From positions 1-64,000 of the forward strand of contig CASFTJ010000001.1 in the NCBI GenBank assembly GCA_949297715.1: a stretch of DNA of 64,000 nt, given 5' to 3'. The first letter of the stretch is position 1. Each line of letters begins with the position of its first letter. The translations under genes were made by a program, and so were the position numbers. Shown here piece after piece: positions 1 to 64,000 of the stretch. Source of the DNA: an uncultured bacterium (GTDB lineage Bacteria > Cyanobacteriota > Vampirovibrionia > Gastranaerophilales > Gastranaerophilaceae). The notes beneath the pieces were generated by a model. It was not told where the DNA came from, did no database searches, and worked only from the letters and a program-made list of their open reading frames with translations.

Positions 1-2
1 TT

Positions 3-155
3 GAACATAAAGAACAAAATATTCCGGACAAAACATTTGAAGACGAATTAAGAGAACTGCTGGCGACTAAAACAACTCTTAATTCTGAAAATATTACTCT
101 TGTTATTTATTTTATTTCGGGACTCGAAAAATTGCAAAAAATCGAAAATTTATAA
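3..155 (+). CDS. C-terminal end of an unknown protein, cut by the window edge
   Basis: An open frame enters from the left edge and gives the last 50 residues before a TAA at 153-155. The tail is charged, with the block FEDELRELLATK near its start and SGLEKLQKIENL at the end, which suggests two amphipathic helices. No family can be named from this piece. The next gene converges on it, and a strong inverted repeat lies between them. Confidence 0.5.
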   Translation, partial: EHKEQNIPDKTFEDELRELLATKTTLNSENITLVIYFISGLEKLQKIENL

Positions 156-230
156 GTGTTTTCCGACTTAAATGTCAAACTTGCGATACTTTTTGTCAAA
201 ATCCCTGACACATTATAATACTTACACTAA

Positions 231-276
231 CACCATAAAGAACCGAATAACATTTGTCATTCGGTTCTTTATGGTG
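231..276. terminator. 18-bp perfect inverted repeat, probable bidirectional terminator
   Basis: The arms CACCATAAAGAACCGAAT (231-248) and its exact complement (259-276) enclose a 10-nt loop. It sits between two convergent genes. There is no separate T-run beyond the stem, so termination is likely but not certain; a protein-binding palindrome is the alternative. Confidence 0.55.
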
Positions 277-542
277 GACCTTGATATACGGTTTAACACT
301 TCAAACTCGCCAAATAGCTTAATTAATTAGGTTTCAGGCATGTTGAAATTACGCATTTTTCAAAATTCACAAAACAAAATTTACACATCCAAAAAACTGC
401 AAAATTTTATTAAACAGCCTCTTTTAATATTAATTGAGAATTTTGTTCAACAACCTCTGTTGCTAATAGATTTTCAATAACTTTTCTAACATAAACCCTT
501 AAAAAATTATCTTAAACTACAATAAACCTATAAGCAATTCAA
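277..542. other. AT-rich intergenic stretch, no convincing gene
   Basis: I see no complete gene here. On the minus strand a start-less open stretch encodes VRKVIENLLATEVVEQN before a stop near 415. It could be a remnant of a lost gene, but there is no start codon or ribosome site in frame. Confidence 0.4.
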
Positions 543-1574
543 TTAAGTAATAATATCAGTTAAATTAAATTTTTCATCCTTTAACCAACTATACACTTGA
601 TCTAAAATAAGACTGTTTTCTGTATTGGAGGGTTCCTTTTGTAATATTTCAGCTGCTTTCTGCATATCTTTATTTTGTAATATTTGTAACCCATCTTTTT
701 CTTGGAGTACTCTCGCATAACAATACAATTCATCAAAAGAATTAGCACCCTTAAAACCTTTAGGAATAGTCACATCCTTATTTTGGGAGTGTTTTAGTAA
801 AACATCTTTTATTTTTCCAAAACGTTCCGCACAAACATCATAAATTGTTAAATCTTTAATGTTATAGTAATTTCCTACTTGTTTTTGAATTTTATATGCA
901 GACTCTTCTAATGGATTTGTACAATAAATGTGAAGTCCAAGAAATTTTCGAAAAAGGGTTTTAGGTCTCATATTATCTGGAGATATGTAATCTTTGATTG
1001 CTTGTAAATATTTTTTAGAATCAAAACCATCCAAATTGGTTTCATTTGCTAATTTTTGCCAAAATTCTTTTGATTCTTGTGGCATATACTTGAACCCAAA
1101 AGTATTAATTACTTTTTCCAAACCTTCATTCTTTATCGTTTTTGCATATTTATCAACATGATCTAATTCGTGTCTTAAAAATGTAACTAACTCTTCATTT
1201 GACAAATCATAACATTTTTTAGATATACTCATTGCTCCACTATGAAAACTTATTCCAGCGGAAATTTCCGAAGAGTTTTCTTCCACAATTTTTATTGCTG
1301 ACTTATACCCCATTTTATTTAAAATTTCTTTCGTTATATACGCAACTTTTTCTTTTCCAGAACCTTGCACAGTTTTTAATTTATCAAGAAAACTTGGGCA
1401 TAATGACCTATCTGAGACAAATTTACAAATATCTTGATTAAGCGCAGAATACTTTAATCCGCTAACATTTACTCTGCTAATCGGTTTTGTTTCTAAAATA
1501 CTTGATTTCCCTAATATTTTAGCATAATTAGCAGTATGTTCAGCCAAATTCAATGCGATTTTGCTTAATCCCAT
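543..1574 (-). CDS. Predicted HExxH zinc metallopeptidase-like protein
   Basis: This 343-residue protein has no signal peptide. The sequence shows HELDH at residues 135-139, a match to the HExxH zinc-binding/catalytic signature, and NPLEESAY at 220-227, where a Glu could be the third zinc ligand as in gluzincin-type enzymes. The segment before the motif (ISFHSGAMSIS, then a helix) also fits a zincin fold. Substrate and location are unknown. It is preceded by a promoter-like element shared with three other unknown genes in the window. The zincin call is inferred from motif and spacing only; a chance HExxH in an unrelated protein remains possible. Confidence 0.6.
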   Translation of the reverse strand: MGLSKIALNLAEHTANYAKILGKSSILETKPISRVNVSGLKYSALNQDICKFVSDRSLCPSFLDKLKTVQGSGKEKVAYITKEILNKMGYKSAIKIVEENSSEISAGISFHSGAMSISKKCYDLSNEELVTFLRHELDHVDKYAKTIKNEGLEKVINTFGFKYMPQESKEFWQKLANETNLDGFDSKKYLQAIKDYISPDNMRPKTLFRKFLGLHIYCTNPLEESAYKIQKQVGNYYNIKDLTIYDVCAERFGKIKDVLLKHSQNKDVTIPKGFKGANSFDELYCYARVLQEKDGLQILQNKDMQKAAEILQKEPSNTENSLILDQVYSWLKDEKFNLTDIIT

Positions 1575-1601
1575 AAAAATATCCTTATTTTCCCCTATGT
1601 T

Positions 1602-1632
1602 TATATAAAGTAAATTATTTAATTAAAATTGC
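1602..1632 (-). promoter_or_regulatory. Shared promoter-like element, copy A
   Basis: On the minus strand GCAA is followed by 17 nt and then ACTTTATATA, ending 28 nt before the start codon of the HExxH gene. The same pair of boxes occurs before the genes starting at 14066, 18927 and 40472. Confidence 0.5.
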
Positions 1633-1754
1633 TATATTTGTAAATTTTATTAACAGACAGGAATTTGTGCTTTAAAAAAGAATTTGCGGAAATTATGTTC
1701 GCTGAATTCAAGTCTGCAATAATTTCTTCAAAGGATAAATGTATCGAAAGCATT

Positions 1755-1775
1755 AAAAAAGAGCCCGAAGGCTCT
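1755..1775 (-). terminator. Rho-independent terminator of tRNA-Ala
   Basis: On the minus strand AGAGCC-TTCG-GGCTCT is followed by six T. The UUCG-type tetraloop and T-run give the strand. It lies 28 nt beyond the tRNA 3' end. Confidence 0.85.
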
Positions 1776-1802
1776 ATTTTCAATTGTTCTATTTGTCTTA
1801 AA

Positions 1803-1878
1803 TGGTGGAGAATAGGAGACTCGAACTCCTAACCCCCTGCGTGCAAAGCAGGTGCTCTACCAATTGAGCTAATCCCCC
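1803..1878 (-). tRNA. tRNA-Ala (anticodon TGC)
   Basis: The minus strand folds as a complete tRNA. It has a 7-bp acceptor stem starting GGGGGAT, a D-arm with AGCTCAATTGGTAGAGC, and the anticodon loop TTTGCAC with TGC between CCTGC and GCAGG. The T-arm is GTTCGAGTC and the 3' CCA is encoded. A terminator follows. Confidence 0.97.
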
Positions 1879-2080
1879 ATTATTCTTTTTTCATGCCTCT
1901 TAGTCTGTTCAAACTATTCCGGCTTCGCAGCTTTTTCTCAAGGTTTATAACCTTTTCTTTCGGCCACAGTTTTTATTTTACATGCTGATTTTTTTTTGTA
2001 AAGACTTTTTTTATTTTTATAGCAAATTTTTATTTTTTATGTTTTATATTAGGTATAAAATTAAGTTTTAAGGAGTGTCT

Positions 2081-3355
2081 ATGATTAGTAAAATTAATTC
2101 TTTTAGTGCTAACTCAGCAAATTTTCAGGGTAATCCAACTATTTTCGACAAATTTCAAAAAAACTTATATCAGCCGGAAAATTATCTTCCTCAAACCAAC
2201 GGCAGTGAAGCGTTAAGCAATTACAACAAAGTTATTGTTAATAAAAAAGATTTCAATTCAGATGCAAAAAAACTGATTATTTCAAATATTCCGGAACCAA
2301 TAACCCTCAAAGGCGATGAAATTGAAACTCTTGACGGTGAAAAAATTCTTAATAACGATGGCACTCTTGGAATAATCATCACAAAAAACGATAAAACTTC
2401 AAAAGAATATTATGTTGATAATAAAAATCACCGAATAGACCAAATTATTGAACGGGACAATAAAACAGGAAACCCAATACGTACGGATTCTTTCGGAATT
2501 TTGTATAACAAACTTCAAAGTGCAACTGTCAGAGAATTTTCTCCCGATACGAAAAATTTGGTAAAAGAAACCTATTTTTCTGATGGGAAATTATTTAACG
2601 TAAAAACTTTTAACAATGATAAAGAAATTTCAAACGAATTTATAAGAGACGGAAAACTTAATTATATAACAGTTTCAGACAACAAAACCGGAGATGTTAC
2701 CGAATACACTATTGACGATAACGGAAATGTTGAAGAAATTACCATAAAAAATGCGCTGAATACTAACTCAAAATCAATTAAAATTAAAGATAATAAAATT
2801 GAAGAAACAAGAGAATACAAAAGTGAACCTATTGAAAACATTTACGGGATTACACCTGACAACATAGACCTAAAACCGTCGGAATTTATTGAAAAACCCG
2901 ACATTACGCAGCTTGAAGGCGAGAAAAAATTCCGCTCAGACAATTCTTTAGAATCTCTTACCGTAAAAGACGGCGATAAGAAAATTCAATATCATATGGA
3001 TCTGCAAGGCAACATTGAAGAAATAAAATATTTTGACAATGATAAATTAACCAAAAGTGTCGAATACAACATAACCGGCAGCAGCAATATTATGGAATAT
3101 TTAGATGATAAAACCTCAAAAATCACCTACTTCAATAAAGATAATAAGGTAAATCTTATTATTCTGCAAGATAAAGAAAGCGGTGAATTTATAAAAAGTG
3201 CAGATTATACTTCTGATGGCAAATACCTTAAATCTTACGAAGATAAGGAAAACCCAAAATACGGCGAACTATACCTGAAATTTGACCAAAATAAAAACCT
3301 CATCAGCGTCCAAAACACCAAAACCACAGTAAAAATTACGAAAGGTGAAGAATAG
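2081..3355 (+). CDS. Repeat-rich protein of unknown function
   Basis: This 424-residue protein starts at ATG 2081, which has AAGGAG five nucleotides upstream; a GTG six bases earlier lies inside that ribosome site. Most of the chain is short strand-turn-strand units with Asp-Asn-Gly turns, such as YTIDDNGNVEEITI and YHMDLQGNIEEIKYF, similar in style to YD/MORN-like antiparallel repeats. The first 30 residues are Asn/Ser-rich and contain NFQGN. There is no signal peptide or membrane span. I do not recognise the family. It is followed at 32 nt by a phosphoesterase gene that may have its own promoter. Confidence 0.75.
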   Translation: MISKINSFSANSANFQGNPTIFDKFQKNLYQPENYLPQTNGSEALSNYNKVIVNKKDFNSDAKKLIISNIPEPITLKGDEIETLDGEKILNNDGTLGIIITKNDKTSKEYYVDNKNHRIDQIIERDNKTGNPIRTDSFGILYNKLQSATVREFSPDTKNLVKETYFSDGKLFNVKTFNNDKEISNEFIRDGKLNYITVSDNKTGDVTEYTIDDNGNVEEITIKNALNTNSKSIKIKDNKIEETREYKSEPIENIYGITPDNIDLKPSEFIEKPDITQLEGEKKFRSDNSLESLTVKDGDKKIQYHMDLQGNIEEIKYFDNDKLTKSVEYNITGSSNIMEYLDDKTSKITYFNKDNKVNLIILQDKESGEFIKSADYTSDGKYLKSYEDKENPKYGELYLKFDQNKNLISVQNTKTTVKITKGEE

Positions 3356-3386
3356 AATTTTCGGATTTTTATTATAAAATCTAAGA

Positions 3387-4163
3387 ATGAAAATATTTCT
3401 TTTATTAATTCCGTTTATTTTACTAATTTTATGGTGTACGCTTGTTGAGCCGTATATATTGACAGTAAAGCATCTTAAAATAAATGATGACAAACTCAAA
3501 GGTCTAAAGGTAGTTTTTGCCTCAGATTTTCATTACAAGCCTTATGAAACCAAAAGGCTTAAACGTGACGTCAGAAAGATTAACGAACAAAATGCCGATA
3601 TAATTTTACTTGGCGGAGATTTTGTAAACGGTCACAAACGCGGTCAATCCCTAAGCATTGAAATTATAGCGGAAGAATTCGGGAATTTAAAATCGAAATA
3701 CGGAACTTATGCAGTATTAGGAAACCATGATTGCTGGCAGGATGCGGCAAAAGCAGAAGAAGAATTTACCAAAAATGGGATTAATGTTCTAAAAAATTCA
3801 AACAAAAAAGCAGGAAATGTTTATATAGCAGGCGTTGAGGATTTACAAACACAGAATCCGAATTTAGAAAAAGCTCTTAAAGGCACATCATCTCCTGTAA
3901 TTCTTTTAACTCACACACCTGATATTATTGAAGATGTTCCTTTAACTGTAAACCTGACTTTAGCGGGACATTTGCATGGCGGACAGATAAGGCTTCCGAT
4001 AATAGGCGCACTTGTTACTCCTTCAAAATACGGAACAAAATATGCTTACGGCATGGTTGAAACTCAGGGCAAAAGAATGTTTGTGACAAAAGGAATAGGC
4101 ACAAGCATTCTTCCGCTCAGGTTTTTATGCAAACCGGAAATAGTTTTAATTGAATTTATCTAA
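3387..4163 (+). CDS. Membrane-anchored calcineurin-like metallophosphoesterase (YkuE type)
   Basis: This 258-residue protein starts with one membrane span (residues 3-19). The dinuclear-metal motifs follow in order: SDFH (D47, H49), GGDFVNG, GNHDCW, LLTHTPD and AGHLHGGQ. This is the complete active site of the family that includes B. subtilis YkuE and chlamydial LpxG, which act at the membrane surface. Because lpxI is present in the window, a lipid A pyrophosphatase role is not required, and the substrate is open. A TATAAA lies 8 nt before the ATG and no ribosome site is visible. The 3' end overlaps the convergent emrB gene by 8 nt. Confidence 0.85.
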   Translation: MKIFLLLIPFILLILWCTLVEPYILTVKHLKINDDKLKGLKVVFASDFHYKPYETKRLKRDVRKINEQNADIILLGGDFVNGHKRGQSLSIEIIAEEFGNLKSKYGTYAVLGNHDCWQDAAKAEEEFTKNGINVLKNSNKKAGNVYIAGVEDLQTQNPNLEKALKGTSSPVILLTHTPDIIEDVPLTVNLTLAGHLHGGQIRLPIIGALVTPSKYGTKYAYGMVETQGKRMFVTKGIGTSILPLRFLCKPEIVLIEFI

Positions 4164-5739
4164 AATTTTCTTCCACTTTAATGACACTTTTCTTAGGTTT
4201 CTTAATCAAAAGCATTAACGGAATTACCATCAAACAAAGCACTCCGAAAATTCTAAATGAATCAATAAATGCCCATAAATTAGATTGTTTTATTAGTTGA
4301 CCGTACAAAGTATATTGTGACATATAATGGGCTGTCAAAGGTTCTGTATATAATGATAAAGTTCCCATTGCAGCCTGTAATCTTTCTACAAATACTGAAT
4401 TTAAATCATGCAATTTACCAACAAGCATATATTGATGCATTTGAGCAAATCTTGTAAGCATAGTAGCGACAAGAGATGTTCCAATCGCACTTCCAATATT
4501 TTTCAGCAAATTTTGAATACCTGTTGCATTAGTCATTTGTTCATTTTTCAAAGTATCAACAGAAAGATTTATTATTGGTATCATTGAAAGCCCCATACCC
4601 ATACCCATAAAGAAATTCGGAATTGCGATATTCATATTTGATATCTGTAAATTTAACGCCCCGAATGCTAAGCTGGCGCCGCCAATTAAAGATAAACCAA
4701 TAACTGCCATCAACCTGTTATCAACTCTGTTTGTCAAAAATGCAGTTAGTATCATAGCCGTTAAACTGCCAAAGCCTCTGGGCATCATTGTTGCACCGCT
4801 TAAAAATGCGGTATAACCCATCATACTTTGCAAAAACTGAGGCAAAATCGCTAATGACGCATACAATACAGCTTGAATTACCACTTGAATAATAGTTCCG
4901 GTAGAGAAATTTCTGTCTTTAAAAACGGACAAATCAACAAGAGATTCTTTATTAGTAAGCTGTGAATGGAAAAAAAGCACACAAGCAACCATAGAAACTC
5001 CAAAAGTCCATCTTATCCAAGTTGCATTAAACCAATCAGCATTGTTTCCCTTATCAAGAACAGTCTGTAAAGTTATAAGCCATATAGTTAAATAAATAAA
5101 ACCTTTAACATCAATTTTAACATTTTTTTGTCTTTTAGCATAAGGCGGATCTTCTAAAAGCCTATGACATAAAAGAGCTGCAAAACAGCCAAAAGGTACA
5201 TTAATATAAAAAATCCAAGGCCAGGTCCAGTTATCCGTAATCCATCCGCCCAATACCGGCCCTATAATCGGTGCCAAAATTATACCCATCCCAAATACAG
5301 ACATTGCAAGTCCGCGTTTTTCTTTATCAAAACTTTCTATCATAATTGCCTGAGATATCGGCAAAATTCCACCACCTCCAAATCCTTGAAGGACACGTGC
5401 AATTATCATAAATTCTATATTTTTCGCCATTCCGCATAGCATAGACGCAATGGTAAATAACATAATACTTATTATAAAAAAGTTTTTACGTCCAAAGACC
5501 TTACTGAAAAAATCAACCGCAGGAATTACGATACCTGCCGCAATAAGATAACTTGTTAAAATCCACATGGATTCATCTCTGGTAGCAGAAAAACTCCCTG
5601 CCATATGCGGCAATGCTACGTTTCCTATCGTACCATCCAATACATAAATAAATACCGCAAGCATTACAGGTATTACCATTATCCAAGGATTTACCGAAGG
5701 TTTCCATTCTTGTTCATTTTTTTCATTTATATCAACCAT
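4156..5739 (-). CDS. emrB: MFS multidrug efflux transporter, DHA2/EmrB family
   Basis: This 527-residue protein has the 14 hydrophobic segments of the DHA2 drug:proton antiporters. The sequence shows LDGTIGNVALPHM in the first span and ARVLQGFGGGGILPISQA in the motif-C region, both typical of EmrB/QacA transporters. It would export hydrophobic toxic compounds using the proton gradient. It is the last gene of a minus-strand set marR-emrA-emrB, with the outer-membrane channel encoded divergently, which together make a tripartite pump. A hairpin with a T-run separates it from emrA, so its expression may be lower than that of emrA. Confidence 0.92.
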   Translation of the reverse strand: MVDINEKNEQEWKPSVNPWIMVIPVMLAVFIYVLDGTIGNVALPHMAGSFSATRDESMWILTSYLIAAGIVIPAVDFFSKVFGRKNFFIISIMLFTIASMLCGMAKNIEFMIIARVLQGFGGGGILPISQAIMIESFDKEKRGLAMSVFGMGIILAPIIGPVLGGWITDNWTWPWIFYINVPFGCFAALLCHRLLEDPPYAKRQKNVKIDVKGFIYLTIWLITLQTVLDKGNNADWFNATWIRWTFGVSMVACVLFFHSQLTNKESLVDLSVFKDRNFSTGTIIQVVIQAVLYASLAILPQFLQSMMGYTAFLSGATMMPRGFGSLTAMILTAFLTNRVDNRLMAVIGLSLIGGASLAFGALNLQISNMNIAIPNFFMGMGMGLSMIPIINLSVDTLKNEQMTNATGIQNLLKNIGSAIGTSLVATMLTRFAQMHQYMLVGKLHDLNSVFVERLQAAMGTLSLYTEPLTAHYMSQYTLYGQLIKQSNLWAFIDSFRIFGVLCLMVIPLMLLIKKPKKSVIKVEENFR

Positions 5740-5754
5740 TTTTTATTTCCTATT

Positions 5755-5801
5755 AAAAAAGGTGAATGGTATTTAATGTTCTTTTACTATTCACCTTTTT
5801 T
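5755..5801. terminator. Terminator-like hairpin between emrA and emrB
   Basis: The arms AAAAAAGGTGAAT and ATTCACCTTTTTT pair perfectly around a 21-nt loop. In the direction of the operon (minus) the stem ends in a run of T. It would cut or attenuate transcription before emrB. Confidence 0.75.
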
Positions 5802-5823
5802 CTTCATAATTTTTATTAAATAT

Positions 5824-6828
5824 CTATCTTATTCTAACTTTTGGAACAACTGACATTCCGGGAATTATATTGTATTCATTCGGATCTATTTTTTCATCAA
5901 ATACTATTTTTACCGGAATTCTCTGAACGATTTTTACGAAAGATCCGACAGCGTTTTCTGGAGGAAATAAGCTCGACTTTGCCCCCGAAGCTCTTTGAAT
6001 ACTGTCAACTTTTCCTTTAAAAACTTTCCCGGGATAAGTATCTACTTTAATATTAACAAACTGACCGGGTTTCATATGCTCAAGCTGGTTTTCCTTAAAG
6101 TTTGCAACCACCCATACATTATGTGGAACTATTGTAAATAATGGAGAACCTATATTTACATACATACCTTTCTCAACTCTTCTGCTTGAAACAGTTCCGG
6201 CTTGAGGCGCATAAATTTTTGTATAAGACAAATTAAGTTCAGCCTGATCCATTTTAGCCTTAGCTTCTCTCAAATCTGTATCGGCAACTTTATCATTTGA
6301 TTTTGAAAGTAAAGATTCTTCAGCCTGAGTCATATTTGCCTTTGCCGCATCATAAGCAGCTTGAGCATTATCCAAAGTTTGCTTTGAAACAGCACCCTGA
6401 GCATAAAGATTTGTATATCTGTCCAAATCTTTTTTAGCAACATCTATTTTAGTTTGTGCAGCTTCAAAAATTGCTTTTGCATTTTTTTGATTTAATAAGA
6501 CTCTCTCATATCTTGCTTTTGCTTCTTCATATTTTGCCTTATAGTCAGCATCATCAATTTGTGCAACCAACATACCTTCTGTTACAGGCTGATTATCGGT
6601 AATATAAACATCCGTAATCTGTCCGCTAACACGTGGCGCAACCTGTACCGTAGTTGTTTCCACATAAGCATCATCAGTTGATTGATAATTCAACACATCA
6701 TGAATAAAAAATCCACCACCAATTGCCAAAAGCACTAAAACTCCGGCAAATATATACCTTTTAAACGGTCTGTGTTTATGTTCTTCACATTGTTGTTCTT
6801 CATTTTGAACTGTGTTTTCTTCTTCCAT
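5824..6828 (-). CDS. emrA: HlyD/EmrA-type periplasmic adaptor of the efflux pump
   Basis: This 334-residue protein has a short cytoplasmic head, one membrane span (about residues 25-45, ending in FFIHDVL) and then a periplasmic lipoyl/barrel region. The strand DDAYVETTTVQVAPRVSG is the usual entry to the half-lipoyl motif. A long coiled-coil hairpin covers about residues 85-185, and the second lipoyl half (IYAPQAGTVSSR) and barrel follow. The length is close to E. coli EmrA. It would bridge the inner-membrane pump encoded downstream and the outer-membrane factor at 7451. Confidence 0.92.
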   Translation of the reverse strand: MEEENTVQNEEQQCEEHKHRPFKRYIFAGVLVLLAIGGGFFIHDVLNYQSTDDAYVETTTVQVAPRVSGQITDVYITDNQPVTEGMLVAQIDDADYKAKYEEAKARYERVLLNQKNAKAIFEAAQTKIDVAKKDLDRYTNLYAQGAVSKQTLDNAQAAYDAAKANMTQAEESLLSKSNDKVADTDLREAKAKMDQAELNLSYTKIYAPQAGTVSSRRVEKGMYVNIGSPLFTIVPHNVWVVANFKENQLEHMKPGQFVNIKVDTYPGKVFKGKVDSIQRASGAKSSLFPPENAVGSFVKIVQRIPVKIVFDEKIDPNEYNIIPGMSVVPKVRIR

Positions 6829-6839
6829 TGTTTACCTCA

Positions 6840-7328
6840 TTATATTTGCATATCTACTATTTTACTTAAATTTTCTCTAAACTTTCTTAATGTATCTCTG
6901 ACTCTCTGCTTTTCTTCTTCAGGAATCGGCTTGTGATATTTCATTTCATCTAATTTTTTTATTGTATTACGTAATTTTTCAGTTACCAAATCGTAAATTT
7001 CTTTACCGGCTTCGGTCACTCCCATTTTTCTTACAAGACGATTGTTTTTCATATCTACAAATCTTGTAATATAACCTTTATCTTCCAAAGTATTTAATAT
7101 TTTGCCGGTATTTGCCCTATCTTTTAGTATTAATTTGGCTAAATCTCTTTGACAAATTCCTGCATTACACAAAATAGTTTCTATTGTGACATACTCATCA
7201 GGACTTATATCAACTTCCATTTTTTTAAAAAACTTCATAGAAAAAACTCTAAAAAACTTGGTTGTTTGTTCCAATTCATAATACAAACTATCAGTATATC
7301 TTTCAATTTTATCTTCAAAATCCGCCAT
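6840..7328 (-). CDS. MarR-family transcriptional regulator of the efflux genes
   Basis: From ATG 7328 this is a 162-residue winged-helix protein. The recognition region reads CNAGICQRDLAKLILKD, and the wing has LEDKGYITRFVDMKNNR, both typical of MarR/EmrR repressors that respond to drugs. I chose this start because the upstream in-frame ATG (7382) lies inside an inverted repeat that is probably the operator. It precedes emrA by 11 nt and is divergent from the outer-membrane factor gene, so it probably represses itself, emrA-emrB and the divergent gene. Confidence 0.85.
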   Translation of the reverse strand: MADFEDKIERYTDSLYYELEQTTKFFRVFSMKFFKKMEVDISPDEYVTIETILCNAGICQRDLAKLILKDRANTGKILNTLEDKGYITRFVDMKNNRLVRKMGVTEAGKEIYDLVTEKLRNTIKKLDEMKYHKPIPEEEKQRVRDTLRKFRENLSKIVDMQI

Positions 7329-7354
7329 TTTTGTAATCTCTGTTATTATTTTAA

Positions 7355-7390
7355 ACAATGTTGTAAAAAAAATATGTTGCATTTACAACA
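7355..7390. promoter_or_regulatory. Probable MarR operator in the divergent efflux promoter region
   Basis: Two palindromes lie between the regulator and the divergent channel gene: ACAATGTTGT (7355-7364) and TGTTG-N6-CAACA (7375-7390). MarR proteins usually bind such short inverted repeats next to their own gene. The assignment is by position and symmetry. Confidence 0.5.
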
Positions 7391-7450
7391 ATATTATGCT
7401 ACCATACTGTTATAGAAAAAGCAAGCATTATTTTTTAAGAGGAAAAAACA

Positions 7451-8854
7451 TTGAAAAAGGTAATATCAACAGCAATTATACTAAGTTTAGCGGTTATTCA
7501 AACAGCGCCATGTTTCTGTGTTGAAACGGCACAAACGAGCACCGCAACCCCAAAACAATTCAAAAGCATGGTTAAAAAAGACAAAAAAAATACAAGTGAT
7601 GATTACAAGTATGAATATGTAAATCTTGATTGGTGGAGTATTTTCAATGACGACCTTTTAAAGGGTTACATTGAGAAGGCGATAATGAACAATTACGATT
7701 TAAAGATGGCAACATTAAATGTTGAAGAATTTTATCAGCAGACAAGACTTCAATTTGCAAACGAACTTCCGATGGCTGCAGTCGGCGGCGGGCCTGCTTT
7801 AGTAAAAATGCCTGACAGCACAAGCACTGACGGAGTATTCGGACTTCCTTTTATAGTAAACTATGAAGCCGATATTTTCTTAAAGAACCATGACAAAACA
7901 AAATCTTCAAAAAAACTTTATGAAAATTCAAAATTTGATGAAAGAGCCGCTTATATCTCTATTGCAGGAGCAGTCGGCTCAACTTATTTGAATATTGTTA
8001 ATTTAGATAAAGCAATTGAAATCCAAACAGAAATAGTTTCATTAAGAAAAAAAATCTATGAACTTATGAAACTAAGCAACGACGAAGGTTTAACTTCGAC
8101 TGCCGATACGGTAAGAGCGAATAAAGCTTTCGTTAAGAGCGAAACTGATTTAACCGAACTTAACAAACAAAGAGAAATCCTGATTAACCAGATGTATGTA
8201 TTGATAGGAGAAAGTCCCGAAAGCGGGAAAACACTTGAAAGGAAAAAGCTTGATGAAATAACATACAATCATGCAATTCCTGATTATATAGAATCTGAAA
8301 TAATAATGCAGCGTCCGGATTATTTAAAAGCTGAAAACAGTGTTGAAAAAGCAGGGATTGATGTAAGAGTGGCAAAGAAAGAATTTCTTCCGACAATTAA
8401 CTTAACAGGTCTTGCTTTATTTAACACAAGCAATATCGGAGATTTATTTAATCTGAAAAATTCAATATATGCGCTTGGCGGTGGATTTTTGTTACCGTTA
8501 TTCACAGGCGGTCAAAGAGTTGCAAATTTAAGACTTAAAAAAGCGACCTATGAAAGAATTCTCCAAAACTACTATAAAACTAACTTAACAGCCATTCAGG
8601 AAGTTAATGATGCGCTTGTAAAGGTCAGAAAAGACAAAGAAAAAGTCGATCAAACTTTAAAACAGGCAAACCTTGAAAAAGCGGATTATAAATTTTCCGA
8701 AATGAAATACAGTGAAGGAACTATTTCTCTGTTGGATTTAATTCAGCAGAAAGAAAACTTGCTTTATATGGATCAGCTTGTAGCCCAGAATAAAGTGGAA
8801 TTTATGATTGACTACATCGGTCTTTATAAAGCAACGGGAAGCAAACTACAATAA
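7451..8854 (+). CDS. TolC/NodT-type outer-membrane efflux channel
   Basis: This 467-residue protein begins at a TTG with AAGAGG nine bases upstream. It has a signal peptide (residues 1-25) that ends near a Cys, so a lipoprotein form is possible. The body has the two-fold repeated long helices and short strands of outer-membrane factors. Examples are WWSIFNDDLLKGYIEKAI, NLDKAIEIQTEIVSLRK and the second-half FKLP-like region GGGFLLPLFTGGQRVANL. It would form the exit duct for EmrA-EmrB. A strong terminator follows the gene. Confidence 0.92.
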   Translation: MKKVISTAIILSLAVIQTAPCFCVETAQTSTATPKQFKSMVKKDKKNTSDDYKYEYVNLDWWSIFNDDLLKGYIEKAIMNNYDLKMATLNVEEFYQQTRLQFANELPMAAVGGGPALVKMPDSTSTDGVFGLPFIVNYEADIFLKNHDKTKSSKKLYENSKFDERAAYISIAGAVGSTYLNIVNLDKAIEIQTEIVSLRKKIYELMKLSNDEGLTSTADTVRANKAFVKSETDLTELNKQREILINQMYVLIGESPESGKTLERKKLDEITYNHAIPDYIESEIIMQRPDYLKAENSVEKAGIDVRVAKKEFLPTINLTGLALFNTSNIGDLFNLKNSIYALGGGFLLPLFTGGQRVANLRLKKATYERILQNYYKTNLTAIQEVNDALVKVRKDKEKVDQTLKQANLEKADYKFSEMKYSEGTISLLDLIQQKENLLYMDQLVAQNKVEFMIDYIGLYKATGSKLQ

Positions 8855-8889
8855 TCATCACCTCTTTACTTTTAATTGAAAAGTGAAGC

Positions 8890-8917
8890 GCCGGTAATTC
8901 CCATTACCGGCTTTTTA
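8890..8917 (+). terminator. Rho-independent terminator of the outer-membrane factor gene
   Basis: GCCGGTAAT (8890-8898), a TCCC loop and ATTACCGGC (8903-8911) are followed directly by TTTTTATTT. Confidence 0.9.
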
Positions 8918-8945
8918 TTTAGTATTTGAAACTGTTTAAAAGCAT

Positions 8946-9045
8946 AAAAAAAAGCCGTCTTGTTTAATAAGAACGGCTACCAGACTTGGGGAGGAGGTAT
9001 GAAAAACTTTCGTTTTTCATATCTATATTTTCTTAGACGGCTTAA
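8946..9045 (-). ncRNA. Candidate small RNA with an exposed CCUCCUCCCC segment
   Basis: On the minus strand the region reads as a textbook small RNA. A 10-bp stem TATGAAAAAC closed by a GAAA tetraloop (9021-8998) is followed by unpaired CCTCCTCCCC (8997-8988). A terminator hairpin comes next, AGCCGT..CTT paired with AAG ACGGCT, ending in eight T (8978-8946). The GNRA loop and T-run both point to the minus strand. The C-rich segment is complementary to Shine-Dalgarno sequences, as in known anti-SD regulatory RNAs. The 5' end and promoter are not resolved. On the plus strand a 20-codon ORF from ATG 8999 is possible but less convincing. Confidence 0.6.
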
Positions 9046-9114
9046 AGAAAAAAATATTTAAAAATAATTGACAAATATCCTCCAAATGCAGTAGATTTCT
9101 TTTTATTAAAAATT

Positions 9115-9129
9115 TGCTATAATAAGCGT
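9115..9129 (+). promoter_or_regulatory. Extended -10 promoter giving a leaderless kinase mRNA
   Basis: TGCTATAAT (9115-9123) is a perfect extended -10 box and ends only 6 nt before the ATG at 9130. Transcription would start at or next to the start codon, and no ribosome site is present. Confidence 0.6.
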
Positions 9130-9876
9130 ATGAAAGAAAATGAGAGAAATTACGAAGATTTTATTTCAACAGTAAGCCACGAATTAAGAACACCTTTGAC
9201 ATCAATCAGAGGATTTGCGCAGACAATGCTTGCATCGTGGGACAAGCTTGATGATGAAAGTAAGAAGAAATTTTTAAAAATCATTGAAGACCAATCAAAC
9301 AGGCTTATAAATTTAGTTGAGAACATGCTATCAGCAACCAAACTTTCTTTAAATAAGGATAATCTGATTTTAAAAGAAATTTATATAACACCTGTTGTAG
9401 AAACAGTTGTTCAAGTCGTAAAGAGCCAATATCCGGACAAAAAGTTTACTATAGCAATAGACGGTAAAACCCCGCCGATACTTGCAGACAAAGATAAATT
9501 CACTCAAATAATCACAAACATTATTGAAAATGCAGCAAAATACGGCGAAGAAAATTCTACAATAAACATAACAACAAATTTTTCAGGCTGCGATAATTAC
9601 ATATCAATAAAAATTCAAAACACAGGAATCGGAATAGCAGAAGAAGATTACGAAAAAATATTCACAAAGTTTTCGCGTCTTGATAATCCCTTGACAAGAA
9701 AAGTTCAAGGAAGCGGACTCGGGCTTTATATTACCAAAAACCTTACGGAAAAAATGGACGGAAAAATTTCTGTCAAATCAATTCCGGATAAGGACGGGAA
9801 ATATTTAACAACCTTTGAAATTTTAATGCCGGCAGGAGATGTTGAGAAACAAGCGAGGGCAAAATGCAATATGTAA
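9130..9876 (+). CDS. Soluble sensor histidine kinase (HisKA-HATPase only)
   Basis: This 248-residue protein has the full transmitter of a two-component kinase: the phosphoacceptor box FISTVSHELRTPLTSIRG with H17, the N-box IIENAAKYGE, the G1 box NTGIGI, an F-box (FTKFSRLD) and the G2 box GSGLGLYITK. There is no membrane span and almost nothing before the H-box, so it has no sensor domain of its own and would need a partner or another input. It overlaps the following regulator gene by 13 nt, which makes that protein its likely target. Confidence 0.92.
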   Translation: MKENERNYEDFISTVSHELRTPLTSIRGFAQTMLASWDKLDDESKKKFLKIIEDQSNRLINLVENMLSATKLSLNKDNLILKEIYITPVVETVVQVVKSQYPDKKFTIAIDGKTPPILADKDKFTQIITNIIENAAKYGEENSTINITTNFSGCDNYISIKIQNTGIGIAEEDYEKIFTKFSRLDNPLTRKVQGSGLGLYITKNLTEKMDGKISVKSIPDKDGKYLTTFEILMPAGDVEKQARAKCNM

Positions 9877-11168
9877 CGCTTATAATCGACAAACGTAGAG
9901 AGCTTTCGGTCAAATACAAAAAACTGCTTGAAAACAGTCTTTCGACAGTAATCATCAGTAAAAGCCTGCTTTCTGCAATGAAAATCATACAGGATAAAGA
10001 ACCTGATTTAATAATAATTTCGGACAGCATAGACAGTGACCAATGTGACTATTGCAAACAGATAAGAGCTTTAACTTATAATATGCGCCCGATAATCATA
10101 GCGCTTTCAAAATCCGCGGAACTTCAAGACAGATTGAACGTGCTTTCTTCAGGCGCCGACGATTTTATAAGCGAACCTGTAAACAGCGAAGAATTTATCA
10201 TGAGAATAACGGCACACCTAAGGCGTGAATCGGAATCTAATCTTGATAATACAACACTTCTTCCGAACAAAAACTACACTCTAAGAGCCTTAAGACGTGC
10301 CGTAACTTCTAAAAATCCCTGGGGATGCTTATATATAAGTATCGAAAACTTTAAAACTTATCGTGAAACTTACACAGAACTTGCTTCGGACAAACTGGTT
10401 CAAACATTTTGCGCTATAATGCAGTCGGCATTGAATGATGATGATTACTCGGGATGCCTGTCGGAAAATGAGTTTATCATAATCACAAACCCGCTTAAAG
10501 CCGAAAAAATAGCAAATTTTCTTACATTTGCCTTTGATGCTGTTGCCCCGAAATTTTATTCACCGCAAGATAAAGAAAGAGGTTACATAATCACCGAAGG
10601 CGATAATCAGGCAGGCAGAAGATCGGGATTTGTATATTCGACCATAGGCATCGTCACAAACGAATTTAAAAAATACACCGACATAAAAAACCTTTTAACA
10701 GATCTTGTAAGCATTCATCATCTTGCAAATATCCCAAACAGATCAAATTACCTGATGGAAAGAGCTAAAATTTCAGGGAAAGACGCAATAGATTCAAATG
10801 TTTATAATAACAAAATCGTAATCGTCGAACCCGATGAAGCAATGAAAGTTTTGTTAAAAACGATACTGGAACTTCAAGGCTATGAAGCATCCGTAATCGA
10901 AAATGGTGAAGATATCGACGTTTACGGAAAATCCCCCGCCGTAATACTTCTTGATGCAGGGCATGCTGATAATCTTAAAGGACTTAAAATTTGTAAAACT
11001 TTGAGAGAAAATCCTGATTTTAACAACACAAAAATTATCGTAACTTCAATCTTCCATGATAAAGAGCTTATTTTAAATTGTGGCGCAGATCTTTACATGC
11101 CAAAGCCCTACGAACTTTCAACTCTTGTAAAATGGATTAAAATTTTTATAGATGAAATTAATTATTGA
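9864..11168 (+). CDS. Response regulator with REC - degenerate GGDEF - REC architecture
   Basis: This 434-residue protein has two receiver domains around a middle domain. REC1 (about 1-118) keeps the acceptor Asp (D54 in IIISDSID) but has SEP where the conserved Lys-Pro should be. The middle domain (about 125-300) has the order of a GGDEF cyclase, but the signature is replaced by LSENEF, so cyclase activity is not expected. REC2 (about 312-432) has ILLDAGHAD with the acceptor Asp and a normal MPKPYE. It is translationally coupled to the kinase. Output is probably through protein contacts or nucleotide binding rather than c-di-GMP synthesis. Confidence 0.85.
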   Translation: MQYVTLIIDKRRELSVKYKKLLENSLSTVIISKSLLSAMKIIQDKEPDLIIISDSIDSDQCDYCKQIRALTYNMRPIIIALSKSAELQDRLNVLSSGADDFISEPVNSEEFIMRITAHLRRESESNLDNTTLLPNKNYTLRALRRAVTSKNPWGCLYISIENFKTYRETYTELASDKLVQTFCAIMQSALNDDDYSGCLSENEFIIITNPLKAEKIANFLTFAFDAVAPKFYSPQDKERGYIITEGDNQAGRRSGFVYSTIGIVTNEFKKYTDIKNLLTDLVSIHHLANIPNRSNYLMERAKISGKDAIDSNVYNNKIVIVEPDEAMKVLLKTILELQGYEASVIENGEDIDVYGKSPAVILLDAGHADNLKGLKICKTLRENPDFNNTKIIVTSIFHDKELILNCGADLYMPKPYELSTLVKWIKIFIDEINY

Positions 11169-11225
11169 TAACAAAGACTTTTTAATACGTAGAAAGAATA
11201 AAAGCAATTTTTAATCCTCAGAGTT

Positions 11226-11242
11226 CGTCGTTTTGACGCACC
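11226..11242 (+). repeat. Inverted-repeat copy downstream of pseudopilin 1
   Basis: CGTCGTTTTGACGCACC lies just past the 3' end of the minus-strand pseudopilin gene. A closely matching copy in opposite orientation is at 12139-12155, so the two flank the gene. The core can also form a small CGTC/GACG hairpin. Confidence 0.4.
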
Positions 11243-11251
11243 TTAATAACT

Positions 11252-12029
11252 CTACCAAGGATAATCCTTTTTCATTTCCCAGCCGTCGTTTATTATCTTT
11301 GCCGCGCAATATGTTCCTGTACCACTTAAGCTACAGCTACTGTTTATTTCCGCTTGAGTTTTGTCATATCCATATGGTCTTACAATATTTTTGTCAAAAA
11401 ATACTTGAAATACAAATACATCTTTACCTAAAATATTTGGGGGCTTTATTCCGTTTAAGTCCACATAAACACTTTGACTGGATGAATATTTTGCTGTTTC
11501 AGAAATTTTATTACCGTCATCATCATATTCATATTCCCACCACATCATATTTATATAATATGCTGTTCCATCCATTGTTGTAAAATATATTCGACCTACA
11601 TAATACGATGTAACAATAGCCAAATTATATACGGACTTATTTATCTTTTTAAAAGGATAATTTATTCCATAAGGATATACACCACTTTTTGAAACCGTCG
11701 GGTTATTAAAATATGGAAGCCAGTATTGTTCAAAAAATTTTTTGGTTGCATCCGCATTCACCGTATCAGACGTCGAAAAATAAGCCCCACCGTTATCTTC
11801 TTGAGCTTGCAACACCATTTGACTTAACACTGTATAAGCTTTTTTTAATTGTGATATTGTTGCCTGCTTTTTATATTTACCGACAACAGTCGGCAAAGTC
11901 ATGGCAATAACAACACCCAATATCCCTAAGGTTATTAAAACTTCCGCTAATGTAAATCCAGCCTTTTTCCCTCTTAAGGAGCTATTCTCGGGTGCCCCCC
12001 CCCCCCTGTAATTCAATCATATCAAGCAT
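11252..12029 (-). CDS. Pseudopilin-like protein 1, out of frame because of a poly-G run (phase OFF)
   Basis: The pilin body carries the prepilin signature AGFTLAEVLITLGILGVV, then a long N-terminal helix and a C-terminus ending DGWEMKKDYPW. A good ribosome site (AAGGAG, 6-nt spacing) precedes ATG 12029. From that ATG the frame runs through a 12-G tract into TAG after GGC-ACC-CGA-GAA. With 11 G the ATG would be in frame and give a 258-residue prepilin with the leader MLDMIELQGGGAPENSS. The present in-frame start would be a TTG at 12016 with no ribosome site. The gene has its own strong promoter. Prepilin peptidase would cut before FTLAE. The switch is inferred from the tract; an assembly error in the run is the alternative. 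Confidence 0.8.
11995..12006 (-). repeat. Poly-G tract (12 G on the coding strand) in pseudopilin 1
   Basis: Twelve consecutive C on the plus strand lie between the start codon and the pilin helix. Runs this long are exceptional in such AT-rich DNA and are the classic substrate for slipped-strand mispairing. Eleven or fourteen G would put the upstream ATG in frame. Confidence 0.9.
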
Positions 12030-12064
12030 TTCCAGCTCCTTACCTTTTTCTATGCTACTCTTTT

Positions 12065-12093
12065 ATTATATCAATCCTTTTTAATTTTGACAA
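12065..12093 (-). promoter_or_regulatory. Sigma-70-type promoter of pseudopilin 1
   Basis: On the minus strand TTGTCA, a 17-nt spacer and TATAAT give a near-ideal promoter about 36 nt before ATG 12029. The G-tract lies downstream in the coding region, so any switching acts on translation rather than on promoter spacing. Confidence 0.8.
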
Positions 12094-12138
12094 GCCTTTA
12101 GATTTAATACACCTTTCAATGCGCCAATCAATCCTTTC

Positions 12139-12155
12139 GGTGCGTCAAACGACGC
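12139..12155 (+). repeat. Inverted-repeat copy upstream of pseudopilin 1
   Basis: GGTGCGTCAAACGACGC is the opposite-orientation partner of the copy at 11226-11242 and lies just past the 3' end of pseudopilin 2. Confidence 0.4.
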
Positions 12156-12172
12156 TCACTCCTTACTACTTA

Positions 12173-12913
12173 CTACCAAGCAGGATAATCCTTTTTCATT
12201 TCCCAACCGTCCTGCATAATTAGAGCTGCACAAGCATCACCGGCTTGACGCATTACAACTCTCGTATTTTTGTTACAAGATCTATCTATTGCTGTACCCA
12301 AAAGATCTTCTCTTGAATAGAGATTAAATGGTCTATAACAAGCGGAATAGCCTCCTGGATATAACCCTGAACGTAAAGTTGGCATAACATATTCACAATT
12401 TTTATAAGTACCAATAGTCCTTGAGTTTATCAAATAAAAATTAAATATATCATGTCCTGAGCGATTAAATCCCGATGGCCCATCAGCATCAAAGAAAAAA
12501 ACTACTACCCCATCAAGAGTATTAACTCCTAAAATTCTTCCATCTCCTAATATTACACCATAATCAATTGTAATATTTGTTGTTTGATCAATTGCTTTTG
12601 GCTGACGTTTTCCGTACCAACAATCATTGTCATCTTTACAAACCATTGATATATTTAAAAACGGATTAAAATATTCCTCCATAAAATCCTTTGCCGATAA
12701 CGAGGTGTCAAAATCTGTTATATAAACTTCATTTATGGCCTGATAAGTGTTTGCTGCTTGCATCAATGTTGTATACATTTTTTCTAAAGCAACTGTTATT
12801 TCTCGTTTCTGGTGCTGTTGAATTAAAGCCGGCAAAGTCATTGCTATTACTACACCCAAAAGCCCTAACGTTATTAAAACCTCTGCTAAAGTAAAACCCT
12901 TCTCTTTCATCAT
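12173..12913 (-). CDS. Pseudopilin-like protein 2 (no poly-G tract)
   Basis: This 246-residue protein has a short charged leader (MMKEKG) and the prepilin signature GFTLAEVLITLGLLGVV, so cleavage would be after Gly6. A long helix, several Cys residues in the globular part and the C-terminus DGWEMKKDYPAW follow. It would be exported and assembled as a minor pilin or pseudopilin, although no pilus machinery genes are in this window. It is divergent from an XRE regulator gene 68 nt away, and a palindrome lies between them, suggesting direct control by that regulator. Confidence 0.85.
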   Translation of the reverse strand: MMKEKGFTLAEVLITLGLLGVVIAMTLPALIQQHQKREITVALEKMYTTLMQAANTYQAINEVYITDFDTSLSAKDFMEEYFNPFLNISMVCKDDNDCWYGKRQPKAIDQTTNITIDYGVILGDGRILGVNTLDGVVVFFFDADGPSGFNRSGHDIFNFYLINSRTIGTYKNCEYVMPTLRSGLYPGGYSACYRPFNLYSREDLLGTAIDRSCNKNTRVVMRQAGDACAALIMQDGWEMKKDYPAW

Positions 12914-12933
12914 ACTACCTACCTTTCTTATGG

Positions 12934-12947
12934 TTCTATGTATAGAA
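12934..12947. promoter_or_regulatory. Palindromic operator candidate between pseudopilin 2 and its XRE gene
   Basis: TTCTAT-GT-ATAGAA is a perfect 6-bp-arm palindrome in the 68-nt divergent gap. A half-site TTCTATATAT follows at 12973, touching the XRE start codon. The position fits autoregulation plus control of the pilin gene. Confidence 0.5.
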
Positions 12948-12981
12948 ATATATAAACGATTTTAGCATTAGTATTCTATAT

Positions 12982-13257
12982 ATGCAACATGCAAATTCTA
13001 AAAAATCAGAAATTATTTTTAAAACTCTCGCAAAAGTCATCCGCCAAGAACGAGAAAAACAAAATAAATCTCTAAGAGTTCTGGCTGATGAATACGATAT
13101 TCAAAAGTCACTTTTATCACGGCTTGAAAATGGAGTTAACGAGCCTAAACTTATTTCTATTTGGACAATCGCCGAAGCCTTAAACATTCCCGTATCTGAA
13201 TTAATCCATAAAGTAGAACAAGAACTGCCTAAAAATTTTACTTTAGTCGATAAATAA
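12982..13257 (+). CDS. XRE-family helix-turn-helix regulator divergent from pseudopilin 2
   Basis: This 91-residue protein is almost entirely a lambda-repressor-type domain: IRQEREKQNKSLRVLADEY, then the recognition region IQKSLLSRLENGVNEPKL, then IWTIAEALNIPVSELI. There is no sensor domain. It lies head-to-head with a pseudopilin gene, the same arrangement as the XRE gene at 39390. It probably binds the palindrome at 12934. The 3' end converges on the next gene with a 2-nt gap. Confidence 0.9.
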   Translation: MQHANSKKSEIIFKTLAKVIRQEREKQNKSLRVLADEYDIQKSLLSRLENGVNEPKLISIWTIAEALNIPVSELIHKVEQELPKNFTLVDK

Positions 13258-13259
13258 TG

Positions 13260-14066
13260 CTACTCAAAACTAAATGGATTTTTAGTTTTTGGTTTAGCAA
13301 ACGGATTAAACATATTTTGCGCTGTCTGATTATTATTATCAGATTTGTTCATGTCTTTGTCCTGCTTTATATAATCGTGTTCCGCTTTTGCTATTTCTTC
13401 AAGATTGCCGCTTTCCAGCAACTTTATAAATTCATCCATTTTTTTATCTATTTCTTCATTTTCGGCATCACTCAATTTTTCGGAAGTTTTTGAATCCTTT
13501 GAATCGCTGCCGTTTTCTATGGAATTTATTATATCCTCATTCAATTTGTCCATATCTATGCCGTCTAAATCACCGCCATTTGCTACAAATTGATTTAATT
13601 TATTCTCTATCGTTATGCTTTTTGCGGCTTTTGAATGTACATTTTTAATCTGTTCAGTTATTTGTTTTAATTGACTTACAATCGAATCTATATCTGCATC
13701 TGCTCCTGAGGCGCATTTTTTGCTTATTAGAGCATTTGCTTCTTCTGTTAAAGATCTTTTTGCAGTTCTGAATTTATCCGACAAACTACTAAACTTTGGA
13801 ATTTTTGAATTTTCAAGCTTTCTACAATTTAGACTAAAGTCTTGGTCTTTTACTACTTTTACATATTCATCATATGATTTATCAAATTGTTCGATATTTT
13901 TATTTCCCTTTCCGGAGTTGGCGGCTTCTCCTGTGTCATTTGCCCTTGATACATTATTTGACATATCCACTGTCCATACAGAATTACACGTTTTACCCTG
14001 AGGGTTTTGTTCTGTAATATATGGCACATATCCATTATTTGATTTTATATTACCTATTTGTAACAA
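13260..14066 (-). CDS. Asn/Ser/Lys-rich coiled-coil protein of unknown function
   Basis: This 268-residue protein starts at TTG 14066, with AAAGGAA at suitable spacing. It has no signal peptide or membrane span. The first 70 residues are Asn/Ser-rich and low in complexity. Residues about 85-230 are predicted helical with heptad-like Lys/Glu/Leu spacing (DADIDSIVSQLKQITEQIK, EIDKKMDEFIKLLESGNLEE). I do not recognise the family. It carries the shared ACTTTATATA promoter-like element 30 nt upstream, linking it to other unknown genes in the window. Confidence 0.65.
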   Translation of the reverse strand: MLQIGNIKSNNGYVPYITEQNPQGKTCNSVWTVDMSNNVSRANDTGEAANSGKGNKNIEQFDKSYDEYVKVVKDQDFSLNCRKLENSKIPKFSSLSDKFRTAKRSLTEEANALISKKCASGADADIDSIVSQLKQITEQIKNVHSKAAKSITIENKLNQFVANGGDLDGIDMDKLNEDIINSIENGSDSKDSKTSEKLSDAENEEIDKKMDEFIKLLESGNLEEIAKAEHDYIKQDKDMNKSDNNNQTAQNMFNPFAKPKTKNPFSFE

Positions 14067-14095
14067 AATATGTTCCTTTAAATCTTTTAATTATA

Positions 14096-14124
14096 TATAT
14101 AAAGTATATTTATTATATACTTGC
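14096..14124 (-). promoter_or_regulatory. Shared promoter-like element, copy B
   Basis: On the minus strand GCAA, a 15-nt spacer and ACTTTATATA end 30 nt before the TTG start at 14066. It matches the elements at 1602, 18956 and 40433. Confidence 0.5.
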
Positions 14125-14250
14125 TTTTTTATTTGTTTTTTTAAAGTTTTGTAAACAATTTCACAAACAAACAACAGTATTAAGTTTATGTAAAGGTGCC
14201 TTTTAGTTGTGGTAAACTAATATTGTGGATAAATTAAGAAGGAGGTCATA

Positions 14251-15375
14251 ATGATACCTATTTTAGATTCAAAACGCCAGTATGCTACTATTGGCAGCGA
14301 AGTTGAAAAAGCTGTATGTGATGTTTTACGCTCAGGTTCATATATTTTAGGCGCTAACTGCAAAGCTTTTGAACAAGAAATGGCTGATTTTATCGGCTGT
14401 AAATATACTGTAGGGCTTAACTCTGGAACTGATGCTCTTCATTTAGCTCTTAGAGCTCTTGATATCGGCGCAGGTGATGAAGTTATTACGGTTGCATTTA
14501 CTTTCGTTGCAACAACTGAGGCTATCGGAATCGTTGGTGCTAAACCTGTTTTTGTTGATATTGATCCTGATACTTTCAATATTGATGCATCTAAAATTGA
14601 AGCAGCGATTACTCCAAGAACTAAAGCTATTATTCCGGTTCACCTTTACGGTCAGCCTTGCGATATGGATATCATTATGGATGTCGCTAAACGCCACAAT
14701 TTACACGTTATCGAGGACTGCTGCCAAGCTATCGGCGCTTTATACAAAGGTAAAATGGTCGGTACTTTCGGCGATTTCGGTTGCTTAAGCTTCTATCCGA
14801 CTAAAAACTTAGGCGGTATGGGCGATGGCGGTTTGATTATGACCAACGATGAAAAACTTCGGGACAGAGTTGTTGCTCTTAGAAACCACGGCGGTGCTAT
14901 CCGTTATCACCACGATGAAATCGGTATTAACAGCAGATTGGACGAAATTCAGGCTGCTATTTTGAGAGTTAAGCTCCCTCACGTTAACAACTGGAATAAG
15001 CTCAGACGTGAACACGCTTATTACTACAACGAACTCTTTAAAGATTGCAAAGATATCCAAACTCCTGTTGAATTAAAAGATACGTACTGCGTTTATCATC
15101 AATATACAGTTAAAATCCCGAATCGTGACACAGTTCATAAATTGCTTCAGGAAAACGGAATCGGCGCTATGCTTTATTACCCGATACCTTTGCACCTGCA
15201 AAAAGTTCACGAATATTTAGGTGTCGGCAAAGGTTCACTTCCTTACACCGAAAAAGATACCGAATTAGTTATCTCGCTTCCGATGTTCCCTGAACTTACT
15301 AAAGAAGAACAGCAGACAGTTGCTAAAACTCTTATTGAATGTATTGAAAAATCAAAATCTGCTGTCGGTGTATAA
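14251..15375 (+). CDS. DegT/DnrJ/EryC1/StrS-family sugar aminotransferase
   Basis: This 374-residue PLP enzyme is full length for the family. Visible motifs are LNSGTDALHLALRALDIGAGDEVI, shown in part as NSGTDALHLAL, the HLYGQPCDMD region, EDCCQAIGA (the cofactor-stacking and Asp region), and FYPTKNLGGMGDGG with the Schiff-base Lys at residue 185. It would aminate a nucleotide-linked keto-sugar for a surface glycan. No other sugar genes adjoin it, so the exact sugar is open. AAGGAGG precedes the ATG, and a strong terminator follows, so it looks monocistronic. It uses C-ending codons more than its neighbours, which hints at high expression. Confidence 0.9.
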   Translation: MIPILDSKRQYATIGSEVEKAVCDVLRSGSYILGANCKAFEQEMADFIGCKYTVGLNSGTDALHLALRALDIGAGDEVITVAFTFVATTEAIGIVGAKPVFVDIDPDTFNIDASKIEAAITPRTKAIIPVHLYGQPCDMDIIMDVAKRHNLHVIEDCCQAIGALYKGKMVGTFGDFGCLSFYPTKNLGGMGDGGLIMTNDEKLRDRVVALRNHGGAIRYHHDEIGINSRLDEIQAAILRVKLPHVNNWNKLRREHAYYYNELFKDCKDIQTPVELKDTYCVYHQYTVKIPNRDTVHKLLQENGIGAMLYYPIPLHLQKVHEYLGVGKGSLPYTEKDTELVISLPMFPELTKEEQQTVAKTLIECIEKSKSAVGV

Positions 15376-15388
15376 TTTATTATATATA

Positions 15389-15426
15389 AAAAGACGCCCG
15401 CATAATATAAAATGCGGGCGTCTTTT
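15389..15426 (+). terminator. Strong terminator of the aminotransferase gene
   Basis: AAAAGACGCCCGCAT and its perfect complement ATGCGGGCGTCTTTT pair around an 8-nt loop (15 bp). The symmetry would also stop the convergent transcript. Confidence 0.9.
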
Positions 15427-15468
15427 AAACTTTATTCTTTATCAATTACCTCAAAATTATTATTCTAA

Positions 15469-16602
15469 TCATTTACCTGTTTTATTTTTATTAGATGACA
15501 TTTTATCTAAAACAACCCCGCCCAATCCTATTAGTACAAGCGCTGCCGCTACCATGCCTAAAATCTTTATCATCGGGGTATTCTTAACTTCTTTAGATTT
15601 ATGAATTGCCCAATCTTTTTTGAAAAATAAATTATCTGCATTTTTATAAAATATTTTATCAATCAATTCATCGGCCTGCTCTTTAAAATTCTCTTTTATT
15701 ACCGTTTTTAAATCTCCAACCGCTTTTTCATAAGCCTGTTTCGGATTCAACCCGCCGGCTTGAGCCTCCCCAAAACACCCTAAAGGCGCATCTGTACCAA
15801 ATAATATTCTATCTGTCGCATTTCTCTTTTGAAGCTCCTTTATAAGTTTTACAATACTTGGCTTGTTTGTATTGCTTATTCCGTCTTTGCCCCAATCTAC
15901 CCAGGATATATCTACATAAAGCCGTGAATCTTGTTCATCTATTGATTTCAAAAGTTCATCTATCGCATTTTGGTGAGATTTTGCATCACCTGCTCCCATA
16001 TGTCCCATGATTACAGGAACATTCGGAAATTTTCTGGCAAGATTGTGTATTGCTTCAGGTGATGATATTTTATCTACCAGTTTGCCTTCAGGTTTTATTT
16101 GAACATCACAGTGAAATAAACAGGGTAGCTGATATCTGTCTGCTAAAAACATATATGACCAGTAAATTTCACTGTCAGCCTGCGCCAGAAAACTCCTCGG
16201 ATGAAATTTTAATCCTACAAATTTTCCGGGATTGTCTTGTATTAAATTGTTTATTTTTACGGCATTTCCTGCGGTTTTTGTCGGCTGGCATGCGGCTAAT
16301 GCATAATATTTGGAATCCTTTTTACAAATTGATAATAGCTCCTCATTTCCGCTAACTTCATCTTTGCCTTCCCAATAAAGTGCATCTAAATTTGAAACTA
16401 TTGCTTTTTCAACTTCATCTTGCTGCATCTGCCCCTGTATATTAACGTTTAAAGGCGTCTTTGTAAATGTATCTATAGCTCCGATATCAAAATGAAGCAT
16501 ATCATTTCGGTTACCGTTTCTAGGCCAATTTCCTATATGCATGTGTGAATCTATTATAGAACCGGTAAATGATATTTTTTTCCCGAAACTATCTACTTTC
16601 AT
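15469..16602 (-). CDS. TIM-barrel amidohydrolase with a C-terminal membrane anchor
   Basis: This 377-residue protein has the amidohydrolase order of metal ligands: IDSHMHIG near the N-terminus, LKFHPR, LFHCDV, VIMGHMGAGD and FGTDAPLG. It resembles the amidohydrolase-2 group (ACMSD-like decarboxylases and lactonases). After the barrel, a hydrophobic span (MIKILGMVAAALVLIGLG) with a Lys-rich tail suggests a tail-anchored membrane protein, which is unusual for this fold. The N-terminus contains KKISFTGS, a short motif that recurs in other proteins here. It overlaps the upstream gene by 14 nt, so the two are one operon. Confidence 0.8.
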   Translation of the reverse strand: MKVDSFGKKISFTGSIIDSHMHIGNWPRNGNRNDMLHFDIGAIDTFTKTPLNVNIQGQMQQDEVEKAIVSNLDALYWEGKDEVSGNEELLSICKKDSKYYALAACQPTKTAGNAVKINNLIQDNPGKFVGLKFHPRSFLAQADSEIYWSYMFLADRYQLPCLFHCDVQIKPEGKLVDKISSPEAIHNLARKFPNVPVIMGHMGAGDAKSHQNAIDELLKSIDEQDSRLYVDISWVDWGKDGISNTNKPSIVKLIKELQKRNATDRILFGTDAPLGCFGEAQAGGLNPKQAYEKAVGDLKTVIKENFKEQADELIDKIFYKNADNLFFKKDWAIHKSKEVKNTPMIKILGMVAAALVLIGLGGVVLDKMSSNKNKTGK

Positions 16603-18475
16603 TATTTACCAAATCTCCTATATAATTATCATCATTAGATCTTCGATTTACAATTTTGTAACCGAGCCTTGATGGCGGAGTTAAGGCATTTGCAGCAAGT
16701 TTACATTCATATTCCGCCTGACCTTCTCCTCGACGCATTGCAATATCTGCAAGCTTATCAAACAATGAGGCTATTTCTTTGCGCTCGTTTAGTTTGTCTA
16801 CAAAATCTTCGTATGTTTTATCTTCAAACACTTTACACTTGTTATTTAAATAAAAATTATACAACCCGTTCGCTCCGGCATAATCACCTTTTGTATATTT
16901 TATGTCAGCAAGAGTTTTATATGCCTCTAAATATGTTTCATTTTTTGGATCAAAACCTACCATATCTATGTATCTGAGAACTTTTGATGCTTCTTTTTCA
17001 GCATTGTCATAATCATTATCTTTTGCATAGCGCTGTGCTCCATCCAACATGATTCCGATCATACGTTTTAAATCAACTCCGTCACCGCGAACTCTTTCGT
17101 AAAACATTTGATTGTCTATATCACGCCTGATTGCCGCAAACATTGAATAAGTACTTCCACTCATTGATTTTACACTCGGACGTCCGCTGTTTTCACAATC
17201 TCCCAAAGGATAAATTATCTCATTTGCTTCATTACGTCTGAAAAAGTTCTCTAGTTTATAGTCAACAAAATCCCCTTTATCATATATTTTTTCCCGCCAA
17301 AGCTGATCAGGACTATAAACTTCCCATACAGGATAAAGTTTATCGGCAAATTGAAGCATATCTCTGTGCTCGCCTAATGCTTCCTTAAAGCATTCTATTT
17401 CTTCTCTGTCTGCGACAGCCTCCTGAACACTCAAGCCTACAAATTTTGAAATATCCCTTAAATCATCTGTATACGGAAATTCCGCTATCGGATAATCGTT
17501 AGTTTCTCTATCGACAAAACTGTATCCTACAATTTCTTTATTTTCATTTCTTATCGGTGTAAGATTGTAAACCCCTCTGGCTCCGTCTCTTACGGCTGTA
17601 TCGTATGCCGAAAACATATGATCCGTAAATCCGTCACTCTTTTTAAGATTTACAACATCTGCATTTGAAAGTGTTAATAAATTAAAATCATACCAGCCGT
17701 TGTTCTTAATTTCATTCAACATGCCGTTAATCTTGCCGTCACGATCATAACCTGTCGCAAGATAGTTTATAAGTTCCGGAGTACAACCTCTATCTTCTGC
17801 CATCCATCTTAAACTTGCTTCATGTGGATGTGATGCCGGTACATATATTTTATGACAATTCAACTTGTTTATCATATTTATGATTCCGGCGGTATGCTCT
17901 ATTCCGTTATCATCTGGATCCATATATCTTAAATATTTTTCATATTTTTCAGGATTTTTTGCGATTACATCCAAAAATTCCAACAACTCTTTTTTATGAC
18001 TCAATACATTATACGGCTTTAAATCAATATCTTTCCCCATAATTGCTTTATATTGAGCCTCTAAATTTTGAAGCGGAACGTTTACATACAACGGTACGGC
18101 CACAAAATCATCTTCTCCGACTATTTCACTGTAATATAACTTTTTCAACTCATTCTCAACATTTTTTAAAGGCTTGTCAAATGATGCATATATCGGATCT
18201 TGAGTTTCGAAAGTTCTAACCGTAATATTCTTCCCGCTATCTATCGCTTTGGCAAAATGATTCATATCCTTTGCATGATTTCCGCCGTCTACTAAATATA
18301 CGGTTCTGCCCATAAAAGACACCGCCTTTGGCATTGTTTCAGCTTTCTGTGGCGATTTTATAAATACATCTCTATCTATATTACTGTTATTTGATGCAAT
18401 CGGATTGTTTGCATATTTTAATATATTATTTACACCTGACTTCTGCCATTGAAATGATATCGGATTTATTCTCAT
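16589..18475 (-). CDS. Large protein of unknown function with TPR-like C-terminus
   Basis: This 628-residue protein lacks a signal peptide. It begins INPISFQWQ and has a second VSFMGRTVYLVDGGNHAKD block near residue 53. The central part is mixed alpha/beta with no motif I can assign. From about residue 490 the chain is helical pairs of TPR character (AKDNDYDNAEKEASKVLRY, YKTLADIKYTKGDYAGANGL). It is the first gene of an operon with the membrane-anchored amidohydrolase, so a shared pathway or complex is likely. I do not recognise the family. Confidence 0.75.
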   Translation of the reverse strand: MRINPISFQWQKSGVNNILKYANNPIASNNSNIDRDVFIKSPQKAETMPKAVSFMGRTVYLVDGGNHAKDMNHFAKAIDSGKNITVRTFETQDPIYASFDKPLKNVENELKKLYYSEIVGEDDFVAVPLYVNVPLQNLEAQYKAIMGKDIDLKPYNVLSHKKELLEFLDVIAKNPEKYEKYLRYMDPDDNGIEHTAGIINMINKLNCHKIYVPASHPHEASLRWMAEDRGCTPELINYLATGYDRDGKINGMLNEIKNNGWYDFNLLTLSNADVVNLKKSDGFTDHMFSAYDTAVRDGARGVYNLTPIRNENKEIVGYSFVDRETNDYPIAEFPYTDDLRDISKFVGLSVQEAVADREEIECFKEALGEHRDMLQFADKLYPVWEVYSPDQLWREKIYDKGDFVDYKLENFFRRNEANEIIYPLGDCENSGRPSVKSMSGSTYSMFAAIRRDIDNQMFYERVRGDGVDLKRMIGIMLDGAQRYAKDNDYDNAEKEASKVLRYIDMVGFDPKNETYLEAYKTLADIKYTKGDYAGANGLYNFYLNNKCKVFEDKTYEDFVDKLNERKEIASLFDKLADIAMRRGEGQAEYECKLAANALTPPSRLGYKIVNRRSNDDNYIGDLVNNESR

Positions 18476-18584
18476 AAATTTCTAACTTTCGTAATTACTT
18501 TAATACCCACTTATACCTAAACCTGAAAATAAAATATTTGCTAGTTAAAAGTCTATTTTTTATAAAAAATTTACAAAACATAAC

Positions 18585-18613
18585 AAAACCCGCCTTATAA
18601 TAAGGCAGGTTAT
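18585..18613 (-). terminator. Terminator of the small gene at 18631
   Basis: On the minus strand AACCTGCCTTA-TTA-TAAGGCGGGTT is followed by TTG and T-rich sequence. It sits 18 nt beyond the stop codon. Confidence 0.75.
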
Positions 18614-18630
18614 AAAATTATTTTCTTTGA

Positions 18631-18927
18631 TTATGCAATACCTATGGTATGTCCTATATTCATCGTACCATCTGAATTGTATCCTAAAATCATTTCAGAA
18701 AAATTGTTTTGAAAAGGATTCAAACCAACGGAATTCATACTTGTTTTAGACAAATAACTGTAACTTGAAGGATCCCAATTTTGCTCGTACCCTCGAGTAG
18801 CCTGCGAAACTCCTGCTACTTGCGAGGTATCATAATAATTATTAGTTCCGACACCGACCTGTGCATCCATACCCAGATTAACTCTGTTTATAGGAGCAAT
18901 GCTGCCGTTATTGTAACCGCTTGTCAT
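18631..18927 (-). CDS. Small Asn/Gly/Ser-rich protein of unknown function
   Basis: This 98-residue protein starts at ATG 18927, with AGAGGA close upstream. The composition is Asn, Gly, Ser and Tyr with few charged residues (GTNNYYDTSQVAGVSQATRGY). There is no signal peptide, membrane span or recognisable domain. It may be largely disordered. A clear terminator follows and the shared promoter-like element lies 29 nt upstream, which together support a real single-gene unit. Confidence 0.65.
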   Translation of the reverse strand: MTSGYNNGSIAPINRVNLGMDAQVGVGTNNYYDTSQVAGVSQATRGYEQNWDPSSYSYLSKTSMNSVGLNPFQNNFSEMILGYNSDGTMNIGHTIGIA

Positions 18928-18955
18928 ATCCTCTATCCTTTTTTATACTCTTATA

Positions 18956-18986
18956 TATATAAAGTATATACTATTTAAATAATTGC
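18956..18986 (-). promoter_or_regulatory. Shared promoter-like element, copy C
   Basis: On the minus strand GCAA, a 17-nt spacer and ACTTTATATA end 29 nt before ATG 18927, the same layout as copies A, B and D. Confidence 0.55.
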
Positions 18987-19136
18987 CTTTTTCTCGTGTT
19001 TTAGCTTCACAATTGTTTACAATTATTGCATGCCCATATTTTAGCATTTTTAACGCTTTGTTAAGTTTTGTAAAGTGTAAATTCTACACTATATTTGCTT
19101 TTTGGGTTTTATTTGAATTTACATTAAAACATCTTG

Positions 19137-19165
19137 TTGACATTTAAAAAGTTCTGTGCAATAAT
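19137..19165 (+). promoter_or_regulatory. Sigma-70-type promoter of the small RNA at 19172
   Basis: TTGACA (19137-19142), a 17-nt spacer and AATAAT (19160-19165). The predicted start is about 19172. Confidence 0.75.
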
Positions 19166-19171
19166 AAGGAC

Positions 19172-19317
19172 ATAAGATTTAAGTGTAGTCGAAACACTAA
19201 ATATAAATAGATTCATTAACCCCAAAAAAAAAAACATATAAACTCCTAAATAATAAACACTAAAAGAGACCATTAGGATGCAGAAAACGACCCACTCAGT
19301 AATGAGTGGTTTTTTTT
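19172..19317 (+). ncRNA. Candidate intergenic small RNA, about 145 nt
   Basis: A consensus promoter and an intrinsic terminator bracket a region with no credible ORF. The 5' part has a small hairpin (AGTGT-AGTCGAA-ACACT, 19191-19207). The middle is unstructured with a run of 11 A and AACTCCTAA. The 3' end is CCACTCA with a GTAA loop, TGAGTGG and eight T (19292-19317). The GNRA loop and T-run give the plus strand. Its 3' end lies about 30 nt from the end of the convergent rsmG gene. It could be a trans-acting RNA; no known class is recognised. Confidence 0.6.
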
Positions 19318-19347
19318 ATGTCTGCGACAGTTTTTTAATCATGATGC

Positions 19348-19944
19348 TTAATATTTTTTCAAAACTACTAAATTCCGCACGTAATTTTCTTCCAGCGGAA
19401 GATTATATTCTATTATATCTTCGACTTTCAAGCCGTTTTTTCGCAAAATCGGCAAAGCTTCATTTATTTCATCTTGGGCTTTTATTGATTTATATGCGAC
19501 GAAATATCCGCCATTACTGAGCAAGCGGGAAGCGTATTTTGATAAAACTTTCATAGATGCAACAGCTCGGGAAGTTACTAATTCATATTTATCCGTTAAA
19601 TTTTCGGCTCTTTCGCATATTGTATGAAGATTTTTCAAATTTAGAGCCGATTTAATATTCTCTATTGCGTTCAGCTTTTTCCTTATACTATCAAGCGCAT
19701 AAACTTCCAACTCCGGATAAGCTATTGCCGCAGGAACTGAGGGGAAACCGCCGCCTGTACCGATATCAAGAAGTTTTTTTCTTATGCCGTATTTTTCAAA
19801 AAAATTTTCTATTGCAAGACTGTCAAAAACATGCTTTTCCCATAAAAACTTCTCATCGTTTTTGGAAATCAAGTTGACTTTTGCATTTTCAGCCAAAAAT
19901 GCCTCTATATACGCACTAAAATCATTTTTGCTTAATTTCATCAT
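19348..19944 (-). CDS. rsmG: 16S rRNA (guanine-N7) methyltransferase RsmG
   Basis: It is a 198-residue SAM-dependent methyltransferase. LLDIGTGGGFPSVPAAI is the cofactor loop and SRAVASMKVLSKYA is the RsmG-specific block; the product methylates G527 of 16S rRNA. I chose the ATG pair at 19944/19941, which overlaps the end of the upstream gene by about 23 nt. Longer in-frame starts would run further into that gene. The overlap implies translational coupling with the STAND-type gene. The length is slightly short for the family but all core motifs are present. Confidence 0.9.
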   Translation of the reverse strand: MMKLSKNDFSAYIEAFLAENAKVNLISKNDEKFLWEKHVFDSLAIENFFEKYGIRKKLLDIGTGGGFPSVPAAIAYPELEVYALDSIRKKLNAIENIKSALNLKNLHTICERAENLTDKYELVTSRAVASMKVLSKYASRLLSNGGYFVAYKSIKAQDEINEALPILRKNGLKVEDIIEYNLPLEENYVRNLVVLKKY

Positions 19945-22336
19945 TAAACCTGTTTTGAATCTCATTAAATTTATTTTCACCAATAACGGCTTTAACGTCT
20001 TCTATGCGCTTGTTAATTTTTGCCATATTTTTATCGCCGATCTTGCCTTCTCCGGCATATTGAGCAATAAAATACTTTTCCAAGGCTTCCGCAGGATTTT
20101 TAAGATACAAATTATAAAAATCACCCAACGCCATTGAAGAAGATACTTTATATAATGGCTCCTTCAAATTTTCTGCCGTGTTATACGCTTTTTCATAATA
20201 TAAAAGTGCTTTTTCCTGATTTGTTCTTCTTATTAACGAAGCAAGTTTCATTGAAGAATGATAAATTCCATTATAATTACCGCTCTTTTCATCCAATTCC
20301 AAGCTCAACTCATAAAATTTTTCAGCCGAATCTTTAGCGTCGGAATCCTCGTAAATAGCCGCAAGATTTGTATAAGCACCTGATGCATAAGGGTTTTTAT
20401 CTTCCGCAAGTTCAACGCAGTTTTTATAACACATTACAGCTTGCTTAACTTCTCCGGTTTCATCACTTAATATTCCAAGTTTATAATACAACTCGGCAAG
20501 CAAAACCTCATCTTCTGCATTTTCTATAAATTTCAGCCCATTCTTTAAGTAGTCATAAGCAACTTGAGGATCTTCATCCGAAATATCAGCAAGCTTTATA
20601 AATGACTTTATGTATATCTCAACGGGCAAGTTTTCTTCTGATACCAATTCTGTCAAAACTTCCTTCGCCTTATCTCGCTTAAACATTTGATAGTAAACAT
20701 TTGCAATTGAAAGTTTTATATCGGCAGCTTTCAGGGTATCAGCTCCCGTAAGATAAATTTTTAGGGCATCTTCGTAATATTTTAAAGAATTAAACCAATC
20801 CGACAACTTTTCATAAGCCGCACCAAGCCGCGTGTAGACTATCGGCAAAAATTTCACGTAATTTTGATCGTTTTTCATCATCAAAATTCGCTGATAAATC
20901 ATTACAACACGCTTAAAATTGAACTTATTCTCCTGCTGATAAGCCAAATTAACAAGCTCCACAAGCGACATGTGGTTTTCTTTTTCAATCTGCTTAATCT
21001 GTTCATCGGTAAAGGTTATAAATTCGTTAATGGATTCCGCAATACCATTCATAATACTTGCTTCTGATTCTTCACTTTCAAAGATAAAGCTTATATTCTT
21101 AATATCTTGTTTTTCCTCCGGCTCTCCCTGTGGAATTTCTTGCGGCTGGTCAATTCTCAATCCGTTTTCAATAACATATTTAGGTTTCACAACCGGCTTT
21201 TTAGGTAAAAACGTTGAGTGATACTCAATTTCCGAACGCATTGTCGCACGTGATATCAACAAAGCTCTTTCCATAGGCTTTAAAGGCAACTGAGTATTAT
21301 ATAAATCAACACAGCTTTTATGAATTTTTACTGCAACATTTACAGGAATTGAATTTTCGGCAATAACTTTGTAATAATCTTTAAGATAAATGGAATTTTC
21401 ATCAACCGACAAAATCATAGTTTCTATAAATATTTTGATTTTAAATTCATCATAAAGCTGAAGCATTTGTAAAAGGTTTATATTCACCGGATGCCTGATT
21501 ATCGTAAGAAACCGGAAAAGATGTCCGCTTACGGGATCAATCAGGGCAAGAGCTTCTCTTAAAATAAAGTCGTTATAAGAAAGAAAACTTTTACTGTACC
21601 CGTCAAGGAATTCATACATACTTAACCCTCTTATCTGAATAATTTTCAGAGCAAGAGAAACATACAAAAAATACCCCCTTGTATGCTTGTATAACTCATC
21701 GGAAACAGGCCCGATAGTTTTTATATCGTAAAGTTTAAGGTATTTTTCAAAAATCGGCTTGTCCAAAGCTCCAACCATAATTTTTGAATAATTAAACTTT
21801 TTTTCAAAATCTTTTAAATCAAAAGTTCTTCCTGCAATTACAACCTTAACCTTATCGGTATGCGAAAGATGTTTTAAAAAATCAAGAATTTCGGTTTTGT
21901 TATTTTTCAGAACCTGTTCAAAAGCATCTATAATAACAACAATCGGAGCAGAAACAGATATGAAATATGAATTTATTTTTTGAGCAAAATTATCAGAACG
22001 AATTTTGGGTTCCCTGATAATATTTTGCGCTTCAAGAACTTTAAATTTTTCAAAAAAAGCCAGAAGCAAATCTTCAAGGTTAGTCGTTTCGTAGCAGCTG
22101 TATTTTAGAACAATAGTTTCCGGTTTTAAAAAGGTTGTAAAATAATCAATAACGGAAGACTTACCGGTTCCCATAAACCCGCTTACCAAAAGCAGGAATT
22201 TATCATACATGAAAAATTCATGCATTTTCAAAAACTGGTTATTATTGTTTTCAGCCAGAATATGAGTAACAGGATCCACATCGGATTTCAAAAAAGTTTT
22301 TCTGTCGGTTATATCGTCTATAAATTTATATTTCAT
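19922..22336 (-). CDS. STAND-type ATPase with C-terminal TPR repeats
   Basis: From ATG 22336 it is an 804-residue protein. Walker A is GFMGTGKSS (residues 53-61), Walker B is VVIIDAFE, and a sensor-like VVIAGRTFDLKD follows, as in NTPases of the STAND/AAA-like class. From about residue 480 to the end the chain is repeated TPR helices (YTRLGAAYEKLSDWFNSLKY, AYTNLAAIYEDSDAKDSAE). Such proteins act as signalling or scaffold switches. The start is supported by a promoter whose -10 lies 7 nt before the ATG, giving a leaderless mRNA. It overlaps rsmG and is divergent from the envelope operon. Confidence 0.8.
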   Translation of the reverse strand: MKYKFIDDITDRKTFLKSDVDPVTHILAENNNNQFLKMHEFFMYDKFLLLVSGFMGTGKSSVIDYFTTFLKPETIVLKYSCYETTNLEDLLLAFFEKFKVLEAQNIIREPKIRSDNFAQKINSYFISVSAPIVVIIDAFEQVLKNNKTEILDFLKHLSHTDKVKVVIAGRTFDLKDFEKKFNYSKIMVGALDKPIFEKYLKLYDIKTIGPVSDELYKHTRGYFLYVSLALKIIQIRGLSMYEFLDGYSKSFLSYNDFILREALALIDPVSGHLFRFLTIIRHPVNINLLQMLQLYDEFKIKIFIETMILSVDENSIYLKDYYKVIAENSIPVNVAVKIHKSCVDLYNTQLPLKPMERALLISRATMRSEIEYHSTFLPKKPVVKPKYVIENGLRIDQPQEIPQGEPEEKQDIKNISFIFESEESEASIMNGIAESINEFITFTDEQIKQIEKENHMSLVELVNLAYQQENKFNFKRVVMIYQRILMMKNDQNYVKFLPIVYTRLGAAYEKLSDWFNSLKYYEDALKIYLTGADTLKAADIKLSIANVYYQMFKRDKAKEVLTELVSEENLPVEIYIKSFIKLADISDEDPQVAYDYLKNGLKFIENAEDEVLLAELYYKLGILSDETGEVKQAVMCYKNCVELAEDKNPYASGAYTNLAAIYEDSDAKDSAEKFYELSLELDEKSGNYNGIYHSSMKLASLIRRTNQEKALLYYEKAYNTAENLKEPLYKVSSSMALGDFYNLYLKNPAEALEKYFIAQYAGEGKIGDKNMAKINKRIEDVKAVIGENKFNEIQNRFNDEIKQK

Positions 22337-22343
22337 ACAATTA

Positions 22344-22372
22344 ATATTAGAATATATCCGGATTTTTTGCAA
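22344..22372 (-). promoter_or_regulatory. Promoter of the STAND gene, leaderless configuration
   Basis: On the minus strand TTGCAA, a 17-nt spacer and TAATAT, then 7 nt to ATG 22336. There is no ribosome site between. Confidence 0.65.
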
Positions 22373-22387
22373 ATTTATTTTACGGAA

Positions 22388-22415
22388 TTGCACAAAATAT
22401 TTTTTATAGTACAAT
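22388..22415 (+). promoter_or_regulatory. Promoter of the envelope operon
   Basis: TTGCAC, a 16-nt spacer and TACAAT, about 25 nt before the first small ORF at 22441. It is nearly back-to-back with the STAND promoter. Confidence 0.55.
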
Positions 22416-22440
22416 GTAATCAAGAACTTAGGGGAAGAAT

Positions 22441-22545
22441 ATGGAATTTTTCAGAAAACACCAGAAAATAATAATCGGCGTTATAGCAGTAACTTTTATC
22501 GCTTGGACGGTAGGTTTAATGATGCTGCCACTGTTGTTTAAATAG
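22441..22545 (+). CDS. 34-residue single-span membrane microprotein
   Basis: The ORF begins at ATG 22441 with AGGGGA well placed upstream and ends 8 nt before the next gene. It encodes FFRKHQKIIIGVIAVTF and a continuing hydrophobic stretch, so a basic head followed by one span. The start resembles the membrane anchor of PpiD/SurA-type chaperones (typically xxFIRKHQK then a span), but the periplasmic chaperone domain is absent. It is the first cistron of the operon with the M23 peptidase and LptD-like genes. The function is unknown; the good ribosome site and tight spacing make it credible. Confidence 0.65.
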   Translation: MEFFRKHQKIIIGVIAVTFIAWTVGLMMLPLLFK

Positions 22546-22553
22546 GGAAATAA

Positions 22554-23678
22554 ATGAATTTAAAAAAAACAATAAAAAATTTATTTATAGCTTTATTGGC
22601 TGTGTTAATTTGTCTTTTGACCGTAACACCGCAGACTTCTTATGCGACAAGCTTGGATCAAAAAAAGAAACAAACACGGGAAAAAATTAAACGTATACAA
22701 CTATTGGAAGGTTTAGAAAAAAACAAGTTGTACAAAAACCAGCAAAAACTTGAAACAACTCATTCAAACTTAGCCACAACAAAAACCCAATACAGTGAAA
22801 TTGAAAACCGCTTAACAAAAATGCAAATAGAGCTTTCAAAAGCTCAAACAGATTTTAATAATGTAGATGCCCAGTTAAAGAACAGAATTCGTCAAGTATT
22901 CAAGAATCAGAGGCTCGGAATGTTTGAGCTTATTTTATCAGCAAAAGATTTAAATGCGCTTTTGGATGTTGTTTATTTTGAGAGAATAATCATAAAACGT
23001 GATTATAATAAAATGGTTGAGCTTAAAAACAAATCATTAAAGCTTGCAAAGATGAAAAAAGACATTGAAGCACAAAAGCAAGCACTTGCCTCCACAATTA
23101 ACGAAATGAATTATCAGCAGCAATCCATAAAACGTGCAATTGCACAGAATCAAAGCATGATAAACAAGCTTAAAACAGACAAAGCCTACTATCAAAGAGC
23201 AGAACGAGAACTGGAACGACAATCCGAAAATCTTCAAAAAATGATAAGCAAAGGTTATAACAATTCGACCGTAAAAACAAGCTCCTCCGGTTTTATGAAA
23301 CCGATAGCCGGCAGAATAACCTCACCATTTGGTTGGAGAACACATCCGATATTTAACAGCAGAACATTCCACTCAGGAGTAGATATAGGAGGACCAAATT
23401 ATGGAAGTATAAGAGCTTCTAACAGCGGAAAGGTTATATATTCAGGCTGGTATGGCGGATACGGGAAAGTTGTAATAATAGACCACGGAATTGTAAACGG
23501 ACATCCGATGACAACTTTGTATGCGCATATGTCCACAATCAAAGTCAACAACGGACAATCAGTCCAAAAAGGTCAAGTTATCGGTCTTGAAGGCACAACT
23601 GGCTATTCAACAGGACCGCACTGCCACTTTGAAGTCAGAATCAACGGAAAACCGAATAATCCGTTGAATTACATCTAA
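22554..23678 (+). CDS. Coiled-coil M23 peptidoglycan endopeptidase (EnvC/NlpD-like)
   Basis: This 374-residue exported protein has a signal peptide (1-31), a long coiled coil (about 35-235) and a C-terminal M23 domain. Zinc ligands are visible as H273 and D277 in HSGVDIGG, and H356 and H358 in GPHCHFEV; ITSPFGWRTHP opens the domain. Because the ligands are intact, it may cut cross-links itself rather than only activate amidases as EnvC does. Its place before the LptD-like gene fits envelope growth. Confidence 0.92.
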   Translation: MNLKKTIKNLFIALLAVLICLLTVTPQTSYATSLDQKKKQTREKIKRIQLLEGLEKNKLYKNQQKLETTHSNLATTKTQYSEIENRLTKMQIELSKAQTDFNNVDAQLKNRIRQVFKNQRLGMFELILSAKDLNALLDVVYFERIIIKRDYNKMVELKNKSLKLAKMKKDIEAQKQALASTINEMNYQQQSIKRAIAQNQSMINKLKTDKAYYQRAERELERQSENLQKMISKGYNNSTVKTSSSGFMKPIAGRITSPFGWRTHPIFNSRTFHSGVDIGGPNYGSIRASNSGKVIYSGWYGGYGKVVIIDHGIVNGHPMTTLYAHMSTIKVNNGQSVQKGQVIGLEGTTGYSTGPHCHFEVRINGKPNNPLNYI

Positions 23679-23700
23679 ACAATAAAAGGGATCCTTTATT

Positions 23701-26052
23701 TTGAAGAAAAAATTACTTACAATTTTAATATCCTTAATGATACCGAATATGGCGCTGGCATTTGGGGACATATACACAGATCCTGCCGTTGAACAAACTC
23801 CTGAACAAAGAGAACTTGAAAATATCCAGCAATTTTTCTTTGAAACCCCAATAAATTATGTAGACATAAATCAAAAAAACAAGTTTCAAGATTTCAATCC
23901 TGGTATTGCCGAATTTGGCGGTGAAACAATCAATGGGCGAGGCACTCCATTATTCAAGCAAGTTCGAATAAGAATACAGAACTATTACCGAACCAAGGCT
24001 CATGAAGAAATGTTAGAACAAAAAAGGCTTGAAGAGGAATTTTTCAAGCGCTTAGAGGAAGACGAAGGATACACAACAACTGATGCATTAGAAGAAATGC
24101 AGGCAGAAAATTTGCAGAACTTCCTTGAACAAATGGAAAAAGAAAAAAAAGTTAATAATAAAAAGAAAAAGTTCACATTATTTAAAAAAGAGAAAGCAAC
24201 CGAAGAAAAAGTAACAGAGGAAAATCAAGCTTCACAAAATGCCTCCGACAGCGAAACAGTAACAACTGAACCCCCACAAAATACAGATGAAGATTCCGTA
24301 AAAATAAAAGGAGGAATAAAGCAGGTTGAAGCAGAAAAAGATGCAATTCTTGATTGTGAAGTAGTAAATTATCTGGATGATGAGATTGAAGCTTTAGGAC
24401 GCCCTGTTTTAACTTTTCCGACACAGGGTGTTAGAATAGTAGCCGACAGAATTACTTATAATACTGCAACAAATATTTTAAAAGCATTTGATAATGTAGA
24501 AGTCACAAAAGACGGACATTTAATGTACGGCGACTTTTTCCAGATTAATATAAATGAAGAAAACGCTCTTATAACAAACCTGAAAACCGAAGAATTAAAT
24601 ATGACAGTATATGCCGAAAAAGCAAATGCCTCTGATGAGCTTGTCATATTAGAAAACGGAAAAATAGCCTCAGAACGTTCTTACATATTAAGACTACAAA
24701 CAAGGCATTTAAGAGTACGCGCCGATCAAATGATAATTCCCGAAGCTGCGCAATCGCATTTTGAAGATATTGTAGGCCATACAAAAGTTAAAGTAGTTGC
24801 AAAGGATATAAAGGTTAAAGCAAAAGACGACCACGAAACAATCACGGTAAAAAACGGAAACGTACAGTTTGGCGATTCAAATGTTTTTAATTTTAAAAGT
24901 TTCACAATTCATACGAACAAAAATCACGATTTTGTAGAAACAAACATTCCCGAATTTGGAAGCCGTTCAAAAGTAGGTATGTTTATAGGTCCGGGCTTTG
25001 TATTTGACACACCTTTCGGCTCAACACTCAAGTTAATGCCCTTACTAAATTACAAAGATGAAATTGGTTTTGGTGGTGGCCTAAGGTACAATAGTGCAAC
25101 AAACAGAACGGATATGATGTATGGAAGCGCAAAAGATATCTTTGTAATGCGAGGCAAGCAATATTTAGATGATCACTTTATGCTGCAATACGGTATTAAT
25201 TCATACTTAAGCGATTGGTGGATGGGTGGAAGATTTGCGGAACATTTAGTCGAAGCTGTTTATATGGATGGAGTAAGGTACCCTAATTTTTTAGGCAAAG
25301 ACAAACATCTTACATTCAAACACCGAGCTGGATTTGGTTACATGAAAGACAGTGACTTAAACAATCACGGCGAAAGAATTCCTTCCAATCAAATCGGAAC
25401 AACCCGTTTAAAATACATGGCACAAATATCGCAATCCTTATACTCATATCACAACAACGAAAAGCGTTTACACTTGGACACCGGTATAATGATGCAAGGA
25501 TCAGCAGCATTATATGGAACTGGAGATACACAATTTGTAGGCAGAATAGGGCCATATTTGCACACTCAATACAAATATTGGATGCAAGATATCGGATATT
25601 TTCAATCTACATTTGATGATCACACACCGATTCCGAGGTTTGACACATTCAGATACGGCAGATCAAGTGTTTATTTAAGAGAAGCCCTAAGGGTAAACAA
25701 ATACTTAACACTTGCATACGGCGCAACAATAAATCTTTCCGGCGATTCACCAACCAGCAGTGACTTACAGGAGAATGCCTTTATAATTTCAGTCGGACCT
25801 GATGATTTCAAAGTCAATTTCGGGTACGATTTTTATCGGGAACAGACATATTTTTCAATCAATTTGGCACTTGATACAAAAGGCTCCTCAGTTGAGTATG
25901 AGCGAATGGAAATACAGCATCCGGAAAAACTTGGAAAAAGTAAAAAATACGTAGAACCTGTAGTATTTCCTGAAGACCTCCCTAAAAAACCTGTAAAACG
26001 CAATTATGCACAAGTAATAAACATAGAAGATCCAAATAGAGAACAGCTATAA
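23701..26052 (+). CDS. OstA/LptD-like outer-membrane assembly protein
   Basis: The gene starts at a TTG with AAAGGG upstream and encodes 783 residues. A signal peptide (1-20, ending ALA) is followed by a charged helical insert (about 100-190). An OstA-type beta-jellyroll comes next (ADRITYNTATNILKAFDNVEVTKDG, seen here as DRITYNTATNILKAFDNV). The C-terminal half is made of amphipathic strands (FGGGLRYNSATNRTD, HFMLQYGINSYLSDWW) typical of a beta-barrel. This fits an LPS-assembly porin of the cyanobacterial LptD type. It lies in one operon with lpxI and lpxB. The helical insert is not usual in proteobacterial LptD. Confidence 0.8.
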   Translation: MKKKLLTILISLMIPNMALAFGDIYTDPAVEQTPEQRELENIQQFFFETPINYVDINQKNKFQDFNPGIAEFGGETINGRGTPLFKQVRIRIQNYYRTKAHEEMLEQKRLEEEFFKRLEEDEGYTTTDALEEMQAENLQNFLEQMEKEKKVNNKKKKFTLFKKEKATEEKVTEENQASQNASDSETVTTEPPQNTDEDSVKIKGGIKQVEAEKDAILDCEVVNYLDDEIEALGRPVLTFPTQGVRIVADRITYNTATNILKAFDNVEVTKDGHLMYGDFFQININEENALITNLKTEELNMTVYAEKANASDELVILENGKIASERSYILRLQTRHLRVRADQMIIPEAAQSHFEDIVGHTKVKVVAKDIKVKAKDDHETITVKNGNVQFGDSNVFNFKSFTIHTNKNHDFVETNIPEFGSRSKVGMFIGPGFVFDTPFGSTLKLMPLLNYKDEIGFGGGLRYNSATNRTDMMYGSAKDIFVMRGKQYLDDHFMLQYGINSYLSDWWMGGRFAEHLVEAVYMDGVRYPNFLGKDKHLTFKHRAGFGYMKDSDLNNHGERIPSNQIGTTRLKYMAQISQSLYSYHNNEKRLHLDTGIMMQGSAALYGTGDTQFVGRIGPYLHTQYKYWMQDIGYFQSTFDDHTPIPRFDTFRYGRSSVYLREALRVNKYLTLAYGATINLSGDSPTSSDLQENAFIISVGPDDFKVNFGYDFYREQTYFSINLALDTKGSSVEYERMEIQHPEKLGKSKKYVEPVVFPEDLPKKPVKRNYAQVINIEDPNREQL

Positions 26053-26054
26053 CT

Positions 26055-26711
26055 ATGGAATTAAAAGAACTAAAAGAAGAACTAAAAAAATATGGAAGCC
26101 TGGCAGGCGACAAGAATATGACGCCGGGAACATCCGGCAACATGTCAGCGAGATTCGGCAACAAGATTCTTATTACGACATCAGGTTCAGCAAATGCATA
26201 CTTAGAAGATGATGAACTTGTTTTGATTGATTTAGAAGGGAATTTAATAGAAGGCAGCAAAAAACCGTCGAGTGAAAAAATGCTTCATGTGGAATATTAC
26301 AGACAAAGACCTGATATCAATTGTATTTTACACATGCATTCACCCTATTTAAGCACATTTGCAGCCTGTAAAAAAGGATTAGATGCGCCAATAATGCCGG
26401 AAAACATTTTCTATTTTGGAGAAATACCTCTTGCCGAATACGGTCTTCCATCTTCACACGATTTGGTAGTAAAAACAGCAAAATATTTTAAAAAATACAA
26501 CGTAATTTTAATGGCAAATCACGGGATGATATCCGCAGGCAAAACGGCAAAAGAAGCCTATTTAAACCTTGAACTTGCGGAAAGTTATGCCCAAGTAGTT
26601 TTACAAACGGAACTTCTTGGCGGAGCGTCTCAATTAACCCCAAAAGAAGTTAAAGAAATTTATGCATTAAAAAACGGTTGTGGTAAAATTTCAGTAAAAG
26701 AGGAAAAATAA
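26055..26711 (+). CDS. Class II aldolase/adducin-family protein (FucA-like)
   Basis: It encodes 218 residues with the family pattern PGTSGNMSAR, TTSGS, SSEKMLHVEYY (catalytic Glu region), HMHSPY and NHGMISAG. The three zinc His are present. Members include L-fuculose-phosphate aldolase and methylthioribulose-phosphate dehydratase; motifs alone do not decide the substrate. It sits 2 nt after the LptD-like gene and abuts lpxI, an unusual position that suggests a role in making or salvaging a sugar for the envelope. Confidence 0.85.
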   Translation: MELKELKEELKKYGSLAGDKNMTPGTSGNMSARFGNKILITTSGSANAYLEDDELVLIDLEGNLIEGSKKPSSEKMLHVEYYRQRPDINCILHMHSPYLSTFAACKKGLDAPIMPENIFYFGEIPLAEYGLPSSHDLVVKTAKYFKKYNVILMANHGMISAGKTAKEAYLNLELAESYAQVVLQTELLGGASQLTPKEVKEIYALKNGCGKISVKEEK

Positions 26712-27533
26712 ATGTCATTAATGTTAGAAAACAAACAAGGATTAATAGCCGGCGACGGGATTTTACCGGTCAAGATGGCGCAATATGCAAAGGAAAACGG
26801 GTTTGAAGTAATATGTATTTCATTAGCTAAGGATAATCGAGCAAAATTAAAAAAATATTGTTCAAAAGTATACGAATGCCATCCGGGCGAAATAAACAGG
26901 ATTGAAAAGATATTAAAAGAAGAAGAAATCAAACAGGCAACATTCTTAGGCAAAGTTCACAAGCGTGTACTTTTGCAGTTGCACAAATTTGATTCCAGAG
27001 CAATCGAATTGTTAAAGACGATAAAGAGATTAAATGATGATGAAGTAATGCTTCTAATCGTAAAAGAATTTGAAAAAGCTGGAATAACCGTACTTGACCA
27101 GACGATATTCATAAAGAATTTAATGATACCTGCAGGAGTTTTAGGCAAGAACAAGCCGACAGAAGAACAGTTACAGGATGTAAATTACGGATTTTGGCTT
27201 GCAAAAGAGATGGGAAAAATTGACGTCGGTCAGTCTGTAATAATAAAAGACAAAATGGCGATGGCAGTAGAGGCAATTGAAGGCACCGATATGTGCATAA
27301 AAAGAGGTTCAAAACTGGCTAAAAGCGGAGCAGTTGTTGTAAAGGTTGCAAAACCGAAACAGGACAAACGTTTTGATATCCCTGCAGTAGGTTTAAGAAC
27401 ATTAAAAACAATGAAACGATATAAAGCATCCCTTCTTGCTGTAGAAGCAAATGAAACAATCATTGTAAATCAGGAAGAAGTAATAAAATTTGCGGATGAC
27501 AACAATATCGTATTGATGGCAGTAAATTCATGA
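26712..27533 (+). CDS. lpxI: UDP-2,3-diacylglucosamine pyrophosphatase LpxI
   Basis: This 273-residue protein matches the LpxI family. It has a Rossmann-like N-domain (GLIAGDGILPVKMA) and a C-terminal domain with QSVIIKDKMAMAVEAIEGTD and AVGLRTL. It cleaves UDP-2,3-diacylglucosamine to lipid X, the step done by LpxH in enterobacteria. The ATG follows the preceding stop directly, and the 3' end overlaps lpxB by 4 nt (ATGA), so expression is coupled. Confidence 0.93.
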   Translation: MSLMLENKQGLIAGDGILPVKMAQYAKENGFEVICISLAKDNRAKLKKYCSKVYECHPGEINRIEKILKEEEIKQATFLGKVHKRVLLQLHKFDSRAIELLKTIKRLNDDEVMLLIVKEFEKAGITVLDQTIFIKNLMIPAGVLGKNKPTEEQLQDVNYGFWLAKEMGKIDVGQSVIIKDKMAMAVEAIEGTDMCIKRGSKLAKSGAVVVKVAKPKQDKRFDIPAVGLRTLKTMKRYKASLLAVEANETIIVNQEEVIKFADDNNIVLMAVNS

Positions 27534-28660
27534 AAAAAGTTTTTATAATAACGGGCGAATATTCAGGTGATATTCACGCCTCAAAAGTAGCAAAGAAGCT
27601 TTATGAATTAAATCCCGAAATAGAAATAGAGGGAATTGGCGGTGAAAACTTAAAATCCGCAGGAGTAAAGCTGTTTTCAGATCAAAAGAAAATGGGTGCA
27701 GTCGGGCTTTCTCTTGGCATAATCTATAATCATATAATTTTAGGCAAAAGAGTTGTCGATTATATTACAAAAGATTTTAAGCCTGATTTAGTAATTTTGA
27801 CTGATTACGGCGCATTCAACCTTAATGTTGCAAAATTTTTGAAAAAAGCCGGAATAAAAACATTTTATTATATTCCGCCGCAAGTCTGGGCAAGCCGAAA
27901 ATGGCGGATAAACACCATAAAGAAAAACATTGATGAAGTTCTTTGTATTTTCCCGTTTGAAAAAGAGATGTACGAAAGTTACGGGATAAAAACTCATTAC
28001 TGCGGGCATCCATTAGTGTCACAGCTTCCTCAAAAAGCAGACAGGGATGAATTTTTTGAAAAATACGGCCTTGATAAAACCAAAAAACTTGTTGCGATAT
28101 TTCCGGGCTCAAGAAAGTTTGAGTTGAAACAATTAATGAAAGTTTTTGTAAAAACTGCCCAAAACCTTGAGAAACTTCACCCTGATATTCAGTTTGTAAT
28201 TTCACATGCGCCTAATCTTTCAGATGAAGTTTTCGATAAATATTTAAAAGAAACGGAATACAACGTAATAAAAGGTGACAATCAAGCACTTTTGAGCGTA
28301 TCAGATGCACTTATACTGGCATCAGGCACAGTGGCACTGGAAGCTGCATTATACGAAACCCCGATGATAATAGCATATCGAGGCCCTTGGCTGTTTTATT
28401 TCATATACTTGATTGTAAGATGCATAAAAATGGTATCGCTCCCAAATATAATTGCAAACAAAATAATAGTTCCCGAAATAATCCAAAAAGACGTAAACAC
28501 AGAAAAAATCACTTACGAAATTGAAAAAATACTATATGACAACACCTACAGACAGAATTATATTGCGGAACTAAAAAACATAAAATCATTGTTGTCAGAT
28601 AAAAATTCTTCAAATGAAGCTGCCCTTGAAATAACAAAAGAGTTAACGACAGAAAAATAA
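27530..28660 (+). CDS. lpxB: Lipid-A-disaccharide synthase LpxB
   Basis: This 376-residue GT19 glycosyltransferase opens with GEYSGDIHASKVAKKL. It has YYIPPQVWASRKWR, IFPFEKEMYESYG, the nucleotide-sugar site IFPGSRKFEL and ASGTVALEAALYETPMI. It joins lipid X and UDP-diacylglucosamine. ATGA overlap with lpxI places both consecutive lipid A steps in one coupled unit. The length is normal for the family. Confidence 0.95.
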   Translation: MKKVFIITGEYSGDIHASKVAKKLYELNPEIEIEGIGGENLKSAGVKLFSDQKKMGAVGLSLGIIYNHIILGKRVVDYITKDFKPDLVILTDYGAFNLNVAKFLKKAGIKTFYYIPPQVWASRKWRINTIKKNIDEVLCIFPFEKEMYESYGIKTHYCGHPLVSQLPQKADRDEFFEKYGLDKTKKLVAIFPGSRKFELKQLMKVFVKTAQNLEKLHPDIQFVISHAPNLSDEVFDKYLKETEYNVIKGDNQALLSVSDALILASGTVALEAALYETPMIIAYRGPWLFYFIYLIVRCIKMVSLPNIIANKIIVPEIIQKDVNTEKITYEIEKILYDNTYRQNYIAELKNIKSLLSDKNSSNEAALEITKELTTEK

Positions 28661-28752
28661 TACCCCTTTTAAATTTAACATAAGTTTACTTTTACTTTTA
28701 AAACAGGCAAAAATCTGATAAGAATAACGTTTATAAATACAGGCAGTGTATT

Positions 28753-30435
28753 ATGACGGAAATTTCAGGTGTAAAATCAGGTAATATAAATAATCCGTTT
28801 GCGGAATTTAAAGCAAACACAAACGGCTATTATTTTATGACTCAAACTCCAAATACGGCCCCAGACAGCTTTGATTCAACGACAAAAGAAAAGCAGGAGG
28901 AAAAAAAGACAAAACACTTGGGAAAAACCATTGCCTTTTCAGCACTTGGAGCAGGTGTTGGGATTTTATTTTTACTGAAAGGGCTTCCAAAAAATGCTTA
29001 CAAAACCATTGAAAAATGGTCACAGAAACTTGAAGTTAAACTTAATAAGCAGCGCAAAAACGGTCAGGTAGGGAAGTTAGAAGAATTTTACACATTTACC
29101 TTAAATAAACTTGCCTCATTTATGGGCAAAGCCAAAAGCATAAATAATTTTGTAGCAGTCAAGGATATTTCGTTTAAAAAACTGATGTACAAAAACAAAT
29201 ATACTAAAAATATTCACGATAAAATTACGGAAATTTATGAAAAAATAGGCAGACGCACAGTAAACAAATCATACGACAAAGCCAAAACCAAACTTAATTC
29301 AACATTTCAAATATTTGAAGATTACGATGAAAAAATATTAATGAACAGCCAAAACGGCACAGCAGAAGTTGAAGGCAAAACCGTAAACGAATGGCTTGAT
29401 AAAATAGAAAGTTTAAAGACGACAATCCGCAGAACCTGGAACAAAAGTTTCGGTCAACGAGAACGGGGCAGGCGATATAACGGAATAAAAGATAACATGA
29501 AAAATCTCGCAGAAGACGTTTGGGCAGAAACGGCAGGCAACTTAGACAATTTAAGAAGGCGAGAATTATACGAAACCTTCATAGCGGAAGAAAAACTTGC
29601 AGCCCCCAAGATGAAGCTTCTTCACGACACAATGAATTCAAGATACATAATAACCCGTGACATAGATGACATCTACAAAAGCTCCGTTGACGTAATTGAC
29701 AATATAACGTCATTTATAAAAACCCGAGACCAATCCTCACGTGACATTATAAAAGAGTTAAGATTGAAACTTGAGGATTGGAAAAAACTTTCAGGTAATA
29801 CTGAAAGCACAGACAGACTTAAACTTAATGAAGAAATAACCGCAATTTTAAAGAAACTATCATCAAACATAAAAGATAACAGCCGCACCTACGGCTACAA
29901 TCAGGAAATAATAAGACAGCTTGACACAAACATTGAAGTTGTCGGAAGCATAATGGGCGAAAGCGGCAAAGGTGCACTGCAAGAGATTTACACAATATAC
30001 AAGAAATTACTGTCCAGAGAAGATTATTTAAAACTCAAAAACTCAAGCACAAGAAACATAAAAGCTCTTGATGATGCGATAAAGAAAGAAACGGACAGTT
30101 TCTTTGATATGGAAAGAGATTTGACACTGGGTTCAGCGCCTACGGACATTCTGTCAATTTTAGCAGCCATAGGTGCAATCGGAGTAGGGCTATCAAAAGC
30201 GGAAAACAAAGACCAGCAAAACACAGTTCTATTAAAAGCAGGAATTCCTGCAGTAGGAGCGATTGCGACATCATTATATTTTTCGGCAAGTTTAGTTTCA
30301 GGCGGTAAAGCAATGCTATATGGTGCAATTTCCGGTCTTGCGATAAGCAAACTGGGCTCAATGCTTGATGATTACCGAAAAAAACATTTTCCGTCGACAA
30401 CAGCAAAGCAAAATAAACCGAATGGTGCAGTCTAA
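28753..30435 (+). CDS. Membrane-associated helical protein of unknown function
   Basis: It encodes 560 residues. The N-terminus is Asn-rich with NPFAEFKAN and no signal peptide. A hydrophobic span follows at about 58-78 (IAFSALGAGVGILFLLKG), then a long helical region with many Lys/Glu and predicted coiled coils. Near the C-terminus two or three more spans occur (ILSILAAIGAIGVGLS, LLKAGIPAVGAIATSLYF). The layout of a small span, long coiled domain and terminal spans resembles the two proteins at 43961 and 46581. I do not recognise the family. It lies between the lipid A operon and a dGTPase gene with its own promoter. Confidence 0.7.
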   Translation: MTEISGVKSGNINNPFAEFKANTNGYYFMTQTPNTAPDSFDSTTKEKQEEKKTKHLGKTIAFSALGAGVGILFLLKGLPKNAYKTIEKWSQKLEVKLNKQRKNGQVGKLEEFYTFTLNKLASFMGKAKSINNFVAVKDISFKKLMYKNKYTKNIHDKITEIYEKIGRRTVNKSYDKAKTKLNSTFQIFEDYDEKILMNSQNGTAEVEGKTVNEWLDKIESLKTTIRRTWNKSFGQRERGRRYNGIKDNMKNLAEDVWAETAGNLDNLRRRELYETFIAEEKLAAPKMKLLHDTMNSRYIITRDIDDIYKSSVDVIDNITSFIKTRDQSSRDIIKELRLKLEDWKKLSGNTESTDRLKLNEEITAILKKLSSNIKDNSRTYGYNQEIIRQLDTNIEVVGSIMGESGKGALQEIYTIYKKLLSREDYLKLKNSSTRNIKALDDAIKKETDSFFDMERDLTLGSAPTDILSILAAIGAIGVGLSKAENKDQQNTVLLKAGIPAVGAIATSLYFSASLVSGGKAMLYGAISGLAISKLGSMLDDYRKKHFPSTTAKQNKPNGAV

Positions 30436-30448
30436 AAGATTGTGTTTT

Positions 30449-30457
30449 TGCTATAAT
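30449..30457 (+). promoter_or_regulatory. Extended -10 promoter of the dGTPase gene
   Basis: TGCTATAAT, a perfect extended -10, lies 32 nt before the ATG; no good -35 box is seen. Confidence 0.55.
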
Positions 30458-30489
30458 ACACTAGCAACGTAAAATTACAGAGAAGATTT

Positions 30490-31521
30490 ATGACTACAAC
30501 CGAAGATAAGACAATCAGAGAGAATCTAGAACAAAAAGAATTTAATTTTTTAAATGAATATGCAACCAAAAGCTCACAGTCAAAAGGGCGAAAAATAAAA
30601 GAGAAAGAATGTCCTCTAAGAACCTGTTTTCAAAGGGACAGAGACAGGATACTTCATTCAAAAGCATTTCGCCGTTTGAAACATAAAACGCAAGTATTTT
30701 TATCCCCCTTTGACGACCACTTCAGAACCCGTCTGACACATACACTTGAAGTTTCACAAATTGCGCGCACAATAGCAAGGGCTTTGAATTTCAATGAAGA
30801 CTTGACAGAAGCAATAGCCTTGGGACACGATTTAGGGCATACTCCGTTCGGGCACTGCGGAGAAGGCGTTTTAAACGAGCTTGTAAAGGGCGGATTTCAC
30901 CATAATATTCAAAGTGTCAGAGTTGTAGAAATTTTAGAAAAGCTGAACCTTTGTGAAGAAACAATAGACGGAATTTTAACCCACACCTGGGGCTACAAAC
31001 CAAACACCCCTGAAGCACAAATTGTTCAGCTTGCGGATAAAATAGCCTACATAAACCACGACATTGAAGATTCAATCCGAGCTGGCATAATTTCAGAAAG
31101 CGATTTACCGAAAGACTGCATCGATTATTTTTCATCAATTCAGAGTCAGCGTTTGAATAAAATGATTACGGAGATTATAAATAATTCTTTAGGAAAGCCG
31201 ACCGTTTCGATGAGTGAAGAAGCTTGGGATTATACAACCCGACTTCGCAAATGGATGTTTGAGAATGTTTATATGGATTCTCCTGCAAAACTAGAAGAAA
31301 ATAAAGCCCGAAACGTAATAAGGGAATTATTTTTCCTTTATTCGGAAAAATTAAAAAACATCTGTGATGAATCCCGAATTGAAAGAATAGTAACAGATTA
31401 TATATCAGGAATGACGGATCGATATGCAATAGAGAAATACAAAGAAAACTTTATTCCGACAGGATTTCACACAAGCGCAAGGGATGATTATTTATTCAAA
31501 CTTGCAAACACAATCGAATAA
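30490..31521 (+). CDS. dgt: Deoxyguanosinetriphosphate triphosphohydrolase-like HD protein
   Basis: This 343-residue protein belongs to the dGTPase family. The signature FRRLKHKTQVFLSPFDDHFRTRLTHTLE is present (seen as RLKHKTQVF and RTRLTHTLEV), followed by the HD pair GHDLGHTPFGHCGE and the distal Asp in IAYINHDIEDSIRAG. It hydrolyses dNTPs to deoxynucleoside and tripolyphosphate. The length fits the shorter, broader-substrate type. The gene converges on the next one with a 10-nt gap. Confidence 0.92.
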   Translation: MTTTEDKTIRENLEQKEFNFLNEYATKSSQSKGRKIKEKECPLRTCFQRDRDRILHSKAFRRLKHKTQVFLSPFDDHFRTRLTHTLEVSQIARTIARALNFNEDLTEAIALGHDLGHTPFGHCGEGVLNELVKGGFHHNIQSVRVVEILEKLNLCEETIDGILTHTWGYKPNTPEAQIVQLADKIAYINHDIEDSIRAGIISESDLPKDCIDYFSSIQSQRLNKMITEIINNSLGKPTVSMSEEAWDYTTRLRKWMFENVYMDSPAKLEENKARNVIRELFFLYSEKLKNICDESRIERIVTDYISGMTDRYAIEKYKENFIPTGFHTSARDDYLFKLANTIE

Positions 31522-31531
31522 CTTTTTGGAT

Positions 31532-32008
31532 TTATTTAAACTTTTCAAGATACATAATAATGCCGAAATTCAATTTAAACGGGATTTTGGTATTATTTTG
31601 AATAGCTTCATCAATTATTTTAGTATCTTCAGTTTTTTTACAGGTAAAGCCCAGTTTTCTGTAAAATTTTTGAGGAGAAGCATAAGGCTCCTTTGGATTG
31701 TAGGCGACAACATGAAGCCTGCCTCCGGCACCGCATTCACGGCTTAAATATTTTGCGAAATTAATAAAATCCGAACCTACCCCCTCACCTTTTTTAAAAG
31801 CTTCAAGCTTATTTATATAAAGCGAATAAACAGGATTTGTAATGGGGTAAAAGTCGCTATTTTTCAAGAGAACTTTTTTCGTCCGCATAACCCCTAAAAA
31901 TTCTCCGGTTTTAGTAGAGAACATATTATACTGAGTTGCAGACTTGCCAACCGCTTTATAAATCAAGCGTTGCGGCAATTTTAATAATTTTAGTACGCCT
32001 ATAACCAT
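31532..32008 (-). CDS. GNAT-like N-acetyltransferase
   Basis: From ATG 32008 (AAGGGA upstream) it is 158 residues. The acetyl-CoA loop appears as KKGEGVGSDFINFAKYL, and the later YNPKEPYASPQKFYRKLGFTCKK has the Tyr and GF of the GNAT C-terminal strand. The substrate is unknown. A longer ORF start exists 54 nt upstream but lacks a ribosome site. The gene is divergent from murC. Confidence 0.75.
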   Translation of the reverse strand: MVIGVLKLLKLPQRLIYKAVGKSATQYNMFSTKTGEFLGVMRTKKVLLKNSDFYPITNPVYSLYINKLEAFKKGEGVGSDFINFAKYLSRECGAGGRLHVVAYNPKEPYASPQKFYRKLGFTCKKTEDTKIIDEAIQNNTKIPFKLNFGIIMYLEKFK

Positions 32009-32159
32009 GTTATTTTCCCTTGAATACAAAACACGCACGAAAATAAAAATTGCTACCATCAAAATATTTTTTTACAAAAGGTTAATATTAAAACACCAAA
32101 GAAATTTATGTAATATAATTGTAAGAGTAGAAAACATTAGACAAGATAGGGATAGAGCT

Positions 32160-33536
32160 TTGAAAAAGAAATATCATTTTATCGCAATAGGCGGAATAGG
32201 AATGAGCGGTCTGGCAAAGTACCTGTTAGAAAACGGATGCGAAGTATCAGGCTCGGACATTAAAGAAAGTAAATATATTGATAAATTAAGAAAACTTGGT
32301 GCAAAAGTTTTCATAGGGCATTATGAAAGCAACTTGCCTGAAGATTGTGTGGTTGTAGCAAGTACGGCAATACGAGAGGACAACCCTGAGCTTCAGAAAG
32401 CCAAAAGACTCGGACTTACGATATACCACAGATCAGACTTGCTTGCAGAAATTTCGATGCAGGACAAGTTTTTCATCGGATTTTCAGGAACACACGGAAA
32501 AACAACGACGAGCGGTTTAGCTTCATACGTATTGGATTTGACAGGTTATGAACCATCCTTTGTAGTCGGCGGAATCATACCAGAACTTGGCGTAAACGCA
32601 CAATCCACAAACGGGAAATATTTTGTAGCAGAACTTGATGAAAGCGACGGAACAATAGTTAAATATGCGCCGAACATTTGCGTAATCAACAATCTTGAAC
32701 CCGATCATCTTGATTTTTATAAAGACGGAATGAAATCACTTCTTGCAACATTTGAGAAATTTATTTCAAACATAAAAGAAGATTCGATTGTACTAATTAA
32801 CAATGACTGCGAAGTTTTAAAACAACTTCATGCACATAAAGTTATGACGTTTGGCTTAAATGATGCTGATTACACCGCAAAAAACATTGTCTTTAACCAA
32901 GATTGCACAACATTTGATGTTTATTTTAAGGGTGAACTTTTAACATCACTTTCAATAATTTTAAAAGGAAGACACAATGTTTATAATTCACTTGCGGTAA
33001 TAGCAAGCCTTCACCAATCCGGAGTGGATATTGAAAAAGTCAAAAAGCATTTTGCGACATTTTCGGGAATGGGCAGAAGATTTCAAAAGGTAGGCGAATT
33101 TGACGGGATTTCGGTTTACGACGATTACGCACACCACCCGACAGAAATTAAGGCGACATTATCATGTGCCGAAAGCTTCAAAAACAAACGGGTAATAGCC
33201 GTATTCCAGCCGCACCGTTATACAAGATTGAAAAATCTCTGGAATGATTTTCTTAATGCCTTTGACGGAGTTGACGAAGTGATTATAACGGATGTTTACG
33301 CAGCCTCAGAAGACCCGATAGAAGGGATTACGGGAGAAAATTTTGCAAATGAACTAAAAACCCATACTGATATCAATTGCAAATACATAAGCGGAGATAT
33401 TAAATCAGTTGCCAAAGGTCTGTTCCCGCTTCTTGAAAACGGCGATATCGTAATCGGGCTTGGTGCAGGAACAATAACTTCACTTGGTAAAGAACTTCTG
33501 GCTTTAAACGAAGGGCTTGCAAATGCTGTTAATTGA
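32160..33536 (+). CDS. murC: UDP-N-acetylmuramate--L-alanine ligase MurC
   Basis: I start this at TTG 32160, giving 458 residues, the normal MurC length. An upstream in-frame ATG would add a basic tail unlike the family and would include the TATAAT at 32114. Motifs are AIGGIGMSGLAKYL (UDP-sugar loop), the ATP loop GFSGTHGKTTTSG, ELDESDGT, NLEPDHLDFYKD, and YDDYAHHPTEI in the C-domain. It adds L-Ala to UDP-MurNAc. It is the first gene of murC-murB-ddl-ftsQ. Confidence 0.93.
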   Translation: MKKKYHFIAIGGIGMSGLAKYLLENGCEVSGSDIKESKYIDKLRKLGAKVFIGHYESNLPEDCVVVASTAIREDNPELQKAKRLGLTIYHRSDLLAEISMQDKFFIGFSGTHGKTTTSGLASYVLDLTGYEPSFVVGGIIPELGVNAQSTNGKYFVAELDESDGTIVKYAPNICVINNLEPDHLDFYKDGMKSLLATFEKFISNIKEDSIVLINNDCEVLKQLHAHKVMTFGLNDADYTAKNIVFNQDCTTFDVYFKGELLTSLSIILKGRHNVYNSLAVIASLHQSGVDIEKVKKHFATFSGMGRRFQKVGEFDGISVYDDYAHHPTEIKATLSCAESFKNKRVIAVFQPHRYTRLKNLWNDFLNAFDGVDEVIITDVYAASEDPIEGITGENFANELKTHTDINCKYISGDIKSVAKGLFPLLENGDIVIGLGAGTITSLGKELLALNEGLANAVN

Positions 33537-34422
33537 AGAAAATTTTGATGTAAAAAAATTAACATCACTCAAATGCGGCGGGAAGATAAAAAAAGTTATT
33601 TTTCCGACAACGGAAGCTGAATTTAAGGAAGCTTTGGACTTATTTCCGGATGCAAAAGTTTTCGGGAATTTATCAAACACGCTTGTATCAACTTACGGAT
33701 ATGAGGGGGAAGTTATTTTAACAACCCAAATGTCTTTTTACAAATTTGAAGACGAATTTGTGACGGCTGACTGCGGAGTAAAGGGGCCGAAATTATCGCA
33801 AGCAGCAGCAGAACAAGGGTTAAGCGGGCTTGAATTTATGATAGCATTTCCCGGAACCATAGGCGGTGAAGTTTTTATGAACGCAGGTGCACACGGTCAA
33901 TCAATCAGCGATATTTTTGTTGAAGCACTTTGCTGGAGTAAAGAAAAAGGCTTTATGACTTTAACAAAAGATGATATGAAGTTTTCTTACCGCACTTCAA
34001 TATGCCAAAGTGAAAATATTGTTATTTTAAAAGCTAAATTTAAACTTCAAAAAACAAATCCGGAAGCAATAAAATCCAAAATGCAAGAGAATTTGGATTT
34101 CAGGAAAGCAAAACAGCCAAACCTTGCAACCCCAAATTGCGGAAGCGTATTCAGAAACCCTGAAGGCGATTCGGCAGGCAGGCTTTTGGAAAGTATAGGT
34201 GCCAAAACATTCAGCATAAACGGCGCAAAGGTATGGGAAAATCACGCAAATTTTATAGATAACAAAAACAATGCTACCTCAACGGATATTCTGGAATTGA
34301 TGGCAAAAATGCAAAGCTGTGTAAAAGAAAAGTATAATATAAAATTGAAGCCTGAAGTAAGATTTTTGGGCGGGACTGATAAAAGAGAGGATGAATTATG
34401 CAAAATATTATTCCAAGAATAG
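33523..34422 (+). CDS. murB: UDP-N-acetylenolpyruvoylglucosamine reductase MurB
   Basis: This 299-residue flavoenzyme starts at ATG 33523, inside the end of murC (14-nt overlap). FAD-binding motifs are GNLSNTLVS, GLSGLEFMIAFPGTIGGEVFMNAGAHG (in part LEFMIAFPGTIGG) and SYRTSI. The C-domain has NCGSVFRNPEGDSAGRLLE. It reduces enolpyruvyl-UDP-GlcNAc to UDP-MurNAc. Overlaps on both sides show tight coupling with murC and ddl. Confidence 0.94.
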   Translation: MLLIEENFDVKKLTSLKCGGKIKKVIFPTTEAEFKEALDLFPDAKVFGNLSNTLVSTYGYEGEVILTTQMSFYKFEDEFVTADCGVKGPKLSQAAAEQGLSGLEFMIAFPGTIGGEVFMNAGAHGQSISDIFVEALCWSKEKGFMTLTKDDMKFSYRTSICQSENIVILKAKFKLQKTNPEAIKSKMQENLDFRKAKQPNLATPNCGSVFRNPEGDSAGRLLESIGAKTFSINGAKVWENHANFIDNKNNATSTDILELMAKMQSCVKEKYNIKLKPEVRFLGGTDKREDELCKILFQE

Positions 34423-35378
34423 ATAAAAACGCAAAAATAGCCGTACTTAGTGGCGGAATGTCATCGGAAGCGGAAGTATCAAGGCGCTCCGGCAAAGGCT
34501 GCTATGAAGCTTTAAAAAGACTCGGCTATAAAAATGCAGAACTTGTAGAAGTTGATAAAGATATAGCAAATACTCTAAAAAACGGTAAATATGAATATGC
34601 CTACAACGCACTTCACGGCAAATACGGTGAAGACGGATGTATTCAAGGGATTCTGGAAATCTTAAAAATCCCTTACTCAGGCTGCGGAGTAATGTCGAGC
34701 GCAATTTGTATGAACAAAGAATTTACCAAAAGGATTCTCTCAACAAACCCCGACATTATAATGGCAAAATCAGCTTTCGTAAAAAAAGGAGAAGACCTTT
34801 TGGAAAAGACAAAAACCCTGACTTATCCTTTGTTTGTAAAACCAGTAAGCGAAGGTTCAAGCTTTGGGATGACCAAAGTTGACAAAAAAGAAGATCTTGA
34901 AGCCGCTTACAAAACCGCAATTGAATTTAATGACGACGTTTTAATCGAAGAATTTATAGACGGATTTTTTGTAACCGTCGGAGTGCTTGAGCGTGATGTA
35001 AAAACACCTGACGGCAATTTAAAAAGAGAAGCTTTTGCCACAGAAATCCTTGAAATTCGCCCGAAAAACGAATGGTATGATTTTGAAGCAAAATACACAA
35101 GCGGAATGTCAGATTTTATCGTTCCGTCAACAAGCCTAAACGCAGACGTAACGAAAAAAGTAAAAGAAGCGGCAGTTAAAGCATTTGAAACCGCAGGCTG
35201 CAGCGGAGTAGCCAGAATTGATTTTATGATGAAGGATAATATTCCTTATCTTCTTGAAATCAACACAAGCCCCGGAATGACAGTAATAAGCGATTTACCT
35301 GCGCAATCCGCTGCAATGGACATAACTTACGACGAATTGGTACTTTTAATTCTAAACAGCGCAGGATTAAACAAGTAA
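34398..35378 (+). CDS. ddl: D-alanine--D-alanine ligase
   Basis: It encodes 326 residues of ATP-grasp type: VLSGGMSSEAEVSRRSG at the N-terminus, ALHGKYGEDGCIQGIL, the grasp loop PVSEGSSFGM and the metal site RIDFMMK with LLEINTSPGMT near the C-terminus. It makes the D-Ala-D-Ala end of peptidoglycan precursors. The start overlaps murB by 25 nt, with a GAGAGGA sequence upstream. Confidence 0.95.
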   Translation: MQNIIPRIDKNAKIAVLSGGMSSEAEVSRRSGKGCYEALKRLGYKNAELVEVDKDIANTLKNGKYEYAYNALHGKYGEDGCIQGILEILKIPYSGCGVMSSAICMNKEFTKRILSTNPDIIMAKSAFVKKGEDLLEKTKTLTYPLFVKPVSEGSSFGMTKVDKKEDLEAAYKTAIEFNDDVLIEEFIDGFFVTVGVLERDVKTPDGNLKREAFATEILEIRPKNEWYDFEAKYTSGMSDFIVPSTSLNADVTKKVKEAAVKAFETAGCSGVARIDFMMKDNIPYLLEINTSPGMTVISDLPAQSAAMDITYDELVLLILNSAGLNK

Positions 35379-35396
35379 TCGGAAAACAAAAACACA

Positions 35397-36266
35397 ATGG
35401 ACGGAAGCAACTATACACCAAATGAAACAGATATAGCAGACGGCAAGCGGCTGGTTAAAAAAATGCAGCGAAGCCGACAGATAAGAAAAGGCAGAAAACG
35501 CCAAAATGCCTTTCGATCTTTTATGTGCTTTGTTATGAACATTGTGTTAATCGCATTACTTATATATTCAACTGATATGCCGCAATGGTACTTAAAAGAC
35601 GATATATTTACAAAACCTGACGGAAAAACAATAGAAATACTAAACAACAATATCGTTTCTACTTCAAAAATCCTGACGGCATTAAAAACGGAGGAAGTAC
35701 CAAAAGTTCCGATTTACATGGCAAAAACGGACAATTTAAAGAAAAAACTTTTGGAATTTACTCCCGTTGAAGAAGTGTATATAAGGCGTTATGCATTTCC
35801 GGCTCGGTTACAGATAATCATAAGAGAACGAGAACCATTTATTACAATTTCACCTGATGCTAAAGTTCCGCCGGTTGCGTTTTTTACAAAAGACGGCAAG
35901 CTAATCGGCAGAGAATATCTTCCGTTGAAAGCCGGATTTAAAACGCTTCTTGTTCTTTCATACGGAAATAAGGGTGATGATTATACAAAATGGGACTTGA
36001 AAAAGCTTCAGCGGCTTGAAAAAATAGCCAAATACGTATCTGTTTACTCAAAAGAACCAGTCGAGTATCTTGACCTTAGAAACCCCGACGATGTTTACGT
36101 AAAAATTAAATCCGTAAACATTCGACTTGGAAGATTGGATGAAAATGTTTATGAAAGAATAAAAAGAATACCGTCAATTCTTCCGCAAGTTCAGCTTGTA
36201 GATTCAAAAATCAAATATCTGGATTTAAGCTGGGAGAAAGTAAATTATTTAAAACTGGATGACTAG
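35397..36266 (+). CDS. ftsQ: FtsQ/DivIB-like cell-division protein
   Basis: It encodes 289 residues: a basic cytoplasmic tail, one membrane span (about 39-59) and a periplasmic part. A POTRA domain is indicated by LLEFTPVEEVYIRRYAFPARLQIII, seen here as PVEEVYIRRYAFP, followed by REREPFITI. The C-terminal beta-domain ends with VYERIKRIPSIL and KYLDLSW. Its place after murB-ddl matches the dcw cluster order. The sequence is divergent, so the call rests on topology, POTRA pattern and position. Confidence 0.85.
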   Translation: MDGSNYTPNETDIADGKRLVKKMQRSRQIRKGRKRQNAFRSFMCFVMNIVLIALLIYSTDMPQWYLKDDIFTKPDGKTIEILNNNIVSTSKILTALKTEEVPKVPIYMAKTDNLKKKLLEFTPVEEVYIRRYAFPARLQIIIREREPFITISPDAKVPPVAFFTKDGKLIGREYLPLKAGFKTLLVLSYGNKGDDYTKWDLKKLQRLEKIAKYVSVYSKEPVEYLDLRNPDDVYVKIKSVNIRLGRLDENVYERIKRIPSILPQVQLVDSKIKYLDLSWEKVNYLKLDD

Positions 36267-36276
36267 GAGAAATATT

Positions 36277-37683
36277 ATGAAAACCGCAATAGCACAGATA
36301 AAATTAAAAACAGCAGATTTTGATTTTAATTATAAAAACATAACCGATGCAATCGAAAATACAGACTGTGATTTAATCATATTTCCATCAGCGCTTCTGA
36401 AAGACACAGGTGCAAAGGACTTAGGCTATGACGAAGACTGCATTGAAAAAGAAGAAGAAATGTATGAAAAAATAGCCGAAAAAGAATATTCAAAAGCTGT
36501 TTTAATCGGAAATATTTTAATTAAAGACGGGGATGTGGAAGAAGTTGAAACCTTTGAACATTGCGGAAAAAGAATTTATGTATCGGAAACTTTTTATGAT
36601 GATATAATCTGTGACCTTTACATTTTATCAAGAAACAAATATTTTGTAATGAACACTTATGATGAATTTGTTGAAGATATAAGCGTGAAAACTGATTTTA
36701 TTTACATAAATGCAATAGGAATATCAGATGAGAGTGTTTATGCAGGCGGAAGCTTTGCTAAAAACAAAGAAAATCAAGTTGTTTGGCAATCACCGATATG
36801 CGAAGAAGAAGTAAAAATTATAGATTTTACATTCCCTTGCGAATACCGAAAAGAGAATTTTGAAGAAAACATATATAAAGTTACGACATTTGCGCTCAAA
36901 GAATACTGTGAAAACACGGGATTTAAGAGAGTTATATTAGGACTCTCAGGAGGCATTGACAGTGCCCTAACAGCAGCACTGGCCTCAGATGCACTGGGGG
37001 CTGAAAATGTATCGGGGATTTTAATGCCGAGTATGTTTTCCTCAGACGGCAGCGTAACAGATTCAATTACACTTGCCCAAAATCTCGGAATAAAAACCGT
37101 AAAACATTCTATTACACCGCTTTTTGACAACTTTATGGAAAAAATAGCACACGAACGGCTTCACGATTTAGCGGAAGAAAATCTTCAGGCAAGACTTAGA
37201 GCACTAATTTTAATGTTTTTCTCAAACCGTGACGGCGCACTTCTTTTGTCAACCGGCAACAAATCAGAAGCCTCAATGGGTTACGGAACACTATACGGCG
37301 ATATGGCTGGCGGATATAATCTTATTTGCGACCTGACAAAAACAAACGTTTACAAACTTTCCAACTACATAAACAGAAACGGAGAAATTATCCCTCAGTC
37401 AATTATAGATAAAGCCCCCTCCGCAGAACTCAGACCAAACCAAAAAGATCAAGACAGCCTGCCTGAATACGAAATTCTTGATGACATTATTGAAATGTAC
37501 GTAGAACAATTAAAGCCCAAAGAAGAAATTTATAAAAAATATGATAAAATACTTGTAGATGATACCGTAAAAAGGATTTATCGAGCGCAATATAAACGTA
37601 AACAGGCTTGTTTAGGCGTAAGACTTACGGAACGCTCATTCACAAACGGAATAAACTATCCGATTGTTCAAAAATTCTATTAA
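36277..37683 (+). CDS. nadE: NAD+ synthetase with a degenerate glutaminase domain
   Basis: From ATG 36277 (AGGAG upstream) it is 468 residues. The C-terminal synthetase domain is complete: the PP-loop LGLSGGIDSALTAAL (about 221-235), STGNKSEASMGYGTLYGDMAGG and LRPNQKDQDSLPEYE. The N-terminal 190 residues have the nitrilase-fold outline but look inactive. FPSALL stands where the catalytic Glu of FPELxL should be, and VSETFYDD replaces the VxxCED block, so no nucleophilic Cys is seen. It would therefore use free ammonia rather than glutamine. It follows ftsQ closely, unlike the usual dcw order. Confidence 0.88.
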   Translation: MKTAIAQIKLKTADFDFNYKNITDAIENTDCDLIIFPSALLKDTGAKDLGYDEDCIEKEEEMYEKIAEKEYSKAVLIGNILIKDGDVEEVETFEHCGKRIYVSETFYDDIICDLYILSRNKYFVMNTYDEFVEDISVKTDFIYINAIGISDESVYAGGSFAKNKENQVVWQSPICEEEVKIIDFTFPCEYRKENFEENIYKVTTFALKEYCENTGFKRVILGLSGGIDSALTAALASDALGAENVSGILMPSMFSSDGSVTDSITLAQNLGIKTVKHSITPLFDNFMEKIAHERLHDLAEENLQARLRALILMFFSNRDGALLLSTGNKSEASMGYGTLYGDMAGGYNLICDLTKTNVYKLSNYINRNGEIIPQSIIDKAPSAELRPNQKDQDSLPEYEILDDIIEMYVEQLKPKEEIYKKYDKILVDDTVKRIYRAQYKRKQACLGVRLTERSFTNGINYPIVQKFY

Positions 37684-37782
37684 TAAATTCCCGTAAATTT
37701 TTCAGCAAAAATTCGTGATATCCTTTAAGTAGAGTATTCAAAGGTATTTACAAATTTTCTGAAATATATTAAACTTAACAAT

Positions 37783-38565
37783 ATGGAATTAACAGTATTA
37801 GTAGATAATAATACCCAAAAGGATTATGATTTACTTGGAGAGTTCGGGCTTTCAATTTTAATTGAAGATGACTATCACAAGGTTCTTTTTGACTGCGGAT
37901 ACAGCAATACATTTATAAAAAACGCTTATCACATGGACATTGAACTCAGCGATTTAACTGAAATTGTTCTTTCTCACAGTCATAATGATCATACTGGCGG
38001 TTTTTTGTGGCTTCAAAATTTGTATAAAAAACTTTTAAAAGTCGGTTTTGTGATTAACAATAAAAGACTAATTGCGCACCCATATATTTTCCAGCCTCAT
38101 TATGACGATAATTTTGAAAACATAGGATTTCCCGGAGATGAGAACTCTATAAGTGATTTATTTGAAATAACTTACACAAAAGAACCTTTGCACATAACTG
38201 ATAATCTGATATATTTAGGGGAATTTCCTGTATCGGAAAGCATTGATGATCCTGATGAATCAGCACTTGTTTATACATCACCTAAGGGACTTGTAATAAT
38301 TTCAGGCTGTTCACATGCCGGGCTTGTAAATATTGTTGAATATGCAAAACAGGTTACAAATCAGCACAAAATTTATGCCATAATCGGAGGAGTACACCTT
38401 CTTGCAAAATCCGATACGGAAATTAAAAAAATCGGGGTATATCTTCAACGTCAGGGTGTGCAGATGATTTACCCTTGTCACTGCTGCGATTTAAGAGCAA
38501 AAATCATACTATCCAAATACGTTCCAGTAAAAGAAGCTTTCTCAGGTTTCAAAATGAGTATATAA
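37783..38565 (+). CDS. Metallo-beta-lactamase-fold hydrolase
   Basis: It encodes 260 residues with the MBL signature SHSHNDHTGG (residues about 66-75), then GCSHAGLVNI and GGVHLLA, the later His ligands, and PCHCCDLRAK. The opening DNNTQKDYDLLGEFGLSILIE is like the archaeal/bacterial group annotated as dihydropterin/RFA-P-synthase-like MBL proteins (in part DYDLLGEFGLSILIE). The actual substrate is unknown. It has no close operon partners. Confidence 0.82.
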   Translation: MELTVLVDNNTQKDYDLLGEFGLSILIEDDYHKVLFDCGYSNTFIKNAYHMDIELSDLTEIVLSHSHNDHTGGFLWLQNLYKKLLKVGFVINNKRLIAHPYIFQPHYDDNFENIGFPGDENSISDLFEITYTKEPLHITDNLIYLGEFPVSESIDDPDESALVYTSPKGLVIISGCSHAGLVNIVEYAKQVTNQHKIYAIIGGVHLLAKSDTEIKKIGVYLQRQGVQMIYPCHCCDLRAKIILSKYVPVKEAFSGFKMSI

Positions 38566-38570
38566 AAAAA

Positions 38571-39281
38571 TTAATACGAAATTCTTCTTGGATAATTTTT
38601 AGGAACTTTCCAACCGTTACGCTGGATTATTGCTGTACAGTAACTTCCTGCTTGTCCACACCCATACGTTGAATCATTATACAAATCATCATCATTACCA
38701 TCCCAATTATATAGAAACGGTTCTAAACCTTTTTTATAATGATATCTCCACCCTCCACTGCTATTCATAGGATAAAAAGAAAATGAAAACGAACAAACAC
38801 CCAAAGTTGATTCACCTTTAGCTTGTCTATCCAAACATTTTTCAGGATTTCTCGGATAAAAAGATAAATCTCTGTTTTCATGTCTGGCAAATGAGAAAGC
38901 ACTACCATCAGCCAGATAGTACATATAAAATTCATCTCCTGCAAATTCTCCTGAAGAATATTTTAATTTTTCAATTTTATATACTTTTAAATACGGAGCA
39001 AGATATATGTCAAATGAGTTTTTATTTTCCTCCTGCTGATTAACTTTATTTCCATCTTCATCTGTAATATCATGATTCCAATACTGCCAGCTTTCATAAG
39101 GCCCATTCTTTACGGAAGACTGCAATAATGCCTGATTAAATATTGAATAAAATTTCTTTAACCTTGTTTCTGTCGCTGTTATGTCATATTTATGTATCAT
39201 TGCAGGAAGAGTCATTGCAACAACAACACCTATAATTCCTAACGTTATCAATACTTCCGCCATTGTAAATGCTTTTTTCAT
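38571..39281 (-). CDS. Pseudopilin-like protein 3 (no poly-G tract), XRE-linked
   Basis: From ATG 39281 (GAGGA upstream) it is 236 residues. The leader is MKKA, followed by FTMAEVLITLGIIGVVVAM. Cleavage would be before Phe, and the conserved Glu at +5 is present. The globular part has several Cys residues, and the C-terminus NGWKVPKNYPRR is a variant of the DGWxxKKDYPW tail of the other pseudopilins. It is divergent from an XRE gene with two strong palindromes between them, so repression by that protein is likely. No pilus machinery genes adjoin it. Confidence 0.85.
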   Translation of the reverse strand: MKKAFTMAEVLITLGIIGVVVAMTLPAMIHKYDITATETRLKKFYSIFNQALLQSSVKNGPYESWQYWNHDITDEDGNKVNQQEENKNSFDIYLAPYLKVYKIEKLKYSSGEFAGDEFYMYYLADGSAFSFARHENRDLSFYPRNPEKCLDRQAKGESTLGVCSFSFSFYPMNSSGGWRYHYKKGLEPFLYNWDGNDDDLYNDSTYGCGQAGSYCTAIIQRNGWKVPKNYPRRISY

Positions 39282-39334
39282 ATATATCCTCAAAAATAAT
39301 CTTTTATAATATTATCAAATATTTTTTATAAAAA

Positions 39335-39390
39335 ATATACGTACTAGTTGTACGTATATTTAAAACAAGCTTACGTATAAACTGTACGTA
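39335..39390. promoter_or_regulatory. Two TACGTA-type operator palindromes between pseudopilin 3 and its XRE gene
   Basis: Site 1 is ATATACGTAC-TAGTT-GTACGTATAT (39335-39359), a perfect 10-bp-arm repeat. Site 2 is TACGTA-N7-TACGTA (39372-39390), reaching the XRE start codon. Four TACGTA half-sites in 56 nt are strong evidence for a dimeric repressor binding here. Confidence 0.75.
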
Positions 39391-39608
39391 TGAATTCTGA
39401 TTTCTACATCAAATTAGGGAAAAATATAAAAAAACGACGAAAAGAACTTGGTCTGACTCAACAGCAACTTGCCGATAAAATGAATATATCATTAAACTTT
39501 ATGGGAAAAATCGAAGTAGCCTTCTCAAAACCCTCTTTGGATACCTTAATAGATTTTGCACGAATTCTTGAAACAACCGTCAGCGATTTAACCAAATTTG
39601 ATAAATAA
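39390..39608 (+). CDS. Small XRE-family regulator divergent from pseudopilin 3
   Basis: This 72-residue protein is a single helix-turn-helix domain: GKNIKKRRKELGLTQQQLADKM, in part LGLTQQQLADKM, then the recognition helix ISLNFMGKIEVAFSKPSL and LIDFARILETTVSDL. The first operator half-sites overlap its start codon, so it should repress itself as well as the pilin gene. The arrangement repeats that at 12173-13257. Confidence 0.92.
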   Translation: MNSDFYIKLGKNIKKRRKELGLTQQQLADKMNISLNFMGKIEVAFSKPSLDTLIDFARILETTVSDLTKFDK

Positions 39609-39622
39609 AGTTTACAAATGCT

Positions 39623-39651
39623 TGCAAATAAAAGTTTTCCGTATTAGAATC
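39623..39651 (+). promoter_or_regulatory. Promoter of rpmI-rplT
   Basis: TTGCAA, a 17-nt spacer and TAGAAT; the predicted start is about 39658. Confidence 0.75.
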
Positions 39652-39657
39652 AAAGAT

Positions 39658-39727
39658 GCCGAAAGTTTTATGGCTTTGGTATGCCTAAAACTTTTTAGTA
39701 CTTAACCAAATAAAAAAGGAGAAGAAA
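39658..39727 (+). promoter_or_regulatory. Structured leader of rpmI-rplT, probable L20 autoregulatory site
   Basis: The leader folds with AAAGTTTT (39662-39669) paired to AAAACTTT (39687-39694) and an inner GGC/GCC pair. L20 controls its own operon through leader structures in many bacteria; position and size fit, but I cannot match the specific binding motif. The usual upstream infC gene is absent, so the leader lies next to its own promoter. Confidence 0.5.
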
Positions 39728-39937
39728 ATGCCAAAAATGAAAACACACAGATCTGCTGCCAAACGCTACAAAGTTACGGCAACAGGCAAAATCACCAGAA
39801 GAAAAGCAGGTATAGGCCACTTGCTCCAACACAAATCTTCAGCCAGAAAACGCAGACTTTTCAAAGTTGAAGCAATTTCAGATGCACAGGTAAAATTGGT
39901 ATCTCATGAGTTACCATACAAGAAGTATTCAAGATAG
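39728..39937 (+). CDS. rpmI: 50S ribosomal protein L35
   Basis: This 69-residue basic protein has the L35 pattern [20 protein letters not shown] and [20 protein letters not shown]. It follows an AAAGGAG ribosome site and is separated from rplT by 9 nt. Confidence 0.97.
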
Positions 39938-39946
39938 GAGCAGACA

Positions 39947-40297
39947 ATGAGAGTAAAACGTGGTAATGTAAGTCGCAAAAGACATAAAAAAATATTAAAA
40001 CTTGCTAAAGGCTTCATCGGTGCAAGAAGCAGAATTTTTAAAGTAGCTAATATAGCTGTTATGAAAGCATTAAAATATGCTTACCGTGACAGACGCGCTA
40101 CAAAACGCAATATGCGCAGATTATGGATTGTAAGAATTAACGCTGCTGTTAGAGATCGCGGTATGAGTTACTCAAGATTTGTTAATGCTTGCAAAAAAGC
40201 TAATATTATCGTAAACAGAAAAATGCTTGCTGATATGGCAGTAAGAGATCCTGAAGCTTTTCAGGTAGTTTTCGACGCTGTTAAAGCTGCTAAGTAG
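39947..40297 (+). CDS. rplT: 50S ribosomal protein L20
   Basis: It encodes 116 residues: [21 protein letters not shown], in part [16 protein letters not shown], then [17 protein letters not shown] and [15 protein letters not shown]. It nucleates 23S rRNA folding and is the likely repressor of this operon through the leader. A terminator follows. Confidence 0.97.
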
Positions 40298-40320
40298 GTT
40301 TTTCTTTAATAAAACTTCTT

Positions 40321-40352
40321 AAATCCCGCCCTTTTTTAAGGACGGGATTTTT
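40321..40352 (+). terminator. Terminator of rpmI-rplT
   Basis: AAATCCCG-C-CCTT pairs with AAGG-A-CGGGATTT and is followed by TT. Confidence 0.85.
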
Positions 40353-40411
40353 GTATAATTTAATTTTTATACCCAAAAATTAACATAACTTAACAATTAA
40401 ACTTTTAAAAG

Positions 40412-40442
40412 TCAATTTTTCCATTTGTAAATACTTTATATA
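40412..40442 (+). promoter_or_regulatory. Shared promoter-like element, copy D
   Basis: TCAA, a 17-nt spacer and ACTTTATATA end 30 nt before ATG 40472. It is the plus-strand member of the four-copy set. Confidence 0.55.
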
Positions 40443-40471
40443 TACACAGGGCAAAATTATGGAGTAAAAAC

Positions 40472-40666
40472 ATGAATTCAAAGGGAAACTATTATGCAGG
40501 GAATTTAGCATGCCAAAATTTAGGCGATTGTTCACTTTGTGAGCTTACGATTATGCTGGAAGATACCAAAGAAGAACTGCTAAATAAATCTGAAAACAAA
40601 AAAACCAAAAAAACAATTTCTTTAAAAGAATTACTCAAAAAATTCAACCCGGAAAGTGCTGCATAA
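40472..40666 (+). CDS. Small Lys-rich protein of unknown function
   Basis: This 64-residue protein starts at an ATG with GGAG seven bases upstream. The first half has three Cys (LACQNLGDCSLCELTIM), a spacing that could bind a metal. The second half is a Lys-rich helix. There is no signal peptide. The next gene follows after 34 nt, and both share the promoter-like element D and the terminator at 41081. Confidence 0.6.
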   Translation: MNSKGNYYAGNLACQNLGDCSLCELTIMLEDTKEELLNKSENKKTKKTISLKELLKKFNPESAA

Positions 40667-40700
40667 TAAAACGCAGTTAAACTTGGAAACGGAGAAAAAA

Positions 40701-41051
40701 ATGCCGTCAGTATCAGATGATTTTCAAATGCCAATAATGTACAAAGACCTCAGAGATCCCAATATGGGGATGTTACCGGGGTTTGGATTTGGTTATTACA
40801 CAAATTTTCTGGGCGGGATTAGAATGCCAAGAGAACTTACAAAAGATGAAGTTGTTTTAAAAAACAGAAAATCCAAAGAAGTGGGTACATTAAAGAAGGT
40901 AGGACTTGCACTTTTGGCACTTGGAAGCGCATACATTTTGAAACAAAAAGGTGCTTTTAAATGGGTTTCAAAACAAGCCTCAGGTGTTAAAAAGTGGTTT
41001 AGCGGCTTATTCAAATCAACACCAAAGCCGCCGGCGCCTCCGGCACCGTAA
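40701..41051 (+). CDS. Small membrane-associated protein of unknown function
   Basis: From ATG 40701 (GGAG upstream) this is 116 residues; an in-frame ATG at 40656 would overlap the previous gene and lacks a ribosome site. The N-terminal half is rich in Met, Gly and Phe (MGMLPGFGFGYYTNFLGG). A hydrophobic helix follows (VGLALLALGSAYIL), then a basic Trp-containing amphipathic helix and a Pro-rich tail. The arrangement suggests membrane association. I recognise no family. Confidence 0.6.
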   Translation: MPSVSDDFQMPIMYKDLRDPNMGMLPGFGFGYYTNFLGGIRMPRELTKDEVVLKNRKSKEVGTLKKVGLALLALGSAYILKQKGAFKWVSKQASGVKKWFSGLFKSTPKPPAPPAP

Positions 41052-41080
41052 AGATTATAGAAATAGGCAACCCGAAAACC

Positions 41081-41112
41081 AAATGCGAATAATTTATTAT
41101 TCGCATTTTTTA
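41081..41112 (+). terminator. Terminator of the small-protein operon
   Basis: AAATGCGAATAA-TTTA-TTATTCGCATTT is followed by TTT; the stem is perfect over 12 bp. Confidence 0.88.
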
Positions 41113-41165
41113 TGCTATGATTACAAATATTATTAAAGTACAAAAAAAATAATAAGGGGGTTATC

Positions 41166-41666
41166 ATGGCTAAAGATTGCAGTTTTGATGTTGTATCCGA
41201 ATTTGATAAACAAGAATTGGTTAACGCTGTTGATCAGGTTAAACGTGAAATTTCTTCAAGATTTGACTTAAAAAACTCAAATTCTGATGTGACACTCGAT
41301 GCCGACAAATCAATTACTATCACAACTAACGACGAAATGAAACTTAGAAATATTTATGACATTTTGCAATCAAAACTTGTTAAAAGAAATTTGAGCATAA
41401 AAATTCTTGATCCGCAAAGCATTGAAAATGCACTCGGCGGAAACGTCAGACAAGTTTTTAATCTTAAAAAAGGTTTGACTCAAGAGCTTGCTAAGAAAAT
41501 CACTTCTGACATAAAAGACATGAAAAAGAAGGTTCAAGCCTCAATTCAAGGTGATTCCGTCAGAGTTTCGGGCAAAGACAAAGATGACCTTCAAGAAGTT
41601 ATCAAGATGCTTCGCTCTAACGAAGAAAAATATGATTATCCGCTTCAGTTTACAAATTACAGATAA
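41166..41666 (+). CDS. yajQ: YajQ-family nucleotide-binding protein
   Basis: It encodes 166 residues. The start CSFDVVSEFDKQELVNAVDQ, then REISSRFDLKNS and the end LRSNEEKYDYPLQFTNYR are diagnostic for YajQ (DUF520). Members bind nucleotides and some are c-di-GMP effectors; the role here is not fixed by sequence. It is monocistronic with AAGGGG upstream and a strong bidirectional terminator downstream. Confidence 0.95.
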   Translation: MAKDCSFDVVSEFDKQELVNAVDQVKREISSRFDLKNSNSDVTLDADKSITITTNDEMKLRNIYDILQSKLVKRNLSIKILDPQSIENALGGNVRQVFNLKKGLTQELAKKITSDIKDMKKKVQASIQGDSVRVSGKDKDDLQEVIKMLRSNEEKYDYPLQFTNYR

Positions 41667-41685
41667 TTAACAAACAAAATATTAT

Positions 41686-41713
41686 GGCGCCGGATTTTAA
41701 TAAATCCGGCGCC
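41686..41713. terminator. Bidirectional terminator between yajQ and panD
   Basis: GGCGCCGGATTT and AAATCCGGCGCC form a perfect 12-bp stem with a TAAT loop between two convergent genes. Confidence 0.85.
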
Positions 41714-41738
41714 CTATTTATAAATATTTCCAAAAACT

Positions 41739-42095
41739 CTAATGAATTTCAGTAATTTTATTTTTGTCATCGACCATAACAACAGTCGGCTTATGTGATT
41801 GAATTTCATCAGGCATAAGGCTTGCATAAGAAACAATAATAACCTTATCCCCCGGCTGAACCTTTCTTGCGGCCGCACCATTTAAGCAAATGCAACCCGA
41901 ATTAGGATTGCCTTTAATTACATAAGTTTGAAATCTCTCGCCATTATTTACATCCAAAATATCAACTTTCTGAAACTCCATAATCTTTGCGGCTTTCATC
42001 AAAGTTTCGTCTATAGTAATTGAACCGACATAATTTAAATTTGCATCGGTAACTGTGGCTCTATGTATCTTTGAAAATAAAAATTCTTGTAACAT
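41739..42095 (-). CDS. panD: Aspartate 1-decarboxylase
   Basis: It is a 118-residue pyruvoyl enzyme that makes beta-alanine for pantothenate. The self-cleavage site G24-S25 is visible in [10 protein letters not shown], and [14 protein letters not shown] and [20 protein letters not shown] are typical. AGAGGA precedes the ATG. No other pantothenate genes are nearby. Confidence 0.96.
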
Positions 42096-42174
42096 TTTAT
42101 AAATCCTCTAAGCTTATTTTAAAACAAACAAAGTTTTTAGACAAACAAAATTTTCATTCAATCACTCAAAGAAA

Positions 42175-42197
42175 TACAACCTGTAAATAAGGTTGTA
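42175..42197 (-). terminator. Terminator-like hairpin after the GH13 gene
   Basis: TACAACCT and AGGTTGTA pair around a 7-nt loop; T-rich sequence lies on both sides. It follows the stop codon of the minus-strand GH13 gene. Confidence 0.55.
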
Positions 42198-42222
42198 CTC
42201 TTTTTTGGTTTATTTAATGTGC

Positions 42223-43968
42223 CTATAGATTCTGTCTGTAGACTTTATCGGTATATTTTTCTATATCAGGAGTATCAATTTCAAATACGTGAATTCGAGA
42301 AGGGCCCAAATCCACTCTTACTTCACCGTCGGCAGCCTGCAAAATACTTTCTTTACCGTAGGAAGGAAGTATATTATTCAATTCCTGATTAGCCTTTAAT
42401 GTCGGAACTTTAACCACTCCGGCAACTTCTCTGTCTATATTTTTGTTTGCTATAACAAGAAGGGTTTTGCCATTGTAATGTCTTGCGTAAGCTATTATCT
42501 GGTCATTTGTATCGCCTTCTTTATTAAGCTCTATAAATGAACCTTTTGTTATAACATCATTATATTTATCACGAGCCTCAAAGGCTTTTGTTCGGAATTT
42601 GCCGATTTCAGGGTGGTTACCGCCTGGTTTTCTTGAAAGATTAAATATATCAAGTTTTCCATGGTGAACTGTCATTTCATGATTATCGGTATAAGTTATA
42701 GGATTATATTTGTCAGCGTATTTGTAATCATAATAATCGCCCGAATCAAATCCATCAATAAAATACGGATTTAGCATCGGAAGCGTTACCTGCAATCCTG
42801 TTGTTAAATTACAATAATCAACTCCACCGTGGAACATAGGCGATATATCATCGTGAGTTGCAAATGATCCGATTAAAGATTTTTCCTTACCAACTCTATA
42901 TGACATATCAAGCATATCTTTAACGTAATTCATAAATGTAGATGCATTATGCCATTCGTGGAATATGTGGTATTGTCCGTAAATCATATCAAATCCGGCT
43001 CTTAGAGCATCTTCAGGTCTGTCAAACGGCATATTTGCTTGAGGGGAAGCATCTTCATAAGTATAAGTTTCCGCAAGCCATCCAAATTCAGGATCACGCA
43101 TTCTTGAATATGAAGTAATCAAATCCCAAAATTCAACAGGTTTTGCGCGGCTAACATCAGCTCTTATTCCGTCAACACCTGAATCTATACATAAATCTAC
43201 AAATTGCTTATGAATCTCAAGAAGCTTTGGATTCAAAGTTCTTTTGCCTTCATCCTCCCAAGGCTGAAACATTCTGATATCGTTCCACCCTTGCGGAGTT
43301 TTAGCAAGTCCGTCACGTTCCTTCGCCATCAACTCAGGTCTTGTCAAAAACATTTCGTAAGACGCACAACTTGGAAGATCAAGCATTACCCTGATTCCTC
43401 TTTTGTGACATTCATCCGTAAATTCCTTGAATTGTTCAATAGGCGTTCTGGTATCATCAGGATCAAGAAGCATCGGATCTATTTCCAAAAGATCCTTTGG
43501 CGAATATACAGAACCTGCAGTTCCCATTGCTTTAACTTTTCCAGGTGTGTTTATTGGCAAAATGTGAAGTGTATTATAACCGCCTGCCTTTATCTCATCA
43601 AGTCTTTCTATTGCATTTTTAAAGGTTCCATGCTGCTCGTTTCCGTCTATATATTCATTCCCGTTTGTGTCTTGTGCGTTAAAAAGTCTTGGTACAATTG
43701 CTAAAATTTTTGCTTCATTATTGTTAAAAAGTGTTTTTAAATTGTTATGATATTCGACTTGTTCCGTTTTTGAAACCTGCTCAACTTTTTGGGGTTGTTC
43801 AACCTTTGGAGCATTAATTCTTGCAAGATTATCCAAATATGCCGAAATCAAACCTGATTTGGCAGGTGTCGGCATACTGGCCGCAGATTTTACGTTTTCA
43901 GACTTTGTTTCCTGCGAAGAAGCTATATTATTTAATCTTTGAGTTAATAAGTTTGTTACATTAAGCAT
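42223..43968 (-). CDS. GH13 (alpha-amylase family) glycoside hydrolase, cytoplasmic
   Basis: From ATG 43968 (AAGGAT upstream) it is 581 residues without a signal peptide. After an Asn/Gln-rich N-terminal tail, the GH13 barrel shows YNTLHILPINTPG, VMLDLPSCAS (region I, lacking the usual NH), GVDGIRADVSRAK (nucleophile Asp), WLAETYTYED (acid Glu) and FATHDD (third Asp). The catalytic triad is intact. It probably acts on an internal alpha-glucan. It overlaps the upstream membrane-protein gene by 8 nt, an unusual partnership. Confidence 0.85.
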   Translation of the reverse strand: MLNVTNLLTQRLNNIASSQETKSENVKSAASMPTPAKSGLISAYLDNLARINAPKVEQPQKVEQVSKTEQVEYHNNLKTLFNNNEAKILAIVPRLFNAQDTNGNEYIDGNEQHGTFKNAIERLDEIKAGGYNTLHILPINTPGKVKAMGTAGSVYSPKDLLEIDPMLLDPDDTRTPIEQFKEFTDECHKRGIRVMLDLPSCASYEMFLTRPELMAKERDGLAKTPQGWNDIRMFQPWEDEGKRTLNPKLLEIHKQFVDLCIDSGVDGIRADVSRAKPVEFWDLITSYSRMRDPEFGWLAETYTYEDASPQANMPFDRPEDALRAGFDMIYGQYHIFHEWHNASTFMNYVKDMLDMSYRVGKEKSLIGSFATHDDISPMFHGGVDYCNLTTGLQVTLPMLNPYFIDGFDSGDYYDYKYADKYNPITYTDNHEMTVHHGKLDIFNLSRKPGGNHPEIGKFRTKAFEARDKYNDVITKGSFIELNKEGDTNDQIIAYARHYNGKTLLVIANKNIDREVAGVVKVPTLKANQELNNILPSYGKESILQAADGEVRVDLGPSRIHVFEIDTPDIEKYTDKVYRQNL

Positions 43969-46579
43969 CTTGTTTATCCTTCTGAACTGGAATCGGTTTC
44001 GGAGTTTGCATTCTGCCAAAGAAGAACTGTGCAAGTACAGTTACTCCCAAAAGCGCAGCTCCAGCTGTGGCAAACATTTTTATCCATTTATTTGTATTTG
44101 AAGCTCGCCTGCAATAGTTATATAAAACTTCATCCGTTGCGGCACCTACTTCATTAAATATTTTATTATCCGTTGCATCTGAACCGCTTCCGTTAACTAC
44201 TCTATATACATATTCAAAATAACTCGCATTGCCGACATCTTTTAAAAGCATTCCACGATATTTCTTGAATTCAGCTAAAAATTTACTGTGTGAACCAAAT
44301 GCTTTTATAGTTTCCGGATGAATTTCATTTTCAAAACTTAATCGCATTACTTCTGGGAATATACGTGCATCCTGCGGAGTATCAACTTTTCCAGCTCTTA
44401 CCTGTTTGTTCGCATATTTGTATATTAAACGTCCGTTTCGAACTTCAATGTCGCTTAAATCTATCAAATTTCCATGCGGATTAACTCTATGATAGAATTT
44501 CGTTAAATAATCCGAAGTATGACCTGCTATGCCTGTTATTTTTGACAACTCAACTATTTCTTCTTTCAACTCACGTGGAAGCTTGCTGTGAAGCGCCGGA
44601 TAATAACTTTTATCTCCATACGCAAGACGTCTATATAAATCCATTGTGTTAATTATACGGAAAAATGAACTTTTAATTTCTGAAATTCTGTTATTTGAAA
44701 TATTTTTATAAAATTCAATAAATGCCCCATTTGTATTTTTGGTTTCAAACTCATTTCCACCTGAACCTATCAAATTACTCAGAGTAAAGTCCATAGATTC
44801 AGATGTAAATCCAGGAATAGAATTTATTTTAACATTAAATTCTTTAAATACTTTATCCATAAATGTTTCTATCTTCGAAACATTAGCAGAAGAATACATC
44901 GTCTCTCGAGTATCCGAAGGTTTTACCATTTTATCAAGCTTTGTAACCTGCTCAATAAAACTTGTCATAAATTCTTCATAACGTTTTTTGTCTGAAGCTA
45001 TATCGTCAAAAGCTTTCCTTAGAAATTCCGCAGCGAACAATCGATCATTTTTTATCTTATCTATCTGTTTTGGAGTAATATTCAAACCCTTGACAAATGT
45101 TGAAATAGTTTCATTCCAATAATTGGCTATCGTTGTTTCCGGAACACATCCCAACTGCTTTTGAATAAACAACTCGGCTGCATCAAGATTTGCTCTTAAT
45201 GTATTAAACGCTTCGGCTACACTCTTTACTATTTTTTGATTGTTATGATCAAGTATGCCGTAACGCTCTTTCTTTAATGCCTGCATTATAGGATTTTCTT
45301 TTGCTTCAGGTCGAATCAATGTTCCAGTAATCAAGCGCTCTTGCTTTATTGCGGCTAATCTTTGGGATGAATTTTCAACAGTCTCTGACTGATATTTTTT
45401 AATCTTACCCTTTAATAAATTTGTGTATACTGTAAATATATTCTCAAGCTTATCTTCTCTATACGCATTTTTAAAGAAACCTTGTTCTTTATCAAAACTT
45501 TGCATTAGTTCATTATAAGACGGAATAATTTTTGAAACGGTTTCTTTTTCTATTCCTGCATCTATAAGTGCACTTTCTGCACTGTTTACAATTGCATTTA
45601 ATGTATTTTCGTTGATCATATACATATCTGCATTTAATAGCTGTTTGAAATCTTTAATAACAGCTGCTCTCACCTGAGGTTCAAATCCTGCCGTAACAGC
45701 TCGCCCTAATTCCTCAACAAGCTCGTCTGTTAAAACCTTATTTTGGTTTATTGAAATAAGATTATTAACTTTCTTATTAATGGTATTTGTTTGCATACTT
45801 TCGGCAAGCTTATCCAAATCGGAAATATTTTGGTTATTTTTCTTGTTATTTATTTTACCTAAAAATTTCTCAATTGGTTTCTCCAGGCTGTTACAAATCA
45901 AAGCACTCATTATAGGGGTTGCAAAACCTGCTGTTAACATCCATAATGTATTATCCTGTATTGCAACTTTTTGCATTTTTTGCTGAATAAATTCTCTCCT
46001 GTTTGGAATGTTTTTCGGAACACCCATCCAGTCACCGATTTTGTTAATTTTTTCATCACTGTACGCATCCCAAGCTAAGAATTGAGGATCTTGGAAAAAC
46101 GACTTTTTACGCCCAAAACTGTCCTCATACTGCTGTTGTACATTGAAACCGTGTATTAAGGATGATGGAAGCTGTATTGCTATTTTAGGCCATAACGCCA
46201 TTGAAGCAAAGAATGAACCTAATCCAACAAATTCCATTGCTTTTGTCATCGGACTTTGTCTTTTCGTGTACAAATAACCTGCAATTGCAAGCCCGCCTAA
46301 TTTCATACCTATATCATTTATTTTGCCTAACTGATGGTCATCCGCTTCGCCTTTTAAACCATTCCTCAAAGATTTAATATCGTATGCGAAATCTTTTGCC
46401 ATTATTACAGGTGCATTAAAAATATTACCTTTTATTAACTTTCCGCTTGCATTTAAAGGCTTTACTAAATTTTTATTCTTTAATTCGTGGTGAATATCAA
46501 AATCCGGTGCCTTTTTCTGTTGCGATGAAGGCTCATTATTAATTTTATGTACGAAGTTTTGGATTAAATTTGTTTGCAT
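43961..46579 (-). CDS. Large membrane-associated protein of unknown function
   Basis: This 872-residue protein has no signal peptide. Two hydrophobic regions lie in the first quarter (LGGLAIAGYLYT, then FFASMALWPKIAIQL, and LTAGFATPIMSALIC near residue 220). The long middle is helical and coiled-coil-rich. A single span near the C-terminus (MFATAGAALLGVTVLAQFFFG) is followed by a Pro/Lys tail. It sits 1 nt after the gene at 46581 and overlaps the GH13 gene, so the three are one transcription unit. I do not recognise the family. The general plan resembles the protein at 28753. Confidence 0.75.
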   Translation of the reverse strand: MQTNLIQNFVHKINNEPSSQQKKAPDFDIHHELKNKNLVKPLNASGKLIKGNIFNAPVIMAKDFAYDIKSLRNGLKGEADDHQLGKINDIGMKLGGLAIAGYLYTKRQSPMTKAMEFVGLGSFFASMALWPKIAIQLPSSLIHGFNVQQQYEDSFGRKKSFFQDPQFLAWDAYSDEKINKIGDWMGVPKNIPNRREFIQQKMQKVAIQDNTLWMLTAGFATPIMSALICNSLEKPIEKFLGKINNKKNNQNISDLDKLAESMQTNTINKKVNNLISINQNKVLTDELVEELGRAVTAGFEPQVRAAVIKDFKQLLNADMYMINENTLNAIVNSAESALIDAGIEKETVSKIIPSYNELMQSFDKEQGFFKNAYREDKLENIFTVYTNLLKGKIKKYQSETVENSSQRLAAIKQERLITGTLIRPEAKENPIMQALKKERYGILDHNNQKIVKSVAEAFNTLRANLDAAELFIQKQLGCVPETTIANYWNETISTFVKGLNITPKQIDKIKNDRLFAAEFLRKAFDDIASDKKRYEEFMTSFIEQVTKLDKMVKPSDTRETMYSSANVSKIETFMDKVFKEFNVKINSIPGFTSESMDFTLSNLIGSGGNEFETKNTNGAFIEFYKNISNNRISEIKSSFFRIINTMDLYRRLAYGDKSYYPALHSKLPRELKEEIVELSKITGIAGHTSDYLTKFYHRVNPHGNLIDLSDIEVRNGRLIYKYANKQVRAGKVDTPQDARIFPEVMRLSFENEIHPETIKAFGSHSKFLAEFKKYRGMLLKDVGNASYFEYVYRVVNGSGSDATDNKIFNEVGAATDEVLYNYCRRASNTNKWIKMFATAGAALLGVTVLAQFFFGRMQTPKPIPVQKDKQDA

Positions 46580-46580
46580 A

Positions 46581-47597
46581 TTAGTTCACCACGTACTTTC
46601 TTTCCTTCTCTATTATGTCTGCACTGTCAAGTTTTGAAGGTTTATGAGAACTTGACATAACATTTAATACACCCAATACTGTTGCAACTAAGGGAGTAAA
46701 TATCATAATTTTACCTGCATGTTTATATTTTGAATTTTCTCCAAAATATAAAGCTTTAGCACTTTCTTTAAGTGATTCGCCGAATACATTCATCGAATGT
46801 CCGAATTTTTTGAAATCCCAAAATTTTAGTGTTGCAACATTAAAATATTTTTCCCAAGGCTTTTGGAACGCCAAAGCGACACCCGCTGCCGCCCATAAAT
46901 ATGAAGTTATACTTTTTGCTGCACTTGTTTTTTCAGCTATTTCTTTTATTCTTGGTTTAACTTCTTGATCTGAGTCTTTCAAGTTTGTACCCATGCCTAG
47001 TTTCTTCGCAATCTTATCATAACGATAATTGCGTGGTTTGCCGCTTTTCGGGTGCATATAAAGAAGATCCCATCTCGAAAAATCCGCACTTTCAAAAACT
47101 TTATGATATTCAATACTTGTTATATCTGTATCATAAATATCATCCGGAAGTTCATAATTTACTTTTGCGTAAGGCTGCTCTGTATCAACTCCTGTTATCC
47201 ATTTTACCGGTTTTGTAATCAACGGTTTTGAAAGCTCCTTCATCACCCCGTATAAAACCACACCAAGAGCCATTTTACGACCGATTGCGTTTGCGTTTTG
47301 CTTATCAAAAAGTGAGTAATGTTTGTTTGCTGCATTAAAAACAGCCATAAGCATTATGCTGCCTACCAAATACGGAACCTGACCCATTGTCAAAAATTCA
47401 TAAAAATTTGAGTTTCTGTTACCTTTCAAACCTTTTGCCGGATAAAGAGTGATTGCGTTTGTAAACTTGTCCATTCCTATTCTTAAACGCGTTGATAAAT
47501 TATTCGGTAACAATGTGTCATGATTATATTCTTTGTCGTTATTTGTGTCCGCAGTAAAATGCGGCTTATGATTCAAGTTGTTTACAGGTAAAATCAT
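46581..47597 (-). CDS. Membrane protein of unknown function, first gene of the GH13 operon
   Basis: I start this at the second ATG of an ATGATG pair (47597), which has GGAG five bases upstream, giving 338 residues. The N-terminus is Asn/His-rich (NNLNHKPHFTADTNND). Hydrophobic segments occur at VPYLVGSIMLMAVFNAA, ALGVVLYGVMKEL, SYLWAAAGVALAF and IFTPLVATVLGVLNVM. It looks like a multi-span inner-membrane protein without a cleaved signal. The family is not recognised. It is coupled to the 872-residue protein and the GH13 enzyme, hinting at a membrane-linked glucan function. Confidence 0.72.
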   Translation of the reverse strand: MILPVNNLNHKPHFTADTNNDKEYNHDTLLPNNLSTRLRIGMDKFTNAITLYPAKGLKGNRNSNFYEFLTMGQVPYLVGSIMLMAVFNAANKHYSLFDKQNANAIGRKMALGVVLYGVMKELSKPLITKPVKWITGVDTEQPYAKVNYELPDDIYDTDITSIEYHKVFESADFSRWDLLYMHPKSGKPRNYRYDKIAKKLGMGTNLKDSDQEVKPRIKEIAEKTSAAKSITSYLWAAAGVALAFQKPWEKYFNVATLKFWDFKKFGHSMNVFGESLKESAKALYFGENSKYKHAGKIMIFTPLVATVLGVLNVMSSSHKPSKLDSADIIEKERKYVVN

Positions 47598-47693
47598 CAT
47601 TACTCCACACAAACTTATTCATTATTTTAATATCCGTAAAGGAATATTTTTGTCATTTTTCCTTGTTGGTGTTTACATTTTTTTACAATATTT

Positions 47694-48542
47694 TCACGCA
47701 AAAAAATTGAAGAAAACGAATGTTCCAATTCCGGCTAAAATGCAATACCAGCCAAATATCGCAAGTGAAAATTTTGATATAAATTTCATGAAATATTTTA
47801 TGCACAAATACCCAACTGCTCCGGAAACTATAGTTCCAGAAATTATTGCATACCAGTTAAATGTAACGGCTTCATGAAAATCTATTTTTATAAACGGATA
47901 AACAAGAGAAGCTCCAAGAATTATCGGAATACTCAGCAAAAATGAATATCTTGCAGCTGTTGTCCTGTCAAGTCCGAAAAACAAACCCGTTGCAATTGTC
48001 CAGCCTGATCTTGAAAATCCAGGAAACGCCGCTAACCCTTGTGCTAACCCGATAAAAATCGAAGTCTTTAAATCGACATTTTCTTTTCTTGCCGTAAAAT
48101 GTTTTGACATATATTCACTGCCCAAAAGAACAAATCCCGTTATAAAAAGCAAAATCCCGACAATTGCAGGCTTTGATACAAGCGTCTTTGCTATTTCATT
48201 AATAGGAAGCGCCAAAATTATTGTTATAAAAGTTCCGGCAATTATATAAAGTCCAAGCTTTGCCTCTTTATCTGACCAATCTTTAGTTTTGAAAGCTTGA
48301 ATCATCGCTTTTATAATATTTAAAATATCTTTTCTGAAAAATATTAATACAGCAATAAGAGTTCCCAAATGAACCATTATATCAAAAAAAACTTCTTCGC
48401 TTAAATTGAGAGAATGAGAGGGAACACTGTTTATTACTTTATAAAAATTTGAAGAAAATACAAGATGAGCAGAACTTGAAATCGGTAAAAATTCACTCAA
48501 CCCCTGAACTATCCCCATCAATATTGCCTGTATTAAATTCAT
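47694..48542 (-). CDS. uppP: Undecaprenyl-diphosphatase UppP (BacA type)
   Basis: This 282-residue polytopic protein has both BacA motifs, GLSEFLPISSSAHL at the N-terminus and FPGFSRSGWTIATGL further on. It recycles the undecaprenyl carrier for peptidoglycan and surface glycans. It is the last gene in the minus-strand set kdsD-kdsC-queD-uppP, 8 nt after the queD-like gene. Confidence 0.95.
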   Translation of the reverse strand: MNLIQAILMGIVQGLSEFLPISSSAHLVFSSNFYKVINSVPSHSLNLSEEVFFDIMVHLGTLIAVLIFFRKDILNIIKAMIQAFKTKDWSDKEAKLGLYIIAGTFITIILALPINEIAKTLVSKPAIVGILLFITGFVLLGSEYMSKHFTARKENVDLKTSIFIGLAQGLAAFPGFSRSGWTIATGLFFGLDRTTAARYSFLLSIPIILGASLVYPFIKIDFHEAVTFNWYAIISGTIVSGAVGYLCIKYFMKFISKFSLAIFGWYCILAGIGTFVFFNFFA

Positions 48543-48550
48543 TTTTTCAC

Positions 48551-48913
48551 TTACTCCTCTTCATAATAACTGGCGCACGATGTCTGGGTTTCCCAAACAG
48601 AAATCTTGTTCAACTGAACTATTTTTTCCTTGAGTTTGTTATATATAAACGCTGCTATCATTTCTGAAGACGGACTTTCACCCTTAAATTCCGGAAGTTC
48701 ATTTATATCTTTATGATCAAGCATATCTAAAACCGCATTAAGCTCACGTTTTAATACTTTATAATCAATCAGGATATTGCTTTTATCAAGCGAATTGCCT
48801 TTTACATAAGCTTCTACCATCCAATTATGCCCATGTTGATTTTCGCATTCGCCGTCATAATTTAAAAGATGGTGCGCAGCGGAAAAAAATGCCTGTGTTT
48901 TTATTTCGTACAT
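48551..48913 (-). CDS. queD: 6-pyruvoyl-tetrahydropterin synthase/QueD-family protein
   Basis: It encodes 120 residues with SAAHHLL (zinc His at 14/15), CENQHGHNW (catalytic Cys23, zinc His27 and His29) and ETQTSCASY near the C-terminus. This matches QueD (6-carboxy-tetrahydropterin synthase), the queuosine pathway enzyme. No other queuosine genes are here; it lies among Kdo and carrier-lipid genes. Confidence 0.9.
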   Translation of the reverse strand: MYEIKTQAFFSAAHHLLNYDGECENQHGHNWMVEAYVKGNSLDKSNILIDYKVLKRELNAVLDMLDHKDINELPEFKGESPSSEMIAAFIYNKLKEKIVQLNKISVWETQTSCASYYEEE

Positions 48914-48931
48914 AATTCTATTCCCTTCTTA

Positions 48932-49423
48932 TTACTTTTGATTTTTTACAATAATCTCACAAAACTCTCTGACCGCACCTCTGCCGCCGTTTTTAGACGA
49001 AATAAAGTGCACTGATTTTTTAACTTCTTCCACAGCATCCGCAGGGCATCCGGCAAATCCCACTTTTTCCAATATACAAATGTCTGGTAAATCATCTCCC
49101 ATATATGCTGTTTGTTCAAGTGTCAGATTATATTTTTTCAAAATTTCATTTAAAGTTTCAATCTTATTTTTTGAACCCTGATGAATTTCTTTAAATTTCA
49201 AGTTTTCGGCTCGATGCTTTACTGTCCCGTTGTTGCGGGCAGTAATAATTGCAGTAATAATTCCTGCATTATTAAGCATTGTAATGCCATGCCCGTCTTT
49301 TGCGTTAAATGTTTTATATTCAACACCGTTTTCATCGTATGTAATACTGCCATCAGTCATTACACCATCAACGTCAAAGGCGGCAAGTTTTATTTTTGAA
49401 GCTCTTAAATCAATATCGTTCAT
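48932..49423 (-). CDS. kdsC: Kdo-8-phosphate phosphatase KdsC
   Basis: It encodes 163 residues of the C0-type HAD family: AAFDVDGVMTDGSI (nucleophile and acid Asp), ITARNNGTVKHRAENL, GSKNKIETL and MGDDLPDICILEKVG. The absence of a cap domain and the tail GGRGAVREFCE fit KdsC. It removes phosphate from Kdo-8-P. It follows the kdsD-like gene by 3 nt, giving two Kdo steps together. Confidence 0.94.
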   Translation of the reverse strand: MNDIDLRASKIKLAAFDVDGVMTDGSITYDENGVEYKTFNAKDGHGITMLNNAGIITAIITARNNGTVKHRAENLKFKEIHQGSKNKIETLNEILKKYNLTLEQTAYMGDDLPDICILEKVGFAGCPADAVEEVKKSVHFISSKNGGRGAVREFCEIIVKNQK

Positions 49424-49426
49424 CTT

Positions 49427-50416
49427 TTATGCAACTCCGGACTTCAATAAGTCATGAATATGTATAACCCCAATCGGTTTCAAACATTCATCAACAACTG
49501 CCAATGCCGTAATCGAATATTTTTCCATCAAATTCAAGGCACTTGCACCGTATGAATCTTCTGAAATACACTTCGGATTTGCGGTCATAACATCTTTTAT
49601 TACAAGATTTGAAGTATCGTGATATTTAAGAAGCGTTCTTCTGATATCTCCGTCTGTCAAGACTCCTTTTAAGATACCGTTTTTGTCCAAAATCATCGCC
49701 ATGCCAAGTTTATATTTCGTAATCAATTCAATTACATCAATGAATTTGTCGTCCTCATAAGCTATCGGAAGCTTATCCTTATCTGACAGCATAAGATCTC
49801 TGACCTTATACAAGAAACCTTTACCCAAAGCCCCCGACGGGTGGAATATAAGAAAATCTTCTTCCGTAAATCCTCTTTTTTTCAATAAACAAACAGCCAG
49901 CGCATCCCCCATTGCAAGAGTTGCGGTTGTGCTTGCTGTCGGAGCTTTATTAAGAGGGCAGGCTTCTCTTTCTACCGAAATATCCAAAGTTACGTCACTT
50001 GCATGTGCTAATGTGGAATTTAAGTTGCCGGTCATACCGATCATCGTAACTCCAAAACGCTTAATCAGCGGAAACAAATTCAATAATTCCTGAGTTTCTC
50101 CGCTGTTGGAAATTGCAATAACTACATCATTTCTCGTAATTATTCCGGAATCGCCATGGGTACTTTCTGCCGGATGCAAAAAGTATGACGGAGTTCCGGT
50201 AGAAGTTAAAGTCGCGGCGATTTTTCTTCCGATAAGTCCGGATTTTCCCATGCCGGTTATAATGACTCTCCCTTTGCAGTTAAAAAGATATTCTACAGCT
50301 TTATCAAAATTTTCTCCGATATTATTTTTTAATCGTAATATTGAATTTGCTTCTATTGTCAAAACCTCTTTTGCCAGTTCGTTTATATTTGTTACTTCTG
50401 CCATTGCAATACCCAT
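49427..50416 (-). CDS. kdsD: Arabinose-5-phosphate isomerase (KdsD/KpsF)
   Basis: This 329-residue protein has an N-terminal SIS domain (GRVIITGMGKSGLIGRKIA, STGTPSYFLHPAESTHGD) and two CBS modules at the C-terminus. It supplies arabinose-5-phosphate for Kdo. A GTG/ATG choice exists: the ATG at 50416 has AGGA almost touching it, and an in-frame ATG at 50404 is equally possible. It leads the Kdo set. Confidence 0.93.
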   Translation of the reverse strand: MGIAMAEVTNINELAKEVLTIEANSILRLKNNIGENFDKAVEYLFNCKGRVIITGMGKSGLIGRKIAATLTSTGTPSYFLHPAESTHGDSGIITRNDVVIAISNSGETQELLNLFPLIKRFGVTMIGMTGNLNSTLAHASDVTLDISVEREACPLNKAPTASTTATLAMGDALAVCLLKKRGFTEEDFLIFHPSGALGKGFLYKVRDLMLSDKDKLPIAYEDDKFIDVIELITKYKLGMAMILDKNGILKGVLTDGDIRRTLLKYHDTSNLVIKDVMTANPKCISEDSYGASALNLMEKYSITALAVVDECLKPIGVIHIHDLLKSGVA

Positions 50417-50528
50417 ATCCTAACCTTTCATATGCATTAACATTCAAATTATACAATAAATATCATATAAATGTATTAAATCCTGATAAATTTCTAAAAT
50501 ATTTTTAATAATTTCCGAAATATCGAAT

Positions 50529-50807
50529 ATGAGAAAAAACGATTTTAAAAATTTGCTATATTTAAATTCATCAAACCCCAATCTTGCTGTGCAAGAGGTT
50601 AGAAAAATTTTATCTAAATCCGAAATAAGCGATTTAGCAATAGATCTTTCAGGCATGAATGTTCTTGATGCAGTTAAAGTTCTTGCATTAACTTCATCTT
50701 ATCTTTATAAAAAACAGCCCGAAGAAAAATTAAAATTCAGATTTCACTCAAATGACATACAAAATTTCTTAACAGTTTTTTCTATGAATAATTTGGTAAT
50801 GGTATAA
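50529..50807 (+). CDS. Small STAS-like protein upstream of pseudopilin 4
   Basis: It encodes 92 residues. The pattern LAIDLSGMNVLDAVKVLAL followed by KFRFHSNDIQNFLTVFSMNNL resembles the strand-helix order of STAS domains (anti-sigma antagonists), though it is short and lacks a clear phosphoacceptor Ser context. There is no ribosome site before the ATG. It ends 19 nt before a poly-G pseudopilin gene and is probably cotranscribed with it. The function is unknown. Confidence 0.6.
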   Translation: MRKNDFKNLLYLNSSNPNLAVQEVRKILSKSEISDLAIDLSGMNVLDAVKVLALTSSYLYKKQPEEKLKFRFHSNDIQNFLTVFSMNNLVMV

Positions 50808-50826
50808 AATAAAAAAGGAGAAACCA

Positions 50827-51607
50827 ATGAAAACTCAGACTATAGTAGAAACCCGCAGGGGGGGGGGGGGCAAACACCCGCTACGAGAGGCTTTCAGCAA
50901 ATAAAGCCTTTACACTCGCAGAAGTTCTCATAACTATCGGGATACTCGGTGTAGTTATCGCAATGACACTGCCATCTATAATAGGCAAATATCAGAAAAA
51001 AGTCACAGTCGAAAGATTAAAAAAAGCTTATACGGTAATATCACAAGCCGTAGCAATGTCCATTAAGGATCACGAAGAAGTAGAATATTGGGATTTTGAA
51101 CTTAGCGCACAGGAGTTTATGGATACTTATTTAAGTCCGCATTTCCAAAAAATTGCATCTGAAGAAGTTTCTTCTAATACAAACAAATATTCAAAGACTT
51201 ATGTATTGCCGGATGGCACTACCTTTTACGGCTGGATGGCCAAGAATCCTGCTCCTGAAAATCATGATGTAACAACTTTTTATCAAATAAATATAGATAT
51301 AAACGGAAAGCAAAATCCTAATCAATTAGGAAGGGATATTTTTGTTTTTTATTTATTCCCAATGAAAAATAGGGTATTTAATGGAGGACTAGGTAATATT
51401 GCTAAAAATGTGCCTAGGGCCGGATTATACCCAGATGGTTATGGTTATAATAGGGAAACTCTAAAAAATGATAGCTGGCGGGGATGTAATATTGATCCAA
51501 ATGGACAAGCTGCAAGTGGCACCTCTTTATCCTATTCCGCTCGTGCTTTTTGTACTGCCTTGATTATGTATGACGGGTGGAAAATTGCCGATGATTATAA
51601 CTGGTAG
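50827..51607 (+). CDS. Pseudopilin-like protein 4, out of frame because of a poly-G run (phase OFF)
   Basis: ATG 50827 has AAGGAG at ideal spacing, but after ten codons the frame enters a run of 13 G and ends at TAA 50902-50904. The pilin frame begins beyond the tract: AFTLAEVLITIGILGVV, a long helix, and the C-terminus DGWKIADDYNW. It has no ATG, GTG or TTG between the previous stop and the pilin helix, so the product cannot be made complete as assembled. With 12 G the ORF is a 259-residue prepilin whose leader includes RRGGGANTRYERL. The first in-frame ATG now is 50963, inside the helix. Confidence 0.85.
50858..50870 (+). repeat. Poly-G tract (13 G) in pseudopilin 4
   Basis: Thirteen G lie between the start codon and the pilin helix. 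Twelve G would restore the frame. Confidence 0.92.
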
Positions 51608-51702
51608 AATTTCCAAAACCTCATTTAATTATGTATATTTGCATTATGGCATTTTTATAATAAGATAAACTTGTATGTGTACTAATTAAGAGGGAGGTAA
51701 AA

Positions 51703-53028
51703 ATGGAATTTTTACACAATATCGTGCAGGCCCACAGTGTTGGAATTTCTGCCGGTATCTTGCTTATTGCTTACGTGTTTATCGCATTAGAAAAAATCCC
51801 TAAAGTTACAATTGCACTTTTAGGTGCCGCTATAACTATACTTTTAGGACTCGTAAGCCAAACTAAAACACTTGATGGCGGGCTTGATCCGCATTATTTT
51901 ATCAATTTCGTTGATTTCAACGTAATTTTCTTACTTGTATCAATGATGATTATAGTAAGCATTGCTACAAGAAGCGGTATGTTCAACTGGATTGCAAACC
52001 AGCTTTTGAAACTTACGAAAGGACATCCGGTTGGAGTTTTAATTGCTTTAGGCTTGTTTACCGCTGTAGCTTCAGCATTTTTGGATAACGTAACTACCGT
52101 TATTTTGATTATGCCTGTTACTTTCTTTATTGCAAGCAAACTTGACATCAACCCGATTCCGTATCTTTTGACCGAAATTTTCGCATCTAATATCGGCGGT
52201 ACCGCAACATTAATCGGTGATCCTCCGAATATCATTATCGGAAGTGCTGCAGGATTATCTTTTATGGATTTCGTAAATAAATTAACTCCTATTATTGCAG
52301 TTATTATGGTTGTTGTTCTTACGGTTTTATGGCTTTTCTTCAGAAAAGAGCTTCACACTACTCCTGAAAGAATGGCTGAAGTCGCTAATCTTGACAACTC
52401 AAAAACCATTACTGATTATCCTTTAATGATCAGAAGCGGTATTGTTCTTGTTTTAGTAATTCTTGGTTTTGTTTTACATGATGTAACTCATATTGAAACT
52501 TGCGTTACGGCAATGCTCGGTGCCAGCTTCCTGTTATTGTTTGAAAAACCGAAAGATATTTTATGCGATGTTGAATGGAACACAATTTTCTTCTTCATCG
52601 GTTTATTCATAATTATCGGCGGCTTGGAAGCTTCAGGCGGTATCGCTTTAATGGCTAAATGGATTTTGAATGTAACAGAAGGCTCTCAATCGGCTACTGC
52701 GATGATTATTCTTTGGGCTTCTGGTTTCATAAGCGGTATTATTGATAATATTCCTTATACTGCAACCATGACTCCGATGTTATTAGAAATCAGAAACGTT
52801 ATGGGAGCTGATTATACACTTCCATTATGGTGGTGCTTATCTTTAGGTGCTTGTCTTGGAGGCAACATGACGATTATCGGTGCTGCTGCTAACGTTATTG
52901 TTTCTGAAACTTCAGCTCATCACGGTCATCCGATTTCATTTATGAGATTTTTGAAATATGGTGTTTTCATTATGATAATCTCACTTGCTTTAAGCTCAGT
53001 TTATATTTGGTTAAGATTTTTACACTAA
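51703..53028 (+). CDS. NhaD/ArsB-type ion transporter
   Basis: This 441-residue protein has about 11-12 spans. The family signatures SAFLDNVTTVILIMPVT and ASNIGGTATLIGDPPNI are both present, and a second-half repeat has SGIIDNIPYTATMTP and GGNMTIIGAAANVIV. Members of the ion-transporter superfamily include Na+/H+ antiporters (NhaD), arsenite pumps and the P protein. No ars genes adjoin it, so Na+/H+ exchange is more likely. GGGAGG precedes the ATG. Confidence 0.88.
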   Translation: MEFLHNIVQAHSVGISAGILLIAYVFIALEKIPKVTIALLGAAITILLGLVSQTKTLDGGLDPHYFINFVDFNVIFLLVSMMIIVSIATRSGMFNWIANQLLKLTKGHPVGVLIALGLFTAVASAFLDNVTTVILIMPVTFFIASKLDINPIPYLLTEIFASNIGGTATLIGDPPNIIIGSAAGLSFMDFVNKLTPIIAVIMVVVLTVLWLFFRKELHTTPERMAEVANLDNSKTITDYPLMIRSGIVLVLVILGFVLHDVTHIETCVTAMLGASFLLLFEKPKDILCDVEWNTIFFFIGLFIIIGGLEASGGIALMAKWILNVTEGSQSATAMIILWASGFISGIIDNIPYTATMTPMLLEIRNVMGADYTLPLWWCLSLGACLGGNMTIIGAAANVIVSETSAHHGHPISFMRFLKYGVFIMIISLALSSVYIWLRFLH

Positions 53029-53060
53029 TAATCTGACTTAGCTGAAAGCATAATGTAAAA

Positions 53061-53110
53061 AAAGTTCCCGTTTTGTATCATTTGAAAAGATAAGGACGGG
53101 AGCTTTTTTT
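53061..53110 (+). terminator. Terminator whose stem contains the next gene's ribosome site
   Basis: AAGTTCCCGT (53062-53071) pairs with ACGGGAGCTT (53096-53105) and is followed by T8 running to the ATG at 53111. GGGAG in the 3' arm is the only ribosome-site candidate for the following gene, so termination and translation compete. Confidence 0.7.
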
Positions 53111-54124
53111 ATGAAAAAAATATTGTTTTTTGATGTTGCAGAATATGAGGTTGAATTTTTAAAAGAGGCCTGTGAAGGAAAATTTGAATATCAACTGATT
53201 AAGGAATCTTTAAACGGTTTATTTGAACTTTCAAAAGAGCAGGAAGATGCTCAAATAATTTCTTGTTTTACAACTTCAAGGGTTCCGAATGACATTCTTG
53301 AAAAGTTTAAAAATCTTGAACTGATTGCACTGAGATCTGTAGGGTTTAATCATATTGATATAGATTACTGCAAGAAAAATAAGATTTTTGTTGAAAATAC
53401 TCCAAACTACGGCAATATGACAGTTGCAGAATTTGCGCTCGGCTTGCTTTTGGATGTTGCAAGGAAGGTTACCTATTCTGCCAATAATCTAAAAAACTCC
53501 ATAGTTGATGCAAAATGCACAATCGGGACAGAAATTTTTGGAAAAACAATCGGTATTGTAGGGCTTGGTGCAATCGGCAGTGAAATGGCAAGATTAGCAC
53601 ACGGTATCGGATTGAAAATTTTAGGATACGATTTAAAAGAAAATGAAGAATTAAAAGAAAAATACGACGTTCAATATACGGATTTTGAAACTTTAATTAG
53701 AAATTCTGATTTTATATCCTTGCATTCACCGCTTACGAAAGAAAATTACCATCTGTTTAATAAAGAAACTTTTGAACTTATGAAGCCGACGGCATTTATA
53801 ATTAACACTGCAAGAGGCGAATTAATCGACACACAGGCTTTATATAACGCTTTGATTGAAAACAGAATCGCAGGAGCAGGTCTGGATGTTTTGGAAAGCG
53901 AAGACACTTTAGTGGATATTGAATATCTTGTTGATATCGGCAGAATGTCCCCGCAAGCATTACAAAAAACAGTATTGAACAATCGGCTCATGAAACTGGA
54001 TAACGTAATCATAACCCCGCATATTGCTTACGACACTAATGAAGCAATAAATAGAATCTTAAACACCGCAATATCAAATATAAATGCCTTTGTAGAGGGC
54101 AAAATTCAAAATAATGTATATTAA
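53111..54124 (+). CDS. D-2-hydroxyacid dehydrogenase (D-lactate dehydrogenase-like)
   Basis: It encodes 337 residues with the family fold: the NAD loop GIVGLGAIGSEMARLA, the catalytic Arg in NTARGELIDT, a Glu in DVLESED and the His in ITPHIAYDTNEA. The N-terminal RSVGFNHIDIDYCKK matches D-lactate dehydrogenase-type members. The true substrate is uncertain. The start codon directly follows the T-run of a terminator hairpin. Confidence 0.9.
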   Translation: MKKILFFDVAEYEVEFLKEACEGKFEYQLIKESLNGLFELSKEQEDAQIISCFTTSRVPNDILEKFKNLELIALRSVGFNHIDIDYCKKNKIFVENTPNYGNMTVAEFALGLLLDVARKVTYSANNLKNSIVDAKCTIGTEIFGKTIGIVGLGAIGSEMARLAHGIGLKILGYDLKENEELKEKYDVQYTDFETLIRNSDFISLHSPLTKENYHLFNKETFELMKPTAFIINTARGELIDTQALYNALIENRIAGAGLDVLESEDTLVDIEYLVDIGRMSPQALQKTVLNNRLMKLDNVIITPHIAYDTNEAINRILNTAISNINAFVEGKIQNNVY

Positions 54125-54147
54125 TGTAAAAATTTTTAAAGAATTAA

Positions 54148-54185
54148 TCCTAACCTGCCGTAAATCGGGTATAGGTAGGTTAGGA
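54148..54185 (+). promoter_or_regulatory. Hairpin covering the ribosome site of the TPR gene
   Basis: TCCTAACCTGCC (54148-54159) and GGTAGGTTAGGA (54174-54185) pair at 11 of 12 positions around a 14-nt loop. The 3' arm holds the TTAGGA ribosome-site candidate and the A of the ATG, so the fold would hide the start. A DNA operator is the alternative. Confidence 0.55.
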
Positions 54186-55480
54186 TGTCAAAAACGGAAA
54201 AGAAAAATAAAGAGCTTGAAATAACCTTCTTAAACGGAGTTTGGATGTGGTTTAAGCTGCAAAAAGAAATTCAATCAGACAAAGCCACTTCTCAAACCTA
54301 TGTTCATCTTGCTGAAATTTATTTAAATTATTATATGTATAGATTATCATTTTATCATGCTCTAAAGGCAATAAAGTTGGATAAATCGAATCCTGATGCC
54401 TACTATTATGCAGGTTTTGGCAAATATTATTTGAAAAATAATGTTCCGGTCGCAAAAAAATATTTTAGAAAAGCTGTTGAACTCGGAATGAAACGAGTAT
54501 ATATCCCTCTTGAAATGCTTGCTATTATTGCAATTCAGGAAGAAGATTTTGAGAAGAGTTTTGATTATAAAAAACAAGTTTTAAGTATAAATGAAGAAAA
54601 TTCTGTTTTTTATTTCATGTGTACATATATCTATATCCAATCGTTTATGCTAAAAGAATCCCTTGAATATTTCTTTAAAGGGATAAAATATTCTATATTA
54701 GAACGTAAGCTTCCTTTAATAGGAATATTTTTTATTATATGTTTTTTCATTCAAAATTTTACAGCTAATTATTTTTATAAAAATTATTGCAGAGCGTATT
54801 ATCTTCTTTATAGCGGGGAATCAAAAGAAGAAGGAGAAAAATTGTTTTTAGAAATTGCTGAAAAGCACAAAAAGTATAAAGAATGCTGTTATAATAGCCT
54901 TTTAGACTATTATTACGAAAAAGATGATTATAAAAAATGTATTGATATAGCAAATAAGATTTTAATAAAAGATAAGTATTGGAAAGCTTATGAATATAAA
55001 AAGCTTTCATATATGACACTTGGTCAAGAAGATAAAGTTATTGAAGTTATAAAGATAATGCAAAATAACAATATTCAAACTGAAGATGAAGATTACAATA
55101 TTCAACTTGGCAAAATATATTTAGCAAAAGAAAATTTTTCAAAAGCCTTAAATTATTTTAACAAACAAATAATATCATCACCGAGTTCACACCCGTTTTT
55201 GTATAAAGGAATGTGCTTAGAGAGGCTTTCTGATTATGAAAATGCCATAAAAGCATATAATACTTCACTGGATTACGAAAAGAGCGACCTTGCATATTAT
55301 AGAATTGCAAACTTGTACTATCTGGAAAAAGACTATCAAAAAGCACTTGAATGTATAAATAACGGACTTTTATTGAACAAAGATTCTTATAATTACAATT
55401 TAAAAGGTGATATTCTAACCGCAATGCTGAGGATTAAAGAAGCAAACATTTGCTATAAAAAAGCGGAAAATCTAGGCTAA
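54185..55480 (+). CDS. TPR-repeat protein with a central membrane segment
   Basis: It encodes 431 residues made mostly of TPR helices: YVHLAEIYLNYYMYRLSFYH, AYYYAGFGKYYLKNNVPVAK, YRIANLYYLEKDYQKALEC and others. One hydrophobic stretch (IGIFFIICFFIQNF, about residue 180) may span or touch the membrane. Such proteins usually scaffold complexes. Its neighbours give no pathway. The start lies in a hairpin that may control translation. Confidence 0.8.
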   Translation: MSKTEKKNKELEITFLNGVWMWFKLQKEIQSDKATSQTYVHLAEIYLNYYMYRLSFYHALKAIKLDKSNPDAYYYAGFGKYYLKNNVPVAKKYFRKAVELGMKRVYIPLEMLAIIAIQEEDFEKSFDYKKQVLSINEENSVFYFMCTYIYIQSFMLKESLEYFFKGIKYSILERKLPLIGIFFIICFFIQNFTANYFYKNYCRAYYLLYSGESKEEGEKLFLEIAEKHKKYKECCYNSLLDYYYEKDDYKKCIDIANKILIKDKYWKAYEYKKLSYMTLGQEDKVIEVIKIMQNNNIQTEDEDYNIQLGKIYLAKENFSKALNYFNKQIISSPSSHPFLYKGMCLERLSDYENAIKAYNTSLDYEKSDLAYYRIANLYYLEKDYQKALECINNGLLLNKDSYNYNLKGDILTAMLRIKEANICYKKAENLG

Positions 55481-55483
55481 AAT

Positions 55484-56422
55484 TTATCTGCAAGTTCTGT
55501 TGCATTTGGGCTCACTTAGCGGTTTTCCAAAAATCAGCCTTAACCCGCCAAAGTTCTTCGACATAGTGTTTTTAAGCCCGCCCGTTATGTCTGCTAAATT
55601 TTGCGTAATTATTTCTGCATTTGATATTGAAGAAGAAATTTGCGCTCCTTGCGAACTTATATCGCCTGTTATTGAATCAATATTTTGCGTAATTCCTTCT
55701 ATATTTTTTCCGGTCACAACGACACTTGAAGATGTTTTATCAACATTTGAAAATGTATTTTTTAACTGGCTTTCATTTATGGAATTGTTCAATTTTAACG
55801 CAAAAATCCTGAAACTATTTGACATTTGAGCAAGATTGTTTGTCATAATTTTAATTGAAGGCCTGTTTTCATCCACAGTATCAGTTAATACATTTAAAAA
55901 TTCGGTTAAAGCGTCACTTGTAAGCTTCAAACTCTCCATAAGACTGTTTGCATTATTCGTCAAAGCATCCAATTCTCCTGTCAAAGCTTTGCTTGAAAAA
56001 TAATTTTCAATATCAACAGTCATTACACCATTTATAATATCTCCGCTTTTTAATGAAACTGAAGACGGTTTTTCAGGATATAGAAGATTTATAAAATCTG
56101 TTTCTTTTCTCTCGCGTTTTTCTCTTGTTAAAAGCGCCGTTGTATTATTGGGCAATTTTAAGTGCTTCGGGTAAAGCACAATTGTAACCAAAGTCGATTG
56201 AAAATTGTCATTCGGCGCTATTTTTTGAACTTTTCCGATTCTGTAACCTTTATAATAAACCGGAATTTTATTTCTTACAGGTCTTGCATCCTTAAATTCT
56301 ACAGTTATATAAGTGTAAGTCTTAACTCTATAAACACACATTAATATACAAAGAATAACGAAAATTAAAAGCGCAATTCGCGATGTTTTTTGATTAATTT
56401 GAGATGTTAAAAATTCTTTCAT
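55484..56422 (-). CDS. mlaD: MlaD/MCE-family lipid-transport protein
   Basis: This 312-residue protein has an N-terminal span (about 16-33) and an MCE domain (VEFKDARPVRNKIPVYYKGYRIG, in part NKIPVYYKGYRIGKV, then LVTIVLYP). A long helical region with many Asn/Ser and a C-terminal Cys-rich end (PKCNRTC) follows. MCE proteins carry lipids between membranes with MlaE/MlaF partners, which are not in the window. It starts 32 nt after the leuS terminator. Confidence 0.88.
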   Translation of the reverse strand: MKEFLTSQINQKTSRIALLIFVILCILMCVYRVKTYTYITVEFKDARPVRNKIPVYYKGYRIGKVQKIAPNDNFQSTLVTIVLYPKHLKLPNNTTALLTREKRERKETDFINLLYPEKPSSVSLKSGDIINGVMTVDIENYFSSKALTGELDALTNNANSLMESLKLTSDALTEFLNVLTDTVDENRPSIKIMTNNLAQMSNSFRIFALKLNNSINESQLKNTFSNVDKTSSSVVVTGKNIEGITQNIDSITGDISSQGAQISSSISNAEIITQNLADITGGLKNTMSKNFGGLRLIFGKPLSEPKCNRTCR

Positions 56423-56453
56423 ACAAATAATGTTATAATTTTAACAACCAAAT

Positions 56454-56490
56454 AAAATTGCCCCGTCAGCTATAAGACGGGACAATTTTT
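56454..56490 (-). terminator. Terminator of leuS
   Basis: AAAATTG-C-CCCGTC pairs with GACGGG-A-CAATTTT around an 8-nt loop, 19 nt beyond the leuS stop; T-rich sequence follows on the minus strand. Confidence 0.85.
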
Positions 56491-56508
56491 ATAAACTTTG
56501 CAAAACAA

Positions 56509-58998
56509 CTATTTTACAACGATATTTACCAATTTTTTAGGAACAACAATTGTTTTTACAACTGTTTTTCCTGCTGTTATTTCTTTAATCTTGGCACTAG
56601 AAAGCGCAAGCGTTTTTAATTCGTCTTCACTTGAAGATTCATCTGCTTCAATTTTGTCTTTCACTTTACCGTTAACCTGAACAACAAGTGTAATTGAGCT
56701 TAATTTAGCCAAATTCTCATCCCACTTCGGCCATTCCTGCTCGTGAATAGACCCTTGACAACCTAAATCAGCCCAGGCTTCTTCTGTCAGGTGAACCGCA
56801 ACAGGCGACATCAATTTAAGCAAAGTCAAAATCGCAAAACTCAACACTTCTTTATCTTCCTGATCAAGATTAGACTTCTTACCCTGCCAATCGTAAATAG
56901 TATTAACAAGTTCACGATATTTTGAAATTACCGTATTAAATTGGAAGTCATTTGAAATATCGTTAGAAATTCCCTTAATCGCCATATGAACACGACGAAC
57001 AAGTTCATCATTTTCTTTTTTCAAAGCTGTCTGAGGATTAAAGGCCGCTGTTGTAATATTTTCAGCATTTGTTGAAATTAATCTCCAAACTCTGTTCAAG
57101 AATTTGTAACACCCCTCAACTCCTGCATCTGACCAGTCAAAATCTCTTGCCGGAGGTGAATCCGATAAAATAAACAATCTTGCCGTATCAGCTCCGTAAT
57201 TTTCAAATATTTCATCCGGATCAACCGTATTTCCTTTAGATTTTGACATTTTAGAACCATCTTTCAAAACCATTCCTTGAGTCAAAAGGTTTTTAAACGG
57301 CTCGTCAAAATCCAACAAACCTAAATCCCTCAATGCTTTTGTGAAAAATCTTGAATAAAGCAGGTGAAGAATTGCATGCTCAATTCCACCGACATACTGA
57401 TCTACAGGAAGCCATTTGTTTACTTTGTCTTTAGCAAACGGCATTTTGTCATTTTTAGCATCAGAATATCTTAGATAATACCAGCTTGAGCAAACGAATG
57501 TATCCATCGTATCGGTTTCCCGTCTTGCTTTTCCGCCGCAGCAAGGGCAAGTTGTTTCGACAAAAGTTTTAGACGTTGTAATCGGAGATTTGCCGACTAC
57601 GCTAAAGTCAACATCCTTCGGCAATAAAACAGGAAGCTGATCTTCCGGAACTGGCTGAATTCCGCATTTTTCGCAATATACAACAGGAATCGGAGCGCCC
57701 CAGTATCTTTGACGTGACACAAGCCAGTCACGAAGTCTGTATTGTGTTTTAAATTCTCCAAAACCTTCTTTAACAGCTTTTTCCGTAATCGCTTTTTTAG
57801 CATCTTCATTTTTCATTCCGTTAAATTCGCCTGAATTAATCATTATACCAGGTTCGGTATAAGCTTCATCTTTACAATCCGAAGGATTTTCAGGATTTTC
57901 TATAACGACTTTCATCGGAAGATTATATTTTTTAGCAAAATCAAAGTCCCTTGTATCATGTGTCGGAACAGCCATTACAGCACCTGTTCCGTATTCGACA
58001 AGCGCATAATCTGCTGTCCATAGCGGGAATTTTTCGCCCGTAAACGGATTTATACAATGCGTTCCAAGAGGAACACCCGTTTTTGTTCTGTCTGTTGAAA
58101 GTCTTTCAATTTCAGTCATTTTGCGGGCATTTGCTCGATAATCTTCAACCGCTTTTTTGTTTTCCGCAGTTGTAAGTTTCTCAATATCTTTATACTCGGG
58201 TGCCACAACCAAATAAGTGATACCGTAAGCCGTATCGGGACGGGTTGTGTAAACCGGAATTTCTAACTCAGACCCGTCAGGCATATCGCAAACCTTAAAT
58301 CTTAAAATTGCACCTTCAGACTTACCAATCCAGTTTGCCTGCATAGTTTTTACGTTATCGCCCCAGCCTGTAAGTTTATCCAAATCTTCCAGAAGGACTT
58401 CGGCATAATCCGTAATTTTCAAAAACCATTGTGAAAGATATTTCTTTTCAACAACGTTGTCACATCTCCAGCATTTGCCGTCGATTACCTGTTCGTTTGC
58501 AAGAACCGTTCCGCATTCTTCACACCAGTTTACGGCAGCTTCTTTTTTATAAGCAAGTCCTTTTTTGTATAACTGCAAAAACAGCCACTGAGTCCATTTG
58601 TAATAATCAGGCTTGCAGGTCGTAACTTCTCTGTCCCAATCGTAAGAAAGCCCGAGCATTTTAAGCTGTTTTGTCATATATTTAATATTTTCATCAGTCC
58701 AAACTTCAGGATTTGCACCGTGTTTCATAGCCGCATTTTCTGCAGGAAGCCCGAAACTATCCCAACCCATCGGATGAAGCACGTTAAATCCGTTCATCTT
58801 TTTATAACGAGCAATTACATCTGTAATTGTATAGTTTCTTACATGCCCCATATGAAGCTTGCCTGACGGATAAGGAAACATCGACAAAGCATAATATTTA
58901 GGTTTGCTGTTGTCATCAGTTGTCTTAAAAGCTTTATTTTCTTCCCATATTTTCTGCCATTTTTTTTCTATTTCTTGCGGATAATACGATTCTTTCAT
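56509..58998 (-). CDS. leuS: Leucyl-tRNA synthetase
   Basis: From ATG 58998 (AGGGAGA upstream) it is 829 residues; a longer ORF start adds 19 atypical residues. The class I motifs are PYPSGKLHMGHVRNY (HIGH type) and GSKMSKSKGN. The editing domain has TRPDTAYGITYLV and AVPTHDTRDFDFA. Zinc-type Cys pairs are present at CEECGTV/CWRC and CPCCGG. Length is normal. It is divergent from a poly-G pseudopilin gene. Confidence 0.97.
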   Translation of the reverse strand: MKESYYPQEIEKKWQKIWEENKAFKTTDDNSKPKYYALSMFPYPSGKLHMGHVRNYTITDVIARYKKMNGFNVLHPMGWDSFGLPAENAAMKHGANPEVWTDENIKYMTKQLKMLGLSYDWDREVTTCKPDYYKWTQWLFLQLYKKGLAYKKEAAVNWCEECGTVLANEQVIDGKCWRCDNVVEKKYLSQWFLKITDYAEVLLEDLDKLTGWGDNVKTMQANWIGKSEGAILRFKVCDMPDGSELEIPVYTTRPDTAYGITYLVVAPEYKDIEKLTTAENKKAVEDYRANARKMTEIERLSTDRTKTGVPLGTHCINPFTGEKFPLWTADYALVEYGTGAVMAVPTHDTRDFDFAKKYNLPMKVVIENPENPSDCKDEAYTEPGIMINSGEFNGMKNEDAKKAITEKAVKEGFGEFKTQYRLRDWLVSRQRYWGAPIPVVYCEKCGIQPVPEDQLPVLLPKDVDFSVVGKSPITTSKTFVETTCPCCGGKARRETDTMDTFVCSSWYYLRYSDAKNDKMPFAKDKVNKWLPVDQYVGGIEHAILHLLYSRFFTKALRDLGLLDFDEPFKNLLTQGMVLKDGSKMSKSKGNTVDPDEIFENYGADTARLFILSDSPPARDFDWSDAGVEGCYKFLNRVWRLISTNAENITTAAFNPQTALKKENDELVRRVHMAIKGISNDISNDFQFNTVISKYRELVNTIYDWQGKKSNLDQEDKEVLSFAILTLLKLMSPVAVHLTEEAWADLGCQGSIHEQEWPKWDENLAKLSSITLVVQVNGKVKDKIEADESSSEDELKTLALSSAKIKEITAGKTVVKTIVVPKKLVNIVVK

Positions 58999-59057
58999 CT
59001 TTTTCTCCCTAACTCTTCGCACAAAAAGGGTAGCACAAAAACATTTCATTCGCAATC

Positions 59058-59086
59058 TTGCAAATTCTTAGAAAATAATTTATAAT
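59058..59086 (+). promoter_or_regulatory. Sigma-70-type promoter of pseudopilin 5
   Basis: TTGCAA, a 17-nt spacer and TATAAT, 19 nt before ATG 59106. It is a near-consensus promoter, so the gene should be transcribed whatever the length of the G-tract. Confidence 0.8.
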
Positions 59087-59105
59087 TATAAAAAAAGGAG
59101 GAACG

Positions 59106-59850
59106 ATGAAAACCTTGAAAACACTGCTCAGAATGAATGGGGGGGGGGGCTAACCATTGTAAACACTGGCTTTCAGCCTTTACGCTTGCCGAAACACTTA
59201 TTACTATTGGAATTATAGGCATTGTTGCCGCTATGACTTTACCAGCTATTATTGATCAAAGACAAAAAGTTGTGACCGTCAACAGACTTAAGAAATTTTA
59301 CACAACTATGGAACAAGCCATCTTATTAACAGAAAAAGACAATGGAGAACTTGAATATTGGATGCCTACTCCGGATTTATACAATAATAGCGAAGGTTTT
59401 GAAAAATGGTTTAATATGTATTTAGGCAAACATTTCCAAATTATTCAAAGGAAAAAACTTGATGCCAAATATTATCAAATAGGTTTAATTGATGGAAGCG
59501 GGTTTGTTGCTTATATAAATTCTTATGGAACAATATTCTTCTTTTTCTGTATTGATCTAAAATATTGCGGGAAAGAAAAATATGACGGCAAAAATTCTTT
59601 TCTATTTTCTATCGCCCCAGATGCACAAGCAAATAATAGAATTAGATTTGTAACATCAAATACCGGTTCACAGCATGTGTCACGTGAATACCTTCTTGAA
59701 CGTTGCAAATATGGAGATAGCGACACCCCAGGAACAAGCATAAAAGATAAAAGGCATACTTGCGCAAGACTTATTCAATATGATGGCTGGCAGATTAAAA
59801 AAGATTATCCTTGGGATCAAATTATTGTTACGCCCGGTGATGGCGATTAA
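59106..59850 (+). CDS. Pseudopilin-like protein 5, out of frame because of a poly-G run (phase OFF)
   Basis: ATG 59106 follows AAGGAGG closely, but its frame runs through 11 G into TAA at 59151-59153. The pilin frame reads SAFTLAETLITIGIIGIV, then a long helix, several Cys and the tail DGWQIKKDYPWDQ. With 10 G the two join into a 247-residue prepilin with the leader end RMNGGGANHCKHWLSA. In the present phase a product could start only at ATG 59137, formed by the edge of the G-run, with no ribosome site. The strong upstream promoter is intact. Confidence 0.83.
59139..59149 (+). repeat. Poly-G tract (11 G) in pseudopilin 5
   Basis: Eleven G between the start codon and the pilin helix. Ten G would restore the frame. 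Confidence 0.92.
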
Positions 59851-59973
59851 TCTTGTTTGATAATTGAAATATAATACCAGTCTGGATTATTCATTAAACT
59901 TTGCCTGAGGGTAACTTATTTTCATCATAAAAATTAATTTATTCATACTATTAACGTTTTTGAAAATTTATAT

Positions 59974-59987
59974 TATAATTCTGTATT
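59974..59987 (+). promoter_or_regulatory. -10 box placed for a leaderless mRNA
   Basis: TATAAT (59974-59979) lies 8 nt before the ATG at 59988; no ribosome site is seen. Confidence 0.5.
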
Positions 59988-60905
59988 ATGAAGAAGATAT
60001 TTATTTTACCGTTGATATTAACCCTTGCATTAGCAAACGCTTTTGCCCAACCCGCAAATGCAGGATTTGTCAGGAATTTTAAAACTAAAATTTCATATAA
60101 CCGTGAAATCAAAAATACCACTAAAGATATTAAAGACGTATTCACAAAACAAGATGAATTTACAAACAATCATGAGCTTGAAAAATTATCATCTCTATAT
60201 TCCGATAAATTCGTAAATTCGGACGGATTTGATAAAAAGATTTATTTTAAACTAATTGAAGATACCTGGGAAACCTATCCTGATATCACTTACACAACAG
60301 AAATCCGTGATATTAGAATAAACGGAAATTTTGCCGTTGTACAAACTTACGAAACTGCTTATGCAACAACCCATGAAGTGTCTGATACTATTGATGCTTA
60401 CGGCGAATTAAATTCTATAGCAAACAGTATGTATTATCTTCAAAAAGCAGGTTCTCATTGGATTATTTTTGCAGAGCAGGTGCTTGATGAAAAATCTCAA
60501 CTGAGATACGGTGATGCCAGATTTGTAAAAATGGATTTAAATGCTCCTAAAATAGTCAACGCAGGAGATGAATATTCTGCATCCCTTAATATACAGCTTG
60601 ATGACGATGAAACAGCCGTTGCTTCTATTGATACTCAAGAAATTATACACCCTATCGGAAAACCCGATGATGCTTTTAGAAATCTTTCAAATCAAAACCA
60701 ACTTGAAAGAATTTTTAAAGCTAATTCAAAGAATATTAACGAGTACGTAACTGCCTCTATCGGTATCGCTAAAGCAGAACCTTATGATGAAAAATATTCG
60801 AAAGTTTATGTTTCAGGAATTGCATTCTTGATGACTAGAATTAATGTAATTCCCGCTAATAAATTCATAACTTTGGAGGAAGATAATGCACCGAAAACTA
60901 AGTAG
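59988..60905 (+). CDS. Exported NTF2-like domain protein of unknown function
   Basis: It encodes 305 residues with a clear signal peptide (1-25, ending NAFAQPANA). The region about 45-175 fits an NTF2/SnoaL-like fold: a helix with LEKLSSLYSDKFVNSDG, then ITYTTEIRDIRINGNFAVVQTYETAYA (in part RINGNFAVVQTYETAYA) and HWIIFAEQVLDE. A beta-rich C-terminal part follows. There are no catalytic motifs. It overlaps lspA by 20 nt, so it is expressed with it. Confidence 0.75.
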   Translation: MKKIFILPLILTLALANAFAQPANAGFVRNFKTKISYNREIKNTTKDIKDVFTKQDEFTNNHELEKLSSLYSDKFVNSDGFDKKIYFKLIEDTWETYPDITYTTEIRDIRINGNFAVVQTYETAYATTHEVSDTIDAYGELNSIANSMYYLQKAGSHWIIFAEQVLDEKSQLRYGDARFVKMDLNAPKIVNAGDEYSASLNIQLDDDETAVASIDTQEIIHPIGKPDDAFRNLSNQNQLERIFKANSKNINEYVTASIGIAKAEPYDEKYSKVYVSGIAFLMTRINVIPANKFITLEEDNAPKTK

Positions 60906-61350
60906 TTCCATTTATCTTATTGTTTGTTTTATTTTCTTTCTATGGGTGGATTTATACTTTTCGGCGCAAATGGTTAGACTTCTGACACACGGAATGAAAG
61001 TTTCGACACCGATTTTTGCCCTTACTTACGTTAAAAACTACGGTGCCGCTTTTAATATCCTCCAAAACTCCAGAGAAATTCTGATTATCCTATCGGTTAT
61101 CGCAATTACTCTGCTTTTCGGATACGTTATAAGACATCTGAAATCTATATCTTTTAAAAGCATTTTCTTTATTGCGCTTCTGTCTGCAGGAATCGCAGGA
61201 AATCTCCACGAAAGAATTGTCTACGGATACGTTAGAGATTTTTTTGAAATAAGAGCATTTCACTTTCCTGTTTTTAATATTTCTGATATATTTATTACAA
61301 TCGGCGTAATTGCGCTTATTATACTTATCTTATTAAAGAAATCCAAATAA
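60886..61350 (+). CDS. lspA: Lipoprotein signal peptidase LspA
   Basis: This 154-residue protein has four spans. The conserved blocks are VKNYGAAFNILQN, GIAGNLHERI, YVRDFFEIR and PVFNISDIF. The catalytic Asp pair (in VRDF and NISD) is kept. The conserved Asp of the GNxxDR block is Glu here, a mild substitution outside the dyad. It removes lipoprotein signal peptides. It starts within the previous gene and is 4 nt from rluD. Confidence 0.88.
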   Translation: MHRKLSSSIYLIVCFIFFLWVDLYFSAQMVRLLTHGMKVSTPIFALTYVKNYGAAFNILQNSREILIILSVIAITLLFGYVIRHLKSISFKSIFFIALLSAGIAGNLHERIVYGYVRDFFEIRAFHFPVFNISDIFITIGVIALIILILLKKSK

Positions 61351-61354
61351 ATTT

Positions 61355-62263
61355 ATGATTATCTACGTTGATGAAAATGACGAAAATACAAGATTAGACA
61401 GTTTTCTGGCATCTGTTACTAAAGACCTGTCAAGATCTAAAATTCAAACACTGATTAAATCAGGCAACGTTAAAGTTAATGAAGAAATTAAAAAACCTTC
61501 TTATTTAATCAAAGAAAACGACAAGATAGAATTTGATATCCCTGAAAATGAAGCAGTAAAAATTGAGCCTGAAAATATTCCGCTTGAAATTATTTATGAA
61601 GATGATAACATGCTTGTCGTAAATAAACCATCCGGAATGCTTACACACCCTGCTGTAAGTCAAATTTCAGGAACATTAGTCAATGCGCTTCTTTTCAAAT
61701 ACGAACAAAATCTTTCTGATATCAACGGAGAATTCAGACGCGGAATTGTTCACAGGCTTGATAAAAACACCTCCGGACTTTTGATGATCGCTAAAACCAA
61801 CAAAGCCCACGAATACCTTGCGGATTTAATTAAAAATCACAAAATTACAAAAAAATACCGCACTATTGTAAAAGGAGTTTATCCGAATGACGAAGATATT
61901 ATAAATCTTCCAATCTCGCGCCACCCGACAAAACCGCATAAAATGACTGTTGCTGAAGGCGGTAAAGAAAGTACAACAATTATAAAAGTCATAGAACGGT
62001 TTAAAGATGCAACTTACCTTGACGTTACTCTTGTGACCGGAAGAACTCACCAGATAAGAGTTCACCTCAGCCACAAAGGTTTTCCTGTCTTTAATGATAC
62101 GCTCTATGGTGCAGGTATGGCAAACGTCAAAACCGATGAACAAGTTTTACAATCTTATTATTTGAGGTTTACAAAACCTTTTTCTGATGAAATAATAGAG
62201 CTTGAAATCGAACCTGACGACAAAATCAAAAAGGTATTAACTTACTTAAAAAACAGGAGCTAA
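61355..62263 (+). CDS. rluD: RluD-family 23S rRNA pseudouridine synthase
   Basis: It encodes 302 residues: an S4 RNA-binding domain (LDSFLASVTKDLSRSKIQTLI, in part DLSRSKIQTLIKSGNVKV) and the synthase domain with GIVHRLDKNTSGLLMIAKT (catalytic Asp) and GRTHQIRVHLSHKGFP. It may also be another RluA/C/D member, as subfamily specificity is not certain. It is in an operon with lspA, the usual partnership. Confidence 0.93.
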   Translation: MIIYVDENDENTRLDSFLASVTKDLSRSKIQTLIKSGNVKVNEEIKKPSYLIKENDKIEFDIPENEAVKIEPENIPLEIIYEDDNMLVVNKPSGMLTHPAVSQISGTLVNALLFKYEQNLSDINGEFRRGIVHRLDKNTSGLLMIAKTNKAHEYLADLIKNHKITKKYRTIVKGVYPNDEDIINLPISRHPTKPHKMTVAEGGKESTTIIKVIERFKDATYLDVTLVTGRTHQIRVHLSHKGFPVFNDTLYGAGMANVKTDEQVLQSYYLRFTKPFSDEIIELEIEPDDKIKKVLTYLKNRS

Positions 62264-62268
62264 ATTTT

Positions 62269-62643
62269 ATGAAATATTTATTTTGGACAATTGCTTTTAT
62301 ATCAACTGCCATCTGGATTTATTTTGTATTGTCAAATTTATCCTCAACAAGCGGAATAACTCTGCTTGATAACGGGCCTGCAACGGTTTTAGGAACTTTT
62401 CCAAGAAGAATACCCTTTAATACAGGTTTATTAATGTTTTCATTTTTTATTCTGGGTTCTTGGACCTCTATATTCTATATAAAACCGTTCTTGATGAAAT
62501 ACAAAGAAAAAGAAGGTGCTTTTGAGAGAAAACTTGAGAAAACTTCCGTCTCCAGTGACGCCAACAGTGCCAAAGTTAAAGTGCTTGAAGCTAAAATTCA
62601 AACACTTGAAAAAGCTCTTGAAAATGCTCTTAAAAATAAATAA
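62269..62643 (+). CDS. LapA-like two-span membrane protein with coiled-coil tail
   Basis: This 124-residue protein has two spans (about 5-22 and 46-68) and a C-terminal coiled coil (VKVLEAKIQTLEKALENALK). The plan matches the LapA/DUF1049 group that in E. coli helps control LPS synthesis, but sequence similarity is weak. It is the last gene of the lspA-rluD operon. Confidence 0.65.
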   Translation: MKYLFWTIAFISTAIWIYFVLSNLSSTSGITLLDNGPATVLGTFPRRIPFNTGLLMFSFFILGSWTSIFYIKPFLMKYKEKEGAFERKLEKTSVSSDANSAKVKVLEAKIQTLEKALENALKNK

Positions 62644-62674
62644 CAATCTTTATAATTAAAATCCTTAATACAAG

Positions 62675-62703
62675 AAAAGCGCCTCTTTATAAGAAGCGCT
62701 TTT
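62675..62703. terminator. Bidirectional terminator between the lspA operon and rplA
   Basis: AAAAGCGC-C-TCTT pairs with AAGA-A-GCGCTTTT between convergent units. Confidence 0.8.
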
Positions 62704-62724
62704 GATTTTTATGATTTCAAGAAA

Positions 62725-63450
62725 CTATGAAACAAGTTCTTTAACTTCAGCAGCAAAGTTCTTCGGATCCAATTTAATTCCTGGTCCCATTGTTGTTGAA
62801 AGATAAACTGATTTAACAAAAGTTCCCTTTGCTGAAGACGGTTTTGCTCTCAAAACTGCATCTGCAAGAGTTGCGTAGTTTTTAATCAAATCACCTTCAA
62901 CAAATTGGATTTTGCCTATCGGGCAGTGAATCATACCTTGTTTGTCAGCTCTGAATTCAACTTTACCTGCTTTAGCATCTTTAACTGCTTTTGCAACATC
63001 CATTGTAACTGTTCCTGTTTTCGGGTTCGGCATCAAACCTTTCGGCCCTAAAACTCTACCTAATTTACCTAGCATTCCCATACAATCAGGTGTTGCTATC
63101 AATGTATCAAATTCAAACCATCCGCCTGAAATCTTTTCAATAATATCTTCAGCTCCTGCATAATCAGCGCCTGCATCTTTTGCCTCAGTTGCTTTCGCAC
63201 CTTTAGCTATAACGCAAACTCTGACTGTTTTTCCTAAACCTGCAGGCAATACTACTGTTGATCTTATCTGCTGATCTGCTTGACGAACATCAATTCCTAA
63301 TCTCATATGGCATTCTACTGTTTCGTTAAATTTTGCCACTTCTTTTGAGATTTCTTGTAGTTTCTTAATCGCAGCTACTGCTGTTGAAGGCTGTTCAAAT
63401 CCTTCCAGCATTTCCTGCATTTTCTTTTGTTTTTTAGTTAATTTTGACAT
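62725..63450 (-). CDS. rplA: 50S ribosomal protein L1
   Basis: This 241-residue protein shows [19 protein letters not shown], in part [45 protein letters not shown] (in part [16 protein letters not shown]) and [11 protein letters not shown]. It forms the L1 stalk and often represses its own operon. It follows rplK by 49 nt. Confidence 0.97.
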
Positions 63451-63499
63451 TTTTTAATCCTTTCATGGTGTTAGCGGGTAAAACCTACCCTTCCATTTA

Positions 63500-63925
63500 C
63501 TATTCTTTTACTGTTACACCCATTGCTCTGCAGGAACCTTTAATCATATTCACTGCTGCTTCCATGGTTGTAGCGTTCAAATCGTTCATTTTGATTTTTG
63601 CAATTTCTTCCAACTGTTCTTTGGTAATTTCAGCAACTTTGTCTTTGTTTGGTGCTGCAGAACCTTTTGAAAGATTCAATGCTTTTTTAATCAAAACAGG
63701 TGCCGGTGGTGATTTTGTTACAAAAGTGAAACTTCTGTCTTCATAGACATCAATTACAACCGGAATAATATATCCAGCTTGGGATTCTGTTTTAGCGTTA
63801 AACTGTTTGCAGAAATCCATGATGTTTACACCGTGCTGACCTAAGGCAGGACCTACCGGAGGCGACGGATTTGCTTTGCCGGCTTCAATTTGAAGCTTGA
63901 TTTTTCCTACTACTTTTTTTGCCAT
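63500..63925 (-). CDS. rplK: 50S ribosomal protein L11
   Basis: This 141-residue protein has [20 protein letters not shown] and [15 protein letters not shown] at the N-terminus and [13 protein letters not shown] at the end. It forms the GTPase-associated centre. AAAGGAG precedes the ATG. Gene order rplK-rplA is the common one. Confidence 0.97.
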
Positions 63926-64000
63926 TTTTTTCTCCTTTTGTGGTACCAGCGGTTTTCTTGCGTGTAGTGACGCTCGAAAAATCCTTCCACGTTTTTGTAC
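63926..64000 (-). promoter_or_regulatory. Leader region of rplK, possible L1-binding site
   Basis: On the minus strand GTGGAAGG and CCAC with AAAGG enclose a GAGCGTC/GCTGG-rich segment before the rplK ribosome site. Leaders here often carry an rRNA-like target for L1. The window ends inside it, so no stronger call can be made. Confidence 0.35.

Follow-up and report, generated by a model that had tools for sequence, protein, structure and literature searches.

A short intergenic region of the window (the whole stretch of 64,000 nucleotides analysed here, from an uncultured member of the Gastranaerophilaceae) raises the question of whether its minus strand encodes a small RNA and, if so, how such an RNA is controlled and on what it acts. 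An earlier reading of the letters alone (the sequence-only reading) had placed a minus-strand small RNA at 8946–9045, between an efflux channel gene and a kinase gene. Both neighbours were confirmed and lie outside the RNA: a plus-strand gene for a NodT-family efflux outer-membrane protein (7451–8854, TIGR01845 over the cut-off) and a plus-strand histidine kinase gene (9130–9876, HisKA and HATPase_c), which is divergent from the RNA.

Architecture and conservation of the RNA

Read directly on the minus strand, the RNA spans approximately 9028 to 8946 and comprises a 5′ hairpin, the linker ACCUCCUCCCCAAGUCUGGU and a terminator, which bears out the 10 bp stem, unpaired C-rich stretch and T-run described earlier. 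The probable transcript start and a short 5′ leader (9022–9028, placed by promoter spacing) are followed by the 10 bp 5′ hairpin UAUGAAAAAC-GAAA-GUUUUUCAUA (8998–9021, with the loop at 9008–9011), as seen by direct reading, folding and covariation. The 19 nt linker CCUCCUCCCCAAGUCUGGU (8979–8997) is predicted to be single-stranded, contains the C-rich stretch CCUCCUCCCC and an anti-Shine-Dalgarno-like CCUCCU, and is near-invariant across the order. Its 3′ flank is AGCCGUUCUUauuaaacAAGACGGCU and then the U-run, belonging to a terminator whose hairpin, AGCCGUUCUU-auuaaac-AAGACGGCU (8953–8978), is again evident from sequence, fold and covariation, and whose U-run (8946–8952) is seen in the sequence and in relatives. 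The RNA is probably 77–83 nt long, or about 80 bases. The fold of 8946–9030 has a z-score of −4.2, with none of 200 shuffles equally stable. With one mismatch allowed, the window holds a single occurrence of TACCTCCTCCCC where chance predicts 0.02, and the genome carries one copy of the RNA.

We assessed the structure in an alignment of 95 sequences that had itself been fitted to that structure, which is why its slid and shuffled controls matter. Standard pairs filled 93.7% of cells; shuffling lowered this to 76.5% and sliding to 56% or less. Both-side changes were present in 15 of the 19 pairs (10/10 of the 5′ hairpin and 5/9 of the terminator stem). The compensatory changes on which the sequence-only reading had staked itself were thus looked for and found. 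Independently of any alignment, the 5′ hairpin was better than its mononucleotide shuffles at z < −2 in 96% of 159 distinct relatives; its sequence varies freely while pairing is kept, with strong compensatory change. The linker is predicted to be mostly unpaired in the 159 relatives. Relatives found with the covariance model mostly show no change in the linker over 25 nt and few substitutions elsewhere, and invariance is near-complete for the 19 nt linker and the 5′ arm of the terminator; the position-wise logo is biased, because some of its sequences had been gathered by exact match to a linker pattern.

The GNRA (GAAA) loop, which had been taken as a feature of the RNA and, together with the T-run, as fixing its strand, is not conserved: relatives carry UUUU, UUCG, UUAU, GCAA or longer loops. 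The T-run keeps its value for assigning the strand, and the promoter and covariation serve in place of the tetraloop.

Within Candidatus Gastranaerophilales, a first covariance model, built from five sequences, found the RNA in 346 of 383 genomes, representing 50 of 52 genera, and mostly as a single copy in genomes of the main family. A refined second model, built from 95 sequences and run on a second draw of genomes, found it in 276 of the 286 that belong to the order. Applied to about 96 genomes from other orders of the class, the refined model gave six matches at E-values of 0.001–0.05, which is within chance and no more than the cut-off predicts, and we therefore rejected membership of these orders. 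The covariance search for two stems and a conserved C-rich linker that had been proposed earlier thus returned matches across the order, in nearly every genome, with a linker that hardly changes.

Within the window's genus the RNA is present in 13 of 14 genomes, where stem 1 and the linker have a mean identity of 99% to the window, against 53% for the DNA 45–115 nt upstream. The remaining genome (G013) is 99% complete and is without the RNA; it is also without a close homologue of the kinase. In G001 (locus L013) about 90 kb of the same contig separate the RNA from the kinase gene. The RNA is still kept there; one U-A pair of its stem has become C-G, and its loop is UUUU. The neighbours of the RNA differ between genomes, the commonest being prs, kinase genes and others. 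Since the neighbours vary, the RNA is not the leader of one gene; cis-regulation of a neighbour is ruled out on this ground, and the trans-acting role proposed by the sequence-only reading is supported.

Outside the main family the RNA is often found in 2–6 copies per genome, some of them in tandem (L100, L102 and L103). One genome (G032; L100, at G032:C16:5968-6757) has three tandem copies at 362 bp spacing, and the same spacing separates copies in a record of Melainabacteria bacterium GWF2_37_15 (L224).

Searching Rfam 15 with the window and 20 diverse relatives gave no family over its gathering threshold, in keeping with the earlier placement of the RNA outside Rfam families. The best sub-threshold match, a PyrR-type attenuator, was rejected at 31.8 bits against a gathering threshold of 54. 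Viral contigs held no exact match to the RNA. Within the limits of the literature collection searched, we found no small RNA described in Melainabacteria. That the minus-strand RNA is a real, conserved and previously undescribed small RNA family, with a predicted transcript, is well supported: the order-wide conservation, compensatory changes, promoter and terminator strongly favour the small RNA that had been proposed. It would be the first small RNA, within the literature searched, for this group of uncultured cyanobacterial relatives from gut and environment, and gives an entry to post-transcriptional control in the non-photosynthetic Gastranaerophilales.

A sigma-28-type promoter

The interval 8946–9045 holds as RNA in its 3′ part, up to about 9028; its 5′ end is promoter. 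We considered a 112 nt fold in which AAGCCGUCU pairs with the terminator arm as an attenuator, and rejected it because conservation is lacking for this arm, whose bases are those of the −10 box. As AAGCCGUCU is a sigma-28-like −10 box that is not conserved as a pairing arm, the bases at approximately 9030–9060 are assigned to the promoter and not to the RNA.

On the minus strand, the −35 box TAAATATT (9053–9060; consensus TAAAGTTT, with TAAAG at 87–98% per position in relatives) is separated by 11 nt from the −10 box GCCGTCTA (9034–9041; consensus GCCGATAA). TAAAGTTT-N11-GCCGATAA is the published sigma-28 consensus (PMC2859248). The window copy, TAAATATT-N11-GCCGTCTA, is a weak match at 11/16, and relatives carry TAAAGTTT-N11/12-GCCGATAA upstream of the RNA at a mean of 12.4/16, compared with 9.9 for shuffles and the reverse complement (n = 159). 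The assignment of the promoter to the sigma-28 type is well supported by these motif scores.

Further upstream, the element GGAGGATATTT (9073–9083, minus strand) is a possible activator site, and its GRDGAKWT core starts 22 nt upstream of the −35 box. GRDGAKWT is found in 48% of 135 relatives (0.9% after shuffling), either about 11 or 21–22 nt upstream of the −35 box, and these two positions are about one helical turn apart. L013, which has no adjacent kinase gene, still carries the element. The sequence pattern suggests an activator binding site.

A FliA/WhiG sigma family match was present in all 383 genomes, 370 of them over the cut-off. In the window genome the FliA-family factor (G000:C1:184597-185259) has regions 2, 3 and 4, and reading by eye revealed no evident flagellar gene within about 5 kb of it. 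Flagella are patchy in the order Gastranaerophilales (PMC4040986, PMC5877343). With the sigma factor and the RNA near-universal and flagella patchy, the roles of both probably extend beyond flagella, and the RNA would be a concrete output of a universal FliA/WhiG-family sigma factor that most likely works outside flagella in many of them.

Further sigma-28-type promoters occur in the genus (L304, L318, L314, L316, L322, L331 and L315/L319), preceding genes for a glycine-rich 370-aa protein, LysM-like and EF-hand-like proteins and two short conserved ORFs; some precede genes common to several genomes. By sequence, these form a candidate sigma-28 regulon outside flagella in the genus.

Comparison with known small RNAs

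In its build, the closest analogue of the RNA is Yfr1, which has a freely changing 5′ stem-loop of 6–10 bp, an open stretch of 16–20 nt with an ultraconserved C/U-rich core, and a terminator hairpin (PMC2190773). Here too, two stem-loops flank an unpaired stretch of 16–20 nt and the second is the terminator; CUCCUC lies in the open stretch of both RNAs, and Yfr1 is near-universal in cyanobacteria, the sister group of the hosts studied here. However, the undecanucleotide that defines Yfr1, ACUCCUCACAC, is present in none of the 159 RNAs, whose linker is ACCUCCUCCCCAAGUCU, and we have not filed the RNA as Yfr1 for this reason. Where Yfr1 shows guaB/trxA synteny, the largest neighbour clusters here (among named neighbours only) are other genes. 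It is improbable, in our estimate, that the RNA is the Gastranaerophilales counterpart of Yfr1, both deriving from one ancestral RNA with core and promoter rewired in the fermentative lineage; if the two were related, Yfr1 would be dated before the Cyanobacteria/Melainabacteria split.

Sigma-28-dependent small RNAs are known from E. coli, in a set with MotR (PMC10578931), and from Campylobacter, as CJnc170/FlmR (PMC11187230) and CjNC1/CjNC4 (PMC4626219). The family as a whole resembles them in having a FliA-type promoter upstream and a FliA-family factor in the same genome, but the E. coli RNAs derive from UTRs whereas the Gastranaerophilales RNA is predicted to be free-standing, and in this order flagella are patchy while sigma factor and RNA are near-universal. 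CJnc230/FlmE of Campylobacter, a demonstrated repressor at ribosome-binding sites (PMC11187230), likewise has an anti-Shine-Dalgarno motif in an open stretch between two hairpins; it differs in being RpoN-dependent and processed from the flgE mRNA, and in its motif, CCUU. The rhizobial alpha-r14/NfeR1 RNAs, predicted to act at ribosome-binding sites (PMC10746234), share an unpaired, ultraconserved anti-Shine-Dalgarno motif (CCUCCUCCC) and variable stems, but have three hairpins and three motifs and belong to alphaproteobacteria. The nearest Rfam family of that group to appear, suhB/mmgR, scored 15.1 against a gathering threshold of 41. By analogy, the RNA may work like the sigma-28-dependent and the anti-Shine-Dalgarno small RNAs, and we claim common descent with neither.

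Proposed action of the linker

The RNA has the design of trans-acting pairing small RNAs: it is free-standing with a promoter and a terminator of its own, its neighbours vary, and its C-rich linker is invariant and predicted to be open. We lean, with moderate confidence, towards a free-standing trans-acting RNA under a sigma-28-type promoter whose linker pairs with Shine-Dalgarno regions and lowers translation. RNA polymerase with a FliA/WhiG-family sigma factor would start the RNA at approximately 9022–9028, and its own terminator would end it. The 5′ hairpin and terminator would shield the ends and keep the 19 nt linker open, leaving CCUCCUCCCC free to pair with the Shine-Dalgarno regions of several mRNAs, and this pairing would lower translation of the targets while the sigma-28-type regulon is active. 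We infer transcription, target pairing and repression from what the genomes hold, namely the conserved shape of the RNA, its promoter and terminator motifs, a sigma factor of the fitting family and a linker predicted to be open.

CCUCCU in the open linker is complementary to Shine-Dalgarno sequences and, by analogy with other RNAs of this design, pairing with Shine-Dalgarno regions is the likeliest mechanism. In the genus, however, TTGGGGAGG was found at the ribosome-binding site of only a few scattered genes, and GGGGAGG-N3-11-ATG was only slightly above its reversed control and in most genomes did not lie at orthologous genes. The candidate targets with these patterns (thyX-, dnaB-, pdxA-, FabZ-like and prepilin-like by sequence) were rejected, as they recur in 2–3 of 14 genomes and none is general. 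Over 54 genes of the window, pairing with start regions was no better for the linker (−8.0) than for shuffled linkers (−7.7, sd 0.4). The earlier proposal that the C-rich stretch blocks ribosome sites is therefore borne out as far as the open, near-invariant linker goes, but the start regions of the genus held no conserved target ribosome-binding site.

This same contrast, of a 19 nt linker and terminator 5′ arm that are near-invariant yet without a conserved mRNA partner, could also be explained if pairing with mRNAs were secondary and the linker served chiefly to bind a protein or as a decoy. Its partner would be a ribosomal or cold-shock-type protein, or another RNA, as Yfr1 and Yfr2 may pair. 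The several and sometimes tandem copies in other families also fit this reading. We hold it to be a minor possibility: no protein or RNA partner of the linker was identified, and pairing small RNAs are usually built in this way, with a C-rich linker left open between two hairpins.

Another reading directs the linker to homopolymeric G tracts, as in RepG of Helicobacter pylori, its all-C/U stretch tuning pilin synthesis through G11–G13 in prepilin leaders. RepG is a precedent for pairing of a C/U-rich single-stranded stretch with G repeats (PMC8295292), and such repeats are present in the window species. All three G/C homopolymers of at least 7 in the window lie in prepilin leaders with G on the coding strand, as do three of four in a further 195 kb of the window genome, and 9 of 11 homopolymers in the G011 sample are in prepilin leaders. 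When 206 gene leaders were ranked by net pairing, two of the prepilin poly-G leaders came first, at −18.7 and −15.9 kcal/mol (median −5.1), and CAGAC, which is complementary to GUCUG in the linker, precedes 5 of 15 G tracts where 0.25 were expected. The leaders with CAGAC are related paralogues, however, and poly-G pairs with any C-rich RNA. RepG differs in using its terminator loop; here the site would be a linker with U positions fixed across the order, though poly-G would tolerate exchange of C and U, and the tracts are candidate targets only. G repeats accompany the RNA in G000 and G011, but the G001, G140 and G026 samples have the RNA and no tracts before prepilin motifs, and G013 has G tracts and no RNA. 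Because the tracts do not track the distribution of the RNA, we keep poly-G pairing as an alternative and judge it unlikely as the main action; possibly it is a lineage-specific use of the RNA.

A small protein, from a plus-strand frame of 20 codons behind GGGGAGGAGG or a minus-strand frame of 18 codons through the linker, is very improbable. The plus strand does read GGGGAGGAGGTATG in most genomes of the genus, but its ATG is lost in L013 with a compensatory stem change, and the length and ending of the frame vary; on the minus strand, possible start codons are spread over the three frames, and in 58 of 153 relatives there is none nearby. Both frames were rejected on this evidence. AT-rich intergenic DNA readily yields hairpins with T-runs, but that two hairpins and a T-run came together by chance and without function is next to impossible and was rejected, as the arrangement persists, with compensatory changes, in about 50 genera, although the flanking DNA and the neighbouring genes differ.

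The prepilin-like genes themselves (FTLAEVLITLG motif) carry tracts of G11–G13 at 50858–50870 and 59139–59149 (plus strand) and at 11995–12006 (a C-run, with G on the minus strand), these being the only G/C homopolymers of at least 7 in the window. The tracts sit 22–33 nt past a start codon with a good Shine-Dalgarno sequence, and similar tracts, mostly G12, occur in other members of the genus, a pattern that suggests phase variation; G013 has tracts of G11–G13 at several places with no prepilin motif after them. In several prepilin leaders (11975–12045 on the minus strand; L463), the Shine-Dalgarno sequence AAGGAGCU is exactly complementary to AGCUCCUU just past the G tract, and the two are predicted to form a hairpin that would hide the ribosome-binding site.

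Follow-up and report, generated by a model that had tools for sequence, protein, structure and literature searches.

Type IV pilin-like genes with an out-of-frame poly-G leader, apparently maintained by selection, in a family of Gastranaerophilales

A poly-G leader, out of frame with the type IV pilin-like gene that follows it, was found family-wide in the group from which the DNA analysed here comes (Gastranaerophilaceae), and comparison of the sequences suggests that the arrangement appears to be held by selection. In these loci a Shine-Dalgarno (SD) sequence and its ATG open a leader of approximately 6–13 codons, followed by 8–13 Gs read as glycines and then usually by an early stop, while the pilin lies in another frame, where a usable start is generally lacking. 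Among the paralogs of a genome a single offset dominates, and the richest genome examined carries approximately 55 run-bearing pilin genes. The shared out-of-frame phase is a family-wide property and, because the pattern is too regular for chance or decay, something maintains it. We favour a programmed one-base slip on the G-run during expression, which would make the pilins, over OFF-biased phase variation of the DNA, with a confidence that lies about midway between belief and doubt.

The window, meaning the whole 64-kb stretch of DNA that was analysed, has a G+C content of 34.4% and contains exactly three runs of at least seven Gs or Cs (G12, G13 and G11), as an earlier note on this DNA had claimed in calling them its only long G-runs. 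Its placing of the runs at the same position in the same gene family was also borne out: at each of the three loci, here T1, T2 and T3, the run lies between an SD-ATG and the prepilin motif FTLAE. T1 and T2 score over the Pfam cut-off for PF07963 and match NCBIfam TIGR02532 (N-methylated pilins), and T3 is over the cut-off for DUF6613 only. All three have the prepilin cleavage/methylation motif and hydrophobic helix of type IV pilin-like proteins. A search of the window for known RNA families returned one tRNA and nothing else. The features of the three loci are as follows.

11252 to 12016, minus strand: T1 pseudopilin (PF07963), the pilin-frame open reading frame, whose only start is a TTG at 12016 without an SD
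12036 to 12039, minus strand: T1 Shine-Dalgarno GGAG, part of AAGGAGCT
12027 to 12029, minus strand: T1 SD-associated ATG, where the 0-frame leader begins
11995 to 12006, minus strand: T1 G12 run, phase +1
11982 to 11984, minus strand: T1 0-frame stop TAG, 10 nt past the run and abutting CTCC
11978 to 11981, minus strand: T1 CTCC (anti-SD), part of AGCTCCTT, which complements AAGGAGCT at the SD
50817 to 50820, plus strand: T2 Shine-Dalgarno GGAG
50827 to 50829, plus strand: T2 SD-associated ATG
50858 to 50870, plus strand: T2 G13 run, phase +1, with the 0-frame stop 31 nt past the run and no CTCC
50858 to 51607, plus strand: T2 pseudopilin frame, running from the G-run up to its stop codon
59097 to 59100, plus strand: T3 Shine-Dalgarno GGAG
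59106 to 59108, plus strand: T3 SD-associated ATG
59139 to 59149, plus strand: T3 G11 run, phase +1, with the 0-frame stop TAA 1 nt past the run and no CTCC
59137 to 59850, plus strand: T3 pseudopilin frame (DUF6613); an ATG in the pilin frame overlaps the run at 59137 but has no correctly spaced SD

Each run is one G too long to join the ATG frame to the pilin frame, and always in the same direction (+1), just as had been observed. Since CA or CT follows every run, the joined frame at T1–T3 reads Gly-Gly-Gly-Ala; this element of the earlier description is accurate for the window but not general, as the loci shown from genus g7 (that of G225) read Arg or other residues. The chance of all three window loci being off in one direction is 2/27, and their agreement alone is weak against chance; it becomes strong genome-wide.

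The genome to which the window belongs (2.02 Mb in 34 contigs) contains 27 G-runs of at least nine bases, of which 24 lie in prepilin leaders. Of these, 22 were recovered by script and two were read by hand, namely C3:137388, where the pilin frame is open to FTMAE, and C14:238, which has the motif FSLGE; both are counted in the 24 and stand outside the 319 loci considered below. Sixteen of the 24 are at +1, six are in frame and two are at −1. Most share a near-identical leader cassette made up of the SD octamer AAGGAGCT, a short leader, a run that is mostly G12, and finally AGCTCCTT, which is AAGGAGCT in exact reverse complement.

Two kinds of pilin gene coexist side by side in this genome, and the out-of-frame state is confined to the run-bearing kind, since the run-less pilins have in-frame starts and no CTCC. 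The genome has 79 N_methyl matches. In a sample of 20 run-less pilins an in-frame start was present in every case, 9–27 nt upstream of the motif, with an SD in 19, and none of the 20 had CTCC in the 45 nt upstream of the motif. A smaller, earlier set from two genomes likewise had an in-frame SD start in six of seven run-less pilins. Two such control genes lie in the window itself.

12173 to 12913, minus strand: run-less pilin adjoining T1, with a normal in-frame SD-ATG
38571 to 39281, minus strand: second run-less pilin, with an in-frame SD-ATG 12 nt upstream of FTMAE

Reading phase was assessed in several sets of genomes. The first consisted of ten genomes picked for their many matches, with 219 run-bearing pilins that have an SD start; ten runs lying more than 35 codons from any pilin motif were left out, as were the two of 221 without an SD start. 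Runs less than 45 bases from the start of a stretch or less than 150 from its end were skipped and duplicates were merged, G003 being counted at six of its seven matches and G362 at 38 of 39. For G164, G143 and G307, 30 of 74 matches were sampled, ten loci per genome. In the scan set, an SD start was present at 110 of the 111 pilin-type runs among the matches listed, and seven of the 111 loci had no usable entry.

In the ten genomes (n = 219), 14 loci were in frame, 95 at +1 and 110 at −1, and in thirteen genomes (n = 249) the corresponding numbers were 15, 106 and 128. The non-redundant union, including the scan matches listed, came to 319 loci from 46 genomes, with 24 in frame, 131 at +1 and 164 at −1. 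G225 had G10 and phase −1 in 54 of 55 loci of the ten-genome set (−1 in 55 of 56 in the union), G049 had mostly G10 and was at −1 in 27 of 33, and G020 had G8 and −1 in 14 of 18. The opposite offset was found in G362 (mostly G11; 30 of 38 at +1, none in frame), in G147 (mostly G9; 18 of 23) and in G007, of the same genus as the window's genome (mostly G12; 12 of 14). In the union, G307 was at −1 in all 14 loci and G143 in 11 of 13, while G164 was at +1 in all ten fetched loci and in ten of 13 once scan loci were added. The rule of one length and one phase was looser in G000, G010, G362 and G164.

The single common direction described earlier holds within the window and for most of its genome (16 of 24), but not across genera: +1 prevails in the window's genus, −1 in others, for instance the genus to which G225 belongs, and "one direction" is a property of the genome or genus. 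Run lengths at one value without variation had been put forward as a finding that would count against switching or slippage alike. This was half of what was seen, for one length does dominate per genome, but it is an out-of-frame length, and this weakens the case for ordinary phase variation more than the case for slippage. The majority-OFF population or slippage suggested as the cause is supported in part, in that the shared out-of-frame phase is real and family-wide; the machine that slips may be DNA polymerase, RNA polymerase or the ribosome.

The leaders of G225 range from 19 to 40 bases and cover all three residues modulo 3, yet the offset is a constant −1. When leaders were clustered at a 25% edit-distance cut, most members were in frame in only 8 of 101 clusters (P = 1.6e-9 when compared with one third). 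A looser cut of 35% gave 5 of 31 (P = 0.028), and at 45% a single cluster remained and the test collapsed. The strength of the phase test therefore depends on how relatedness is handled, as P weakens with looser leader clustering.

Comparison between species gave a similar picture. Reciprocal-best pilins between genomes (at least 70% identity) had the same phase in 24 of 31 pairs and the same run length in 21; the seven pairs of discordant phase comprised four with opposite out-of-frame phases and three with one in-frame member. Among pairs of at least 90% identity, phase and length agreed in all five. One G020/G362 pair had G8 in one genome and G11 in the other with the phase unchanged, and two pairs whose bodies were 90–94% alike had unrelated leaders with equal run length and phase. 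An offset conserved between related genes across species is a mark of programmed frameshifting. Species pairs with the same phase and length span dS values of 0.07 to 1.3. We read this as run length or phase probably being held by selection, because length is kept across species pairs and a freely drifting homopolymer would not be expected to keep one length for so long.

The proteins themselves also bear the signature of constraint. Among 163 pairs of at least 60% identity with both members out of frame, which are not independent of one another, the median dN/dS was 0.17 (dS under 2), although one G049 pair reached 0.76. These proteins are therefore made often enough for selection. Furthermore, 304 of the 319 loci (scan matches listed included) are open for at least 177 codons from the run. 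Identical or near-identical leaders that differ by one or two Gs were found at G143 C3 (G11/G10), G049 C5 (G12/G10) and in G009 (G11/G12); these, together with the 24 in-frame loci among the 319, indicate that slippage at the level of DNA occurs at the runs as well.

The pattern of SD, G-run and FTLAE was present in 76 of 383 genomes of the family, 62 of the 289 of good quality, and in 11 of 41 genera as tallied; in other families of the order it was found in one of 22 genomes. A chance origin was rejected, as the reversed pattern (SD, run of at least 8, FTLAE) had zero matches in every genome listed. A wider scan matched at least 111 stretches. Among the matches listed, other titles were Gastranaerophilales, Melainabacteria, Scatousia, uncultured bacterium, Cyanobacteria SIG32 and Fusobacterium CAG:439, the last of which has a contig equal in length to one of G307, a genome of the window's family. 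Three of the at least 111 matches listed were titled outside the group (L114 Bacteroidales, L187 Limnothrix and L198 Rokuibacteriota) and were dismissed, having no pilin at the match.

The surroundings of the run are also organised. At the 295 out-of-frame loci the stop in the SD frame lies at a median of 8 nt past the run, compared with 17 nt for the third, unused frame. Counted by cluster (n = 95) the medians are 8 and 18, with the 0-frame stop nearer in 76 clusters and farther in 18 (p = 1.3e-7). Such an early 0-frame stop past the slip site is another mark of programmed frameshifting, with the exception of both genomes of genus g8 (G020 and G362), in which the nearer stop was not seen. Stops placed right at the shift site, as in prfB, were not general (most +1 loci of G147, three of G020).

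Alternative starts were checked at every out-of-frame locus of the ten-genome set. The pilin frame upstream of the motif had no ATG, GTG or TTG in 6 of 6 such loci in G003, 3 of 4 in G006, 3 of 5 in G010, 17 of 17 in G020, 26 of 30 in G049, 18 of 21 in G147, 47 of 54 in G225 and 37 of 38 in G362. A pilin-frame start was absent in only 3 of 17 loci in G000 and 3 of 13 in G007; the alternative starts of G000 are chiefly TTG codons without an SD, within the common cassette.

The motif CTCC occurs downstream of the run at 200 of 329 loci (219 plus 110 of those listed, the two sets overlapping), compared with approximately 35 in shuffles. GGAG and CTCC are both present in 178 of 296 non-redundant loci, and in 171 of these 178 CTCC stands 9 to 16 nt past the run. 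Its codon position in the pilin frame varies (112, 47 and 19 of the 178), so that it is not conserved for amino acids alone. The base after GGAG and the base before CTCC form a Watson-Crick pair in 75% of cases compared with 41% when permuted (56% compared with 35% when collapsed), though pairing beyond GGAG is convincing at this one position only. When SDs were swapped between genomes, 33% of the swapped SDs paired better (50% expected), a moderate advantage for a locus's own SD; G147, at 61%, showed no such advantage. CTCC is nearly missing in G147 (1 of 23) and is missing in T2 and T3. Folding predictions left it unpaired only rarely; its partner was the SD in G000, G007 and G362 and, for the most part, in G020, and in G225 and G049 it was more often the G-run.

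Within a programmed slip, we tentatively favour ribosomal frameshifting on repeated GGG codons over slippage by RNA polymerase, because the genomes hold mostly one direction and polymerase slippage would tend to serve both offsets; taken by itself the ribosomal version is possible rather than probable. The ribosome would start at the SD-ATG, read the short leader and cross the G-run as glycines, where the reading machine would slip by one base, the slip being a shift between overlapping GGG codons, to give the joined prepilin. CTCC, located past the run, complements the SD and can also pair with the G-run; it may form a hairpin by which initiation or the slip is gated. A prepilin leader is cut off by prepilin processing, and the glycine leader would be removed with it, leaving the mature pilin unaltered by the slip. 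The outcome would be low, tunable amounts of many minor pilins. A fuller version, in which the whole minor-pilin repertoire would be run by ribosomal poly-G frameshifting, with the direction reversed between genera, CTCC (pairing with the SD or the run) as a per-gene switch and the slip confined to the part that is cut off, must be called doubtful as a whole.

Decoding of four bases is another conceivable route past the run; suppressors of the sufD type are mutant glycine tRNAs with an enlarged anticodon loop. A four-base glycine tRNA was rejected here: ARAGORN was used to scan 42 tRNA matches of the window's genome, and the three Gly tRNAs (CCC, UCC and GCC) have 7-base loops.

The main competitor to programmed slip is OFF-biased phase variation, in which slippage during replication would change one G in the DNA, a few pilins would be ON in a few cells and the surface repertoire would be shuffled. 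In the OFF-biased version a mutational attractor would set the length of the tract, and leaders would have evolved so that this length is one step OFF. As at a contingency locus, a homopolymer tract early in a surface-protein gene decides the reading frame, and phase variation has been shown experimentally for pili of Bifidobacterium breve (PMC9187656). This reading accommodates the in-frame alleles (24 of the 319 loci listed; 6 of 24 in the window's genome) and the near-identical leaders of G143, G049 and G009 that differ by one or two Gs. It would also account for T3 and its closest G010 locus, which has the same leader but G12 and phase −1, and for the reciprocal-best pairs that differ in run length (10 of 31) or phase (7 of 31). 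However, it does not predict which OFF phase should prevail: G225 loci would be equally OFF at n = 9 or 12, yet n = 10 is found in 54 of 55. Nor was the free variation of tract length across the ON and both OFF phases that marks a contingency locus seen in G225 or G307. Modal lengths of 8 to 12 between genomes and the early SD-frame stop are left unexplained, the different modal lengths of G020 (8) and G362 (11), two species of one genus, argue against one mutational attractor, and the phase persists where leader length changes and, in same-phase species pairs, over dS 0.07 to 1.3. Missing mismatch repair was rejected as well, MutS1 being found in seven of seven genomes. On balance, OFF-biased phase variation is a serious contender, though we lean against it.

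Programmed transcriptional slippage, in which RNA polymerase would add or drop Gs and leave a fixed fraction of the mRNA in frame, makes up the smaller share of the case for a programmed slip. Homopolymers of 8–13, the maintained out-of-frame state and the existence of both +1 and −1 lineages agree with it, but it should serve both phases in one genome when most genomes hold mostly one, and bacterial elongation slippage is described mainly on A and T runs (PMC3711429, PMC1088944); we regard it as unlikely. An artefact of assembly or sequencing, by which every run was miscounted by one base, is far less probable still. The titled sources are draft assemblies, mostly MAGs, 7 of the 27 runs in the window's genome lie within 300 bases of a contig end and one G362 run has a scaffold gap inside it. 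Nevertheless, both +1 and −1 offsets and lengths of 8 to 13 recur in many independent assemblies, in-frame runs were assembled also, and a miscount would neither follow leader architecture nor yield the nearer 0-frame stop. That these are decayed, silent pilin genes, as the lack of an in-frame SD start at most loci might imply, is scarcely credible beside their long open frames and low dN/dS.

Programmed ribosomal frameshifting (PMC5009743) is known from genes such as dnaX and prfB. The pilin loci resemble these in their slip-prone run, early 0-frame stop, conserved offset and nearby SD-like and predicted stem elements. Unlike those single housekeeping or IS genes, they form a large, diversified surface-protein family in which the putative slip is on poly-G and varies in direction by genus. 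Frameshifting on a G-run has also been described in herpes simplex thymidine kinase, where G7-run indel mutants yield some in-frame product by low-level frameshifting (PMC5009743); those are drug-selected viral mutants, whereas the pilins are an evolved gene family.

The closest precedent is in B. breve, whose sortase-dependent pilus loci have intragenic G-tracts with ON/OFF replication slippage shown; at one locus in one culture approximately 37% of tracts were G11 and approximately 60% G12 (PMC9187656). In section 22 of a 2016 review of recoding, frameshifting is raised as a possibility for the interrupted pili genes of B. breve (PMC5009743), and the 2022 paper attributes their expression to replication slippage (PMC9187656). 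As in our loci, the host is a gut commensal, a G-tract of approximately 11–12 lies early in a pilus gene and the reference state needs a frameshift to join two open reading frames. B. breve differs in having two sortase-pilus loci of mixed lengths, compared with the dozens of genes for type IV pilin-like proteins that some genomes have here, with one out-of-frame length and phase, and with the leader stop and, in many loci, an SD-complementary CTCC. The pil1 locus of Streptococcus gallolyticus also has a repeat in a short leader ORF upstream of pilus genes, where a change in the repeat moves the end of the leader relative to an RNA hairpin (attenuator) (PMC3894217). Its GCAGA repeats act via a transcription terminator, unlike the run described here, which joins leader and pilin in one gene.

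The literature searched, with most subscription papers outside it, contained no report of out-of-frame poly-G pilin leaders and nothing joining Gastranaerophilales with phase variation. This agrees with the earlier note, which knew of no described system of this form, although the close precedent of the Bifidobacterium G-tract pili (PMC9187656) had gone unnamed. The main text of a survey of frame transitions in 1106 genomes does not mention pilin (PMC3711429), and a Gastranaerophilales-related paper reports pilA, pilB, pilC, pilT and pilD (PMC5877343).

Should the out-of-frame state prove to be programmed, many surface-protein genes of common and mostly uncultured gut bacteria are probably truncated or miscalled in automated annotation, and the pilins would be an unusually large gene family in bacteria to use recoding. 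With dozens of paralogs, both directions and lengths of 8–13, the family comes with built-in replicates. If OFF-biased phase variation is at work instead, these loci would constitute a repertoire for surface variation in a commensal, with up to approximately 55 switches per genome.

Seven poly-G runs in pilin leaders of the window's own genome (G000) are located no more than about 300 bases from where a contig stops (contigs C7, C14, C15, C19, C20, C29 and C34). This suggests that the near-identical leader has broken the assembly, and that some run-bearing pilins of this genome may be collapsed or missing. Three further G-runs of G000 lie outside pilin leaders:

G000:C8:8856-8866, non-leader G-run (L037)
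G000:C2:219774-219785, non-leader G-run (L032)
G000:C5:61837-61845, non-leader G-run (L034)

One of these falls inside a possible membrane protein or precedes it, and another precedes a run-bearing pilin by approximately 240 bases.

When loci of a second genome, G225, were compared with two Fusobacterium CAG:439 records (L124 and L132), the pilin bodies were 90-94% identical across species; the leaders were unrelated, and run length and phase were equal. From these sequences, it is as if recombination swapped leaders as modules. Directly 3′ of the run in genome G022 (G022:C6:25820 and G022:C11:5954) is a small inverted repeat, GTGCCTTAACAGGCAC, which may be another RNA element, substituting for the CTCC that is complementary to the Shine-Dalgarno (SD) sequence.

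The runs of G225 are the most uniform, and its match to the mismatch-repair protein MutS1 was reported to contain a single internal stop codon:

G225:C1:210936-213461, MutS1 match, one TAG inside

This TAG may reflect a nonsense mutation or an error of assembly, or it may fall beyond the true gene.

G004, a genome of the same genus as G000, has only eight matches to the prepilin motif profile N_methyl, compared with 79 in G000, and a search of it for the run pattern (SD, G-run of 8 or more, FTLAE) returned no matches. The pilin repertoire therefore seems to have undergone both expansion and collapse inside one genus.
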